From Echinarachnius parma (lineage: Eukaryota > Echinodermata > Echinoidea > Clypeasteroida > Echinarachniidae), in contig JBAMJV010008274.1 of the NCBI GenBank assembly GCA_037951105.1, positions 32,328 through 96,327 of the forward strand: a DNA stretch of 64,000 nucleotides, written 5' to 3'. Below are positions 1-64,000 of the stretch, piece by piece (the stretch's first letter is position 1; each line of letters begins with the position of its first letter). A program made the translations under genes and the position numbers. The notes beneath the pieces are model-generated. The model was not told the origin of the DNA. It saw nothing but the letters and a program-made list of their open reading frames with translations, and made no database searches.

Positions 1-206
1 AACGGGACTATTTTCGAAAACAATTTAGAAGGACCAAACTTACTTTACATTGGGACAAATTCCAATATTTTCGTAATAGGGCAAATAATTTGAATAAAAT
101 GTTAAAAAGAGTTTCAGAGTTGTGGTAATGATATTGGTAAAAATTGAAAGATGTCGAAACTTCTTCCCAATAAGCAGAAAATAAATGATACAGTGCAAAA
201 CTCAAT

Positions 207-1885
207 ATGGGTAATGAACAAATCCCTAACGAGCAAATAGCTGATGTTTTGAATAAAGCTTTTAATGAGGTTGGCTTACGTCTGCAAACTCCTTCGGGTA
301 ATTCCTCACAAGAAGCGTCAAATAGTCTGCAAAAGTGAATTAAAGAAGGTTTTGGTTCTTCAGCAACTGCTGAATATTGATTGTTCAAAAGCTGGGGGCG
401 CTGATGGTATACATCCCAATTTGTTAAAGTTAGCCGCAGTTTATATAGCGATCCAATTAAATAGTTATTTAGTATGTCCTTAAAAACATGTAGAGCAATC
501 CATAATCAACTTTATATGTACCTGAATGAAAACAAGCTCCTTGCAAGTTGTCAGTCAGGTTTAGGCCATTATACGATTCCTCTACTTGTTTAACTGAAAT
601 TACAGATTATTTGCTTGATAAAATGGATCAGGGAAATGTGATTGGAGGCACTTTTTCTTGACCTACGCAAAGCTTTCGATGTTATTCCACACAATTTTAT
701 TCTGAGAAATGTATGTATTTTGGAATTAAAGGAAACGAGTATAAATGGATTGAATCATATCTAACGGGAAGGAGTTTGTAACAGTAAATAATTGTATTAG
801 TGAATGTGTAAATACTAGATCTGGAGTCCCACATGGATCTATTCTAGGACCGTTGATATTTTGTATTTTTATGAATGATATTTGCTATTTGAAACTTTAT
901 GTTCATTCTAAATTGTCTCTTTATGCTGACGACACAGCTATGTCTAATTATGGTAAAACGATTAATGATGTACAAATGGTTTTACAAGAGGATTTGATTT
1001 AATATGTAAGTGGCTAGACCTTAATAAAATGCATTTACACCCACACGAGACAAAAGTCATGGCTTTCGGTCATAGAAAAACATTGTTAAACGATGTCTTA
1101 TTATTGAAGTATAAAAGTTTGCCCATAGAAAATGTACATAATATGATTAAAAGAGAGCAAAGAAAAATGGGATTTCAACGGGATTCCCGTTGGAATCCCA
1201 TTTTCTTTGCTCTCTTTTAATCACATTATATTTCTGGTCAGTTTCCTTACAATTATGTTTGGATGAATTATAGAAAATATACATACAATTAACAATCTGG
1301 GAGTTATTTTTACTCTGGCAAGACTTGGAGAAAACATGTTTGTGATATTGTGGGCAACATTTCTTGGGCAATATGTTGTATTAGGAGAATCAAACAATTT
1401 CTTTCACCAAAAATACTAATGAATTTTTGTTTTGCTTTGATCCTACTACATGTTGATTATTGTTGGACATCTTGGGGAAGCTCTGCTAACATCCACAAAG
1501 ATAAGATACAAAAACTTTAGAATAAGTATGCACGCGTTATTTTAAATGCTGATTATTATACACCTCAGCGTTCCATGTTACTTACTCTTGGTTGGCAATC
1601 TGTGGAAGAGCGTATAAAATATCGATATTGTGTAATAGTTTATAACATACAACATAATGTAGTACCAACTTATTTAGAACCATTGATATGCAAGCAAATG
1701 TAAATTATAAAACTCGTTACTCTGCAAAATGTCCCTTCTACTTACCACGCCCAAAGACTGAATATAAAAGAAATTATTTTACATAATTATGTTGGAGCTA
1801 GCCTGTATAATACACTCCCTATAACAGTGCTGCATCGTACACATCCCTATATACGTTTAATAGACAATAATTATAAGGCTTTATA
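207..1885 (+). pseudogene. Non-LTR retrotransposon reverse transcriptase remnant
   Basis: Decayed ORF2 of a non-LTR retrotransposon, plus strand, read in several frames. In order: a pre-RT region (about 207-470) with the KAGGADGIHPNLLKLA block; an RT core with a DLRKAFDV-like motif near 660-685; GVPHGSILGPLIF near 825-860; the catalytic YADD box at 922-933; and the C-terminal thumb and tail (about 1400-1870) with HVDYCWTSWGSS and RIKYRYCVIVYNIQHN. Multiple frameshifts and stops make it non-functional. No endonuclease is visible upstream, so it is 5' truncated or starts outside the window. The family (CR1/L2/Jockey group) is inferred from motif order. A 78-bp perfect-looking hairpin interrupts it at 1145-1222. 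Confidence 0.8.
1145..1222. repeat. 78-bp hairpin inserted in LINE remnant
   Basis: The two halves, gattaaaagagagcaaag... and ...ctttgctctcttttaatc, are near-perfect reverse complements meeting at the centre AACGGGATTCCCGTT with almost no loop. It lies inside the thumb region of the LINE remnant. Either a minimal palindromic MITE or a small local inverted duplication. It is far better conserved than the surrounding dead gene. Confidence 0.85.
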
Positions 1886-2202
1886 TTGATATTAATTTTA
1901 TTTCGTAACAGCTGATATCTAACATGCTATATTAATATGTGTGTATATATTGATGTATTGATTATATTAATGATGTTTTGTATTCACTCTCCCCATCATT
2001 TATGTTTGTTTTGAAATGTTATAATGTCATGTATATAATTATGTTTATATTTTGTTGTTTGTCAACATGCAAATTAAACTGCAGGGCGCCTTTGTAATGC
2101 CTAGGTCAAAAATGCTCCGGGCGCCGTACGATTTTTTTTCCCTACGGCGGATTTTCTACGATTTTGGGAAATTGTGATATCGTACGATCTGTGGTATCTT
2201 AA

Positions 2203-2422
2203 GCCCGGCGCAGACAGAGCCGACTCGACCCGATCCGACTGGTTTCAATCAGGCTAGAGGTGGGCCCGGTCGGTCTGATCCGTTTCATCGTGTTGAATTG
2301 GCCCCAAATAGCATCCGACTGTCTTTCGACTGGCAAAATGTGTGTCGCAAGGCACTGAAAACTGAGCCGATCCGAATGAAAACCAGTCGAATCGGGTCGA
2401 GTCGGCTCTGTCTGCAGAGGGC
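2203..2422. mobile_element. 220-bp TTAA-type MITE nested in CGTACG element
   Basis: Terminal inverted repeats of about 38 bp: gcccggcgcagacagagccg at the left and cggctctgtctgcagagggc at the right, with the GACTCGACCCGAT core matching on both sides. Flanked by TTAA on the left and TTTA on the right, most simply a mutated TTAA target duplication as made by piggyBac-type or Kolobok-type transposases. No coding capacity. Confidence 0.75.
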
Positions 2423-2884
2423 TTTAGAGTAGCAGTCACTTATTCGCTGGGGCCCATACGATGACTTTTAGCAAAAAAAACATCAATCGCACGGCTCCCG
2501 TGAACACAATCTTAGTGCCCATACGAGTGCCTTACGATGCTCTTGCAGTGACTCCACGGTACCCGTACGATTTGAGTGGCCAAATATACAGGCTCAAAAT
2601 CGTACGATATTCGAAAAAAAAAGGCTGCGGTGTCCGTGATGTGCCCATGCGATTCTCTCATCGACGTGTCTACGGGCTTACGGCAAGGTAAACATCGTAC
2701 GATGCATTTTTTAAACTCCGCGTTAAACAATTTGTTGACATTATACGGCGAGGAAAAATGTAACGGCGACCGCATGATAGCCACGGCACCCTTGCGGGCG
2801 CCGCAAGATTCCAGCAAGGTTTCACCTAAAAGCGGCATCGTACGGGCGGCGTATCCCAAATCGGAGCATTTGTGACCTAAGCAT

Positions 2885-3001
2885 TAAGCTGTTTTGCATA
2901 ACTAAACAGGCCTACCCTGCAGTATAAAATAGACAAAACAAATAATATCATTGTAAAGCGCTTACAGATGATGATCAATCTTATCAGGCGCTTTATATAT
3001 A
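2885..3001. repeat. Spacer between palindrome arms, SINE-tail-like
   Basis: The 117 bp between the two CGTACG copies contain aaagcgcttacag and gcgctttatatataat, which resemble the 3' end of the SINEs found at 29.5 and 38.1 kb. Possibly a relic of a SINE that separated or joined the two copies. Confidence 0.35.
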
Positions 3002-3474
3002 ATGCTTAGGTCACAAATGCTCCGATTTGGGATACGGCGCCCGTACGATGCCACGTTTAGGTGAGATCTTGCTGGAATCTTGCGGCGCCTGCAAGGGTGG
3101 CGTGGCTATCGTGTGGTCGCCGTTGCATTTTTCCTCGCCGTACGATGTCAATTTTTTTTAAAACGCGGAGTTAAAACAAAAAATGCATCGTACGCTTTTT
3201 TACTTGCCGTAAGCCCGTTGACACGTCGTAGAGAGCATCGCATGGGCACCGCAAGGGCACTGCACGTGCCCAGCACGGACACCGTAGCATTTTCCCGAAT
3301 ATCGTACGATTTTGCGACTAGATTTGGCCGGGGGCCAAGAGTATCTCGCGATGCCCGTAAGGATCACATAAGGCGTTCGTATATATACGAGCGCTCATAT
3401 TGTAAGTACGGGCGCCGTGCGATTTGATTTTGCTTGAACTCCCAAATCATCGTACCCGGCATATATGTGACTGC

Positions 3475-3579
3475 CATGGGCGTAAATCTGTCATTGATAC
3501 CCATTCAACAGGGGGGGGGGGGATCTATTCATTCATCCCCCCCTGATGAATAGGTATTACCTAAGTATTTACGCCCATG
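3475..3579. mobile_element. 105-bp hAT-like MITE with 8-bp target duplication
   Basis: Starts CATGGGCGTAAATC and ends GTATTTACGCCCATG, with an internal G-tract. The flanks are the perfect 8-bp duplication GTGACTGC (3467-3474 and 3580-3587). An 8-bp duplication with CA..TG ends fits the hAT superfamily. Nearly the same element recurs at 57230-57330, and the related end CAGGGGCGTCGATC is at 62161. Confidence 0.85.
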
Positions 3580-3698
3580 GTGACTGCTACACAAAGATAT
3601 CGTAGACATCGTACGATATCCCAACTCCCCGAAATCGTAGAAAATCCGCCGTAGGTAAACAAATCGTACGGCGCTCGGAGCATTTGTGACCTAGGCAT

Positions 3699-4889
3699 AA
3701 TGAAGTATATTATTTGTATATCAAGAATTCGGGGAATTTCCGGATTAAGAGGAAACACTGCGTTGCCAATATGTATGATAACGTCCTTATACTAGCGAGT
3801 GCGTGAGTCTTTTAAGGATCATCATGCTGGTATAAAGCTCGCAGAAAATATATATATACATGAACAAAAGCGTTAAGTTTAAACGAGCCAGTACGCTGCA
3901 CCGTACAAAGGTCAACATTATAATAAAACACATGACCCTACAGACATAATAGAGCGCAAAGCAATACTATTTCACGGGAACGATTCAACATGGCAAGGCA
4001 TTTGCAAACGTATCAATCATGGGCGTACATGGTGAACGGTCACGCGTCATTTGAATCAGAAAAAACACTGTGTGTCGTGCTTCATCTGTACACTCCTATT
4101 CAGTTATAACAGTTATAACAGATTCTAGGGTATCTCGCTATCATGGTAGTGTTGCCAGAGTTCGTCAGCTTCCGGAAAACATACACCTCGTTTTCGCCAT
4201 TAACAGCCATAACAGAAGCTTATTAGTTTGGGTTCAACCAGCAGTACGTAGATTTGTTTAACATTATTTAACTATACGAAATAATGTATGGAAACACAGG
4301 CGTGAACAACCGACGGAACAGTATAGGGTAACGACAAGCTACACGTACATTATCCATAGTGAGGTCAGTTTAAGTTGAAACATATTAAAGGTAAATTTAT
4401 TCAAACTTCCTTTACTTTCGAGTAATTTATATTTACATAGTTATCTAAAATCAAACATTCAAAGTCATAAGCAATTGTAGTGCCTGTTTACTTGTATAAT
4501 ATACAATTTATTGTTACCGCCGACGGTATATAATTAATATTATACAGATTATAACTGGTGGTGGAGGTAATATCACGGAATGTTCCTCTCCGAGGGATAT
4601 AAAATGCTATTTAGGGAAGATTATAAGTACCAATTTTATATACTTATTGTATTCACGAAAAAGCATTCAAATCCCGAGGGAACATTTCGTGATTTTCCCG
4701 ACCAAAAAGTAAAAATATGTTATGTTCTTAACACTGTTAGCCTCTCTGAGCTCAATTATAACATCTGGCTTTTTGAAGTGATAATGATGACAAGTAATTT
4801 TGACATCATAGTATAATCACTCTCACATTGTGACGACATACAATATCTCTTGTTTTTTTCTTTTTTCCTTATTCTACTGGCTGTATACC
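3699..4889. other. Intergenic, no gene seen; contains a small foldback at 4569-4697
   Basis: No coding signal. At 4569-4597 the sequence tatcacggaatgttcctctc is followed about 75 bp later, at 4673-4697, by the imperfect reverse complement (gagggaacatttcgtgat), making a foldback of about 130 bp. The rest is AT-rich unique-looking sequence. Confidence 0.5.
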
Positions 4890-5770
4890 CAGAGGGTGTC
4901 GCCTGCTAAGCGCAGTGGGTTATCTCAGCCAGTGTCAAATTCATGGTTCCACACGTCTTCTTGATTCCATCTATCCATCTAAGTCTGGCCTACCCTGTGG
5001 TATATTTCCCGATGTCATCTGACTATATGCATTTATCGCTGGCTCGTCAGGTTCCATCCTCACAATGTAACCAAACCAGTTTAGTCTGTGTCTTTCAACA
5101 TGCTGGGTCATTGGTTCAACCCCTAACATTTCCCTGGCTTGTTCGTTTCTTACCTTGTACCTTCTTGTTTTGTTGACAATCCCCCTGAGGCACTTCATTT
5201 CGCAAGTTTTTACCTTCTTTTCTACTTTGTTGCAGGTTGTTCACGTCTGAACCTGATATGTAAGTGTTGGTGTGAAAATTTGATTATAGATACTTTTCTT
5301 TGCCCCTATGTCTACCGCTCTGTGTATGAATATAGGTTAAAGAAGTCCGGTGAAGCTTTTTGCTTTATTGCATCTTGCTTCTATCTCTCTCTCTCTTCGT
5401 TTGACCATCTTTTGTGAAGTAACATATCCCACGTACCTGAACTCCCTCACTTGCTTTGTTAGAGGTTGACCGTCAATGTGGAGCTGATGGTTCATTTTCT
5501 GTCGGCAGACTAGCATTGTTTCAGTATTTGCGGTGCTGATTTTCATCCCATGTTTTTACATGCTGCATTGAGTCTGTCAAGGTGATGTGTTTTGTGCTGT
5601 GGATGATGGTCTGGTCGTCAGCAAAAAGTAACTCGTTGAGTTCACCATCTCCTGGATTAGCTTATCGGGTGCTTATATCCATGAAGACAATAAACAGCAG
5701 TGGTGAAAGCACGCATCATTGACGAACCCCACATTTTACTTCAAACCATCTTGTTAGTCCTGACCTGCGG
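4890..5770 (-). pseudogene. RTE-like reverse transcriptase remnant (3' half)
   Basis: Minus-strand remnant of a non-LTR reverse transcriptase, 5' truncated and frameshifted. From its start: VLSPLLFIVFMDIST (about 5690-5740), ELLFADDQTIIHS containing the catalytic FADD box (about 5605-5640), the K.MLVCRQK..HQLHIDGQ thumb block (5440-5546), FRYVGYVTSQ, and the tail block RNEQAREMLGVEP followed by RLNWFGYIVRM (5000-5160). This order matches the C-terminal half of RTE-type elements and the craniofacial-development-protein-2-like RTs. Stops between blocks show it is dead. Confidence 0.8.
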
Positions 5771-7033
5771 CGCGTTTAATGAAAGGGTCTTATCTCTAAG
5801 AAACTGTCACGTGACTACGACTTAATTACGTACATATGAAGGTTGTCCTAACGTTGCGAGGTTATTTATATGAAAGAAAATGTAATTTAACAGCATGCCT
5901 GAACAAAATTAGAGCTTGAAATCTCTTTTTCGTGGAGTTATATACCTAAACTAATAAACCGTCGTCCAACGTTTAATTGTGCATTATACGTGTATTCACC
6001 CGGTGAGAAAGTTCGCACTCGGATTTCACGGAGTACCACATTGCTATGCGTAACCCCTACGTGACCCGCGCTAGCTACGTGACCCGCGCACAAATAACAA
6101 CGGCATAAGCGAATACTAAACAAAATAATCAAACCTCGCTTAAACTGACTACATGTAATTATATATTCTTCATTTTTGAGATCTTTTTCTGTAACATACC
6201 TTTATATAAATGTCAGCTTCACAATACCTCTACAATAATAAATACAATATTGTTGTAATATTATGCTAAATCTGTTAAACTCCTTTATTGACCGATATAT
6301 AGTTTGATGGAGGGAGGCATTCGTTTTTCATTCGTAGAATCCAAATTACAGAGCTGTTCGATCTGATTTTTGTGTGCGTGTTACATTCATCCCCATCCGT
6401 CAACTGGACTGTTCAGACGTTTTGTAAAAGAGGGACTGTCCCTTTAAGTGGAAATTACGGTCTATCGATAGTAGCGGACACTTCCGTAGCCTTTGCTATA
6501 AACCTAATGTATAATCGGTAAAATAATTATCAGCATATTACCCTATTACTAGTTTATTCATTACGTTTCACCCAAGTTAGAAAATAACCGCTTCTCAGGC
6601 CTGAGGAGAGGTTGAGAGATTCGTGCCTCTAGTAGAATTTTATCACCGTTTACACCGTTCTTATCGGTTTACTGCGTGTAACCGGAGGAGATTATCTCTA
6701 TAATACCACTAGGTCTCGGGGGGCAGTTAACAGGGCATGGAATGTTGACGAAAGCTATTAAAATGGTCGAGGTGATTTCCACCGTGGTGGAGATCACGGC
6801 TAACTTAGTGAAACGTAATGTGGTGCCATAGAATGAAAGGTTATATAAAACATAAACATAATATATTACAATGTTCAGTTATTATGTACAGCAAACGGGC
6901 AGCTGCTGACAGGGAACACAAAATAAACATGACATATCTTTTTCCGAAAAGATCCGCTTATGTTGCCGCCTGTGTCTATTTAAAGACACCGTCTTCATCA
7001 AACAGACCTTCTTATACATGTAAAAATATTATA
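5771..7033. other. No gene; relic of a TTAA-type element ending at 6447
   Basis: The end gggactgtccctTTAA (6431-6447) and the internal ataaaccgtcgtccaac (about 5952) both recur in the complete TTAA-type element at 41444-41900, so this is a decayed, longer relative with no recognisable left end. From 6448 to 7033 I see nothing identifiable. Confidence 0.5.
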
Positions 7034-7035
7034 TA

Positions 7036-7934
7036 CAGTCAAACCTGTTAATGCGACCACCTGTCTATAGCGACCACCTGCTCATAACGACCGCTCTCCG
7101 GTCCTCCCCTGAAAAATCATATGTTAAACGACCTGCGTAATGCGACCACCTGCCTAACGCGACCAGCGACCACCCTATTTGGGTCCCGACGCACGAATGC
7201 ACGTAAACCTGTGTATAGCGACCGCAAATTGGCGCAAATGAGCAACCAAGGCATCGACTCGACCGCCTCTGGTCGTTCAAGGCTCCATGTGTGATCATGC
7301 CAATACTTTTGAAATCCCAATGACCTTCAGACAGACGCTTAATTACCTACACCAATTTTTCAGACTCATAAACAAAGATTATTGCCCTTCAGTACCTGAT
7401 GCTGATATACAGAAATGCGTCTTTAAAAAGGCACTTTACTCAATCTCACAACTGAATTTCATCTAACAAATGTTTTAATTGCCGAGGCGGGGTGTTGCCC
7501 TCGTGTTTCTTACTCTTTTCATTGATAATCCGTGCGCTTGTTACGACCAAACATTACATCTTGACCTCAGAATTATATATAGAAAACTCCACACGCGCAT
7601 ATTAAAGTGCAGCTGATTCCCTCAAGTCTCATGATGAGTAAATAAATTAAATACATTTTATTTCACATAAACAGATAATACACATATTTAATATTTAATA
7701 ATGCCAATATATCATTTCAACTTTTGCTGTGGTTATGCATGCAACAATACTAAATACTAAATGAAATATGGACATGTGCGTGTACAGATGCCAAATAATT
7801 ATATGTGTGCATATAGGCACAATATATGCGAACAGACATTCAAAATGGCCGACAACCTGTCTAATGCGACCACCTGTCCATAGCGACCGCTTTTCATCGG
7901 TCCCTTGAGTGGTCGCTATAGACAGGTTTGACTG
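7036..7934. mobile_element. Tigger/pogo-like non-autonomous DNA transposon, 899 bp
   Basis: Begins CAGTCAAACCTGTTAATGCG and ends ..GCTATAGACAGGTTTGACTG, flanked by TA on both sides (7034-7035, 7935-7936), as for Tc1/mariner/pogo insertions. Both ends carry repeated GCGACCACCTG modules, which also occur inside the terminal inverted repeats. No DDE transposase frame survives. A 299-bp deletion derivative of the same family is at 42093-42391. Confidence 0.88.
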
Positions 7935-7936
7935 TA

Positions 7937-9337
7937 CATATAAATTTTACTTTAACGAACTTATTTGATCAGTTAAACTTGATTGATAAATATTACATTT
8001 GCCTGAAAAGTAGATGATCCGGCAAAATTAAGACATTTTTACCTTTGAAATAACCAAGGAAAAATAGTAATCGCTTTTCTTCATCAAGACCATTTTATGT
8101 ATGGAAACTGCTTGTTCACGATTTGTGTCCCGTTTCCGAAACTAATAGCATAAAGCAGCGATACAAATGTATATTTTGTCTTGAAAATTAATTTCATTTA
8201 AAAAATAGGGTAGTGGCCAAGCTATGATTTTGTCCCCAGTCGGGGGAGGGGCTAGGCACCAGAAAGAACTTAAACTTGAGTAGGAAGCAAAGGGAATTTA
8301 GATTTATTAATTTAGTGGTAGCAACGGGGCCGATGTGTGAACAGAAGAGTAGAGAGAGGTGATGAGAAGGACAAGAAGGAAACGAATATTACATGGCCGT
8401 CGATCATTACGTAATGATTGAATTACCCCCCCTCCCAACCTGAAGGACTGTCGTAAGTATTGAATAATCCATACATACAAACATCATATATTTGCGATTA
8501 AATAACCCTTAATCAGATTAGGGATGAGGCACTTACAAGTATAAAACAAAACATACAAGCGAGAAATATTTCATGTTCACAATCATATTTCATTCCTATA
8601 TTAATATTCACTTCTTTTTTTTTCTTTTTTTTTTGGGGGGGGGGGGGGTGGGGCAAAATTTGTACATTACACTTCCCTCGTATGCGGTGCCATTGATATT
8701 TGATCAAATATTCCTAAATAAATTATATGCGAATACAATATAGCTTTGTTTATGTGTCACGTGTCCCCTTTTGACTGATTGAAGTAACGCAAGCTTTCCA
8801 TAAAACGTGTTGAAATTTGACCGATGATGGCGTTTGTTCCCATCAAAGTTAGGAAAACTGTCGTACTAGCCAACTTCCTTGGTTGACTTCTATACACGTA
8901 AAGCACCGATGCGGCACGCACGACTACGAGCGACTGTACGTCGGACGCGCACACAATACATGCACACGTTATTACATGCGCGTTTTTCTTGTACAGTTGA
9001 TAAGTCAGCCAAGTGAAATTCGCCAATACGCATAAAATGAAATTCACGGAACTCCGCTGATTGGTCCGATCCTTGCTGACTAATGAATAATATTCATGAG
9101 CTTTTACACAGAGTGAGTCAGAACAAATGTCCCATTTTTAAAAGTTGTATTGTTTGAAGTATGAATATTTAATCATGGGTTTCATGATATGTCTTGATAG
9201 AGTTATCCTCCCAGTACATTTAGGTATCATTTTCATCAGACATCAGACAATCTTTAGAAGACTGCCAGATCTCACTTGCGCCAAGTTGCTGGGTGAGGAA
9301 TAAAATAGTGTTTTGAACAAAGACAGCCAGACAGACA
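7937..9337. other. No gene seen; T/G homopolymer at about 8613-8649
   Basis: AT-rich sequence without coding or repeat signature apart from a poly-T run leading into a poly-G run near 8613-8649. Short open frames here contain no recognisable domain. Confidence 0.4.
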
Positions 9338-9338
9338 A

Positions 9339-9424
<86 letters not shown>

Positions 9425-9480
9425 ACACACACACACACACACACACACATGCACACAAACACAAACACACACACTCACAC
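9338..9480. repeat. (AC)n microsatellite, about 140 bp
   Basis: Nearly uninterrupted CA dinucleotides with occasional ACGC, ACCC and ATGC variants. All open frames across it (His/Thr or Cys/Val runs) are artefacts of the repeat. Confidence 0.98.
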
Positions 9481-9529
9481 ATACTCTGCGGATACATCAC
9501 TACACTGAGCCCACATTTACAGTCAAGTA

Positions 9530-10807
9530 CAGTCAAACCTGTTATACTGCCCTCCCAAGGAAAAACGCAGTATCTGACATTTTTGTTGATTTTCACTTTT
9601 TTCCAGAAAAATACTCAATAAACAATGCTCTATCATGTGATACATTCAGTTTTCTAAAAAAAATTTGGGAACACCATTTTTTCCCAACCCTCAAACGCAG
9701 TATCTACAGTCAACCTCCACATGACTTTCCCCAAGGAAAAAAGCAGTATCTACACAGCTAGTCTCGCCACAAGACAAACACATTATTTATAAGCAGACAA
9801 TATGAATAATGCGCATATATAATAGTTATATCTTGTATAAACAAATTTCATTACTTATATGAATTTTGAAGCACAAAACATTGAAGCAAATTTAACATAT
9901 AAGTGCATTTTGCAATACGACCAACATTCTTCTATAAAGCGCAGAGTTTGTGACAAAGGCTATTCAAGTATGCATGAAAGTGCGTGTACCTCTGCCACAT
10001 TCACACAATGCACAGACTGTAACATGCATTATTCCATATTTAAAATAACTTCAGACTTGATAAGAGAGGGCGCTCTTTATCAACAAAGTTTTGTTTTCAC
10101 TTTAACTCATACACTTTCATAACAAATGTATAAACAATCATTTTTGCGTGGTTAATGAATACAATTCATGCTTCGTATTTCCTTTCATTGCGGAAATATG
10201 GGCCAATAAGTCCCTTTTTTAAGAAAAGTGTGACTCGCCTAGAGAGGGCGCTTTTTAATTAGTCAAACTTTTTTCCCTTTAAAGTATGTTAATAGTACAT
10301 ACAGAATATATGCCGAAACATTTTCGATTGGTTTATCCATAACGTAAGGCATAATACAACACCCTCCGAATTTTATGTAGATACTGCTTCTTTCCTTGGG
10401 GAAATCGGTTACGAACCAGGAATTTCCCCAAAGTATCTACATTTTCATGAAAATCTCAAAATTAAACGAAAAATTCAATTGTTCATGTATGAAGAAAAAT
10501 AGACCCCTATATAGCCTTTAATCACACACTGAAGTTATCTTCACAAGTTCATTATTTCCGAGCGGCTGTGGCAAAAACACAAAAGGGTCAATATCTCAGT
10601 TTCTAGAAAATGCTGAATCGTGTAGATACTGCCCTTTTCCTTGGGACGGCAGTATAGCGGCCACACTTATATAGCAGCAAACCTGCCTATAATAGCCACC
10701 AAACATGATCCCTTGCAGAGAAAAGGAATGTAATGGAACCTCTTTATAGTGATCACCTTTCTACAGTGGCCACTTTGATTGGCGGTCATGGTATACATGT
10801 TTGACTG
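9530..10807. mobile_element. 1278-bp cagtcaaac-ended DNA element with nested inverted repeats
   Basis: Starts CAGTCAAACCTGTTATACTG and ends CATGTTTGACTG, with TA on each side (9528-9529, 10808-10809). Two further inverted-repeat pairs lie inside: tatactgccctcccaaggaa (about 9552) against its reverse complement near 10624-10656, and ctttccccaaggaaaaaagc (about 9724) against gcttctttccttggggaaat (10386-10405). The right end (atagcggccac, tagtgatcacc, acagtggccac modules) resembles the 7036 family while the left does not, so the element is composite. No transposase. Confidence 0.75.
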
Positions 10808-10809
10808 TA

Positions 10810-13110
10810 CATTTTCATGCTTCTAGCCATTTTCCCCCTTTGTATAAGTACCTGGTACTATGTGTGCATTTTTTTACATTTCAAACTAACAACATCGCCT
10901 GTTTGTTCAAATGTATGCTGGTAAATTGTACTTGTTTGAAGTAGGATTTACATTCCTGAATTTTGAAGCAATGCAAATGGTTGAATAACTTGGGTATTTA
11001 CCCAGCATTTTCACATTTTATGAAAATCAACTATATAACATATGCAATTATTGTTATTTGGATATTTGTATTTCATTTTTCAATAAATGCAGAAACAACT
11101 GTTACAAAAATTGAAATACTGGGTGATTGATTCAACTTTTGGATGTGTGCAAATCATGCAGTGTCTCCGTGAATGTGTCTCGTACATTGTCCACCTAGCC
11201 ATTTGGTTGATCCTGATCTATGAAAAATACAATTGAGTTGGCCGACCCTTCATTACCCTGCATATAATAGGGCAAGCCTCTGTGAATCCAAGCAAAATGA
11301 GGGTTAAAAGGACAATTGGCATAGTGATACACACTCACATTTCTTCATGGGTGTTATTAGGAACCTCAATCATACATTATATCAATAACCTTGTACAATT
11401 ATTCTGAATCATATTATTTATTATTATTTCATCGGAGAAAAGCAATGGTTTGTTTGAGTTAAAAAATGACAAATTTATTTCATAATAATGTATTCCATAC
11501 TGCCCACTGATTTGAACTACAAATTAAAAACATCCTTGTAAAATTTTTCATTAAATCATAATTACCTTTATCACATTTAATAAGGAAGACATGAAATATA
11601 TATTATCAAATTTATTTTGATTGCATTTGAAAAAGATAACATATTGTTGCTATGAGCACTATTCGGTTCATTCCCTGAACAAAACTTATCTTTGTTCATA
11701 CAGTGGAACCTCCTAACAATAGGTACCGGATACAGCGATGATAATTGTACACGTCAAGGATCTTTGTATTTTATTATTTGTAAGCCCAGACACAAGATAT
11801 CTGACATAAGGAATTCAATCCAATTGTGCCCGAGGTGCTTGTTATAATTAGGTTTTGTTAATTTTTGCCAAAATTTGTGCGTGAATAATTCCATGCTAAA
11901 AAGTTGTATTATTTTGAGAAAAGAACTGTTTATGCTATATATGAATGTATCTTAGTTCCTTGCTAATGGATGTTGTGGGTCCATTCCTGCAGGGTATGAG
12001 CATGGCGACTGACGGGTCTGCCAGAACTTGGGTGTTGGCCTGGTTGTTTGTTCTGGGTGGTGTGGTGTAGTGGGTGTGTAGAGTCTTGATGGGTCTTGAA
12101 GAAATCTATAGAGAGGGTGAGATTTGTGAGAAAAGGAACGTAATAAGATAAATAGTAATTTGTAAGTCATGTGCACTTATTGTACAAAATTAACCACAAA
12201 CTAATGTTATTCATGTAGTAAAAAGAGGATTGGATTTCTAATCAACATGGACCAAATTTGTTATTTTCCCTTCAGTTTGTTATTCAGCTGCTAGGATCGA
12301 AAGCTACCGTACACTACTATTGACTCTAATTTTATTCCATTGTCAATTTTTCAGTAGCAGTTTTCATCTGTTTTTCAATTAGTATACAGTATACAGTATG
12401 CCTAATGCATTTGTCCTTAATAAGTAAAATAATAAATCTAAGGGCCACATTCTGAAAATCTTGCAGAGATACAAAATAAAATCATGCTAAAATGATTTGC
12501 ATCATTCTGAAAATGGTGTATGGGAATGTTGATGCTTATTCTAAAATGCATTGTGAATCTTTTCTCATATCCAGTAATATCTGCCCTTGTTTATTGAGAT
12601 TTTCTGTTATAACAACATAACAATCACGCCCATGTTAAGTTTTCAAAATATGCGCTCAATGCACATTCTTTCCTCCTGTGACATTTATCTATGTTGTTTT
12701 CCCAGCTTTGAATCCAAGTGAGATCACTTTGTGCAAGTATAGCAATTGACAGACAATGGTATGCCAAAATAAACTCTCAATGATTTTGCCTGCTAATTTG
12801 AAGATTAAATTCTAGTTTCAGATCACAGATCTATCATTTATCTCTGTCCACAGTCCAAGAAAAAGGTTCTCAATGAATTACCTTATCCATAAGTCAATCA
12901 CAGTCACCACCAGCACCAATCGTGTGATTCGTGTCAGCATGCAGATTGCACGTCCATTCTATCGGTACTCGGAAATCCTCTATGTATAATGTCGAAGAGA
13001 ACAGCCACATCTAATGCTATAAAATGAGGATACAAATCAATAAGTTGCTTTATGATGGCAATTGGTATGGAAAGTCAAATTTTTTTTCCCCCAACATTTT
13101 TATTGACAAG
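10810..13110. other. No gene or clear repeat seen
   Basis: AT-rich sequence of 2.3 kb. Only weak hints: a tacagtggaacctcc motif at 11698 that resembles a pogo-type terminus without a partner. No open frame has a recognisable domain. Confidence 0.4.
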
Positions 13111-13180
13111 CCTAATATCTAATGAAAAAAACCTGTCCTGAAGTAAGAGATTTGCAGATTAGCCGGAATTTTCCATGTAG

Positions 13181-13700
13181 GCGGGGGGGGGGGGGGAGGG
13201 GGGGGGGGGGGTGGGTCGCACAAGGGAGCAGAGCTATGCGGCTCTGTGTGGCAACAACATGGGCCGGTACAGAAAGTTTGACATATTTTCACAAAAAATT
13301 CTGAACTTAAATTCAGCAAAATCGATTATAATTGGCTTGTTTTGGGCAATAATAAGCAGTCTCCGCTATTGCGGGCGTGTTTTCTTTGGTGGAAAACCGC
13401 GCAGCAAGAGAAACAAATGGAAATGATATGATGGTTTTTGTAATTATAATTTATCCTTTTTAAAGTGAAAGTTAGTACAATAAATGATACAATCAGTTTC
13501 AATCTGGATATGGATTTGGTGACTTTAGATGTCCTTTTCTCTCCGTTTGTGTCAGTGGTGGGAGGGGGGGGGGGGGGGGGGGGGTAGTTGTACAACATTT
13601 CCAAAGCCGAGAGTATGATTTAGTATTGGTTTACAATTTTCGACATTTTCGAGGCCGAGACCACGGTTCTTCGTACTTTACGAGGTCAAGACCGCTAAAA
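13181..13700. repeat. Two poly-G tracts and a ggtctcgg-type minisatellite fragment
   Basis: Long G runs at about 13181-13212 and 13561-13584, followed at 13640-13690 by tttcgaggccgagaccac, the reverse complement of the GGTCTCGGCCTCGAAA repeat seen at 15570-15640 and 47080-47430. The same pairing of homopolymer and motif recurs across the window, so these are probably parts of one G/C-tract element family. Confidence 0.6.
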
Positions 13701-14192
13701 TATCATCTCGAGACAGGTAAAATTTGAAATTGGGAGGTGGATCAATCCACCCAATGCACCACCACAATTCACAATGACAATAATTTTTTATTTGCGACAT
13801 TTCACTTTTGTCACAGTGCATTCCAGACCATAGACCTAACATATTCATCACAAATGAGCATCGATTAAAAAAAACGGATTACCCATTCTATATCAAATTT
13901 GAGAAGGCCCATCATTTCATAACAAAAGAGATATCAGCAGTCAAACTAGATCGAGAAATCTATCGCTTTCATGGCCTCTTTGACATTATTATTGTCATTT
14001 TCACTGTCGGGGAAGCTCCAAGTAATTTTCGTGGAGTTAGACACTTTACAGGCATGACTTTAATGTGTAATTATTTATGAATATCATTTGTTTACAACAC
14101 ATTTGTTTACAAATGACATTATAAACATGATTACCTATTTGCTTGCAATTGAAACAAGTAATCGATGTGCCACTGTCTCAGTATATTGATGT

Positions 14193-15004
14193 ATGCTGCT
14201 CGCCTGTGCAAAGAGTATAGACACAGTACTCGATCAACCACCTCCAAAATTGGGCAAGCCGTTGGCAAATGAGGACATGAGGTACAAATACAGACAAGTG
14301 TGGTGTCATACACCTTGGTCACCAGAACCCCCATCTCACACATTCACCTTGGGCGACAAACAGCTCAAAGAAACTACAGAAGAAAAAGACTTAGCAGTTC
14401 TTGTAAACAAGTCACTGAAAATTGCATCACAGTGTGCTGCTGTAGCCTAGCAAGGAAACAGAGTACTAGCCATGATCAAGCGCAACTTCACATACAGAAG
14501 CAAGGAGGTGGTTCTAAAATTGTACAAATCACTCTTGAGACCCCACCTAGACTATGTCATTCCAGCCTGGAGCCCTTACTTGGATAAGCAAATCCTGGAG
14601 AAAGTTCAAGCCAGAGCAACAAAACTCATTCCTTGTATCCAGCATTTGACCTATGAAGACAGACTAGCCAGACTGAAGCTGACTACTCTAGAAAGGAGAA
14701 TAGAGCGTGGAGATTTGCTACAATCATACAGGATTATGACACAGATCGACAAAACATAAGCAGAAAACTTCTTTGAGAGATCGGGATACCGCAGAACAAG
14801 AGGCAGGATGCATGTCAAATGATGTCAGAACAAATTTGTTATAGTCAAAGGGTTGTCAACATATGGAACAAACTCCCACAAAGTAATAGTCCAAGCCCCT
14901 CACTCCTAGGTTTTAGGAAACAGCTATCCAACTTAGGTTTTTTTAAATGGGCTCAAAGGGGCCCCATAAGCCCTGCCACGCTAAACTATCTACTCTCAAG
15001 ATGA
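14193..15004 (+). pseudogene. CR1-like LINE 3' end (RT thumb and C-terminus)
   Basis: Plus-strand remnant of the last quarter of a CR1-type ORF2. Visible blocks: FTLGDKQLKETTEEKDLAVL (about 14343-14402), then in another frame SLLRPHLDYVIPAWSPYL (about 14530-14583), EKVQARATKLIP, RLARLKLTTLERRIERGDLL, and finally SQRVVNIWNKLPQSN (about 14838-14885) near the C-terminus. These are the canonical post-catalytic blocks of CR1 elements in the right order. Frameshifts and an in-frame stop after IDKT show decay. The 5' part, including the YADD box, is absent; 5' truncation is normal for target-primed insertion. Confidence 0.88.
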
Positions 15005-15494
15005 AGATGGTGAGGTGTGGCATTCAAGGTTTGTTCAAGGTACTATAATTCTAAAATATGCGTACAAATGGAATAGTGGTTCATTATCAGCGCAGTATAA
15101 GTTTCTATTCAACAATCATTTTTTATGATATATCAGTTGTCATCAGTTGCATATTATGCGACCGATGGCCACCTGATACTAAATTAAATCACGTGTTCAT
15201 AGTCCACAAAACCTAAACATAAGTCAAACGGCTTGCAACGAACAGTCACGTGTCACGTGTCACGTTCACGTTCACGTTTTGCGCCCTGTCGTGAAATAGG
15301 TCACCCAAGTCTACGAAGTGTTGGGTTACGTGACCCAACAGTTTGTTGATATACTATATGCAATTCATGAAAGCTCACGTAAATTGGCGCTTGCGTAAAC
15401 AAAATAATGTAAATTGTCGTTGAGAAGAGACTAATTCTCGGTAAATTGTATCGTGGACGAACCAGTCCTACTATACTGTTATACCAATTATTAT

Positions 15495-15743
15495 AGGCGT
15501 ACCCAGGCCTGGGGGCAGGGGGGATGGACACCACCTACCCCCTCCCCTTACATAATTCTCAAGAAATGTCTTGGTCTCGGCCTCGAAATATGTGACCGGT
15601 CCCGGTCTCGGCCTCGGCTGCGATCATTTTCTACGGACACCCCCTACCCACACTCCTCCCGCTTACTTCAATTTGTCTGACGAAATACCCCCCCCCCCCC
15701 CCCTACACCCACCCCTTGAAAAAAAATCATGGGGACGGCACTG
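15495..15743. mobile_element. Poly-C hAT-like fragment nested in the CACGTG element
   Basis: Begins near ggcgtacccaggcctggggg and ends catggggacggcactg, i.e. CAGTGCCGTCCCCATG read from the right end, a hAT-type terminus. Inside are ggtctcggcctcg motifs (15570-15620) and a C-tract (15690-15702). The left terminus has lost its CAGT and no clean target duplication is visible. Confidence 0.55.
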
Positions 15744-15814
15744 CCTACAAGTAGCTAGTTTGGATGTCAAATACTTCAATTAATTTATTTAATATTGATT
15801 GGTTGGTGTGATTA

Positions 15815-16006
15815 ATTGTTTCATTGATTGATTGATTGATTGAATAATTATTGACTGATTAATAATTTATTGATTGTTAGATTAAATGATTGATTTATAG
15901 ATTGACTCGATTCAATCACCATAATTTAACACTATTAATCAAATCATTGTTTTTATTACTTTTAAACTCATTGATCACTGCACTCACTCACTCACTCACT
16001 CACTTT
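15815..16006. repeat. Simple repeats: (TTGA)n-like and (ACTC)n
   Basis: Tandem ttgattgattgattgattga near 15826-15845 with degenerate copies to about 15900, and cactcactcactcactcac at about 15980-16004. No gene. Confidence 0.85.
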
Positions 16007-17260
16007 CACATGCATGTACATACAACGCCGTTAACGGCCACGCGCAGACATCGAGCACGGGAACTTCAGGCGTATGCGAACTGAATGGTCCGCTGCGTGT
16101 AGCTGCAGATCAGCTGGAAATCAACATTTGCCAAAATCCACGCACGACACGTCTTTAGAAATACTCTAATAACAAGACAATTAATGCAAGTGGTATCGTT
16201 GTACATTACCTAAATTACAGAACTGCATATTATCGTCTCAGATTACTCTGAATTATGCACGTACATATTATAAACATAATGATTGAAATTATTTGATAAG
16301 GTGGTATCGGCATTTTCGTCGACATTTTTAAATCTCTTTGTGCGTGTATGTCTAGTCTTAGTAACAAGCGCTTGCAATTTTTAAAATCTTGATTAAACAC
16401 TCACGTCACGTTTTGGTTAACGCGACACTTCGTGTTTTACCGGCGTGGAAAACAACGAATGGTCGGCCCTACACTTCGTAAATTAGAGTCACCTTTTTAA
16501 CGAAATATCTCAAAACGTGAACATGAACGTGACACGTGACACGTGACTGTTCGTTGCAAGCCAGTCAAACTGGTATTCCATTGACTTTCCAATCATTTGG
16601 CTTAGTGCATGCAGGTGGTCGGAAGTACAGAAGCCTGGTCTGAGACCTGCTTGCTCTTGGTTGGTTGTCCTCGAGCTGCTTTTCTATGCGGGCAAGAATT
16701 ACTCTGGTAAAAATCTTGTAGAGGTGAGGTAGTAAGTTTATAGGCCTGTAGTTCTTTGTATCTTTCTTGTCTCTTTTCTCGAATATGAGAATGTTTTTGA
16801 CTCATCCTACTGAGAGGGTATTTCTTCCTCATGCAGGATCTTGTTAAATAGGGCAGTAATTACTGTAATGGTCTCTTCATTCCCGAGGCTCAAAATATCT
16901 GATGTTAATTGGTCCACTCCAGGGGCCTTCCCCTTTTTCATTTTCCTTAGGGCCTGTTTAACTTTCCCTGGTAGGATAGGTGGCACATCCTGTGATCTAC
17001 TTGACCAATCTTCTCCTTTTCTCCAATTTGGTTGATCACTACTGTATAGGGAGCTAAACAAATCTCTAACTATTTCACTGAATTGATGTTTGTCACTTAT
17101 TTCTGTTCCATTGATGTCTGTCATGCTGGACATGAGTTGTCTTCCTCGATGCAGTTTCCTATTTATGATCTTTGGTATCATTGGAAAGCGTAAATTCTCC
17201 CCTTCATATTGATATAACATTTGAATATTTTCTCATCGAATGTGCATTGCATCCAAATGT

Positions 17261-17640
17261 AGGGCAAAGTCAAAAGTGAAATGTTGCAAAATGCACTGAT
17301 TTTGTCAACAGTGTGCCTTCCTTGGCTTCCATGGGGGTGAGGTGGTCATGAATTCAAGCCACGTTTTAATCTTCAAACAAAAGGAAGGCAATCAATTTTG
17401 CAACATTTAATTTTTTCTTTGGCCTACATTCGGATGTAATGCACATTCCATGATAAAATACCCAAAGCAAATGTTATATCAATGTAAAGGAGATGATTCA
17501 CGCTTTCCAATGATACCCCATCGATGACGGGTAATAACGTAATAGGCATTTAAGCCACGTTTTAATCTTCAAACAAAAGGAAGGCCCTTTGTTGGCAAAA
17601 TTAGTGCATTTTGCAACATTTCACTTTTGACTTTGCCCTA
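17261..17640. mobile_element. 380-bp MITE inserted in the left arm only
   Basis: Ends TAGGGCAAAGTCAAAAGTGA and its reverse complement TCACTTTTGACTTTGCCCTA. The right arm of the giant inverted repeat (at about 25560-25575) has the uninterrupted site, so insertion came after duplication of the arms. Related termini (ggtcagaagtgaaatgtcgc) bound the element at 26438-27804. Confidence 0.75.
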
Positions 17641-18779
17641 TTAGTCCATGAGCCGAGGCCAAAACAAAATCGATTTGGCCGCACCCCTTGGACGACCAAT
17701 TATTTCTGGTATCATTATAAAGGTACAAATCTCAACTATCCGAAACTGGAATTTTCGACCCAAAAAAGTTGCACGTTACCATGGCAACGCCGTTTTTGTG
17801 ACGCATGGTCAAATACATCCCCCAGAAACGGTGGATTCCACTGAAAAACGAAATGTCGACAAAAAATAAAACATTTTGACATCCAGTCATCATAGGTTTA
17901 TGATTTTTTCAGGGACTAAGGAATGTTGTGCCACCTATCAGATTCTAGAATATCAAGTACGAAACATTATTGGTAAGGTCATTAGGGGTCATTACGGGTC
18001 AACTCAAGGTCAGTGACATAATCGTTACTTCTAATTGCATTAATATTTGTATGTAATTCATGAAAACTCACATTACTCATTACTCGTGCGGTGTATATGG
18101 CTAAATGTGATTTCCTCTGAAGGCATGAGGTCCAGAAATCCATATACACCATTTAAGGCTAAATTGATAATCCGTTGCTATGGCAACTAGTATGATGTAA
18201 ATGCTACAAAGTGTGTTAAATGCGCAATAAGTGACAGGCGAGAGCCAACATTTTAGATTGTAATATACCCGGATGGATTAAAGCAACAGCATGCCTCATT
18301 TTATAGGGAATTGTCTGAAGTTATTAAAAATGACAACTTAAATTGCCGCAACTTGAATAATCACCATGGAAACCAGTGCTGAATAGACCACGCCCCCTTT
18401 GACAAGATATCAAACTGGAATAAAACAAAAAATTACTTCTTTACAAATGATGCAACCATTGTGGACATAACGAAGTTTTTTCCTTTAATGAAATCACTGT
18501 AAATGGAAAGGCAAAATGCTGCCTGGTCGGCAAACATGAATTTGAAGTAGATATCAATCAAGTAATGTTTCCTAGCAACATACATGTCCCCTAGCAACAA
18601 CCAATAAATACTTCAGTACACGCTTGATTCTTCATTTTATGTTACATGCCTCTTGGAGAAAGAATAGATTCCATAGTGGTGCAATAGCTTGGCAAAATAG
18701 TCAGGTAAAGCCCAGATATTTTCTGAACAATCCACAATTTTCAAGTTAGGTCCAGAAAAGTGTGAAGAACAACACACTT

Positions 18780-19306
18780 TAGGTCCCCTATAATCCAATT
18801 TGAGGGTTTGGCAGAATCCATGATGGCGTCCAAAATGGCCGACATTTTAAATTTTCTTCCACTTGTTCCATTATATACAAGTTGGAAAGTGTATTAAAGT
18901 GTCTAAATATATGTTTTCAGATACGAGCAATCTTTTAAAACGATCGTATGAAGGTTTCAAGTTCAAGGAAAAGTCTAATCCAAGGTGGCAGCCATTATAC
19001 AAAACAAAATGGCCGCGGTTGAAAAGTGAAAATTCCATAACTTTGCTTCTAGACAGGTTAGAAAGTTCAAATAAGTGTCCAAACATATGTGTTCAGGTAC
19101 AATGAAATCATTTTGACGTATACCAAGATGTGTTAAGTCAAGGAAGTATTCTAATCTATAATGACAGCCATTATAGGTTTCAAAATGGACGCCATAACAT
19201 CATATTTGGTATAAATTCGCTTCTAGACAAGATATAAAGTTAAAATAAGTCTCTAAACATATGTGTTCAGATTAAAACAAATCATATACGTATGTACACT
19301 CTGATG
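18780..19306. repeat. About 175-bp tandem repeat with AAAATGGCCGCC-like motifs
   Basis: Three diverged units, seen from repeats of the block cttctagacaggttagaaag...catatgtgttcag at about 18870, 19045 and 19219. Each unit carries aaaatgg(c)cgcc or gcagccattat, similar to the YY1 core. The mirror copies are at about 23875-24410. Confidence 0.7.
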
Positions 19307-19308
19307 TA

Positions 19309-20208
19309 CAGCCTTGGGAAAAATTATTAGACCAAGCACTTAATTTGTATAAAATCTTTTGAAGTATTACACTAATTTGTCTTATTTTATAATTTTTTAA
19401 AGAAAATTAGTTAATGACATACCAAATGGGATACCTACCGCATATTTTCTGCCTTTAATTTGATTAAAAATTGATGATTTGTTTCCCTGTAAGTTGTGAT
19501 TATAAATAGAATGGTCTCTCCAGTTCCTAGTGTGACCTGTAATAGCACTTTTATTCAGGGTAAGAGGTGCCAAGTGGCATTTAACTCTGTTGGAGAAGCA
19601 CATAATGTTTGGATGCTGAATGCCTGTGCTTTAGCAGTATACCAGGATAGAAGGCATCTTCACCCAGTTTTACTTCTTTGATAAGAGCGATAGACTGTCA
19701 ATCGGCAACTCTGATCACATTGATTTACTTATAAACAAGCCCTAAGGAGAATGGACAAACCTTTCAAGGATTTTAAGCACTAATTACTCCCCGGGGAATT
19801 GAGAAAGTACGCAATATTATTGTGTTGGTTTGAAATGTACCTGATGACCATGGGTACTAATACTTTAAATAATTATTTAAGCGCAGTAGAGTACATATTT
19901 ATAGTAGCTGCGCTATATAAATGTTCATATTACATGTATTATTATTATTACAGAAAAAAAAATTACAGAATAACGTGTGTATAAAATGCATACCTTTTTG
20001 TGGTAAAAATCCATACAGTTATTCATACAATTCATGTTTTCTTCAGATTGAAGACATAAAGTATGTTGTAGGCATTCCATTTCCAATTGCCTATACCCCC
20101 TTATATATTGTATGAACTTTAGTTTCTTTAAAATGTTATTAAAGTGACAGAACAGTGTGAACAATCTAAACAATTTAGCAAAAAGTGTAATAATTGTTTC
20201 CAAGGCTG
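19309..20208. mobile_element. Tc1-like MITE, 900 bp, with SINE tail fragment inside
   Basis: Starts CAGCCTTGGGAAAAATTATT and ends GTAATAATTGTTTCCAAGGCTG, with TA on both sides (19307-19308, 20209-20210). The ends match a known Tc1/mariner terminus type. The same family is at 53579-54967, sharing internal blocks such as gtgctttagcagtataccag. At about 19799-19975 a SINE 3' tail (agctgcgctatataaatg followed by attattattatta) is inserted. No transposase survives. Confidence 0.85.
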
Positions 20209-20211
20209 TAT

Positions 20212-21225
20212 CATGTCAATGACGTAATTTATTTAATAATGAATAAGAATAATAATCACTATGGAAACCAGCACTAAATAGACCACATCCCCTTCCATGA
20301 CAAAAACAAATGTAATTTGGCAAAACAGATCTATTTACGAATGGTGCAATGCTTGTAGATATAAATACATGTGTTTTTCAATGATGAAATTACTAAAAAT
20401 GGAAAAGCAAAATGGTGTCTGGCCGTCAGACATTACTTACTTCTTACTTTGAAGTAAACATAAATCAAGTATAGTGTTTCGTAGCAACATAGATTTTCCC
20501 TAGCAACCACTGCAAACTTCTGTATAAACTTGGCTTTTTATTTTCTGAGGGGATTCCTTTCTCAAAACTAAATAAAAAATGCCGACTCATGTTTAAATGT
20601 GAAGAACTTGATTTTCTATTTAAGTGATCAAAACAAACAAATAACCCTTCCTACCATAATGTATTGAGATATATGTTTGTTCGTCAACGTTTGTCTCACC
20701 AAACACAAAATTTCAAAAATTGTGATAAAGCTACTTCATAGAGCATTCACCTGAATAAAACTACAACACTTGTTTAGGTTGGAAAATGTTTTCAGAAATA
20801 ATTTTGAAAGTTTATAGAAATAGAGAAATCGTATAACCATTAACCTTGGTCCGTTGCGAATTGCCGTTAATCACACGGTCTTGCATGACCTTGGCCTTAG
20901 GTTCCCATTATGGGCAGTGGAATTCTGAAGGCAAAACACCAGAAAATCATGCAGTAGCCAAAAGCTCGAATTGTTCCAGGGTTCTAAATAGAGGTGCTTG
21001 GTTCAGCAATTAGGGCATTATTACTGGAGCTTCATTTCCTCTCCAGCTTGGCCACATAGACATTGTATAACAGTGTAAACTCTATCAATATAGACTGAAT
21101 GGTCAGGGAAAGGTCACAAACTTGAGTTTTAGATGAATTTGCTGGTAGTTACTTAATATATGGGTGCCACTTGGTGAAGTGCTGTTCTTCTGACGTATAA
21201 GGTATAGTAGATAGTCTACGCGACG
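20212..21225. repeat. Diverged second copy of arm sequence
   Basis: aatcactatggaaaccagcac (about 20253), tttccctagcaaccactg and the blocks to about 20600 match the arm sequence at 18355-18700 in direct orientation with heavy divergence. The remainder to 21225 shows no recognisable feature. Confidence 0.5.
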
Positions 21226-21229
21226 TCAC

Positions 21230-22430
21230 ACACACATTATGTCAAGTTCAATGTTGTTCAGGTTTGGGTTTAGGTTACCGGTTTGGCATACAATAGTTTT
21301 GCAGACGATGGGGTTGGCAGTTTGCTCGGATATGGGCCACATATGCAGGCGTCCGCAGGTCTGAATAGGCCCAAGTGGTGTGAAGACTGTTGAGTAATAC
21401 CCCAATCTCCGCATGATAGGTGTGCAAAATGTGGTAGCTTCATTTTGGGAGTGACTGCACATTTAGAGGACCAAGGGGGAGTTGCAAGATGTCTTTCCGT
21501 GACCTATGGGTGCTGATATTCCCATCTTGAGTAGCGCAGGCGTTGGTGACCCACTTGCGCGTGCTGGGCAAGTACCAGACGAAGGTGATTGGTGTTAAAG
21601 AGTGCCTTGGTAACTACTTACCTGTTGAGATGCTCTATGTGAAGCACCCGGAGTGTAAATCTGGTGGGCACATGAATCCTCAAGTTAATCTCGTGGTCTC
21701 AACATTGAGTGTGACATCTAGTTTACATGCATGAGCACTCGATTCAGCACGAAGCTTGGATGTTTTCACAATATGCTGTCTTATAGATAGGGCTATGCCC
21801 AAGGATGGAGTAGACTGGTGTACATTTCATGCCACAAGGGCCTTCAATACAGCATACGCAGTTGTTCCTTGATAAAAGTTGGCATGTAGGTAGTCAAGGT
21901 GCTATTTGTAGGTCAACTGCCTGTCTAGCTTTACCCTGCAATATGTTGGAGGGCAGAGTAGACCCATTGACGTTGACTATGAGCATGAGATGGAAGTTTG
22001 CTTCATTGGCGAATTGCAGTCGGTTTGCAGCGCCCAGCGTTTGTGTCCAATGTTTTAGTAAGTTGTTATTAGGGCCATGTCCGTTGTCAGAGTATCATCT
22101 CCTTTTGAGCAAAGGTTGCCTTAGCAGAAGATGGCAAGATCAACTGCATAGCAGTATTGATGTGATGAAGTCTTGGTTGATGTACTTATTGCAAGGAGCA
22201 ACGGTTCAATTGCCGTGAGGTGGGCCGTTCCTAAGATACCGAGAATGATGGAACGGTCGTCAGTGGTTTAATAGAGGGGGAGGATGCTGGTGATTGAACC
22301 CGCTAGGTGGCGGTCATGGGCCATCTGAAGGAACTTTATGGTAAGACCCTGGTGTTCTTGTCTGCATCATCCTTTAGAGCAACGAGGGTGTGGATAAGCA
22401 AGAGAAGGTGACACTGTTATAACTCACTGG
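21230..22430 (-). pseudogene. Probable non-LTR reverse transcriptase relic
   Basis: Minus strand, strongly decayed. The best stretch, about 21860-22190, reads STKTSSHQYCYAVDLAIFC, where YAVDLAI replaces the expected YADD-type box, followed by LTTDMALITTY, a W-LQ block and a KQTSIS block. That is the order of the region after the catalytic box in a Jockey-like or related element. Downstream, toward 21230, many stops make the identity uncertain. The long plus-strand open frame at 21829-22218 overlaps this and shows no domain. A plain low-complexity relic is the alternative. Confidence 0.35.
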
Positions 22431-22959
22431 CAGGTTTTGTGCATTTGGCAGGATCTCATTCATGCTGTCAGCATAGGCCTAGTGAAGACACAGAAGCATC
22501 CGACTCTCCCAATAAATTGGGTGGATCAGTTAATGTTATTACTATGTAATATTGCATGATAAACAGCCTTGTCTTACACGCATGGTACCAGCATATAAGA
22601 TGGCAAAATCTTGACCTCTCCTCCCAAGCTACAAGCCCAACGTATTTGGCAAATTTTTCTGGGACAATATTTATCTGCAAGATGCTGTTTATGTCCCTCA
22701 AATGATGCTAGTAATAAAATCCAAAATAGTTTGCGCTCGTCGTTTCTATACTGTGAAGCCTCATAACACAAGATTTGTTAAAGCTGGACTGGCAAACATT
22801 CTGATAAAAGGGGTGCTCCTGGCAGTGTTATACATGGGAAACACCACAACTGATCCCTCGGGATACACAAGCTGGTAGCTGAAGCTATACAGCGCATACA
22901 ATGGAGAGTATTCACAATCTGGATGCAGACATCTTGGAGATGTGGACGTTGATTATATA

Positions 22960-23395
22960 TCGCTACTGAACATTCTTAGGGAGATGCGCCACCAACACAA
23001 CATTTAAAGGACTCGATATTACTTACACAAGCTGTATGGTGACTTCTGGGCCAGTCCTGATGGCCTCATGAAGGTGTTCCTGGGGCCCATATCCCCTTAT
23101 CATTCAAAATGGTCTCTATTCTTCACCAGTTCATTTGGGGTCGACATGTGAAAGGAGCCAGACTTCATCTAGCATTTGTCTGGCTATTCATGCCATACAT
23201 GATCGCATTTGACCATGTCAGTTATGAGAGGTATATATCTAACTATATCATGGGCAGATATATCGCAGTTGCCAGTCACTCACCGAATTCCCATGCCCAC
23301 GGCCATTCTCAAGGAGGCGATCGATCGTGACCAGTTTAGTAGTGAAGAGACCAGAGTGATTTGTGTATATTTGTATGACGTTGTAATATACACAT
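22960..23395 (+). pseudogene. Fragment of a dispersed invertebrate protein family (DHVSYERY motif)
   Basis: Plus-strand fragments in three frames: YYLHKLYGDFWASPDGL-like (about 23010-23065), GARLHLAFVWLFMPYMIAFD followed by HVSYERYISNY (23154-23250), then HAHGHSQGG (about 23299-23325). From memory, a W/F-rich block followed by an F(A)-x-DHVNYARY motif and a G-G block recurs in many repeated invertebrate predicted proteins of unknown function. Frame changes and lack of splice signals make this a dead dispersed copy rather than a host exon. Confidence 0.4.
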
Positions 23396-25984
23396 AGGCA
23401 TGATAAGGGCATAAGTTATATAAAATCTAAATTGGGGGTAACTTTCAATATTGCAAACTATCATATGAATTATGATATATATACCAATGATTTAAAGGTT
23501 ATTATTATGCCGGTTTGGGCTATATTCATCATCATTAAATCAAGTTCTTTGTAACTTCGTATTAGTACGTCTTGTGCGTATGGATAATAATCAAATTCTT
23601 GAGTACTACCGAATCGCGACAACAAGTATCATGTTGATTCTCTCCACACAGCTAGACAAAAGCGATTGGATTGTAATAAACTTTAGAGGCTCTAGACTTG
23701 AACCTTTCGATGCAGTATTCGGTTTCATACATTCCCTGTAACTGAAATCGTTACGTTTAGCCACTAACTTCAAGTTTGTAACATATCTTGAAGACTGGTG
23801 GTTATACAAACTTTGATATTCTGGGGCCATTTTGAACACCATAACGGCATGCATTTTGAAGTCTAAAATGGCTGCCATATTGAATTAGACTACGTCCTTG
23901 ACTTGATAAATGTAGGTATATACGTAAATGATTTTCTAGTACTTTGGAACGCATGTTTAGACACTTATTTCAATTTTACATTTTGTCTAGAAACGAATTT
24001 ATACCAAGTGTGATGTTATGGCGGCCATTTTAAAACCTAAAATGGCTGTCATCATAGATTAGAATACTTCCTTGACATATCACATCTTGGTATACGTCAC
24101 AATGATTTCCTTGTACCTGAACACATATGTTTGGACACTTATTTGAACTTTCTAACCTGTCTAGAAGCAAAGTTATGGAATTTTCACTTTTCAACGGCGG
24201 CCATTTTGTTTTGTATAATGGCCGCCATCTTGGATTAGACTTTTCCTTGAACTTGAAACCTTCATACGATCGTTTTAAAAGATTGCTCATATCTGAAAAC
24301 ATATATTTAGACACTTTAATACACTTTCCAACTTGTCTATAAGGGAACAAGTGGAAGAAAATTTAAAATGTCGGCCATTTTGGACGCCATCTTGGATTCT
24401 GCCAAACCCTCAAATTGGATTATAGGGGACCTAAAGTGTGTTGTTCTTCACACTTTTCTGGACCTATCTTGAAAATTGTGGATTGTTCAGAAAAATATCT
24501 GGGCTTTACCTGACTATTTTGCCAAGCTATTGCACCACTATGGAATCTATTCTTTCTCCAAGAGGCATGTAACATAAAATGAAGAATCAAGCGTGTACTG
24601 AGGTATGTATTGGTTGTTGTTAGGGTACATGTATGTTGCTAGGAAACATTACTTGATTGATATCTACTTCAAATTCATGTTTGCCGACCAGGCAGCATTT
24701 ACAGTGATTTCATCAAAGGAAAAAACTTCGTTATGTCCACAATGGTTGCATCATTTGTAAAGAAGTAATTTTTTTAAATTCCAGTTTGATATCTTGTCAA
24801 AGGGGGCGTGGTCTATTCAGCACTGCTTTCCATGGTGATTATTCAAGTTGCGGCAATTTAAGTTGTCATTTTTAATAACTTCAGACAATTCCCTATAAAA
24901 TGAGGCATGCTGTTGCTTTAATCCATCCGGGTATATTACAATCTAAAATTTTGGCTCTCGCCTGTAACTTATTGCGCATTTAACACACTTTGCAGCATTT
25001 ACATCATACTAGTTGCCATAGCAACGGATTATCAAGTTAGCCTTAAATGGTGTATATGGATTCCTGGACCTCATGCCTTCAGAGGAAATCACATTTAGCC
25101 ATATACACCGCACGAGTAATGAGTAATGTGAGTTTCCATGAATTACATACAAATATTAATGCAATTAGAAGTAACGATTATGTCACTGACCTTGAGTTGA
25201 CCCGTAATGACCCCTAATGACCTTAGCAATAATGTTTCGTACTTGATATTCTAGAATCTGATAGGTGGCACAACATTCCTTAGTCCCTGAAAAGATCATA
25301 AACCTATGATGACTGGATGTCAAACTGTTTTATTTTTTGTCGACATTTCGTTTTTCAGTGGAATCCACCGTTTCTGGTAGATGTATTTGACCATGCGTCA
25401 CAAAAACGGCGTTGCCATGGTAACGTGCAACTTTTTTGGGTCGAAAATTCCAGTTTCGGATAGTTGAGATTTGTACCTTTATAATGATACCAGAAATAAT
25501 TGGTCGTCCGAGGGGTGCAGCCAACTCCATTTTTAAGCCACTTTTCAGGTTTTGGCTCATGGACTATATATATTTGGATGCAATGCACATTCCATGAAAA
25601 AATACTCATAGCAAATGTAATATCAATGTAAAAGGGATAATTCACGCTTTTTAATGATACAAAATTCATGAATGTAATAACCTAATACAAAAGTTAGTAA
25701 TGCGCTAACCTCGATTGCGGAACTTTGTGTACGAAGTATATATTCAAACAAGTTATTTAAATATATTCATCTTAAATGAACTATAGTTAATAACTACCAT
25801 GAATACAAATGCATTGGAAATAAAAACATTATAAAAGGTTAATGGATACTATTTACGAATACAAGTTGTCGCATATATGAGGACTTTTACTAGTAAAAAT
25901 TGAATGGGAAATAATTAGCAATTTTATATAAGGCATGACAAATAGTGATTGGAAATGCGCCGTAGAGAAAGATGATACAACGAA

Positions 25985-26210
25985 ATACAAATAAAGATGT
26001 ACTGGGTTTTAAACAAAAATGCATAAATAAATGTTAAATAAGTGTGCGTTTTTAAATCAGTCTTAAACTTATCGATAGAATCAATATTTTCCAAATGTTC
26101 CAGGAGATTGTTCTATAAGGTTAAGGCAGTATGAGCTAAGCTACGTTCACCATATAACCTGGTCAAAACTGGTGGAATAACAAACAATGTGTTCTTATTA
26201 CGAAGATGTT
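25985..26210 (-). pseudogene. L2/CR1-type LINE 3' end
   Basis: Minus strand. One frame reads LTRLYGERSLAHTALTL, a stop in place of the conserved W, then NNLLEHLENIDSIDKFKTDL and KTHTY. This is the extreme C-terminus of an L2/CR1 ORF2 (YG-R-A ... LWN-LP ... FK--LKTHL). The 3' UTR probably runs on to about 25700. Extreme 5' truncation. Confidence 0.75.
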
Positions 26211-26437
26211 ATGATACAGTGTACAGTTTTAGCAGTTCTATCAAATAAGATGCCGCGAAACTATAACAAACATTCCAAACAAGTTCGGAAACTCAACTTA
26301 GATCGATTATATCACTCTTATTATCAACATTTATTTTGTTCTTTTAGTGTTATTGTACTGCATAATTATTTCCCTTTAAAGTTATTTGTCATTTATTTCA
26401 AATCGGGGAATACGCAGTGCGTTTCAGAATGGAGGAC

Positions 26438-27804
26438 GGTCAGAAGTCAAATGTCGCAAAATGGGTCGAGGGTATTCAGTTGCGAAAATATACTCTTGTC
26501 GTATTTTTGTAATGTTTAAGTTGTATCATAATTGTAGTGTGTTCAAATGATTTAAACCTATCACATCTGGTATCATTGTAAAGCCCAATTGCCTATCTGT
26601 TCAATACAATCATGTCCGTAACGTTAGCAGGTTAAGTATGGTACAGCTGAATATGGGCGTGTGTCGAAAGTGAAATAATGCCAAATACACACTGTTAAAA
26701 CGCTGTGTACAAAAACGCTGTGTAAAAATGGTTGTTAATTCTTTTCATACCACTTTAGGTGTAGCATGATTAGTTGCACAAAGAAAGGTAAAGGAAAGCG
26801 GCCATGGTTCAAGCGTTGATGAAACGGGTTAAATCACGTGATAGTTTCGACCGCGAAATCATCGCGACAAAACCCATTTTGTCCCATCGCAAACCAAGCA
26901 AACGGAGTTTAGCGCAGCGGTAGCCTGTTAGACTTATAACCCAAAGACCCCCGGTTCGATTCCTACCCTTGCCGCTTTTACATCTTGTTTTTTATTTGCT
27001 ATTTCAACAACACCTCAATCATGGTTCATCATTTCATTAAAAAATTCCCCATTTCCACATGATGTTGAATTTCATAATGATTATGTAAAGTAAAGTACTT
27101 AGATATCTCGACAAAAAGTAGTTTTTGGATGCAACACCTTCAATTACACACAATCACATGCATTTTTGTAACATTTCGCTGTCGATCCTCCCCAATCTTC
27201 ACCTTCAGTCCTAAAGGGACTTAGTAACATTGTCAACATCCTCAAAATCCCATTGAAATTATTGCGGTTCCCTCATACATTGTAGTATTCGTATTAATAT
27301 AAAGACATGGGACAGGGTTCGTTTTTTTCAAATTTCCAAAAAACATATTTACGATTAAAGTGTTCAGATGTAAAATTATCCAATGGATCGTCAGAAACGT
27401 GTAAAAAGTGAGTGCAATGAGTTTGTGAATGTCACTTTGCATTTTTGCTCATTACTCGGCCATATAAAGTCCATATAACTTGAAATTTTCACACAACACC
27501 CTGTAGACATATTATGAGTTAACAACAATATACATTGTATCAACCACTCATCACTTTTTGGACATGTCAATAAAGTTACTAGATCCCTTTTACTGTGCAT
27601 ACACGGCTTCATAATCATTACAAGTGAGATGTCATTGGAAAGATTATTGAACAGGCTTTCTTCTGATACCGTATTTAACAGGGCCACTCCATTGTTAAGA
27701 TATTCATCGTCGAAAGAATGTGAACTTGAGAAAGACCGTGATATGAGAGTCATACCTTCCGACTGTAGTTTGTTGGCACATTTTGCGACATTTCACTTCT
27801 GACC
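26438..27804. mobile_element. Putative 1.37-kb TIR element
   Basis: ggtcagaagtcaaatgtcgc at 26438 faces its reverse complement gcgacatttcacttctgacc ending near 27804. The termini resemble those of the 17261-17640 MITE. It contains a tRNA-like relic and a block (about 27400-27600, minus strand) repeated at 62285-62490. The boundary lies about 290 bp upstream of the first coding exon of the death-domain gene. Confidence 0.5.
26903..26975 (+). pseudogene. tRNA-like relic with intact A and B boxes
   Basis: TAGCGCAGCGG (26910-26920) matches the box A consensus and GGTTCGATTCC (26953-26963) matches box B, at normal tRNA spacing. The anticodon loop would be CTTATAA (anticodon TAT, isoleucine-like). 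The acceptor arms CGGAGTT and CCTTGCC pair at only about three positions and the T stem at two, so it cannot fold as a functional tRNA. A tRNA pseudogene or the head of a SINE. Confidence 0.6.
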
Positions 27805-28091
27805 TTCCCCCATTCTCAAATATACTGCGCATACCCCTTAATCATAAAGCTTACGATTTTGGTATCATTTAAAAGAGGAATACCAAAAATAACCAATATG
27901 ATTTTTATAACAAATATATATAATCGATCAAACTTGAGTTTCCGAACTTTTTTGAGGGGTTTAGAGCATGTCAATTACGAATCATCTTCGAATAAACAGC
28001 CCGTAAGATCGAAGTTCGATGAGACCAATCGTTTTTATTTCCTGGCATTCGTTCTACTGGACTATAATCATAATTTTGTTTTCTCCCCTAG

Positions 28092-28408
28092 CATGGCTAC
28101 CGATGCGAGTCTTACAAATGATGTCGATGATATGTTTGTGGATATTGCTAAAATGATATCAGCAAATGTTGAACATGTTGAAAAGTTGGGGAAAAAACTA
28201 GATATAAAGATAGGCATGATCACGATATACGTGAATGGCAACTTCAGCCAGGGCGGTATGCCGGGCTATAGAGGAACTGTTACTATGCTCCGAGCATGGG
28301 GAAGTCGTTTCGGGTCCTCCAAAGTCTGGCCACGTCTGAAGAGGGCTCTGTTAGACGCCGATCTGGGCCACATTCCTGAAGAAATCGAGAAGAAGTATCC
28401 ACAACTTC
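28092..28408 (+). CDS. Exon 1 (coding): start codon and N-terminal death-fold domain
   Basis: Acceptor ttttgttttctcccctag ends at 28091; ATG is at 28093-28095, so the 5' UTR is spliced. 105 codons plus one base, donor C|GTGAGT at 28409. The domain runs from about residue 12: MFVDIAKMI (helix 1), VEKLGKKLDI (helix 2), a Gly-rich loop NGNFSQGGMPGYRG, then TMLRAWGSRFG with the conserved Trp (residue 69), WPRLKRALLDADLGHI (helix 5) and PEEIEKKYP (helix 6). The open frame extends upstream to 27859, but the strong acceptor makes that part intronic. Start choice: first ATG after the acceptor. Confidence 0.8.
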
Positions 28409-31400
28409 GTGAGTATACAAATGTAACCGTTTAGCAATTATGAGTATATGGCAATTGGATCGTCAGTTAGTAGATATGTGGGTGACTGTGCCTATCATGA
28501 ACTAATTTGCCCAACGACCCCGATCAGAGCAACGACAACGTCAACAATGACACCAGTAAGTAAGTTACTAAAAGCCAAATAATGGTATTAGAAAAGTTGT
28601 TGAAATGTTTTTTTTTTAATGGGCATGTATAGTAAAAGCCGAACCTTAGTATCGTTTAATGACAAAAATATCAGTTGCAACTTTGATGCACGCCGCCAGC
28701 ACACTGCTGGGATTAGGCCCGTTTGCACCCCTCTACCGGGTTGGATATTGTTGGCTATATGGTCAATAAGCCTGCATGCCGTCCGTACGTGCGACTGTAT
28801 AGCTTTTGAAACGTATAATCATTCAGGCCCACTCTCGCTTTTCCACTATTTTGAAAATGTCGATATACCGCTATTCTCTCCGCGACGTCGCTAGATGGCG
28901 CATACATCGTGGCGATCAGCTAGCGATAGTGACATGCGATAATATCGGTGATCGAACAAAAATAGAATTTTGTACAGCCTATACGGTATACTACCCGTAT
29001 AGTGACGCGTGCGGCATGCATAGAGCCGACTCGCCCTACCTAGCTACCGGGGTAGGGTCGGCATGGCCGCAGCTTTGGACGGGCCGAACGCTCGCTGCGC
29101 TAGCTAGCTGCCTCCGCGGGCTCGCTGTATCGATCAATTTAAAGTAAACGGCTGTCCTTAAACACTATGTAAAAGTCAAAACCGTCAACAATTTGAAATC
29201 TGAAATCAAAGTTACGATTTCCAACGCTATTTTCTTCAAATGTTCTGGATAGATCATTGAGAAAAAATGCAAATCTGCAGATCAATCATCATTGATGGTA
29301 CGAATGAAATATTAGGATGACCTATCCAGAACATTGGCTAAAATTAATTACATAAAATCAATTGTAATAGTAGTGTGAATTCCACATTGACATAACACGC
29401 ATAGCTAAGTATGACGTCATGATTCATAATAGGAAGGGGTTCAGGAATAGCGTTTTTTTGCTATTTTCGAGAACAGTGGAAAAGCGAGAGTGGGCCTGAC
29501 TGATAATAATACAATTATAGTAATAATATATTCGGTTTATATAGCGCCTAATATGATTTATAATCTTCTCTAAGTGCTGTACAATGATAACATTAGCCCC
29601 GGTCATAGGATACAGGGGAGTATTCCTTCCAAGCGGCTCATGGGCATTGAGAAGATCCTTGACATATAGGCTTTCATCTCCTACCAGATCCCCATTTATA
29701 CACCTGGGTAGAGAGCAGCAATTATGGATAAATTATCTTGCTGAAGGACAAAGGCAGTGGGCAGGGTTCGAACTCGGGATCTCATGATCGGAAAGCGCGC
29801 GCTCCACCAATCTTACCACACCACATCTGTATAGGCGGTTGAACTTAATATAATTATGGTAAACATATTTGTTTTTCTTTCCTTGTATTGCTGAAATAAT
29901 AAATGTCGAAGCAATTTTGTTTAGTTTATCTAGATCTGTTCATCAACAAATAAGTAATGATATATTATTTTGCACGGTAAGTGATATTTTTTAATTGTGT
30001 GCGATACCGTTTTTTGCTGTACTTTTGCTATGCTACACGGAAGACATAACATTGCCAGCCATGCTACTACATAGCAACTTGTGATAACCGTGCCACAAAA
30101 GACAGCCCTGGATTAACTCTTTGAATCTGCCAACACTGAATGGACCATTGTGTGTGTGCTTACTGTGGCCTGTATGTTGTTTGTGTGCAGCATGCCCCTG
30201 GAACTGATCATGTATTTTCTTTTCGCCCAGGAGCGAGAGGTCGTTATACAGTCAAGTTTGTTGGTAAAAGGACTTTGTATTATTGCAACGGCACATGAAC
30301 CTTTCGTGCACGTTTGTTGGTAGCAGGAGACATAGAGCAGAGTCCTGGACCAGACATTACAAATATCACTCGACTTAGCAATGGTGCAGACGATTCGAGC
30401 CCTACGAACAGGTCGAAAATACAATACACAAGAGATACTCTTTTGAATTATAACTGCAGATATCACCCTCCTCAATATGTGGGCCACCATCAAATCTGTT
30501 GATCTAAATCTGAAAAAACCCTACAGTCAGAGGGACTAGGGCAAGTAGGGGAGGTGTGCACAGGAGAAAAAAGAAAATGATATTGGAACTCTGACACAAT
30601 GTGACATATCTTCTCAGAAGTCTACTAATGCCTCCAAGTGCCCCAATGAACTCATCTGTACGTTGGGTCTCACCAATGCTCAGGTCAGTTTGCAACAAAC
30701 TTATGTTCTTAAAGATCATTTCATTGAACATGAATTGGACATTGTTTGCTTGACCGAAACATGGCTTACACCATCCGACAGACAAAAGAAAGTGATTGGA
30801 GAATTAACACTTCCCGGTTTTAAGTTTCACAGTGTTCCACGTCCCAAACGCCAGGGAGGCGAAGTAGGTGTGGTATGCCGATAATCGATACAACTGGTAC
30901 CATCGGATGTCCCCACATTTACTACGTTTGAGAGCATTTGTTGTGACTTGGTGCCAGGAGGGTCGTTCCGTGTTCCGGTCAGGCTTGCAGTAACTTAAAG
31001 AGCATCATACAGCAAGAAGAACAAGAACACAGTATCTAGCTTTGTACAAAAGTTCGCAGAATGGCTTTCTATTATCTGTGTTTCACCCTATAAACTCATG
31101 ATCGTGGGCGACTTCAACATTCATAGGGATGATCAAACAAATATAGATACCCACAGATTTGCTGACGTAATAAAGACATATCATCTTGTCCAACACGTCA
31201 AGGATTTTACTCACGCAAGTGGGCATATCTTAGATTACATCCTTTCTCGAGAGGAAGATGGCATTGTTAAGTCATTGGACACGTCTACATTCCTCAGCGA
31301 TCACGCAGCCCTCCATTGTGTTCTAGATGTTGGTAAACCCGATTTGAGTCTCCAGGAGTTCACGTAGAGGAAGCTCACATCTCTTTTGCTGAGGCACTCA

Positions 31401-34400
31401 GGTCATCGGACATCTTTCTCAACCCAGCAACTGACCTTGAGGGATTGTTTAATCAGTTTGATGCTTCGATGGTCAAGATCATGGATGAACAAGCTCCTAT
31501 GAAAAGGTGTGTTGCTGTAGTTCGTCCCATCAATTCTTGGTATTCGGATGAGATTACCGGAGGTTGAAAACGAAGTGGCGTAGCTGTAGGTGACATTAGA
31601 TAGAGAACGTTTTACCATCCAGCGACTAGCAGTGTGGTCAATGAAAACATAAGTTTAAAAAAAAAAGGAACATTTTAAGAGCAACTTTCTGATTGTTCAA
31701 ACCAGAGAGAGGTCTACAAAGTGGTCAATGTGATGCTCCATCTAGGCAAACAATCTAAGCTCCCATCACATGTTAGCGACCGAGAGCTAGCAGAGTCCTT
31801 CAACGACTTCTTCCTGACTAAGATTGATGATATTCGTGTCGATTTGGATGCCATAGCCTTACATTCATCAGACGCAGCTGTTCAAATTATCAGAGGTATT
31901 CTGCAAGTATCTGATAGAACGTACCCGACATTAGAACGTTTTGATCCTACATCGGAAGAGGAAATCCAGCGAATTATTACCAAGTCACCTTCTACGTACA
32001 GTTCAAATGATCCGCTTCCAACGTGGCTGATGAAGAAACAGTTGAACAACACATTACCGACAAGTACTCTAATAGTCAACCGGTCTCTTGAAGTCGGCGT
32101 TTTCCCAGATTCCTTCAATAAAGCTTCTTGAAGAAGCCTAATCTTGATCATGAGGTCGTATATAATTACCGACCTGTGTCAAACCTAACGTTTATTTCAA
32201 AAGTCCTGTAAAGGGTCGTGGCACATCGTCTCCAGGGTTACCTTGATCAGGATAAATTGTTGGAGCCGCTGCAATCAGCATACAAAAAGAAATACAGTAC
32301 CGAGTCTGCCCTTGTAAAAGTTCACAATTACAATCTTCTTGCATTATACTTAAAACAGGCAGTTCTCTTCGTGCTTCTCGACTTATCAGCAGCTTTTGAC
32401 ACTATAGATCAAAATCTGCTTATCCAACGCTTCCAAACGCTGGGTATCGAAGGATCTGCCATATAATGGATCACATCGTTTTTTAAGGAACAGAACGCAA
32501 TCAGTCAGAATAAACAACTCCATGTCATCTGAGAGTGAGTGTCAGTGAGAGTGAGAGTCAGTGTATATGCTGGTCCACTCGCAGACATTGCCCGATCACA
32601 CAATACTGAAGTGCATCTCTACGCAGACGACACGCACCTGTATACTTCATTCAATCCTTCTGATCCAAACAGTAAAATCTCTGTCAGAGCCAGGATGGAG
32701 GCCTGCATTGGTGATATGAAACTGTGGATGACTCATAACAAGTTAAAGTTAAATGACAACTGTGGATGACTCATAACAAGTTAAAGTTAAATGACAACAA
32801 AAGTGAATTTATGATTATTGTTCCAAAACGACAAGCTTGTAGAATTAATTGTCAAACCATGCGTATCGGAAATCTTAATGTAATTGCTAAGTCTAGTGTC
32901 AGAAATCTTGGTGTGTCATTTGATTTCGAAATGACAATGTCTTCCAACATAAATGCCACTTGTCGAGCCGCATATTTCACATTCGTAATATATGTAGTAT
33001 AAGAAAATTCCTGTCTGACAGGGTTGCGGCCTCGGTCATTCATTCGTATATGGTATCTCGGCTGGATTATGGCAATGCCCTCCTCTATGGTGTAGTGCTG
33101 GTCAGTTGATAAAGGGTTGAAATACACACTTGAATTTCTCACAGACTAGTGCTGATATAACTTAGCAGTTGTCTGAAAACTATCAATTTAATTTCTAATA
33201 GAACTATAGATTTATGTCAAAATATGTAAATCAATAATGTTCTATTGTGGGGATATTTCCTAAAATTTGAGTTTTGGGCTAAAAACTATCGTGTTACATA
33301 TTTTGGAACCCATGGACCCGGTATCACAAAGCTGGTTTGTAGGAGGTTTGTACAAACCATGGTTTATCCATGGTTTACATCTATGGAGTGCTGCTTGTAT
33401 ACAAGTAAAACAGATTATAATGTCTACTGATATGACCGTTAGTGCTTGCTAACCAGCAAATTTCACCATGAGAGAAGACAAACATTTATTTGGTGCATTT
33501 TGTAAATTTGTACCATTGTTAACAGGTAAGGAGTTTACATTCTTTCTCCATCAGTTTTTTTAATGGCACTCTGAGTCCAAAGATGTAGACCCTCGATAAA
33601 CCATGGTTTGAACAAACCTCCTTTTATGAATCCGGGCCCATGTGTTTGGTATCACAATATAAACAATTGTATTGACTTTGATATGACTGCAAAATCATAC
33701 TGATTTCAGCTGTCGTTTGGTATATTTTTGCGAAAATCTAAAGCAAGTCAAAACGGCTGTTTTTTTGGACGCCATTTTAGATTTAGAGGTGCTCTAAACA
33801 AAGTTTTTGAATAAGACTTCTGAATTATTTTGTCTTGTTTAAACTTGTTGTGGAGATCTGGGAACCTGACCCATCTTTTCGAATACCGTGCGATTTGCGA
33901 CTACATTTTTTGCCATTCAAATTGTACGAAGTCGTAAGATGTCAAAGATATCATAAAAGTATCATTTGATGTCCGTGCGAGTCCCGTAAAGGTGTCCGTA
34001 TGAACGGTCAGTTTCTAGTCCGGGAGCCGTAAAATTTACTTTTGCTATAACTTCCAAAGTCATTGCACGTTTCCCGGCGAATAAGTGACCGCTACAAATT
34101 GGATACCGCAGACATTGTACGATATCCCAACTCGAAATCGTAGAAAACCCGCCGTAGGTAGAAAGATCGTCCGGCGCCCGGGGAATTTGTAACCTAGGCA
34201 TAAGTGATTTTTTTTTTAAAGTGGGTGTAGCCATCATAAGAATCCTTATTAGCATTGTTTGTTATCACTGAAAAAGATATCGAACATATTACATAAAACT
34301 GTATTATTTTTATATATTTCATATAAAATGATAATTGATATTGTTCAACTTTGTCTTCAAAGGGATAGTTGAGTTTGGGTCCATATGATCAAACTTAATA

Positions 34401-37400
34401 ATAGTAACCAAAACATGCACCATACAATTATAAACAAATATTTTAACCACACAATGCTCGACATGTATAACAAATTACAAACGACTAAGGAAAAAAACAT
34501 GTTTTCATAAAAAAAAGAGCTGTTTAAACACAAGAGGGCGTTCTATAAAAATGGATTGGTTTCAACGGTTTGCTACACAAAATGGCGCATGTGATGTTTT
34601 GTACAAATTATGAGTAGATAGAGGGATTATCATCAACTATTTTGATACCCTCTTTTGTACATTTTAGAAAAGATGTAAGCAATTTTGTTTTCTTATATTG
34701 ATCTTAAATTTATCCCGATTAAAAATATAAAGCGATATTCGACCTGTTTCTGAACCGATTTCAATCCAATAAAGTTTATTCTGTCATTACAAGTATATGT
34801 TTTTTTTTTAACTGAGACTCAGTTGTTCCTTACCTCACCAAAAATGTGCTTAATAGACCATCCATTAATAGACATAGGAAACTTTACCAGTATAATAAGA
34901 GAAATAATCACATACACGTTTTTCTCTTCATTCAATCCATTAAATTTGTTTTATTGTATGATTGTTTTATTCAGATTGTATAGCGGTCAAGAAATAAATG
35001 AAAATTAAAAAAAATAAAACAGAAAATGTGGAAGAAGTGATCGGAAGTAAGGAAGGGGGCACATTTTGACCCTGCGAGCTTTATAGGTCTAATTATGTAG
35101 TGCCAGTCCGCACAAATCCGCAAAGATACAGAAGTGTGATACAATTGACATTTTTGTCACTGATATTTTTACCAGCGGCAATTTTACCTCTGACATTTTT
35201 TCCACTCACATTTTTACCTCTGACATTTTTTCCACTCACATATAATTTACATATGGCCTTTTAACATACAGCCGTTTGGGATGCCATCCTTTATAAATAA
35301 CTACATTGAGTAATGAGTGCAACTTTTTCGGAGCCAAGAACACCCGGTCCCCATTTGTGAGTAGATTCTATTTCACGACGGTAGAAAACGCGAGGAGGTG
35401 TTTAGTCAAACCAGAACTTTTCAATTAACTTTCGCCTGACCGGGACGGAGGTAAAGTACACAATTATTAGAAACATGTGTTACTTTATATTATACTTAAC
35501 ATAATACTTAACTCGTAGTCGTAATTATTGTTGGAGCAACGAATACTCCACAAATTGTCAACTTACAATTTGTACAGATTTAAGACCAAGCGCCTTAAAT
35601 GATGAGTTTCCTTCCTAAAAACAAGCCGATAGGCAAATGGTGTGGTTTGCGCCAAGCGCATATCCTTTTTATTCGATACTCATTTGTCTACCATCATTAA
35701 AGCTAAATTCGAATACTATGGACGATTGAGTATCCGAATTCGAATACTCTTGACGACGATCGGAAAGAGTTTCGAAACGCATACATCTAATCTGAAATGT
35801 CTCAACAATTATGCACATATTTCAAAGGTCAAACCAATTGTATTATTACGCTACCATATGCCAAGCAACAAGATACAAGAGAAGTGTAGAAGCTGCATGT
35901 GATTTGGGTTGAATTGCATGAGTCAAAGGATTATTTTAAACGAAGTTGATACAATATGCATAACAGAGACTTGCCTGAAAAAGGGGCATTCTCGTACAGT
36001 CTAAAAAATGTTTTTCATGATATTTCCTATAAGTTGTGCTAACGTACATATTCATCTCAATTGCTTCTTCACAGAAACTTCAGGAATACGCTCAACTACC
36101 CATGGTGAGATTATCCAAATATCTTGATCCAATCAAACACTCGAGGTAAAAGTCTACCAAATAATAAGATAAATGGACTGTTTTCAGGTACGATTTAATT
36201 ATGTATTAACATTTTCATTATTGCTCATTAAGGTGTCAGTAAATGTGATTAAAATACTTCAGTATACATGAATTAGGCTAGGTCCTAGCTGCCGTGTTTA
36301 ACAAATGACATGTACACAACTTTGGTCTTATGACTTCAATACTTTTCGTATAAAGTTCAAAGACTAATGATGAATTTAAAAATTATTGGTGGACTATTTC
36401 GAAAACAATCAAGGATTTCTACTTAAATTTGTTTACTGCAAATGTCTAATTTGTTCTTCTTAAGTCAAAGTGGTTGTAATGCCTATCACCTGTAGCAAAA
36501 CGTGAGAACTGTCACAAGCCTTAAATCAGTTTGTAACGATACATTGCAAAAATCGCCCAAGTCTTTAAAACATAAGTGTTTTGAAAAATATTCTGATGAA
36601 AGTTATATTTTCTTCTTCGTCTTCATCTCTATTTTACAAATTGTACACATGTATTAGTATTCTTTTATGTTGTGTAGTTTTTTGGGGGATTAGCATTATT
36701 AAGATAAATGGATAATTTTCATAATAAAACAAAAAATCATAGGTCATTTTCTATCTAGAAAAAATGTGCTGCACATACAAATAAGTATTGGAAATGGATT
36801 TCTTTATCCAAAATACTCTATAATAATGTATTCATCACTTTTGTACTATTCCAAGATATAAACTGACCTCTCTATGCATATGATCTAATTATATTATAAT
36901 GCTAATAACAAACCAATGTCAATGTTGACAAGGTGGGAACAACGCTGAATTGTATGAATACTTAAAAAAACATCGGACATATTAACATTTACAGGCCCTA
37001 TACATATATACAAGACTAAATAGTGCCAATTTGTACAGATAAAGCTACCTTTAATGATATAACATACACTTATGTCTTTAAAACACGTTATTGCATGTCA
37101 AGGTGTATTTAGTCAAAATAATTATGAATTATCACACGTTTCTTTATTATCTGTTTTGGTTTTTAGCACGTGTTCTCGCAATTATCACACATTGTACAAA
37201 ATGTCTTTCGGGTACATAATTTAATAAAAATTATATAGTTGAGAAAAGAAAAACATCTTAGGAGAATGTTAATTAACAAACATTATAACATTCACATATA
37301 ATTCCGTTTAACCAGACATAATTATTCTATACAAATGGTGCAGGCTAAGTATTTTTAAACGCCCATTTCATTCAGTCGATTGTCAACCTACCCGTCTGGA

Positions 37401-40400
37401 ATTGACGCTTTACAATCTGAATTGTTACCACTAAGACAGCTACGACTGATATGTATTCCTCTGACATTTGTTCCACTTACATGTTTTTGCTCTGACATTT
37501 CTTCCACTGTCACTTTTACTTCTAACATTATTTCCTCTGACATTTTATTCCACTGACAAGTTTACCTCAGACAGTTCTTCTATTTACATTATCCACTTGC
37601 ATTTTGTCCACTAACATATGTTCCACTGACAATATTTCCTACGACATTTGTTCAACTGACATTTCTTCCACTGAATGTTTTACCTCTGACATATTTTTCC
37701 TTGATATTATATTGTTCTGGTTCATAACGTTATGAATCAGAGCAAAATACCACTGATTTCCTATTGAAATAACATTTTATTTGGATGGCCATATATCAGC
37801 CAATACTTAACATATTCGATTGATTTTCAAAATTATACAATTTTGTATGCTCTTTTGGAAAATTAAAAAATAAAAGTTTTTTGATGACGTCACACTTCAC
37901 CACTTTATTAGTCGCGAGGATCTAGTGCGGGGCTTTGAAATGAGAGGGTTACTATTTACGAAAATATCCAACATTGAAAGTTAAAGTGACGCGTTGCAAA
38001 CCGATATAACAAATTTACAAATTCGAGTCGTGGGGTAGGTTGAGTCTATATCAGACAGGGTAATAGTCATGTTTTAATAATAATAACTGTTATTTATATT
38101 GCACTATTCCCGTGGGGATAATACCGATTTACACGATTATTATTACCCCGGTCCAAGGACACACTCCAATCATTCCTTTACATTAGGTGCACATTTCCCA
38201 CTCCCTAGGGAGTATTCCAGCAAGTCACCAATTAGGCGCGCACAGTGCTCATGAAACACGTTCCAATCCTTCCGGGTCCCCATTTATACACCTAGGTAGA
38301 GAGCAGCAATTGTGTATAAATTGTCTTGCTGAATGACAAACGCAGTGTGCGGGGTTCGAAATCGGGATCCCACGCATCAGAGAGCGCGCGCTCTACCAAT
38401 CCTGCCACACCACACACCACACAGCACACAGCACATATTACGCAGGTAAGTGTGTGTGTGTGTGTGGGTGGGGGGATGGATCGAGCTGGAAAGGTCACTA
38501 AAATACATTTAATGGATTAATTGTATTACCAACCAAATCAAGTATTTCATTAAATGTGAACACACTTCAAACTTTATGGATCCATAAGTGTGATACGTGA
38601 TAATGCATAAAATCACACCTATGGAAAGACCGAGCTGGGAAAATCAGGCTTGAACAAAATTAACACACTTTAGGAAACTGAAATGCTCATTTTTTTAATA
38701 GCTTAAGTAAGAGTATTTTCTAAAACATACTACTATTTCAATGCAGAATGATAAAGTAAACAAGTGAGAAATTGGTCACTCCTGTGGGCCATGTTTTGAG
38801 GGTTTTGGTGGCCAGAAAGGAGTCTGAACAACTTACATTAAGTCATGCTCTGATTAGCCTGATTAGACTCACCCCTGACAACCAGTAGATATTTAAAGAG
38901 ATGGAAAAAACAAATAGACATGATATGTCTTGGGTCTCACCTTGTCTTTGTGATGCGATTATCCTGCATGACACAGACATCTCCCTCTAGGTACACTCTA
39001 ATAGACATATTTGGTAAAATGTTACCCATTATTTACCCATCATGCTGTTAGTTATGTACCCAACCAACTATTAGGTATCAACTTTACCCATCCATAACCT
39101 GCCGTTTTGTTGGGCATCTTCAATTACCAATCCATTGACCCACATGTTTTACGCCTATGTATATAAGCTGCTAAAGTGTTTCCCAGCGAATGTATATTAT
39201 GATATTCAGCCAAGATTACCCAAAATTAGTTAGTAAAGTCAGTTTGGTCAAATTAGTTTAGCAAAATAAGTTAGCTAAAGATAGTTTTAAATGCTAAAAC
39301 ACTATTTTGTTATTATCTTATCTGTGAATGACATTGTTTATTCCGTTTTGTTTTTAGTTAACATAATGTCATTTCACATTTGGCCATAAAGTTGATGAAA
39401 TGTACTGCAAGTTTCGTGTAGAACGTTTGTTGGTTCGATGCTGCATTTCATAAATATTAAGTGATATAATACCGGCCAAATATTTCGTTTTTATCACTGT
39501 TTTCTAATGCATGAAAACCCCCGGTTTTTGTCCTGGCACAGATAGAGTTAGGGGACCACCAGGCAAAGATATTAGTACGTTTGTGTGATATTAAATATAT
39601 GTCCAACACTTTTCAATGGGTTGTGTAATTCATAAACAATGTAATTAATTACGACCACTTACGGAACCAATATGGCCGCATGGTTCCGTATGCGCCAAAC
39701 GTCTGCGAGTGCGTCAATCCTATTCACGCGTACGATAGGAGACAATATAATCACTGACAATGCGTGCGTCCTAGACAAAAAGTAGTCTTCGCCTACAGAC
39801 CCTTTGACCAAATGCTTTAGTTTTCAGCTGCGATAGCCCATTGTCTGGTCCCCTGCAGTATAGGGCTCCATTTTTCTCAGATGTTTCATACTGACTTTTC
39901 TTAATCTTACACTATTTTCACTTATATGTTTACTTCTGACATTAAAGGGGTAGTTAAGTTTTGGTTATATAGGGGGCGCTGCACAACACAATTTGTGGGT
40001 AATGAAAACTGATTGTCGAATTTGAAAGAGCATGCATTTATAATGGCATAATACATTTTATTTGGTAAAAATCGGGTTCAGAAAGTCGGCTGAATTCAGA
40101 ATAACTTAGTTATGGTCGATGATTCAGATAATACAAAAAGGAACCCAATTTACACTATTTGTTCAAATACTTTTTTAAAAGCGGTTGATAAATAGTGTGA
40201 TGATGATCTCTCTATTCATAATCCATAATTCAACTAAAACACATGCATAATTTTGTATGAAAAATGGTTCAAACCAATACTTTTTTCAGAGAGAGAGCCA
40301 TCTTGTGTTTTAATGGCTCTTTTTTAATGATAACACGCATTTTAATTAGTAGTTTGTAATTTTGTATACCTTTTGAGCATGGTGGAGTTATAACTATTAG

Positions 40401-43400
40401 TTTGTAATGTTACTTAGCATGTTTGGGTTACTAAAGTTCAGCCTTACCAAAACTGTACTACCCCTTTAACAAACGAGTTAACGTCTGACAGTTTTTGTTC
40501 CACTCATATTTTCATCTCTGACATGTTTTGCAGTTAGGTTGACTTCCTGGCAAACGTAGTCATGTTAACTAACCCGCTCATTGAAACGGAAAATCTATCC
40601 CAAGATTATTGGTCTTCTTTTATCTTTGTATGCAGGGGAACACCTTACTGTTAATCAGATTGACGCTAATAAGATACAACTTTGTGTAAATAGTCCAGGG
40701 CACGGCAATGTTATTGCAAAGATAGCGGTAACATTCTCATCAAGGTATACGTGAGTTCCCGAATGGTATATTGCAAGTACTGTATTTTGGAGTGTATACA
40801 TTTCCATTCAGAATGTAAACAAATTAAATGATCTGGTAGCATTGTCAAAGTTCATAAAACCTGATTATAGTTGTAGGGGTTCTTACATACCTCGTTGTTC
40901 TTGTACACCGTTAGTGCAATGTGTTAGTAACAATCACTGTGAACGTTCAGTAACCAGTAATACAGATAATGACATTTTATTACTACGGGTTTCCCACAAA
41001 TTACGAAATTTAGATGATATCATATCACAGAAGTACAAATGATAATAACCCTTGTTATTTTTTACTCATGTCAGCCAAAATACTATATATCTTTGATATA
41101 CAGTTATTATTGCCCATGGATGCTTTAGCTAAATCACTTTGCGTTGTTAAGAATAGAGGCAAACTGTTATAAGGTCACGTGTCAATGTAGAGTATGTATC
41201 TCAGCCTAAACTCGGGGAGAATATATACAATTTTTAGCCAACCTCTTATTGTAACACTTTGAGAGAGATTGTTACATGTTTTTGTATTTTATTGATCAAG
41301 TTGGGAACAATTTGAGAGATCGTAGCCGACTGACATACTTTCACTTGAATTGTAATTCTTCACTCGTGTGTATTTATATTGTCTAGCACAACTATTTAGT
41401 GAGGTTTTTTCAAAGGCTGAACTTAATGTATGTTATACTTTAAAGGGACTGCCCCTCTTTACCACAAATGCCAAAATGCTTCAAATTTGGTACAGATCTG
41501 TATAATACTTGTATTATGCTGCGTATGAAATTTCATAGCCGTAGGTGCCATCAATCATAGCGATCACTGCTGTTGTGCAGATCTCTCTCGTTGATGGCGC
41601 TAAATATTATGGGTGGTGGGATTTATTAGAGGTGATGCGACCACTGACCTGCATCACATTCATACCACATACACTATCGAACGTAGAGGGAGCTAGACAG
41701 ATTATTGTGAGGTTCGGTTATTAAACCGTCGTCCAACATTTTATTAATCTATAGGTAATAACAAAAATCATAACTTTCATCAAAATACATTGTCAATTCC
41801 TAATCTTTTCAGAATAATTTTTTTTTAAATCATGATCTATAATATTTGAGGTTACTATGGCAACTTATATTTTTTGGCTTGCAAAGGAGGGGCTGTCCCT
41901 TTAAGAGAGAGTGTTATACATGTATTTTTTGAATATCAACATTAGGAACAGTTTAAGAGATACAACATAAAAGATGTCTTGGTTCATAAAGCAACTCGTT
42001 TACTTTGATATTAATACATTACTAATACTATGATTGTATTATATCCATAACTGTAATGAATCATTTCATGTCTTCAACCAAAAGTCGTAATACAGTCAAA
42101 CCTGCTAATGCGACCACCTGTTTATTGCGACCCCCTGCCCATAACGACCTCTCTCTGCTCCCCCCGTAATATGTGTTAAGCGGACTCATAAACAAAGAGT
42201 GTTTGTGCCCTTCAGTACCTGATGTTGATACAAAAATGCAACAAAGGCACTTCACTCAACATCACAGCATAATTTGACCAGATCCGACCAGAAATTAAAA
42301 AATGGCCGTCAACATGTCTAATGCGTTCACCTGTTTATAGCGACCATTTTTCGCCGGTCCCTTGAGCGGTCGCTATAGACAGATTTGACTGTATTTACGT
42401 TCATATTAATTTTAGTCTAAGCAGACATGTTATTCTCTATAGCTTGATTGGTACCGCTTTTTGTATATTTGTTCCAAAACGATTATCAATAATATGTTCT
42501 AAAATATATTTAAAATACATATTTACGTGTTTGTTTTTCCAGTGAAATAGCACCGACCGTAGAAATTGGTCCCGACCCCCAGCCCGGTAAGTATAGATTT
42601 TTGTAAAGGAAAATATGAGACTCTTCGACATCGAGCTAGCTAAGACAGGTCCAAGTGCGAAGGTACCAATTAATTAGTGTCCAATCTCGGACTACGACCA
42701 CAACGATGAGACTAGGAAGAGTTCTGGAGTAGATACATCACACAAGGTGTGTCAACAAGGTGTGTGAAACCAAGATTATATTGAGAAAATTGCTCGGCTT
42801 TCGTGTAAATAAAAAACTCGCAACCGGTACCGAAAATTTTCCGGCGCTGCCTACAAGACTGGCAACGCACCCGCGTCAAGAAAAAGCGTCGAAAGTGTAT
42901 TATTTCCAGCTATACGGCGTCGTCGACGTTTTCCTTACAAAGGGGTATTTTTCAGCACTCATTAGAACAAAACCACAAAAAGGGTAACTTTTGGGGTGCA
43001 CGTCATCGACGTTTCCCTTAGAAAGGGTCTGTTTTCAGCACTCGTTAGAAAAAAAATCCACAAAAAGGGAGGTCTGTGAAGTTAGTTCCTTATTCGTTTT
43101 TCCTTATTCATTTACTTATTCAATGTAAAGTTAGTTCCTTATTCATTTCATTATTCAATTATTACCCTAAAAGGATGGCGATTGATCGGCGGCCACTTTA
43201 AAGAAGCCACTGGCACTATGACCTTGACCTTGACCCCTCAAGGTCATATGGAAAAAATAGTCAAAAACGAGATTTTTTGTTTAAGTCCCCGATCGTACGG
43301 ATTTTGGGTCCCCTGCCTGGCGCCCACCCTTGTTCAAAAGCACCTCGACCTTCATCTTGACCCCTCAAGGTCATAGGTCAAATTGGGGTCAAAAATGAAT

Positions 43401-46400
43401 AGTACACTTTGAGGACTCTTAAAGGGCAATGAAACTATGGCTTTCGGCTATTATTATCATTTAGAGGGTGAACAGACATTCTATTTGATACATAACTTGG
43501 CAATTTTGGCCTCCTGGATCCCATGAAATCCTTTGAAAACATTTTACTCATTCTTACGGCGGCAAAAGGTGATGGGAGCGGCCATGTTCTTGTAATTGCC
43601 CGACATGCTTTGCAAACTATGACGAGTGTGCTACGGGCCGAACAAAAAGCTTTTCACTGATGTACAGGTTCGTCAAAGCATATACAAGTATTCAGACAAT
43701 GGTTTCTATAGAAGCTATTGAAATGCATTAGTAATAGTGCATATCACTGACCATAAGTCCGCACACACCTAATAATGGCGGCCTCCAGTGTTCGCATGAA
43801 TAGTGGTAAACCCGATAGAGTTTTCACATATTTCTCCCAAAGCAGAAATCTGAGTCGGAGTTATGTTATATATAATAAAAAAGGCATATTACGATATATC
43901 AAGTAGGATAAAATCTATTATTGAGTTGCATTGCCCTTTAAAGATCGCGAATCTGCTAAATGTTGGTACAATTGACCTGCGGTCACTTCAAAGAAGCCAT
44001 TGACACTATGACCTTGACCTTGACCCCTCAAGGTCATATGGAAAAATTGGTCAAAAACGATATTTTTGTTTTTAAAGTCCCCGATCGTCCGGATTTGGGG
44101 TCCCAGGCCTGCCTGGCGCCGACCCTTCCGAGTTCAAAACCACCTCGACCTTCATCTTGACCCCTCAAGGTCATAGGTCAAATTGGGTTCAAAAATGAAT
44201 AGTACACTTTCAGGACTCTTAAAGGTCGCGAATCTGCTAAATGTTGGTACAATTGATCGGCGGTCACTTCAAAGGAGCCATTGACAGTATGACCTTGACC
44301 TTGACCCCTCAAGGTCATATGGAAAAATTGGTCAAAAACGAGTATTATTTTTTAAGTCCCCGATCGTCCGGATTTTGGGTCCCCTGCCTGGCGCCCACCC
44401 TTCCAAGTTCAAAAACTCCTCGACCTTTATCTTGACCCCTCAAGGTCATAGGTCAAATTGGGGTCAAAAATGAATAGTACACTTTCAGGACTCTTAAAGG
44501 TCGCGAATCTGCTAAATGTTGGTACAATTGATCGGCGGTCACTTCAAAGAAGCCATTGACACTATGACCTTGACCTTGACCACTCAAGGTCATATGGACA
44601 AATTGGTCAAAAACGAGATTTTTTTTTTTTAAAGTCCCCTATCGTCCGGATTTGGGGTCTCCTGCCTGGCGCCCACCCTTCCGAGTTCAAATTGGGGTCA
44701 AAAATGAATAGTACACTTTCAGGACTCTTAAAGGTCGCGAATCTGTAAAATGTTGGTACGATTGATCGGTGGTCACTTCAAAGAAGCCATTGACACTATG
44801 ACCTTGACCTTGACCCCTCAAGGTCATATGGAAAATTGGTCAAAAAACGAGATTTTTTTTTAAGTCCCCGATCGTCCGGATTTTGGGTCCCCTGCCTGGC
44901 GCCCACCCTTCCGAGTTCAAAACCACCTCGACCTTCATCTTGACCCCTCAAAACTCTTTTTTGATCAATTTTTCCATATGACCTTGATGGGTCAAGGTCA
45001 AGGTCGTATTGTCAATGGCTTCCTTGAAGTGACCGCCGATCAATCAGATTCTCGACCTTTAAGAGTCCTGAAAGTGTACTATTCATTTTTGACCCCAATT
45101 TGAAATATGACCTTGAGGGGTCAAAATGAAGGTCGAGGTGTTTTTGAACTCGGAAGGGTGGGCGCCAGGCAGGGGACCCAAAATCCGGACGATCGGGGAC
45201 TTTTACAACAACAAAAAATCTCGTTTTTGACCAATTTGTCCATATGACCTTGAGGGGTCAAGGTCAAGGTCATAGTGTCAATGGCTTCTTTGAAGTGACC
45301 GCCGATCAACTGTACCAACATTTAGCAGATTCGCGACCTTTAAGAGTCCTGAAAGTGTACTATTCATTTTTGACCCCAATTTGACCTATGACCTTGAGGG
45401 GTCAAGATGAAAGTCAAGGTGGTTTTGAACTCGGAAGGGTGGGCGCTAGGCAGGGGACCCCAAATCCGGACGATCGGGGACTTTTAAGAAAAAAATCTCG
45501 TTTTTGGCCAATTTTTCCATATGACCTTGAGGGGTCAAGGTCAATGTCATAGTGTCAATGGCTTCTTTGAAGTGACCGCCGATCAATTGTACCAACATTT
45601 TACAGATTCGCGACCTTTAAAAGTCCTGAAAGTGTACTATTCATTTTTGACCCCAATTTGACCTATGACCTTGAGGGTCAAGATGAAGGTCGAGGTGTTT
45701 TTGAACTCGGAAGGGTGGGCGCCAGGCAGGGGACTCAAAATCCGGACGATCGGGGGCTTTAACAAAAAAATCTCGTTTTTGACCAATGTTTCCATATGAC
45801 CTTGAGGGGTCAAGGTCATAGTGCCAGTGGCTTCTTTAAAGTGGCCGCCGATCAATCGCCATCCTTTTAGGGTAATAATTGAATAAGGAAATCAATAAGG
45901 AACTAACTTCACATTGAATAAGTAAATGAATAAGGAAAAACGAATAAGGAACTAACTTCACAGACCTCAAAAAGGGAACCTTTTCAGGTGCACAAGTTTT
46001 CGACGTTGGAGTCCATTTTGGAGGTTGATGGACACGGGTGCGTAGAACTTTTGTACGAGAGTGACCCCCTGGGACCTACACCTACTTAAGCTGCCACTGA
46101 GTTGTGCGTAGGCATTTAGTCCTTATAACAATTAGGCGGATTTCGGAATTCTTGCAATGGCAATGGATGCAAATGAAAGTTCCTCCCAGTTTTCACTGAT
46201 AAGCCATACTCCCATATATTACATGGTGTACACATTGCATATTAAGACAAGCAATGACAAAATTGTGATTGTATCCCGGGCAAACATGATACAATGCCTG
46301 CTTTGGCCGCAATGGGCCGCAGATAAGATATAACTAACAAGAATAACAACTTGCTGTGTTTACGAATAACATGAAATTTACTTGAGGAATTTGAGAAAAT

Positions 46401-49400
46401 GCTATGTTTCTGCATGAGAAGCTAAACTTGTATGTACCCATGCTACTATAATGCTTCATACAATTTTGTATTTTAAGGACACAAACTTGTACGTTCTAGA
46501 ATAATAGCTCCTATTCACATCATCCTGATTTTGAGGAGGCAGTAATCATGGTAATGATCGTGAATAAAGCAGCGAGAGTTCTTTAACGTTATATGACATG
46601 GAAATTACTTTTAAATTGAATTATTGCCTATCAGGGATAATTCTTCACGTGAATCCCGATTAAAGCAATCAATTGTTTTAATGGAAAAGTCATTAAAACA
46701 AAATATCAGCTTGAACATTCATATTGGGAACGCCCACTAAAAATGTCTCCTTGGTGAAATTGTGCATGTTGCCTCATCTGTCAATCACAACTCAGTTACT
46801 TATGAGATGAATACTGCACCTTTGTCCAAACTGAGCGCGTGCTTACAACATTATCACATCTTTGAATACACTATCAATAGCTGTTACTATGTCAAACAAG
46901 CCCAACCATCATTAGGACTAGAAAAGCACTGAAAAGTGTGGGGGGGGGGGGGGTTTGGGGGTTCAACCCCCATCCCCCCCCCCTTTGACCCAACAATGAC
47001 TGTTTTGGGGTGTTTGAACCCCGCCCCTCCCCCCAACCCCCCCCCCCTCCCCCCCCCTTTGAAAATTATTACTGGTCTCGAGACCCAATTTGAGCGGTCT
47101 CGACCATCATTATTGATGGCCTCGGTCTCCTAAAGTGTGAAGAACCCTGGTCTCGGCCTCGAAAATGCCGACAAGATTTGGTCTTGACCTCGAAAATTCG
47201 GATCAGTCCTGGTCTCGGCTTCGAAAAATGTTTGTACCTCGAAACATTGGACCGGTCCTGGTCTTGGCTTCTAAAATTGTCTACGACTACCCCCCCCCCC
47301 CCCCCCCCCCCCCCCCACTGACAGGATTTTATCAACCACTGGGTCCTGGTCTAAAATAGTCTTAAATTTGGACCGGTCATGGTCTCGGTCTCGAATTTGT
47401 TTGGACCTGGCCTGGTCTCGGCTTCTAAAATTTTCTACGACTACCCCCCCCCCCCCCCCTCCCCCCACTGACAACATTTTTTCCTGGCGAAATGACCCCC
47501 CCCCCCCCCCCCTTGGAAAAATCCTGGGTACGCTACTGCTTGATTTCATTTACTTATCTTAAGTAAGCTGGCCGGTGATTGACTTGGTGTCAATACCTTA
47601 TTAGTGCTTTTCTATAGTCCTTATTTGTTAAAATTTTTTGACATAGCAACTGTTTTTGAAATTGAAAGTGTATGAGTTGATATTGTATTCAAAGATGTGA
47701 TACTATCGTGAACAGTCGCGCATCCTGGGCATATAGTAGGTCACGAGCAGAATTTTACTCTGGAGAGGTGAGGCTGAGCAAGATGAATGAAATAATTGTG
47801 TAAATGTTTACAAAATATATACAAAGCATATTCAGGCTAAACAGTTTACAAATGTTTGATGTGTACACAGATAAGCTGAAGACAACATGCATGTGCATGT
47901 CAGGGAACATTTGTGTTAATGCATTGATACAGACAGGTTTATGAATAACTAAACTGGCTATGGATCTCTTTATTGTCCCGACTTCTCATCAGTGGCTCAG
48001 CTTTAGTCCGAGCCTAAAATACAGAAATTACCAACAGCCGGTTAAACTGTTACACACATGTGAAATTTCACTAGCCCATTGATGGTATTCAAGTGCCTTC
48101 GGATTTATTCAATTGTTTATTTTCATTATCTAATCAATCCCTCTATTTCTTCTTGGATATCAGGGTAATGGGCCACTTGACGTTCTAATCAAGGTGTCAA
48201 TGGTCACCAGTAATGTAATGTCCTGGATCATCCAGGACGCAATATTACTGGTGACCGACTACACTATGACTTGAATATAAAGTGGCCATTTGTCGCGATG
48301 CCCATAAACAGAACTAGAGAAATTTATTGGATAATGGAAAGAAACAATTATAATATCTCCGTGGCACATGAATACCATCAATGGGCCAGTAAATTGTAAA
48401 TAATAATGGGCTAGTAAGGTGTAAAAAGGTTTAACGAGCTACTGGTAATTTGTGTCTTTTTAGCCCGGATTCAATTTGAGCCACTGATAGGAATTCGAGC
48501 CATTGTGTTTGGAACGCCTTGGATATAACAACATGTAGGCAAACAAGATAAATGAAACGGTGCCAAAATCCGCTCTTAGATAGTTAATATCTCACGCACA
48601 GCGTCAAAAACGTATGATATGTTAAGCATGCATACATAATGAATATAAAGTCCGTTATGAAAAGTCCGTTATCGAGCGGGTTTAACAAGAAGCAAGAAGC
48701 ATGGAAATATTGAATGCTGCACGCGTTTGAACATTGGTTTGAGGTTCTCATACTCTGGACTATTCATTTTCACCACACGATAACATTGTTTTGTATCATA
48801 TACGGGTGGTGATTAGTATTGATTAGTTTAACAACAACATTAATAGCCGACTGTTTACTACTTCCGCTTTGTCAGAATCAACAGCGTCTGTCTATAAGTA
48901 GGCCTACTAGGCTAGCTTTAATCAACTTATCATTTTGATTCATTTTGTAAATGTCACAAATTACAAAAATTATATCCGCCTCTGAAATAAAATCATGATT
49001 GCCGTATGCATATATTAGATTTTTGGCCCGTTGATAACGTGAAAACAATAATATTAAAGTAACATGAATTTAAAAACATACACAAATATAAACACTAATC
49101 CATCGAAATGAGGCGGGGTCTAAACTAAAAATGGTCTGAATAAGTATGCGTTATTGTTTAGGCCCTATAGAGGATTAATCTAATTAGTTGTTTAATATGC
49201 TACATAATTATATGTCATATTCCAATAGATCGGTAAAGTTAAAAATGTAGATCTTCATACCATAATAAAGGCCTCATCACAAGCTTTCATTTGATACTTT
49301 ATGTGAACTAAAATACCCATTTCTTTAAAACATGAATAACCGACAAGTGCAAGGTTTTGCTATAGCCGGTCACAAATGTTGGCAGTAGGATAGTTAGGTA

Positions 49401-51870
49401 TTATGTCCCAAGCTGTTTCAGTGATGACAAACGAAAACAAAATATGTTGAGTAGACAATGATGATAATACAAATCCCGCATAAATCCAACCTTACAATGA
49501 TACTTCTTATATCAAATCTGAAATGGAAATCATTTGTAATATTAATGTATATAATATGTGTTAATACTTACCGTTAGGTATTACTTGTATGGGGATTCGT
49601 ATATCAACACTAACAGTCTGACTAGCAAACAACACCTAAACATCAGATATCATGTGGCACTGCCGGTATTACAGGTCAGGCTTCTGATCCCCACTCACAA
49701 CGCTGGTTAGGCTTTCATTAGCGTTAACTAAACACTAATGAAAGTGACACCGGTGTAGTACGCACTCGATACTTGAGTTCACCTATAGTAAGCTGTATGG
49801 CAACAGTCGCGCCAAGTCTTCTTATACCATGCTAACGCCAAGTCACACCGTAGTTGAAATAACCTTTGTTTTTCTCTATAACTATTTTCCTTCTCCAATT
49901 CATGCATTCCATTTCATACAGGTTGCAGCAACATAGTACCTAGGTAAGTCTTGTTCAGAAAAAGTCATTATAATGATGTAAATTACGTGATATAAACAAT
50001 GATTTATTATGAAACCATTTGGGTTGATAGTATTTGCTATGCTTATCAAACTAGTATAATCTAATTTGGTGAAATGATCTTATGAACAAGAGCGCCGTTA
50101 AAATAAATACTATGTGTACGATCATTCGGGAGTACAATTTGGATAAATGTAATGTGTATAGTCTGGTTACGCTCTCTCCAAAATGCACGAGATTTAATGC
50201 AAACAGTTCAAGTACAAAAACAAAATCAATCTATCGATCCATTTGTAGGCAATTTAACCTGTTCCTGCAGAATTTTGTAAATCCCTTAGCGGCAATACAG
50301 GACTCACCACATTACCGTAGGAAATAGGTAGAGCTTATCTCAGCGGTGCAAATTGAATGTTCAGCCTTTTTTCTTGCATTTAGTGATATTACGTTTCATA
50401 TTATACTTATTATACGGTTCATATTACGCTTTGCATACTATTTCACCAATACTATAGTTAAATTGGCAATCTATGTTGATTTTTACAACTTTCCCTATAC
50501 TAATTGTTATCTGTAAACATAAATACTACCAAACAAAATGTGACCCGTAACAGATAGAAGATACGTGTAGTATACAAATAATGCATGTTTATGAGTGGAA
50601 TGGTACGACTATTTGCATGATGCGAAAGATGGAATGTTTCATTCAACGAGGCGAAGCCGAGATGAATGGAACATTCCATCTTTCACCGAATGAAAATATT
50701 CGTACCATTCCACGCACTGAAAAAACATTCATTATTTGTTTTATATGACACCTACTTTATTTGCTTATTCGTGTTATAATAATCCGCACTGTCGATTAAA
50801 TCGTCCAAATCGGCATCCGTCAGCAAAACAATTCCCGGTTCTGCAGCCATGTTGTTTTAAAAGTACAGCTGCCTTGCATTGAGTGCATGATGTTTGTTAA
50901 TGCGCTGGTTCATAAATCGAAAATCTGCGCAGTGCGCGCAGTTAGTTTTAATGCGTGCTGGCGCGTGCACAACAACAACATAAAAAAAGTACAATTCCAT
51001 GTTTAATAACGTCAAAAATCGTTGAATGGTACTAAACAAAGTTATATTCAATGAAAAATTACGTAAATTCGTGGAATGGTACATTTCCACGAATGTCATG
51101 TGACCTGAATTCAACCAATCAAATTGCGAGAACATTCAAATGTGTATTATAATATCACTAAATCAACGCCATTTCGTCACAGTATTAACATGTCTGACAA
51201 ATGGCCGCTCCCTGTAACATCATATGACATCTTATATACCGTAAAGTGTGGTCTCTTTATTCTACTGTGGGTTTCAGTGGAGCATTAAGCGTTGTATTTA
51301 TTTTGAACACATTGAGATAAAGACAAGATAAAAACATAATGTCCTATTCATCTATTGAAGTTGTCATATTTTAAATATAACATCATTATTGTGCATATAT
51401 CCACTTGTCTATTACACTTACATGAGAATAACATGAATAATTTGTTTTAAAAGTAAACCATATGTTCTCAATCAGCTGTTAGTCATAATCAGGGTATATA
51501 TTGAAAATGTGATAATGCCTCTGGATATCAGTTTTAGCTTTTTTGTATATATTTTTTTAATTTCAATGTTAATTACAGGAGCAGCACCTCATCAAGAGCA
51601 GAATTGACGGATCGATTTATACTGCAGATAGCGGAAGTGGTCCCCCTAAATAAGTATCTCGAACTTAGTGTAGGGCTTGGTATGAATGTAGATGAAACCA
51701 ACGTCATCAGGAGAGAGAGTTCGTACAGTATTCCAAAGGCAGTGAAACGCATCCTTGACAAATGGAAAGGAAAGCACGGAAATGGGCCTGAGCAAATTGA
51801 GGTTCTTCGCGAAATCTTTATTTCTACAAACCTGTGGGACATAGTTGACAACCTCTTTGATGAGCATTGA
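28092..51870 (+). CDS. Spliced gene: tandem death-domain adaptor-like protein, six coding exons
   Basis: Predicted 272-residue protein from exons 28092-28408, 36075-36104, 40636-40750, 42543-42586, 49922-49943 and 51579-51870. Phases at the junctions are 1, 1, 2, 1, 2 and agree on both sides of every intron. The coding total of 819 nt is exactly 273 codons including the stop. Every acceptor is AG after a pyrimidine-rich tract and every donor is GT with GTGAG, GTAAGT or similar. Residues 10-105 and about 184-272 each look like a six-helix death-fold domain. The linker (about 106-183) is rich in Ser, Thr and Pro. Proteins with two death-fold domains are typically cytosolic adaptors that bring receptors and effectors together. 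No TIR, caspase or kinase domain is seen. A 5' UTR exon must lie upstream. The model is my inference; untested exons could be missing, and the exact paralogue is not recognised. Confidence 0.72.
28824..29498. mobile_element. 675-bp TIR element, hAT-like ends, GC-rich core
   Basis: CAGGCCCACTCTCGCTTTTC at the left and its reverse complement ending at 29498; about 34 bp of terminal repeat. The core (28870-29140) is unusually GC-rich for the window, with repeated gctagc/gcgat motifs. A second small inverted pair, gttctggatagatcat and gacctatccagaac, lies at 29238-29335. No clear target duplication and no transposase. It sits in intron 1 of the death-domain gene. Confidence 0.75.
29503..29829 (-). 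mobile_element. tRNA-derived SINE (MetaSINE-like), copy 1
   Basis: Minus strand. tRNA-like head with box A near TGGTGGAGCGCG and box B GAGTTCGAACCC, then the central block ccttcagcaagataatttat... ttgctgctctctacccaggtg, and a tail cgctatataaacc followed by ATTATT-type repeats. The central block resembles, from memory, the conserved domain of invertebrate MetaSINEs. A second copy is at 38085-38425. Confidence 0.8.
30326..30352 (+). other. 2A-like ribosome-skipping motif, degenerate
   Basis: LLVAGDIEQSPGP reads in frame at the start of the LINE ORF2. Canonical 2A is D(V/I)ExNPGP. Here Asn is replaced by Ser, which should abolish skipping. 2A-like sequences at the N-terminus of APE-type LINE ORFs are established for sea urchin and other invertebrate elements. 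Confidence 0.75.
32723..32798 (+). repeat. 38-bp tandem duplication inside the LINE RT
   Basis: tgtggatgactcataacaag and the next 18 bases occur twice head to tail at 32723 and 32761. 38 is not a multiple of three, so this alone breaks the frame. The copies are identical, suggesting a recent event. Confidence 0.9.
33310..33642. mobile_element. 333-bp MITE with CCATGG-containing inverted repeats
   Basis: Left ggaggtttgtacaaaccatgg and right ccatggtttgaacaaacctcc are inverted partners; outer ends catggacccggtatcac and tgaatccgggcccatg also pair. Total about 333 bp, terminal repeats about 45-50 bp. No coding. Confidence 0.75.
33877..34201. mobile_element. Truncated copy of the CGTACG element
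   Basis: Contains gtacgatatcccaactcg, cccgccgtaggtag and the terminal ggaatttgtaacctaggcat, matching the right end of the element at 3590-3698. Left end missing and many CGTACG motifs already mutated, so this copy is older. Confidence 0.75.
34358..34830. mobile_element. TTAA-family MITE, diverged copy
   Basis: Starts tcaaagggatagttgagttt, the terminus shared with 39946 and 53792, and carries the internal blocks tagtaaccaaaac and caagagggcgttct in inverse order to those copies. The right terminus is not recognisable. Confidence 0.6.
35142..35250. repeat. Degenerate minisatellite, block 1 (ctgacatttttncc units)
   Basis: Repeats of roughly 18 bp such as ctctgacattttttccactc, with a cacatttttac alternate. 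The next block lies at 37449-37705, with outliers near 39900-39945 and 40486-40525. Confidence 0.75.
35251..37448. other. Intronic; only the 30-nt exon at 36075 recognised
   Basis: AT-rich sequence without other recognisable genes or transposon ends. It separates two blocks of the same minisatellite. Confidence 0.4.
36075..36104 (+). CDS. Exon 2 (coding): 30-nt microexon of the death-domain gene
   Basis: Acceptor caattgcttcttcacag, donor CATG|GTGAGA. Enters in phase 1 and leaves in phase 1, adding nine whole codons (TSGIRSTTH) to the Ser/Thr linker. Without it the reading frame would also be kept, so it could be an optional exon. Confidence 0.55.
37449..37705. repeat. Degenerate minisatellite, block 2
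   Basis: About 14 units of an 18-bp motif (cctctgacatttgttccact and variants). Each unit retains tgacatt or ttccac. Shared motif with 35142-35250 suggests a single array later split. Confidence 0.75.
38085..38425 (-). mobile_element. tRNA-derived SINE (MetaSINE-like), copy 2
   Basis: Minus strand. Head near gattggtagagcgcgcgctc (box A) and a box B region gatttcgaaccccgc carrying changes from consensus. Central block ttgctgctctctacctaggt matches copy 1. ATTATT-type tail at the 38085 side. More diverged in the 3' half, with an extra 50-60 bp relative to copy 1. Confidence 0.8.
39946..40465. mobile_element. TTAA-flanked MITE, 520 bp
   Basis: Ends AGGGGTAGTTAAGTTTTGG and CCAAAACTGTACTACCCCT, with TTAA at 39942-39945 and 40466-40469. 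TTAA duplications indicate a piggyBac-type or similar source transposase. It interrupts a remnant of the ctgacatt minisatellite and lies about 170 bp upstream of coding exon 3. Confidence 0.88.
40636..40750 (+). CDS. Exon 3 (coding): linker exon of the death-domain gene
   Basis: Acceptor cttcttttatctttgtatgcag. In phase 1 the only open reading is EHLTVNQIDANKIQLCVN followed by SPGHGNVIAKIAVTFSS. Two donors 6 nt apart, AAG|GTATAC (40745) and TAC|GTGAGT (40751), both leave phase 2. The second is the stronger consensus. The alternating hydrophobic pattern suggests beta strands. No family recognised. Confidence 0.65.
40842..41439. other. Intronic, no further exon recognised
   Basis: A 66-codon open frame at 40842-41042 has no splice-compatible start or domain similarity I can see. 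Otherwise AT-rich. Confidence 0.35.
41444..41900. mobile_element. TTAA-flanked MITE, 457 bp (gggactgcccc family)
   Basis: Ends AGGGACTGCCCCTCTTTAC and its partner GCAAAGGAGGGGCTGTCCCT, with TTAA at 41440-41443 and 41901-41904. Internal ttaaaccgtcgtccaac links it to the relic ending at 6447. Confidence 0.88.
42093..42391. mobile_element. Tigger/pogo-like deletion derivative, 299 bp
   Basis: Same ends as the 7036-7934 element (CAGTCAAACCTGCTAATGCG and GCTATAGACAGATTTGACTG), TA on both sides. It keeps the internal block gactcataaacaaag...cccttcagtacctgatg but lacks about 600 bp, so both are internal deletions of one longer parent. Confidence 0.88.
42543..42586 (+). CDS. Exon 4 (coding): 44-nt Pro-rich linker exon
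   Basis: Acceptor cgtgtttgtttttccag, donor CCCG|GTAAGTATAG, both strong. Enters in phase 2, leaves in phase 1, encoding EIAPTVEIGPDPQP. The other two frames contain stops. Lies about 480 bp upstream of the Mutator-like foldback element. Confidence 0.68.
43070..45967. mobile_element. 2.9-kb Mutator-like foldback element with tandem nuclear-receptor-type motifs
   Basis: Ends AGGTCTGTGAAGTTAGTTCC and GGAACTAACTTCACAGACCT. Flanks are a perfect 9-bp duplication CAAAAAGGG (43061-43069, 45968-45976). A 9-bp duplication with very long inverted repeats fits Mutator-like foldback elements. From about 43165 to 44948 are five direct units of about 280 bp; from about 44950 to 45860 the same units run inverted. 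Every unit holds TGACCTTGACCTTGACC and CCTCAAGGTCATA. No transposase. It lies in intron 4 of the death-domain gene. Confidence 0.85.
43423..43937. mobile_element. 515-bp TTAA MITE inside a foldback repeat unit
   Basis: Ends AGGGCAATGAAACTATGG and AGTTGCATTGCCCT, TTAA at 43419-43422 and 43938-43941. The neighbouring repeat units show the empty site ggactcttaaaggtcgcgaa, so insertion at TTAA with duplication is directly visible. Confidence 0.92.
46855..47702. mobile_element. 848-bp TIR element hosting a G/C-tract insertion
   Basis: Left arm 46855-46931 (cacatctttgaatacactat ... aggactagaaaagcact) faces right arm 47609-47702 (agtgcttttctatagtcc ... attcaaagatgtgat). Between them sits the G/C-tract element at 46936-47538. 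Outer boundaries are approximate. Confidence 0.7.
46936..47538. mobile_element. hAT-like element of homopolymer G/C and ggtctcgg minisatellite
   Basis: Ends at 47538 with cgtacgctactg-type sequence (CAGTAGCGTACCCAGGAT read from the right), a hAT terminus. Inside: poly-G at 46939-46952, poly-C near 47040-47060, 47290-47316, 47444-47467 and 47497-47512, and diverged units of gaccggtcctggtctcgg / cttcgaaaa (47075-47440). The left terminus is obscured by the G tract. Confidence 0.65.
47975..48500. repeat. Nested foldback with perfect hairpin centre at 48202-48256
   Basis: Centre: GGTCACCAGTAATGTAATG / CAATATTACTGGTGACC closing on GTCCTGGATcATCCAGGAC. Further out, gggccacttgacgttc (48168) faces gacttgaatataaagtggcc, and tcatcagtggctca (about 47983) faces tgagccactgata (about 48478). 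A foldback or MITE of about 525 bp. Confidence 0.65.
48501..50580. other. Intronic, AT-rich; only the 22-nt exon at 49922 recognised
   Basis: No transposon ends or coding domains seen apart from the microexon. Confidence 0.4.
49922..49943 (+). CDS. Exon 5 (coding): 22-nt microexon
   Basis: Acceptor ttctccaattcatgcattccatttcatacag (pyrimidine-rich), donor CTAG|GTAAGTC. Enters phase 1, leaves phase 2; only this phase is open (CSNIVP). Its length is not a multiple of three, so skipping it would shift the frame into the last exon. It is therefore constitutive or a regulatory switch. Confidence 0.62.
50590..51135 (-). mobile_element. gaatggtac-repeat element with a short Crypton-like ORF start
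   Basis: A foldback at 50594-50716 (gtggaatggtacgac ... gaaagatggaatg / cattccatctttcacc ... gtaccattccac) is followed on the minus strand by a start-like region. gaatggtac recurs near 51027 and 51075. The 51-kb end carries acattcgtggaaatgtaccattccacgaat, itself an inverted repeat. No complete recombinase. Confidence 0.5.
50752..50850 (-). pseudogene. 32-codon fragment, possible Crypton/KIAA1958-type N-terminus
   Basis: Starts ATG at 50850 after a plausible context and reads MAAEPGIVLLTDADLDDLID, then SADYYNTNKQIK and TAG. The pattern L(T/S)-x-x-(D/E)L-x-x-L(I/L)-x-x-(A/K)D-x-x-NT-(K/N)-(K/R) is, from memory, that of the N-terminal segment of DUF3504/Crypton-derived proteins, just before their core-binding domain. 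Everything downstream is absent. Confidence 0.35.
51579..51870 (+). CDS. Exon 6 (coding): C-terminal death-fold domain and stop
   Basis: Acceptor atttcaatgttaattacag ends at 51578, entering in phase 2. Encodes SSTSSRAELTDRFILQIAEV, then YLELSVGLGM (helix 2 with LG), NVDETNVIRRES (helix 3), AVKRILDKWKG with the conserved Trp, EQIEVLREIFISTNLWDIVD and the C-terminal helix, ending DEH before TGA at 51868-51870. AATAAA lies at 51872-51877, just after the stop, a plausible poly(A) signal. The fold assignment rests on helix pattern and the WK position; a DED or CARD would be the nearest alternatives. Confidence 0.78.
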
Positions 51871-51957
51871 TAATAAATTAATAATGTTGTTTATACAAAT
51901 CTTACAAATACACTGCGAATCAGAACAAAGTCAGAAAGATCAGTCGATTTGTTTATA

Positions 51958-52398
51958 CAGGGTGACCCAAAAAAACGGAACGGGGCACTTTCCAAAATAC
52001 AGCAACACAATTATTATGTCTAACGGATAGGGTGTCCTTTCCAATGAAGAACGATACCAAGAACAGCCATTTTGGTTGAATAGTTTTTGTTCTAGGGCGC
52101 TGTGAGTGACATGATGTCAGGTTCCGTTTTTTGTAATGTTTTACCTAGTCAGGGCCAGTAAAACCGCACGCACTGCCTTTCATAGCGTACAACACAGCGC
52201 GCCATTGACAGCGTGCACTCAGCCGTGTGCCGAGATAATGGGCATGGTATTACGGGCAGTGAGTGCGGTTTTACTGGTCCTGACTAGGTAAAAATTGACA
52301 AAAATTGGCACCTGACATGGTCTCACTCACAGCGTCCTAAAACAAAAACTACACGATCGAAATTACAGTTCTTGGTATAATTTTTTATTGGAAAAGCT
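51958..52398. mobile_element. Palindromic mariner-like MITE
   Basis: Left end acagggtgacccaaaaaaac. From 52036 onward the sequence folds on itself: ctttccaatgaagaacgata / ataattttttattggaaaag, cgctgtgagtgacatgatgt / gacatggtctcactcacagc, and ttacctagtcagggccagta / tactggtcctgactaggtaa, with the centre near 52215. The right outer end is missing. It begins about 90 bp after the stop codon of the death-domain gene and may contribute to its 3' region. Confidence 0.75.
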
Positions 52399-53578
52399 TC
52401 TTCGCATTGCATTTGATAATAAAATGTGTTCTTACGTTTAGTTGATTTGTCTTGTAAATGTCTTTATATACACATAGTGTACATTGTTTCTTGATGTGTG
52501 AGTGTTTTTAGCAGCTATGTGTGTTTGTTTGATGGCGAGTTCATTTTAACCATGTATTACAGAGGATCAGAATACGATTGTATACGTTCATTTGAATGTA
52601 ATCATGTATTTTTTAATTGTAGTATACATAGAATGAGTTTTTTTTTTAATTACTTTGACTTTTTTAATATGAGTAATACTCTGCAGAATCCTGACCCTGA
52701 TTTAAATTTATTTGATTCGTCAAATTCATGTAAATACCTTACCTCTAAATACTGTAATGTTCAATTTGTTAACTCAACAGGTCTAAGTTTGATTCATTTT
52801 AACGCCCGGAGTCTCAAAAATGTTTTTGTTTATACTGAATAAGTCATTCTCCGTAATAGCTATAAAATGAACTTGGATTGTTGATACCCCTGTTTTTACA
52901 TTTAAAATACCAGGTTACAATTTGGTTAATTCAATTAGATTAACCCGGCGTACGGGTGGGGTGGCCTTATTTATAGTAGATACTATCAAATTTAATGTAA
53001 GAACATACATAAGTAAAACAGAGGAGGAAAGTAGTACTTGTGAATGTCTATATCTTGTTTATTTTGTTGATAATAATTTTAAATTCACTGTGAGTGTTGA
53101 TATAAAAAATAAAAAAGTTGTAATTCAGAAAAATCTGTTGAATTTTAAAGTAAATTACTTGCTTTAATATCCTGTCAACAAAGAAATGTATTTATTCTTG
53201 GATATTTTAATATTGATTTATTGGTAAATTTATTATATCCTGATGGTAGAAATTTCCTTCATTTAAATTAATTGTTTGGTTTAGTTTCTTTGATTAAAAT
53301 GCCTACTCGAATAACTATGACTAGCTCCGCACTGATTTTGATAACATATTTACAAATGATTTAGATGCTCAATTTGATTGTGGATGTTTTTCTGTTGATA
53401 TTACCGACCATTTACACATATGATATCCAATTATCCAGTAACAGAAATATACCATTAATGTGAAGGGTAATATTTGTTTTGAAGGTATTAATTATTAAAA
53501 ATATGAACTTCACAATTTGGATTGGTCTCCTGTCTATGCTGTTGAAAATGTAAATGCTGCTTATGATTTATTTATATA

Positions 53579-54967
53579 CAGCCTTAAACAAATTTATTAG
53601 ACCAAGCACCTTTGATCAATTTGTTAGAAGTTTGTTAGAATTTTAAAGAAAATGAGTTAATGACATACCCAAATTGGTATAGTCAATGGTTTTAATGATA
53701 GCTACAACATATTTTCTGCCTTCAATTTAATTAAAAATGTGAATTTTATACAAATTGTATGGGTAATGTCCATTTCTTCCATGTACATTAAAGGGATAGT
53801 TGAGCTTTGGTAGAGAGGACGCTACACAAAATAATGTTTTTGCGAGATAATGAAAAACTGAGTGTCGAATTCAAAAGAGCATACAATTTTAATGACAGAA
53901 TAAACTTGATTTGATCAAAATCGGTTCAGAAATGGCTGAAATATCCATAAACCTAACCATTTGATAATTTTGAACCAGCCGTTAATTTTTTTTTTTACAT
54001 GCTTCCTCTTTTAAAAAAATTTACAAAAGAGGTTTTTAAAAAGTTGTTGGTTATCTTTCTATCTAATCACTATTTCAACAAAACATCACATACACAATAT
54101 TTTATTTAAAATGGTTGAAACCGATGCGTGTTTAGAGAGCGCCTCTTGAGTTTAATTGGCTCTTTTTGAATGATAACAGGATCTTTACTAAGTCATTTAT
54201 AATTTTGCATTCCTTTCGAGTTATAACTTTTATTTTGTAATGTAATGGTGCTGGTTTTGGTTACTAAAATTCAGTTTGACCAAAACTTTACTCTCTTTAC
54301 CAGAACTCAACTATCTCTTTAAAGGTATTGGTTCTATATACATTTTTTAATACAAAGTAATACAAAGATTTGTGTTCCTGTAAGTTGTGATTATATCATA
54401 GACGTGTCTCCTTAGTTCCTAGTGTAACTTGTCTTAGCACGTTGATTCTTAGTGAGAGTTGTCAAGGGCATAAAACTCGGTTATTGAAGCAAATAATATT
54501 TGGATGCTGACTTCCTGTGCTTTAGCAGTATACCAAGATAAAGTCTATCTTCACCGGGTCTTACTTCTTCAAAAAAAAAGCGATTAACTGCCACTTGGTA
54601 ACTCTAATCAATAATTAACTTACTCATAAACAAGTCCCACAAATAATGGACAACATATTTCTATGATATAAGTCAGTACTTGCAACAAAAACATCTTTAA
54701 GTGTTCTACTATGCATTGAAAACATGTGTATAAAACCTATACCTCTTTATGGTAAAAATCCATGCAAATATTTATGAAATTCTTGTTTTCTTTAAATTCA
54801 AGACATCAAATCTGTCGTAGGCATTTTTATTCCCATTGACCACCCCTTTTGATATTTTATGACATTTTGTTTAGAACTTTAAAATGTTATTTAAGTGAAA
54901 AAATCATGTAAAACATCTAACAAAATTTAGCAAAAAATGCTTGGTCTAATAATTTTTTCCAAGGCTG
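53579..54967. mobile_element. Tc1-like MITE, second copy, carrying a TTAA element
   Basis: CAGCCTTAAACAAATTTATT at the left and AATAATTTTTTCCAAGGCTG at the right; TA precedes the left end, but the right-hand TA has changed to TT. Shares internal blocks with 19309-20208 (gcctgtgctttagcagtata / ttcctgtgctttagcagtat). It contains the 53792-54318 TTAA element and itself interrupts the LINE at 52440-55960. Confidence 0.85.
53792..54318. mobile_element. TTAA-family MITE, 527 bp, nested at the third level
   Basis: Ends AGGGATAGTTGAGCTTTGG and CCAGAACTCAACTATCTCT with TTAA at 53788-53791 and 54319-54322. Same family as 39946-40465. The sister Tc1-like MITE at 19309 lacks it. Confidence 0.88.
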
Positions 54968-55081
54968 TTTATGTTAAAATCTTTATTAAATAAACAATTA
55001 TCTTTTAAGGAAAGCAAAATACGTGTAAATAAAATTCGGAAACCATGGGTAACCCAAACACTACTTAGATATATACGGAAG

Positions 55082-55190
55082 AAAATAAATTGTATAAATG
55101 ATATTTAAAACATAAAACTCCATTGAGTGAAAGAAAAATAAATTGTATAAACGATATTTCAAACATAAAACTCCATTGAGTGAAAGAAAC
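55082..55190 (+). repeat. 53-bp tandem duplication in the LINE
   Basis: aataaattgtataaatgata... and aataaattgtataaacgata... are two copies offset by 53 bp with two mismatches. This shifts the frame of the degenerate ORF. Confidence 0.9.
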
Positions 55191-56400
55191 TATAAAACAT
55201 ATTTAAAAAAAGTTAATAATTTATTGCGTCATGCGAAGAAAAGGCATTATTGTAACCAATTGAATAAAGCTAGAAACGATATTGAACGCACATGGTCAAC
55301 TATAAATACAATATTACAAAAATCGAATAATAATATGCCTACTTATTTTAGTACGTAATGATTAGGAAATTGATGATCCTCAAATAATTGGAAATGAACT
55401 TAATTTTTACTTTAATAATTGTAGCACTGCAGCTGCCCTATAATCATTACCCCATAATAGTACAGTCTCAATTGTCATAGTTATCTTGTTGATAATTTTC
55501 CTCACTCTATTGTGTGTACAGGAAGTAATTACTTAGCTCATTCAGCTCCATTATTTTAAATGCTGAACTTGTTGAAGTTTTCTGATCTAATGTTGTACTT
55601 CATTTTATTACTTGGCTTTTATTATTTTCAAAATGTATTACCTTTAAATATTTCACAGATATTTTGTCTTAATAAAAATATTCATAAATATGACACCCGC
55701 ATAGGTAATTCATTTCATATGTATAAAGCTAATACAACGTTTGCTACAAAATCTGTTCGGTTTAATCTCCCAAATGTTTGGAATATGTTACCAAGTACTA
55801 TTAGGTCTCATTCTAATTTAAGATTATTCAAAAAATCACTCAAACACCATTTCCTAAAAAAATATTTATATCGTAATATATTGTTGATCCTCTCAAATAA
55901 GATTATTTTGTATTATTTGTATTGTTGTTGATTGTGAACTATCATTATATTAATTGTGCAAAACTCGTGTAATATATATTCCTGAGAATTTGTTCACAAG
56001 GCCCTGTGGCCTTATAAAGTTCTCTTTCAATTCATGTTATTAGTTATTATATGGGTTATGCTAATTTGTTAAAATATATGTATGCATGTATGTATGTATT
56101 TGTTCACATATATCTTGTATTTTTATCTTTAATTGGAATTAATAAATATTGGCTTGTTGCTTTAGTCAACTCAACTTGTTGGTCTTTTTATAAACCGCCA
56201 GTCCAGGGGAGTCATGCCCATCGAAGCGACTCAATACTTCAACACAGGGACATTAAAAGGGATAATACTGCTTTAGTTAACAGGGCTAATTAAGAAATAA
56301 TTGATCTGTGAGTTGATTATAAACATAAGTGCAATTCTTGGAAGTGCACATGATTTTAAAGATAATATGATACAAATCTGTTCAGAAAGAGATACAATGG

Positions 56401-56482
56401 GTGATTTCAAGTATGGTGTTTAAGGCCGGTGTTAGTGTTTATTATACACTAACATCGGCCTTCAACACAAACTTGAAATGAC
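56401..56482. repeat. 82-bp hairpin with 7-nt loop
   Basis: gtgatttcaagtatggtgtt ... ggccggtgttagtgt (56401-56438) folds onto acactaacatcggcc ... acttgaaatgac (56446-56482) with few mismatches. Size and imperfections resemble a pre-miRNA as well as a tiny MITE. Confidence 0.7.
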
Positions 56483-57156
56483 TTAGTGTTAGGATGGTGA
56501 TAACAGATTGACCTCGAATTTCGCTGTACTACAAACTTCCATTTCCGGCAGGCGGTGTTTACTGTTATATGTGAGTATAACACATGCTGACCAGAGCATG
56601 TAAAAAGGGTATAAACCTAGATAATTTATGAAATTTTACTTGTCGGACATCAATGCTTAATTGACCTGGGTAAATAGGCAGGTGCTTGTGTCAAGCTACC
56701 GTAAAAGTTCGCCTATAGGCGGACTGTCTCACAGTATTAGCAGGTATTATCAACAGCGCCAGCTGTGTCCACAAGGATCTAGAATAATGAATATGTATCT
56801 ATCCCTTTGTCAACGATCTTCGAGCCGGTCTTAATGAATATTCATGATAGCATGCATGCAAGGTTGAGAAAAGGTAAACGTTACTTAGGGTTAAGAACCC
56901 TCCAAGCAAGCAGAAGTAGCTCTTGGGTCGGTGGTTGGTGCAAATCATTCTAAGCATGACGGTATGTAAAGCCGTAGGTTCAAGTCGCGTTGGATTAATA
57001 ATTTGTTTATTCTTCGATTTCATAGGAAATTTTGTTTTAACAAATGCCACCGTTTTGTGCATAGGAATAGGAAGGAAAATCATTTACTTTTGTCAGATAC
57101 ACAATTATGACATTCAGGTGAAATCATGGCATTCCCTGTCCCACCCCACCACACCC

Positions 57157-57158
57157 CA

Positions 57159-57196
<38 letters not shown>
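57157..57196. repeat. (AC)n microsatellite
   Basis: About 20 perfect CA repeats, preceded by ccccaccacaccccacc. Confidence 0.95.
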
Positions 57197-57200
<4 letters not shown>

Positions 57201-57229
57201 TAAGAGTCGTGTAGGCGGGGGGGGGGGGG

Positions 57230-57330
57230 CATGGGCGTCGATCTGTCATTGATACCCATTCATCAGGGGGGATGATCTATTCATCCATCCCCCCTAATGA
57301 ATGGGTATTACGTAAGTATCGACGCCCATG
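57230..57330. mobile_element. 101-bp hAT-like MITE inserted into a poly-G tract
   Basis: CATGGGCGTCGATCTGTCAT to GTATCGACGCCCATG, the same family as 3475-3579. Eight G residues on each side are consistent with an 8-bp target duplication inside a homopolymer. Confidence 0.82.
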
Positions 57331-57891
57331 GGGGGGGGGGTGGGGGGGGGGGGGGGGGGGGTGTGCATGTCCGTCGCCAAAAATGTTCGAGACCGAGACC
57401 ACTTGTTCTGTTGTTTCCCCAAGGCCGCTAAATAGTGGTAAAGGGGGAAGGGACAACTTATAACTTGTAACGTGTTTTTAAAATAATGTTTGTTATGAAT
57501 TTTCGACACCCTTGGTCCATTTAACGATGTCTCTCAAGCTACTCATCATCCTTCCCCTTCGACCCCTCCAAAATATTTCACTGAACATCAAGACCAGTAA
57601 ATCAATGAGCATTACGTATTGTATTAGAATTAATTTAAGAAAATACGCGCCTTAACGCCACATATCCTAAATGCTGGTAGATGACAATTAAAAACAATTC
57701 AATCAAATTAAATAGCAATGTAGCTATCGAGTATGTATGTACAACATGCATTCTGCCTCATAGTCATTGGTTCCTGATATGTTTGAATAAGGGAATGTGT
57801 TTTGCATTAACATGTTATAGTATTTTCACAAATCATTCCATAGAAAATATCCCATGTACAAATATTTATTACAAAATCGCTCTATATTTAA

Positions 57892-58980
57892 AGATAACGT
57901 TGAGTATTGGTCAAACTTAACTTTAGTAACCAAAACCTGCACGATGACGGTACAAACTAATAGTTATTACCCAGCTAGCCACCTGACGTCGGGCCGATGT
58001 CGGAATTTGGTTGCCGGATGTCGGCATATCGCCGTTGGCTCGAGGTTAAAATGTCCGCCAGCCCAACATCGTCACGACGTCATTTTTGTGATATATTGGC
58101 ATAACGTCATTTTCCGACAATGGCCCAACATCATGTCATGAGATGATGTTGGGCCATTGTCGGAAAATGACGTTATGCCAATATATCACAAAAATGACGT
58201 CGTGACGATGTTGGGCTGGCGGACATTTTAACCTCGAGCCAACGGCGATATGCCGACATCCGGCAACCAAATTCCGACATCGGCCCGACGTCAGGTGGGC
58301 TAGCTGGGTACTTCACCATGCTCGAAAAGTATACACAATTACAAACCACAAAATAAAACCCCTGTTATCATTCAAAAAGTGCCGTTACAACTCGAAGTGT
58401 CAAATTAACTCTAGAGGAACACCAGCGAGAAGAACTAGCGTTCTAGGTCCTAATACGGGACTGTAGTGCAGTGCGCGGTAATAGTACGTGTAGTATGTAC
58501 ATGTATTACAAGCCCCGTTTGTCGCCTTTCGTTTCGGAGTCGCGCTAACACACGGAGACAAGTCCATGAGGCGCATATATCCACTGCTTTTTGCGGAATG
58601 GAGGGGAAAATCATAATCTTAATCCACCCGATAGTTGGAACACATATTGGAGAGTGAATTGCTGGTAAGTACCGTATCATATGTATAGTTTTAAGCACAA
58701 TTAGCGTGCACAAAATTATTTAGTTTCAGTCTCTATCAGGCGGACCTAGATCGCTAGCGACTCGCGCTAGCGTTCTCTAAAAAGTGATACCCGGGCGTCA
58801 ACCACTTTTATATAATATTTTGAAAGCAAATGTCACCAACAATGAGGAGTATTTTAATGGAAATTATTATTATTTCCCATGTTTTTTTCGATGATCTTTC
58901 ATAGGGAATTGAAATCAACCAAATCCGTTGCAATTAATTTTTGGGGGCACTTTGGAAATTACCAATACTCAACGTTACCT
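57892..58980. mobile_element. TTAA-family element carrying a palindromic MITE
   Basis: Ends AGATAACGTTGAGTATTGGT and ACCAATACTCAACGTTACCT with TTAA at 57888-57891 and 58981-58984. tagtaaccaaaacctgcacg matches the 34-kb family member. The palindrome at 57970-58308 is inserted in it. Confidence 0.82.
57970..58308. mobile_element. 339-bp near-perfect palindromic element
   Basis: Starts CCCAGCTAGCCACCTGACGT and ends ACGTCAGGTGGGCTAGCTGGG. The 164-bp arms differ essentially by one base and close on a 10-nt loop TGTCATGAGA (centre about 58139). TA lies on each side (57968-57969, 58309-58310). Dense CGACGT/GACGTC and CCGATGTCGG motifs. No coding capacity. The very high arm identity implies recent insertion or ongoing arm correction. 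Confidence 0.92.
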
Positions 58981-60057
58981 TTAAGCATTATGTTCATCTA
59001 ATAAGGTAATTTGTCTTTACTAGTTTTCTCTTTACTGTTGAATTTCAATTCATCACGATCACCTGTTTGGTTTCCATGTGATTCTTTTGTTATCATATTT
59101 TACGACGCACACTGAAGCTGTTACTAGGCAGATAACCTCGTACAAGCAGTCGATCTGTTTGAATATTACGTAACTATGCATTATAGCGCTCTCTGCATGA
59201 TAGTCCATTTGTAATGGCATATTATGCCGTTGATTTACAGTCGATTTAGGTGATCGAGGTTATCCCAGATGTCGTCATATTTTGAAGCACTTGGGCAAGA
59301 AAATATAGTAGCGATCTTGTCTATCGGAGGAGAAATGTTGTCCTCTTATCAATCTGAGTGACTTGGGGCCAACAATTGATTTATATTGGGATTACAGATA
59401 CTTGCTAACTTATTCTGGTATTAACGTGTGTGAGGTGTGTGGCGCTATGTGCGTACTGTATTTAATGAATGAAAACAAATGAAAAATAAATGCAGGTTAC
59501 ACAAGAAACAAATGAATTGAAACAATTTAAAACAAAATAAATAAAAGAATATAATAAACAAAAAATGACGAGAAAAAAAGTGAAATGAAAGAAGATGACA
59601 CAAAACAGGGAACAGAACAACAACTAATACTATCAACAACAAAAAAACGCAGGACTTCATTTGGGTGGATTGATCCGCGTACTTTGAGATCTAAAAACAG
59701 ACCTATACCATCTACCGTTCAACCACGTTCTGAGGCGGAATTTAAAGCATATTCTTTCAGCCTTGTCACACATTTTCGACATGTTCATTCATGCTTATGT
59801 ATACTTATACAGAACAGGTGTACGATATATTGCATTATTTGAGGCGCTAGGAGGATCATTATTGTTCGAACTGTATGCTGTCCAAGCAATCGTTATCCTC
59901 ATTGTGCTCTCCGCATTATCTGTTTTGAAAAGGAACGCATGATGCACCACCAACAAGACTATTCACACTATTTCAAATGAATAGCAACAACATATATATT
60001 TGCATTAATCTCTTGAGTTTCATCTCAACTATAGAGATAGAAACATATTGCATAATA

Positions 60058-60879
60058 CACCGTGTCCCAGAAAAAACAAAACCGGGTTTCATGGCAGAAA
60101 TTTCTGTCATAATGAATAATTTAATTGATGATATATATATGCCTGGAAAGCTCCTGTGTCTCTTCTTTCATTTGATGTGCAACTTATGGCACATACTTCA
60201 AGCATGACTGAATTAGAACAATGGAAAGTGGTGTTACCAATATTCAATTTGCACGCATAAATTTGAAGTTTGGTGAGTTTTAAGAGTTGTAAACGTACTT
60301 ATTAAAAATAAATGATTTATGCCAGAGAACGAGTGCAATGAAAACATGCCTGATGTCTGCCAGAATGAGTGAAAGTTGAGTAAGAAGTCGCTCAGCTTTC
60401 CTGACTAGCAGCTGACAATGGACTTTGATGCATGAGTGATTTACACAAACATGGGGATCAGGAAACAGGCTAGATCAGGAAAGTTACTCATTTGGGCTGG
60501 AATCAAGCATGTTTTCATTGTATTCGTTCTCTGGCATATATAATTTATTTTTTAATCATGAGGTGTCATATAAAAGATAAAATTATGAATTTTCATGCGG
60601 TGTCTGTCGTTTTTTCAAAAGAAGTACGTTTACTACTCTTAAAACTCTCCCCCAAAACCTCACCCAAACTTGCAATTTCTGCGCGCAAATTGAATTTTGG
60701 TAACACCACTTTCTATCGTTCTAATTCAGGTCATGCGTGAATTATGTGCCATAAGTTGTATATCAAATAAAAGAAGAGACACATAGCTTTTCAGACATAT
60801 ATATATAATCAAGGAAATTATTCATTATAACATAAAATTTCTGCATGAAACCCGGTTTCGTTTTTTCTGGGACACGGTG
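60058..60879. mobile_element. 822-bp mariner-like near-complete palindrome
   Basis: CACCGTGTCCCAGAAAAAAC to GTTTTTTCTGGGACACGGTG, flanked by TA (60056-60057, 60880-60881). Inverted similarity continues about 240 bp inward (e.g. tggtgttaccaatattcaat / attgaattttggtaacacca) and again at atgccagagaacgagtgcaa / tgtattcgttctctggcat, so nearly the whole element is self-complementary with about 10% divergence. Confidence 0.88.
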
Positions 60880-61998
60880 TATAGCAGTTTCCAGTTACAA
60901 CGTGCAGCACTAGCAGCATAAAATCAAAGAATGCATGACACGGCAATCTCAAGTTCGAATCTGACAAACCATGCATAATGAACATAATCGTAGTCATAGC
61001 GTGCGTGTGCTGTGTGCATGTATACTATAACGTGTGTGTTTGTGTCCGTGTGTGTGTATTTGGGGGGCTGGGCGGGGCTGGGTTGCTCACATTGCTTCCT
61101 ATTCATAAGTTGATATTAATTCTTGGTCGGAAAAGAGTAAAATAAAATTTGTGCTTGATGAAGAGTTGGCTGAAACAGGGTGATGAATCAATTTTAAAAT
61201 GACCCTACCCCCTCCATCCACTTATATAAAGCTTAATACTATTACTAGCAGAATGTCAGGACTTCACTCACCTGAAATGTAATAATTGTGTATTTAAGTT
61301 AACACAGAAATGATAATTTTAATTCCCATTCCTATGCACAAAACGCTGGCATCTGTTAAAACAAAATTTCCTATGAAATTAAAAAATTAAAAAATCACTT
61401 ATCAAGTGCGTCTTGAACCTACGGCTTTACATACTGTGATGCAATTTTTACCTTCTTCCTGAGTTGCACCAACCACCGACCCAAGAGCTACTTCTGCTTG
61501 CTTGATTGGATTTCAACCCTTAGTAACGTTCATCTTTTTCTACTTTGCGTGATAATGCTATCATGAATATTCATTTAGACCGGCTCGAAGATCGTTGACA
61601 AAGGGTTAGATACATATTCATTATACTGGATCGTTTTGGATGTTTGCTGGCGCTATTGATACTCCTCTACACCAGTACTGCCTATAGGCGAACCTTTACG
61701 GTATATGTACAAATATCATATAGAGGTGGATATTTCCTGTGATTCTGTGCAAAATTGGTACTTATTTTTCAAAACACCTTATATTAAAAACTATGTTATT
61801 TTTTCTAAATAAGTATCGGTTCTAGTTTCCATGTTTAAAGAAAGTCTATACATGACTGCTGCCTTTAAAATACTTAGTTTACATCTTTTCAGTTCGATGA
61901 TGAAATGAAAAGATCAGAAGATCATATTGTCATCATTTTTATAGTTGAAACATCGTGATTCATGATGATTACTTGCCCTGGCTCCACCCTTCGCTACT

Positions 61999-62290
61999 CC
62001 CCCCCCCCCCCCCCCCCCCCCCCACGTAGAGGACCCTGTACGTCATCTATACACCGATAATTGTTTGAACATCTTTGGCATTTTGTATTGATCTTGTCTT
62101 GTCATATTTCAAAACTGTTATTAATATAATAACAAAATATGAAATGGTATCTTAATACAGCAGGGGCGTCGATCACGGGGGGGATGGGGGGGGGGGGGGG
62201 GATATATCCCCCCCCCCAATATTTCAGGAGGGGGGGATGGCCTGTATTATCATCCCCCCCAATATTTGAGGTTAAAAAATATATAATAAC
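61999..62290. repeat. Poly-C tract and hAT-like G/C-tract fragment
   Basis: C run at about 61999-62022. At 62161 CAGGGGCGTCGATC, the hAT-type end of the 57230 family, begins a fragment with G (62183-62200) and C runs and the repeated ccccccaatattt. No matching right end. Confidence 0.65.
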
Positions 62291-62520
62291 ATTTAAATTA
62301 AAGGGATCTAGTAACTTTGTTGACATGTGCAAAAAGTGATGAATGGTTGATGCAATGTATATTGTTGTTATCTCATATGTCCACAGGATATTGTGTGAAA
62401 TGTTCAAGTCAAATGGACATTGTATGGCCAAGTAATGAGCGAAAATGCAAAGTGATATTCAGTAACTCACTGCACTCACTTTGTACACAGAAGAAAAACT
62501 CGCCCGGAGTTTTTCTTATC
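62285..62520 (+). repeat. Second copy of the 27.4-27.6 kb repeat
   Basis: gggatctagtaactttgttg ... gtgatgaatggttgatgcaa ... tggccaagtaatgagcgaaa matches, in the opposite orientation, the minus strand of 27390-27600. Both copies stay open in one frame (KSDEWL.QCILLL.H, then CVK.SS.MD..WPSNE), which is mildly suggestive of past coding but unproved. Confidence 0.6.
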
Positions 62521-62774
62521 TGAATACTTCAATCATACATATCTTTGTAACGAAAGGGAAATTTTAAAAACCGAAACCTGTCCCCGTGATTTTATTGTTA
62601 ATACGAATACAACAAGGTATAAGGGAACGCTAGAATTAGAATTTAATTTTGAGGATTTGGACAATGTTACTAAGTCCTTTAAGGAGCATTGCCCCTCTCA
62701 TGAATGGAAGTTGTTTACTATAGTCTTCTTTAAACCACTTTTTGATAATGATAAACTGCCCAAATCCAAAATCT

Positions 62775-63350
62775 TCCGAGGCTTGCGCCCCTGGAATCCC
62801 CATTAAGGTTATTTGGACCCAGTACCAGCCATGTACTCATTAAATAGTTTTATTAAAGACTTCTCTCTTGGCAAACCTTCAGGCGATCCTGGCCCAATGT
62901 GCGTTTGCGCTTCGCTCACTAAAATTGAGCTAACTATTCAATAGTTAATTGTATTTTTGGATATTACAAATTACAAAGTTTCCGGGGGCTTCGCCCCCTG
63001 GGCCCCCAATAAGCTTTCCAATGTGGGTATCCCTTGACTTATTATATTCAGGGTTCCATCAGGATGATTGCAATCGACAGTATTTATCTATCAGGCTATA
63101 AAATGCATCCATACTTGGACAGTGCCCTCGTCATATATAACACTATGCTTGCAATGCCTTCCAAATCTCTAAACAGCTAATTCAAAAGCCAATTAACTAA
63201 AGAATAGTTAACTCTATATTTACATATAGACCAACATCTTTATATCTGGATTACAAATCCCAAAGCTTCCGGGGGCTCCTCCCCCTGGACCCCCAATAGC
63301 TTCCCAATGTGGGTATCCCATGACTGATGCTATTCAGGGTTCCATCAGAA
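62775..63350. repeat. 287-bp direct repeats with a gggggcttcgccccc hairpin
   Basis: tccgggggcttcgccccctg at 62981 and tccgggggctcctccccctg at 63268 begin two units sharing the following caatgtgggtatccc and attcagggttccatcag. A diverged start lies at 62775. The short hairpin followed by a CCCCCAATA stretch is typical of some invertebrate repeats. Confidence 0.75.
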
Positions 63351-63552
63351 ACAGATAATTATTTCAAAAGAAATCCGATTATTAGTTCGTTTGTCAATTC
63401 GTGGTTCTTTGAAGCTAAATGGAGATATTTAACCTGTATTTTGTACTTTTATTCTACCTTTCAATTGTAGAATGTGTATAAAACAATTAATATGTCGTTA
63501 ATGTATTTACATTATTGTTTTCACATAATAAAACTAACCAATCATGTATCAT

Positions 63553-63696
63553 TGGGGGGGGGGGGGGGGCTATGGATGGGGAGGGGGCTGCCGTCCTCCA
63601 CAATTTGTCTGGCTTAAAACAATACAATACATAAGCATTAAATAACAATTAATACACAAACATGCAATGTGGTCAGCCCCCCCCCCCCCCCCCCGC
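63553..63696. repeat. Poly-G / poly-C inverted pair
   Basis: G run at about 63554-63570 and C run at about 63678-63694, 110 bp apart, with ggctatgg and ggtcagcc beside them. Probably another G/C-tract hAT-like relic. Confidence 0.6.
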
Positions 63697-63736
63697 CCCG
63701 GAGTGAATCACAGCCGAATGTATATTTATATGCGCG

Positions 63737-63975
63737 ATTTTGTACAGGAGTCAATGTAGACCGATGAGTAAATTTACTCCTGGCTTTGTACAGGATTCAA
63801 TGAAGACCAATGTATAAATTTACTCCACTTTTTGTACAGGAGTCAATGTAGACCGATGAGTAAATTTACTCCTGGCTTTGTACAGGATTCAATGAAGACC
63901 AATGTATAAATTTACTCCACTTTTTGTACAGGAGTCAATGAAGACCGATGAGTAAATTTACTCCATCAGGAGTGA
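63737..63975. repeat. 46-bp satellite in 92-bp dimers
   Basis: tgtacagga starts exactly every 46 bp (63741, 63787, 63833, 63879, 63925). Monomers alternate between type A (caggagtcaatgtagaccga) and type B (caggattcaatgaagaccaa), giving 92-bp higher-order units. Type A contains the 14-bp palindrome GAGTAAATTTACTC. The array ends just inside the window. Confidence 0.95.
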
Positions 63976-64000
63976 ACCCAAAGACCACTGACTATTATGT

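Follow-up and report, generated by a model that had tools for sequence, protein, structure and literature searches.

The window, a stretch of 64,000 nucleotides on contig C8261 of a 1.2 Gb animal genome, very probably holds a real gene of six coding exons spread over about 24 kb, whose spliced product resembles a death domain at either end; the judgement rests on sister genes of the same genome, which share its layout. By sequence comparison the gene is one member of a large family that has expanded in this genome, and its product is most likely an adaptor of the cytosol, from a death-domain family expanded in this lineage. The exon structure is established by homology with paralogs, whose exons are themselves predictions, and the death-fold similarity of the two ends by comparison of sequences. 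The preliminary description, which had read a compact adaptor with two death folds out of 23.8 kb rich in transposons, was with high probability right in substance: the gene appears ordinary in kind, and its middle module unusual.

Gene model and spliced product

The preliminary description named two of the five exon junctions and gave a series of intron phases, 1-1-2-1-2, closing over six exons and 273 codons; the chain was rebuilt from these constraints. Such a chain is indeed present in the sequence. With exon 3 taken as 40636-40750 it comprises 819 nt, its sole stop codon is the terminal one and every intron runs from GT to AG, while the ATG lies at 28093, which corrects the earlier start. 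The end of exon 3 at 40750, in turn, is probably 6 nt too far. All seven exons of the same type in paralogs (see below) stop before GTAT or GTAC, and the donor of the window is therefore probably 40744, where AAG is followed by GTATAC; the end at 40750 would use another GT, six bases further on, which leaves the phase unchanged and represents an alternative donor. The count of 273 codons including the stop thus fits the donor at 40750, whereas the probable product has 270 residues and not 272, with a mass of 29.9 kDa and a pI of 6.2. The exons of this model are listed in Table 1.

Table 1. Coding exons of the proposed gene and its first intron; positions are those of the window
Feature	Position	Strand	Description
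Exon 1	28093..28408	+	Start codon and first death-fold domain; donor phase 1
Intron 1	28409..36074	+	Carries remains of a non-LTR retrotransposon
Exon 2	36075..36104	+	30-nt Ser/Thr/Gly-rich linker; phase 1 to 1
Exon 3	40636..40744	+	36-residue beta-patterned module; phase 1 to 2; donor position probable
Exon 4	42543..42586	+	44-nt linker; phase 2 to 1
Exon 5	49922..49943	+	22-nt linker; phase 1 to 2
Exon 6	51579..51870	+	Second death-fold domain; stop codon TGA at 51868-51870

All six exons are free of internal stops and frame breaks and retain their splice sites. An AG at 28090-28091, one base 5' of the exon 1 ATG, implies an upstream non-coding exon. This arrangement recurs in all 11 exon 1 paralogs compared, so that a start directly behind an intron is a feature of the family. 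The exon 1 donor is found at the window's position in 8 of the same 11 paralogs, one codon later in two (L020 and L022) and elsewhere in one (L016). On an approximate splice matrix the exon 1 donor (3.8 bits) and the exon 6 acceptor (4.9 bits) of the window score low. Two bases past the TGA there is an AATAAA (51872-51877), which, if used, would give a very short 3' untranslated region.

The introns are occupied in part by mobile and repeated DNA. The non-LTR remains in intron 1 span 30549-32131, and the endonuclease frames among them (30549-31367) match the Pfam families Exo_endo_phos and Exo_endo_phos_2, both below the cut-offs. Intron 4 contains two tandem arrays, 43938-44691 and 45045-45855, with units of about 275-277 bp whose consensus sequences look mutually reverse-complementary. 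In many paralog loci the same stretches are matched, in opposite orientation, by two repeat copies of the window, at 34402-34845 and at 39939-40473.

Phase closure as evidence

According to the preliminary description, random AG...GT pairs would rarely satisfy all the phases at once, a claim that proved too strong. With approximate splice-site weights, and a score defined on the four internal exons of a chain, the 819-nt chain reaches 72.9 bits. Order-2 Markov controls equalled or exceeded this value in 3 of 60 cases (best-chain mean 65.7, sd 3.9), and the top four-exon chain of the real region, which uses 31428-31506 in place of exon 3, scores 76.0 bits. These two results led to the rejection of phase closure as sufficient proof: by itself it is weak support, and the paralogs decide. 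They also speak for the view that splice-like sites have come together by chance around two genuine death-fold exons, an explanation set against two further observations: none of the 15 controls drawn from real sequence (five regions or strands, three phases each; maximum 70.4) attains the score of the chain, and the paralogs repeat each exon type together with its phase. Taken together, this makes a chance assembly so improbable as to be hardly credible.

Paralogs in the same genome

Exon 1 has at least 111 matches in the genome at E<=0.01, its own included (150 scored of 249 candidates), and 35 other relatives at E<=2e-10 among the matches listed; exon 6 has at least 150 matches, again with its own (150 scored of 363 candidates). 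A second death exon of the exon 1 type lies on the contig of the window itself (C8261:3263-3553, minus strand; L017, L028), about 57 kb upstream and in the opposite orientation. Positions 16386-16463 of the window weakly resemble the exon 6 profile (E 0.0019) and may be the relic of a death exon.

Gene layout was compared in the DNA downstream of the 20 best of 110 listed exon 1 matches, in 19 cases a stretch of 10 kb and in the twentieth one of 4 kb, ended by the end of its contig. An exon 6-like exon follows the exon 1-like exon on the same strand in 10 of these 20 stretches, and was not found in the other 10 within the part read. Six of the ten were recovered with the exon 6 query alone, one of them weakly (L037, E 0.022); two more, L023 and L032, came from a profile built on those six together with the window, as did, weakly, L033 (E 1.8e-5), and L024 became the tenth through its adjoining piece L043. 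The expectation by chance is about 0.002 exon 6-like exons per stretch, by rough arithmetic from some 400 in 1.2 Gb. Since L035, L036 and L039 are near-identical to one another, the ten cases are not independent.

These paired exons bear on the possibility that the window carries two adjacent genes, each terminating after its own death-fold exon. The 23.2 kb that separate exons 1 and 6 in the window, with transposon remains between them, and the abundance of exon 6-like exons in the genome would be compatible with such an arrangement. In nine of the paralogs, on the other hand, the two exons are separated by 1.6 to 5.7 kb, and in the tenth by 10 kb, and 9 of the 10 have an in-phase candidate for a linker exon between them, which renders two separate genes very improbable and argues for a single gene.

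The internal exons also have counterparts among the 20 stretches. Candidates of the exon 2 type (phase 1 to 1, Ser/Thr/Gly-rich, 51-78 nt) are present in 9, and exons of the exon 3 type (phase 1 to 2) in 7, that of L034 being weak. Four of these seven paralogs (L024, L032, L038 and L029) have an exon of the exon 4 type (44 nt, phase 2 to 1), in each of them the top candidate of phase 2 to 1; it was not found in the other three (L034, L041 and L042). Candidates of the exon 5 type (phase 1 to 2, 25-64 nt) occur in 10 stretches, between the death exons or past exon 1. All six exon types, in the order and with the phases of the window, are represented by candidates in L024 together with L043 and in L032, and five in L038, the sixth not being found within its stretch. 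L023 and L040 are examples of compact paralogs, in which an exon of the exon 5 type is present and none of the exon 3 type was found.

Assignment of exons 2 to 5

Each of the short exons of the window was ranked by its likeness to the corresponding paralog exons. The exon 2 acceptor is first of the 3102 plus-strand AG sites of the window by likeness to acceptors of its type, and sixth of 24,289 sites overall; of the five above it, one (L042:9938) sits where exon 2 of the next tandem gene is expected, three are in family stretches and one is on the minus strand of the window. Exon 3, compared end to end with six family exons, has a mean score of 32.3, against 17.8 for the next unrelated candidate in a pool of 2,119 from which the paralog exons had been removed. 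Its best score is reached by 1 of 5,000 shuffles and its mean by none of 5,000, and among 24,292 sites its acceptor is first by mean and 50th by best match. The end-to-end comparison recovered this exon where two other approaches did not: it was missed by a local profile built without the window and is absent from the genome matches to the exon 3 of L032, which marks it as a strongly diverged copy. A DNA search with the exon returned only itself.

Exon 4 shares 28 of 44 bases with that of L029, compared with 22 of 44 for the next candidate from outside the family among 1,501 44-nt AG..GT stretches, and none of 20,000 shuffles does as well; its acceptor, taken by itself, is 10th overall and 3rd in the window. 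Among 24,293 sites the exon 5 acceptor is first by best match and 6th by mean, the latter being second in the window.

A shorter gene in which only exons 1, 5 and 6 are spliced (210 codons), exons 2 to 4 being chance splice-like sites or relics, has in its favour that the phases of these three exons close as well and that the compact paralogs look like it in having the exon 5 type and no exon 3 type found. This three-exon model was dropped once exons of the types of 3 and 4 had appeared in paralogs. With exons 3 and 4 matching the family far above chance while also having open frames and splice sites, and with the exon 2 acceptor heading the window's sites, it is considered improbable, and the six-exon model is retained.

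Death-domain similarity of the two ends

The preliminary description had proposed a search of the product against the Death, DED and CARD families, and the outcome supports one gene with two death-fold ends. The spliced product of 270 aa exceeds the curated cut-off of Pfam Death (PF00531), with 27.3 bits against 22.6 (E 4.1e-6), and the profiles of exons 1 and 6 align with each other (hhalign, E 6.1e-5 over 80 columns, probability 65). One Death stretch of the spliced product is significant by itself, residues 190-266, encoded by exon 6. Taken alone, exon 6 remains just below the cut-off (E 7.9e-4, 19.9 bits), and exon 1 gives E 0.16 and 12.5 bits. At family level, 11 of 21 members of the exon 1 family match Death at E<=0.01 (best 3.8e-6), as do 3 of 7 members of the exon 6 family, and the second death exon of L031 matches the exon 1 profile (E 9.3e-6). 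DED and CARD gave a different answer: neither they nor TRADD-N have a Pfam match in P0001, P0002 and the spliced product (E<=1) or in the family members (E<=0.01).

Comparisons with structures yielded weak matches. Exon 1 matches FAS in PDB profiles at E 0.02-0.03, level with the unrelated MatB at 0.021, and exon 6 matches the death domains of ankyrin-3, an LRR-death protein, FAS, FADD and TNFR1 at 0.045-0.83, ranking below two unrelated proteins. Two single-sequence structure models are of low confidence (mean pLDDT 56.5 and 47.9). Apart from Death, Pfam gave for the spliced product only a sub-threshold Thiol_cytolysin match (E 0.15; P0002, E 0.027), which was taken as chance, as were two DUF matches in one exon 1 paralog each. 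In NCBIfam, P0001 has only a sub-threshold match to a ribosomal protein and P0002 none. Beyond this genome, no relative was found at E<=0.001 in a protein collection (1 candidate; 4593 candidates in a second search), and of 10 viral-contig stretches that fitted a pattern none encodes a relative by tblastn. A search for molluscan haemocyanin (PF14830) gave no match, which according to the control of that search is no proof of absence.

A beta-patterned module in exon 3

Exon 3 is a member of a family of 36-residue beta-patterned modules, which the preliminary description did not mention. Eight aligned sequences give the consensus GQxLxVKQSGADVKVTIxGxxHGNVIVQGQVVNSSPR, in which hydrophobic residues alternate; the window's copy is the most diverged of the eight, with 33% identity to L032, compared with 37-92% for the other six. 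Pfam gave no match for the four of the eight peptides scanned, and the exon 3 profile none in the PDB.

The exon 3 of L032 occurs at 44 places in the genome, its own included, out of 52 scored, one of them with a stop. Ten of the 44 have a listed exon 1-like exon upstream or a death exon downstream, within about 10 kb and on the same strand, and 34 have no such death exon among the matches listed, although 4 kb upstream of one of these, on C9440, there is a death exon. At three of the places for which none is listed (L044, L045 and L046) the splice frame matches. Exon 3 thus looks like a shuffled module, as far as its distribution in the genome suggests. Exons 3 and 4 are jointly phase-neutral, entering and leaving in phase 1, so that a gene could gain or lose them with no shift of frame.

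The core tetrad of RHIM motifs, given as V/I-Q-V/I-G in PMC12119088, is missing in all eight aligned exon 3 sequences, and an assignment of exon 3 to RHIM was rejected for this reason.

Discussion

CRADD is a death-fold adaptor of the FADD and TRADD type. The product of the window resembles all three: each is small and soluble, has two interaction modules of which one or both are death domains, and links receptors to effectors. The window product differs from them in that they combine a death domain with a DED, CARD or TRADD-N, whereas both of its ends are Death-like and a beta-patterned module stands between them. TRADD and FADD are treated as death-fold adaptors in PMC8195603, and both PMC8195603 and PMC2575513 describe how death-fold and TRADD-N proteins have expanded in particular lineages of marine invertebrates. 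The family reported here is similar in being a large, diverging death-fold family within one animal genome; an arrangement with a module between two death domains did not appear in the consulted parts of the two papers, and no family of death, beta module and death is described in the titles and abstracts of the literature searched.

Amyloid signalling motifs offer a second comparison. The bacterial set (BASS) comprises motifs of 21-40 residues, according to PMC12261475, and RHIM can take a central position in an immune signalling protein, as stated in PMC7889193. Exon 3 shares with such motifs its short length, its hydrophobic/polar pattern and its central place, and differs from RHIM in the missing tetrad. 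A putative role of exon 3 in self-assembly is possible. A more far-reaching proposal, which must be called doubtful, is that the family consists of adaptors with an undescribed amyloid-type module in exon 3 between two death domains, coupling the helical assembly of death domains to beta-type polymerisation, the module being one that gene copies could gain or lose as a cassette.

Whether the gene of the window is intact can be judged from its exons and from substitution rates. The ratio dN/dS is below 1 in all 15 pair comparisons that yielded a value (range 0.13-0.81, averaged over both branches), 17 having been run; in the remaining two, dS was saturated in one and zero in the other. For the gene of the window it amounts to 0.48 (exon 1 against L023) and 0.61 (exon 6 against L035), rough figures at large distances. 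A decaying copy, meaning a death-domain gene that arose by duplication, was stretched by transposons and has lost its expression, would be consistent with a distance between exons 1 and 6 that exceeds that of the ten paralogs possessing the two exons by a factor of 2 to 15, with the divergence of exon 3 and with the low scores of the exon 1 donor and exon 6 acceptor. It is nevertheless unlikely in view of six exons that have kept frame and splice sites, and of dN/dS ratios below 1, even though these are averages over both branches.

In the probable reading, an intact host gene spreads its six coding exons across 23.8 kb. Its soluble product of about 270 residues would begin with a death domain, continue with a Ser/Thr/Gly-rich linker, the 36-residue beta-patterned module and further linkers, and end with a second death domain. 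Such a product would act as a cytosolic adaptor in the signalling of innate immunity or cell death: each of its death domains would bind a different death-domain partner, be it of the receptor, kinase, caspase or NLR type, and one assembly might in this way seed another. The central module would serve as a spacer or as an element of self-assembly.

A gene of tiny exons scattered over 24 kb of mobile DNA can therefore be read from raw sequence and checked through its paralogs without RNA. The presence or absence of exon 3 across dozens of paralogs is open to testing, and, if this module does self-assemble, two modes of polymerisation in immune signalling would be combined in a single adaptor.
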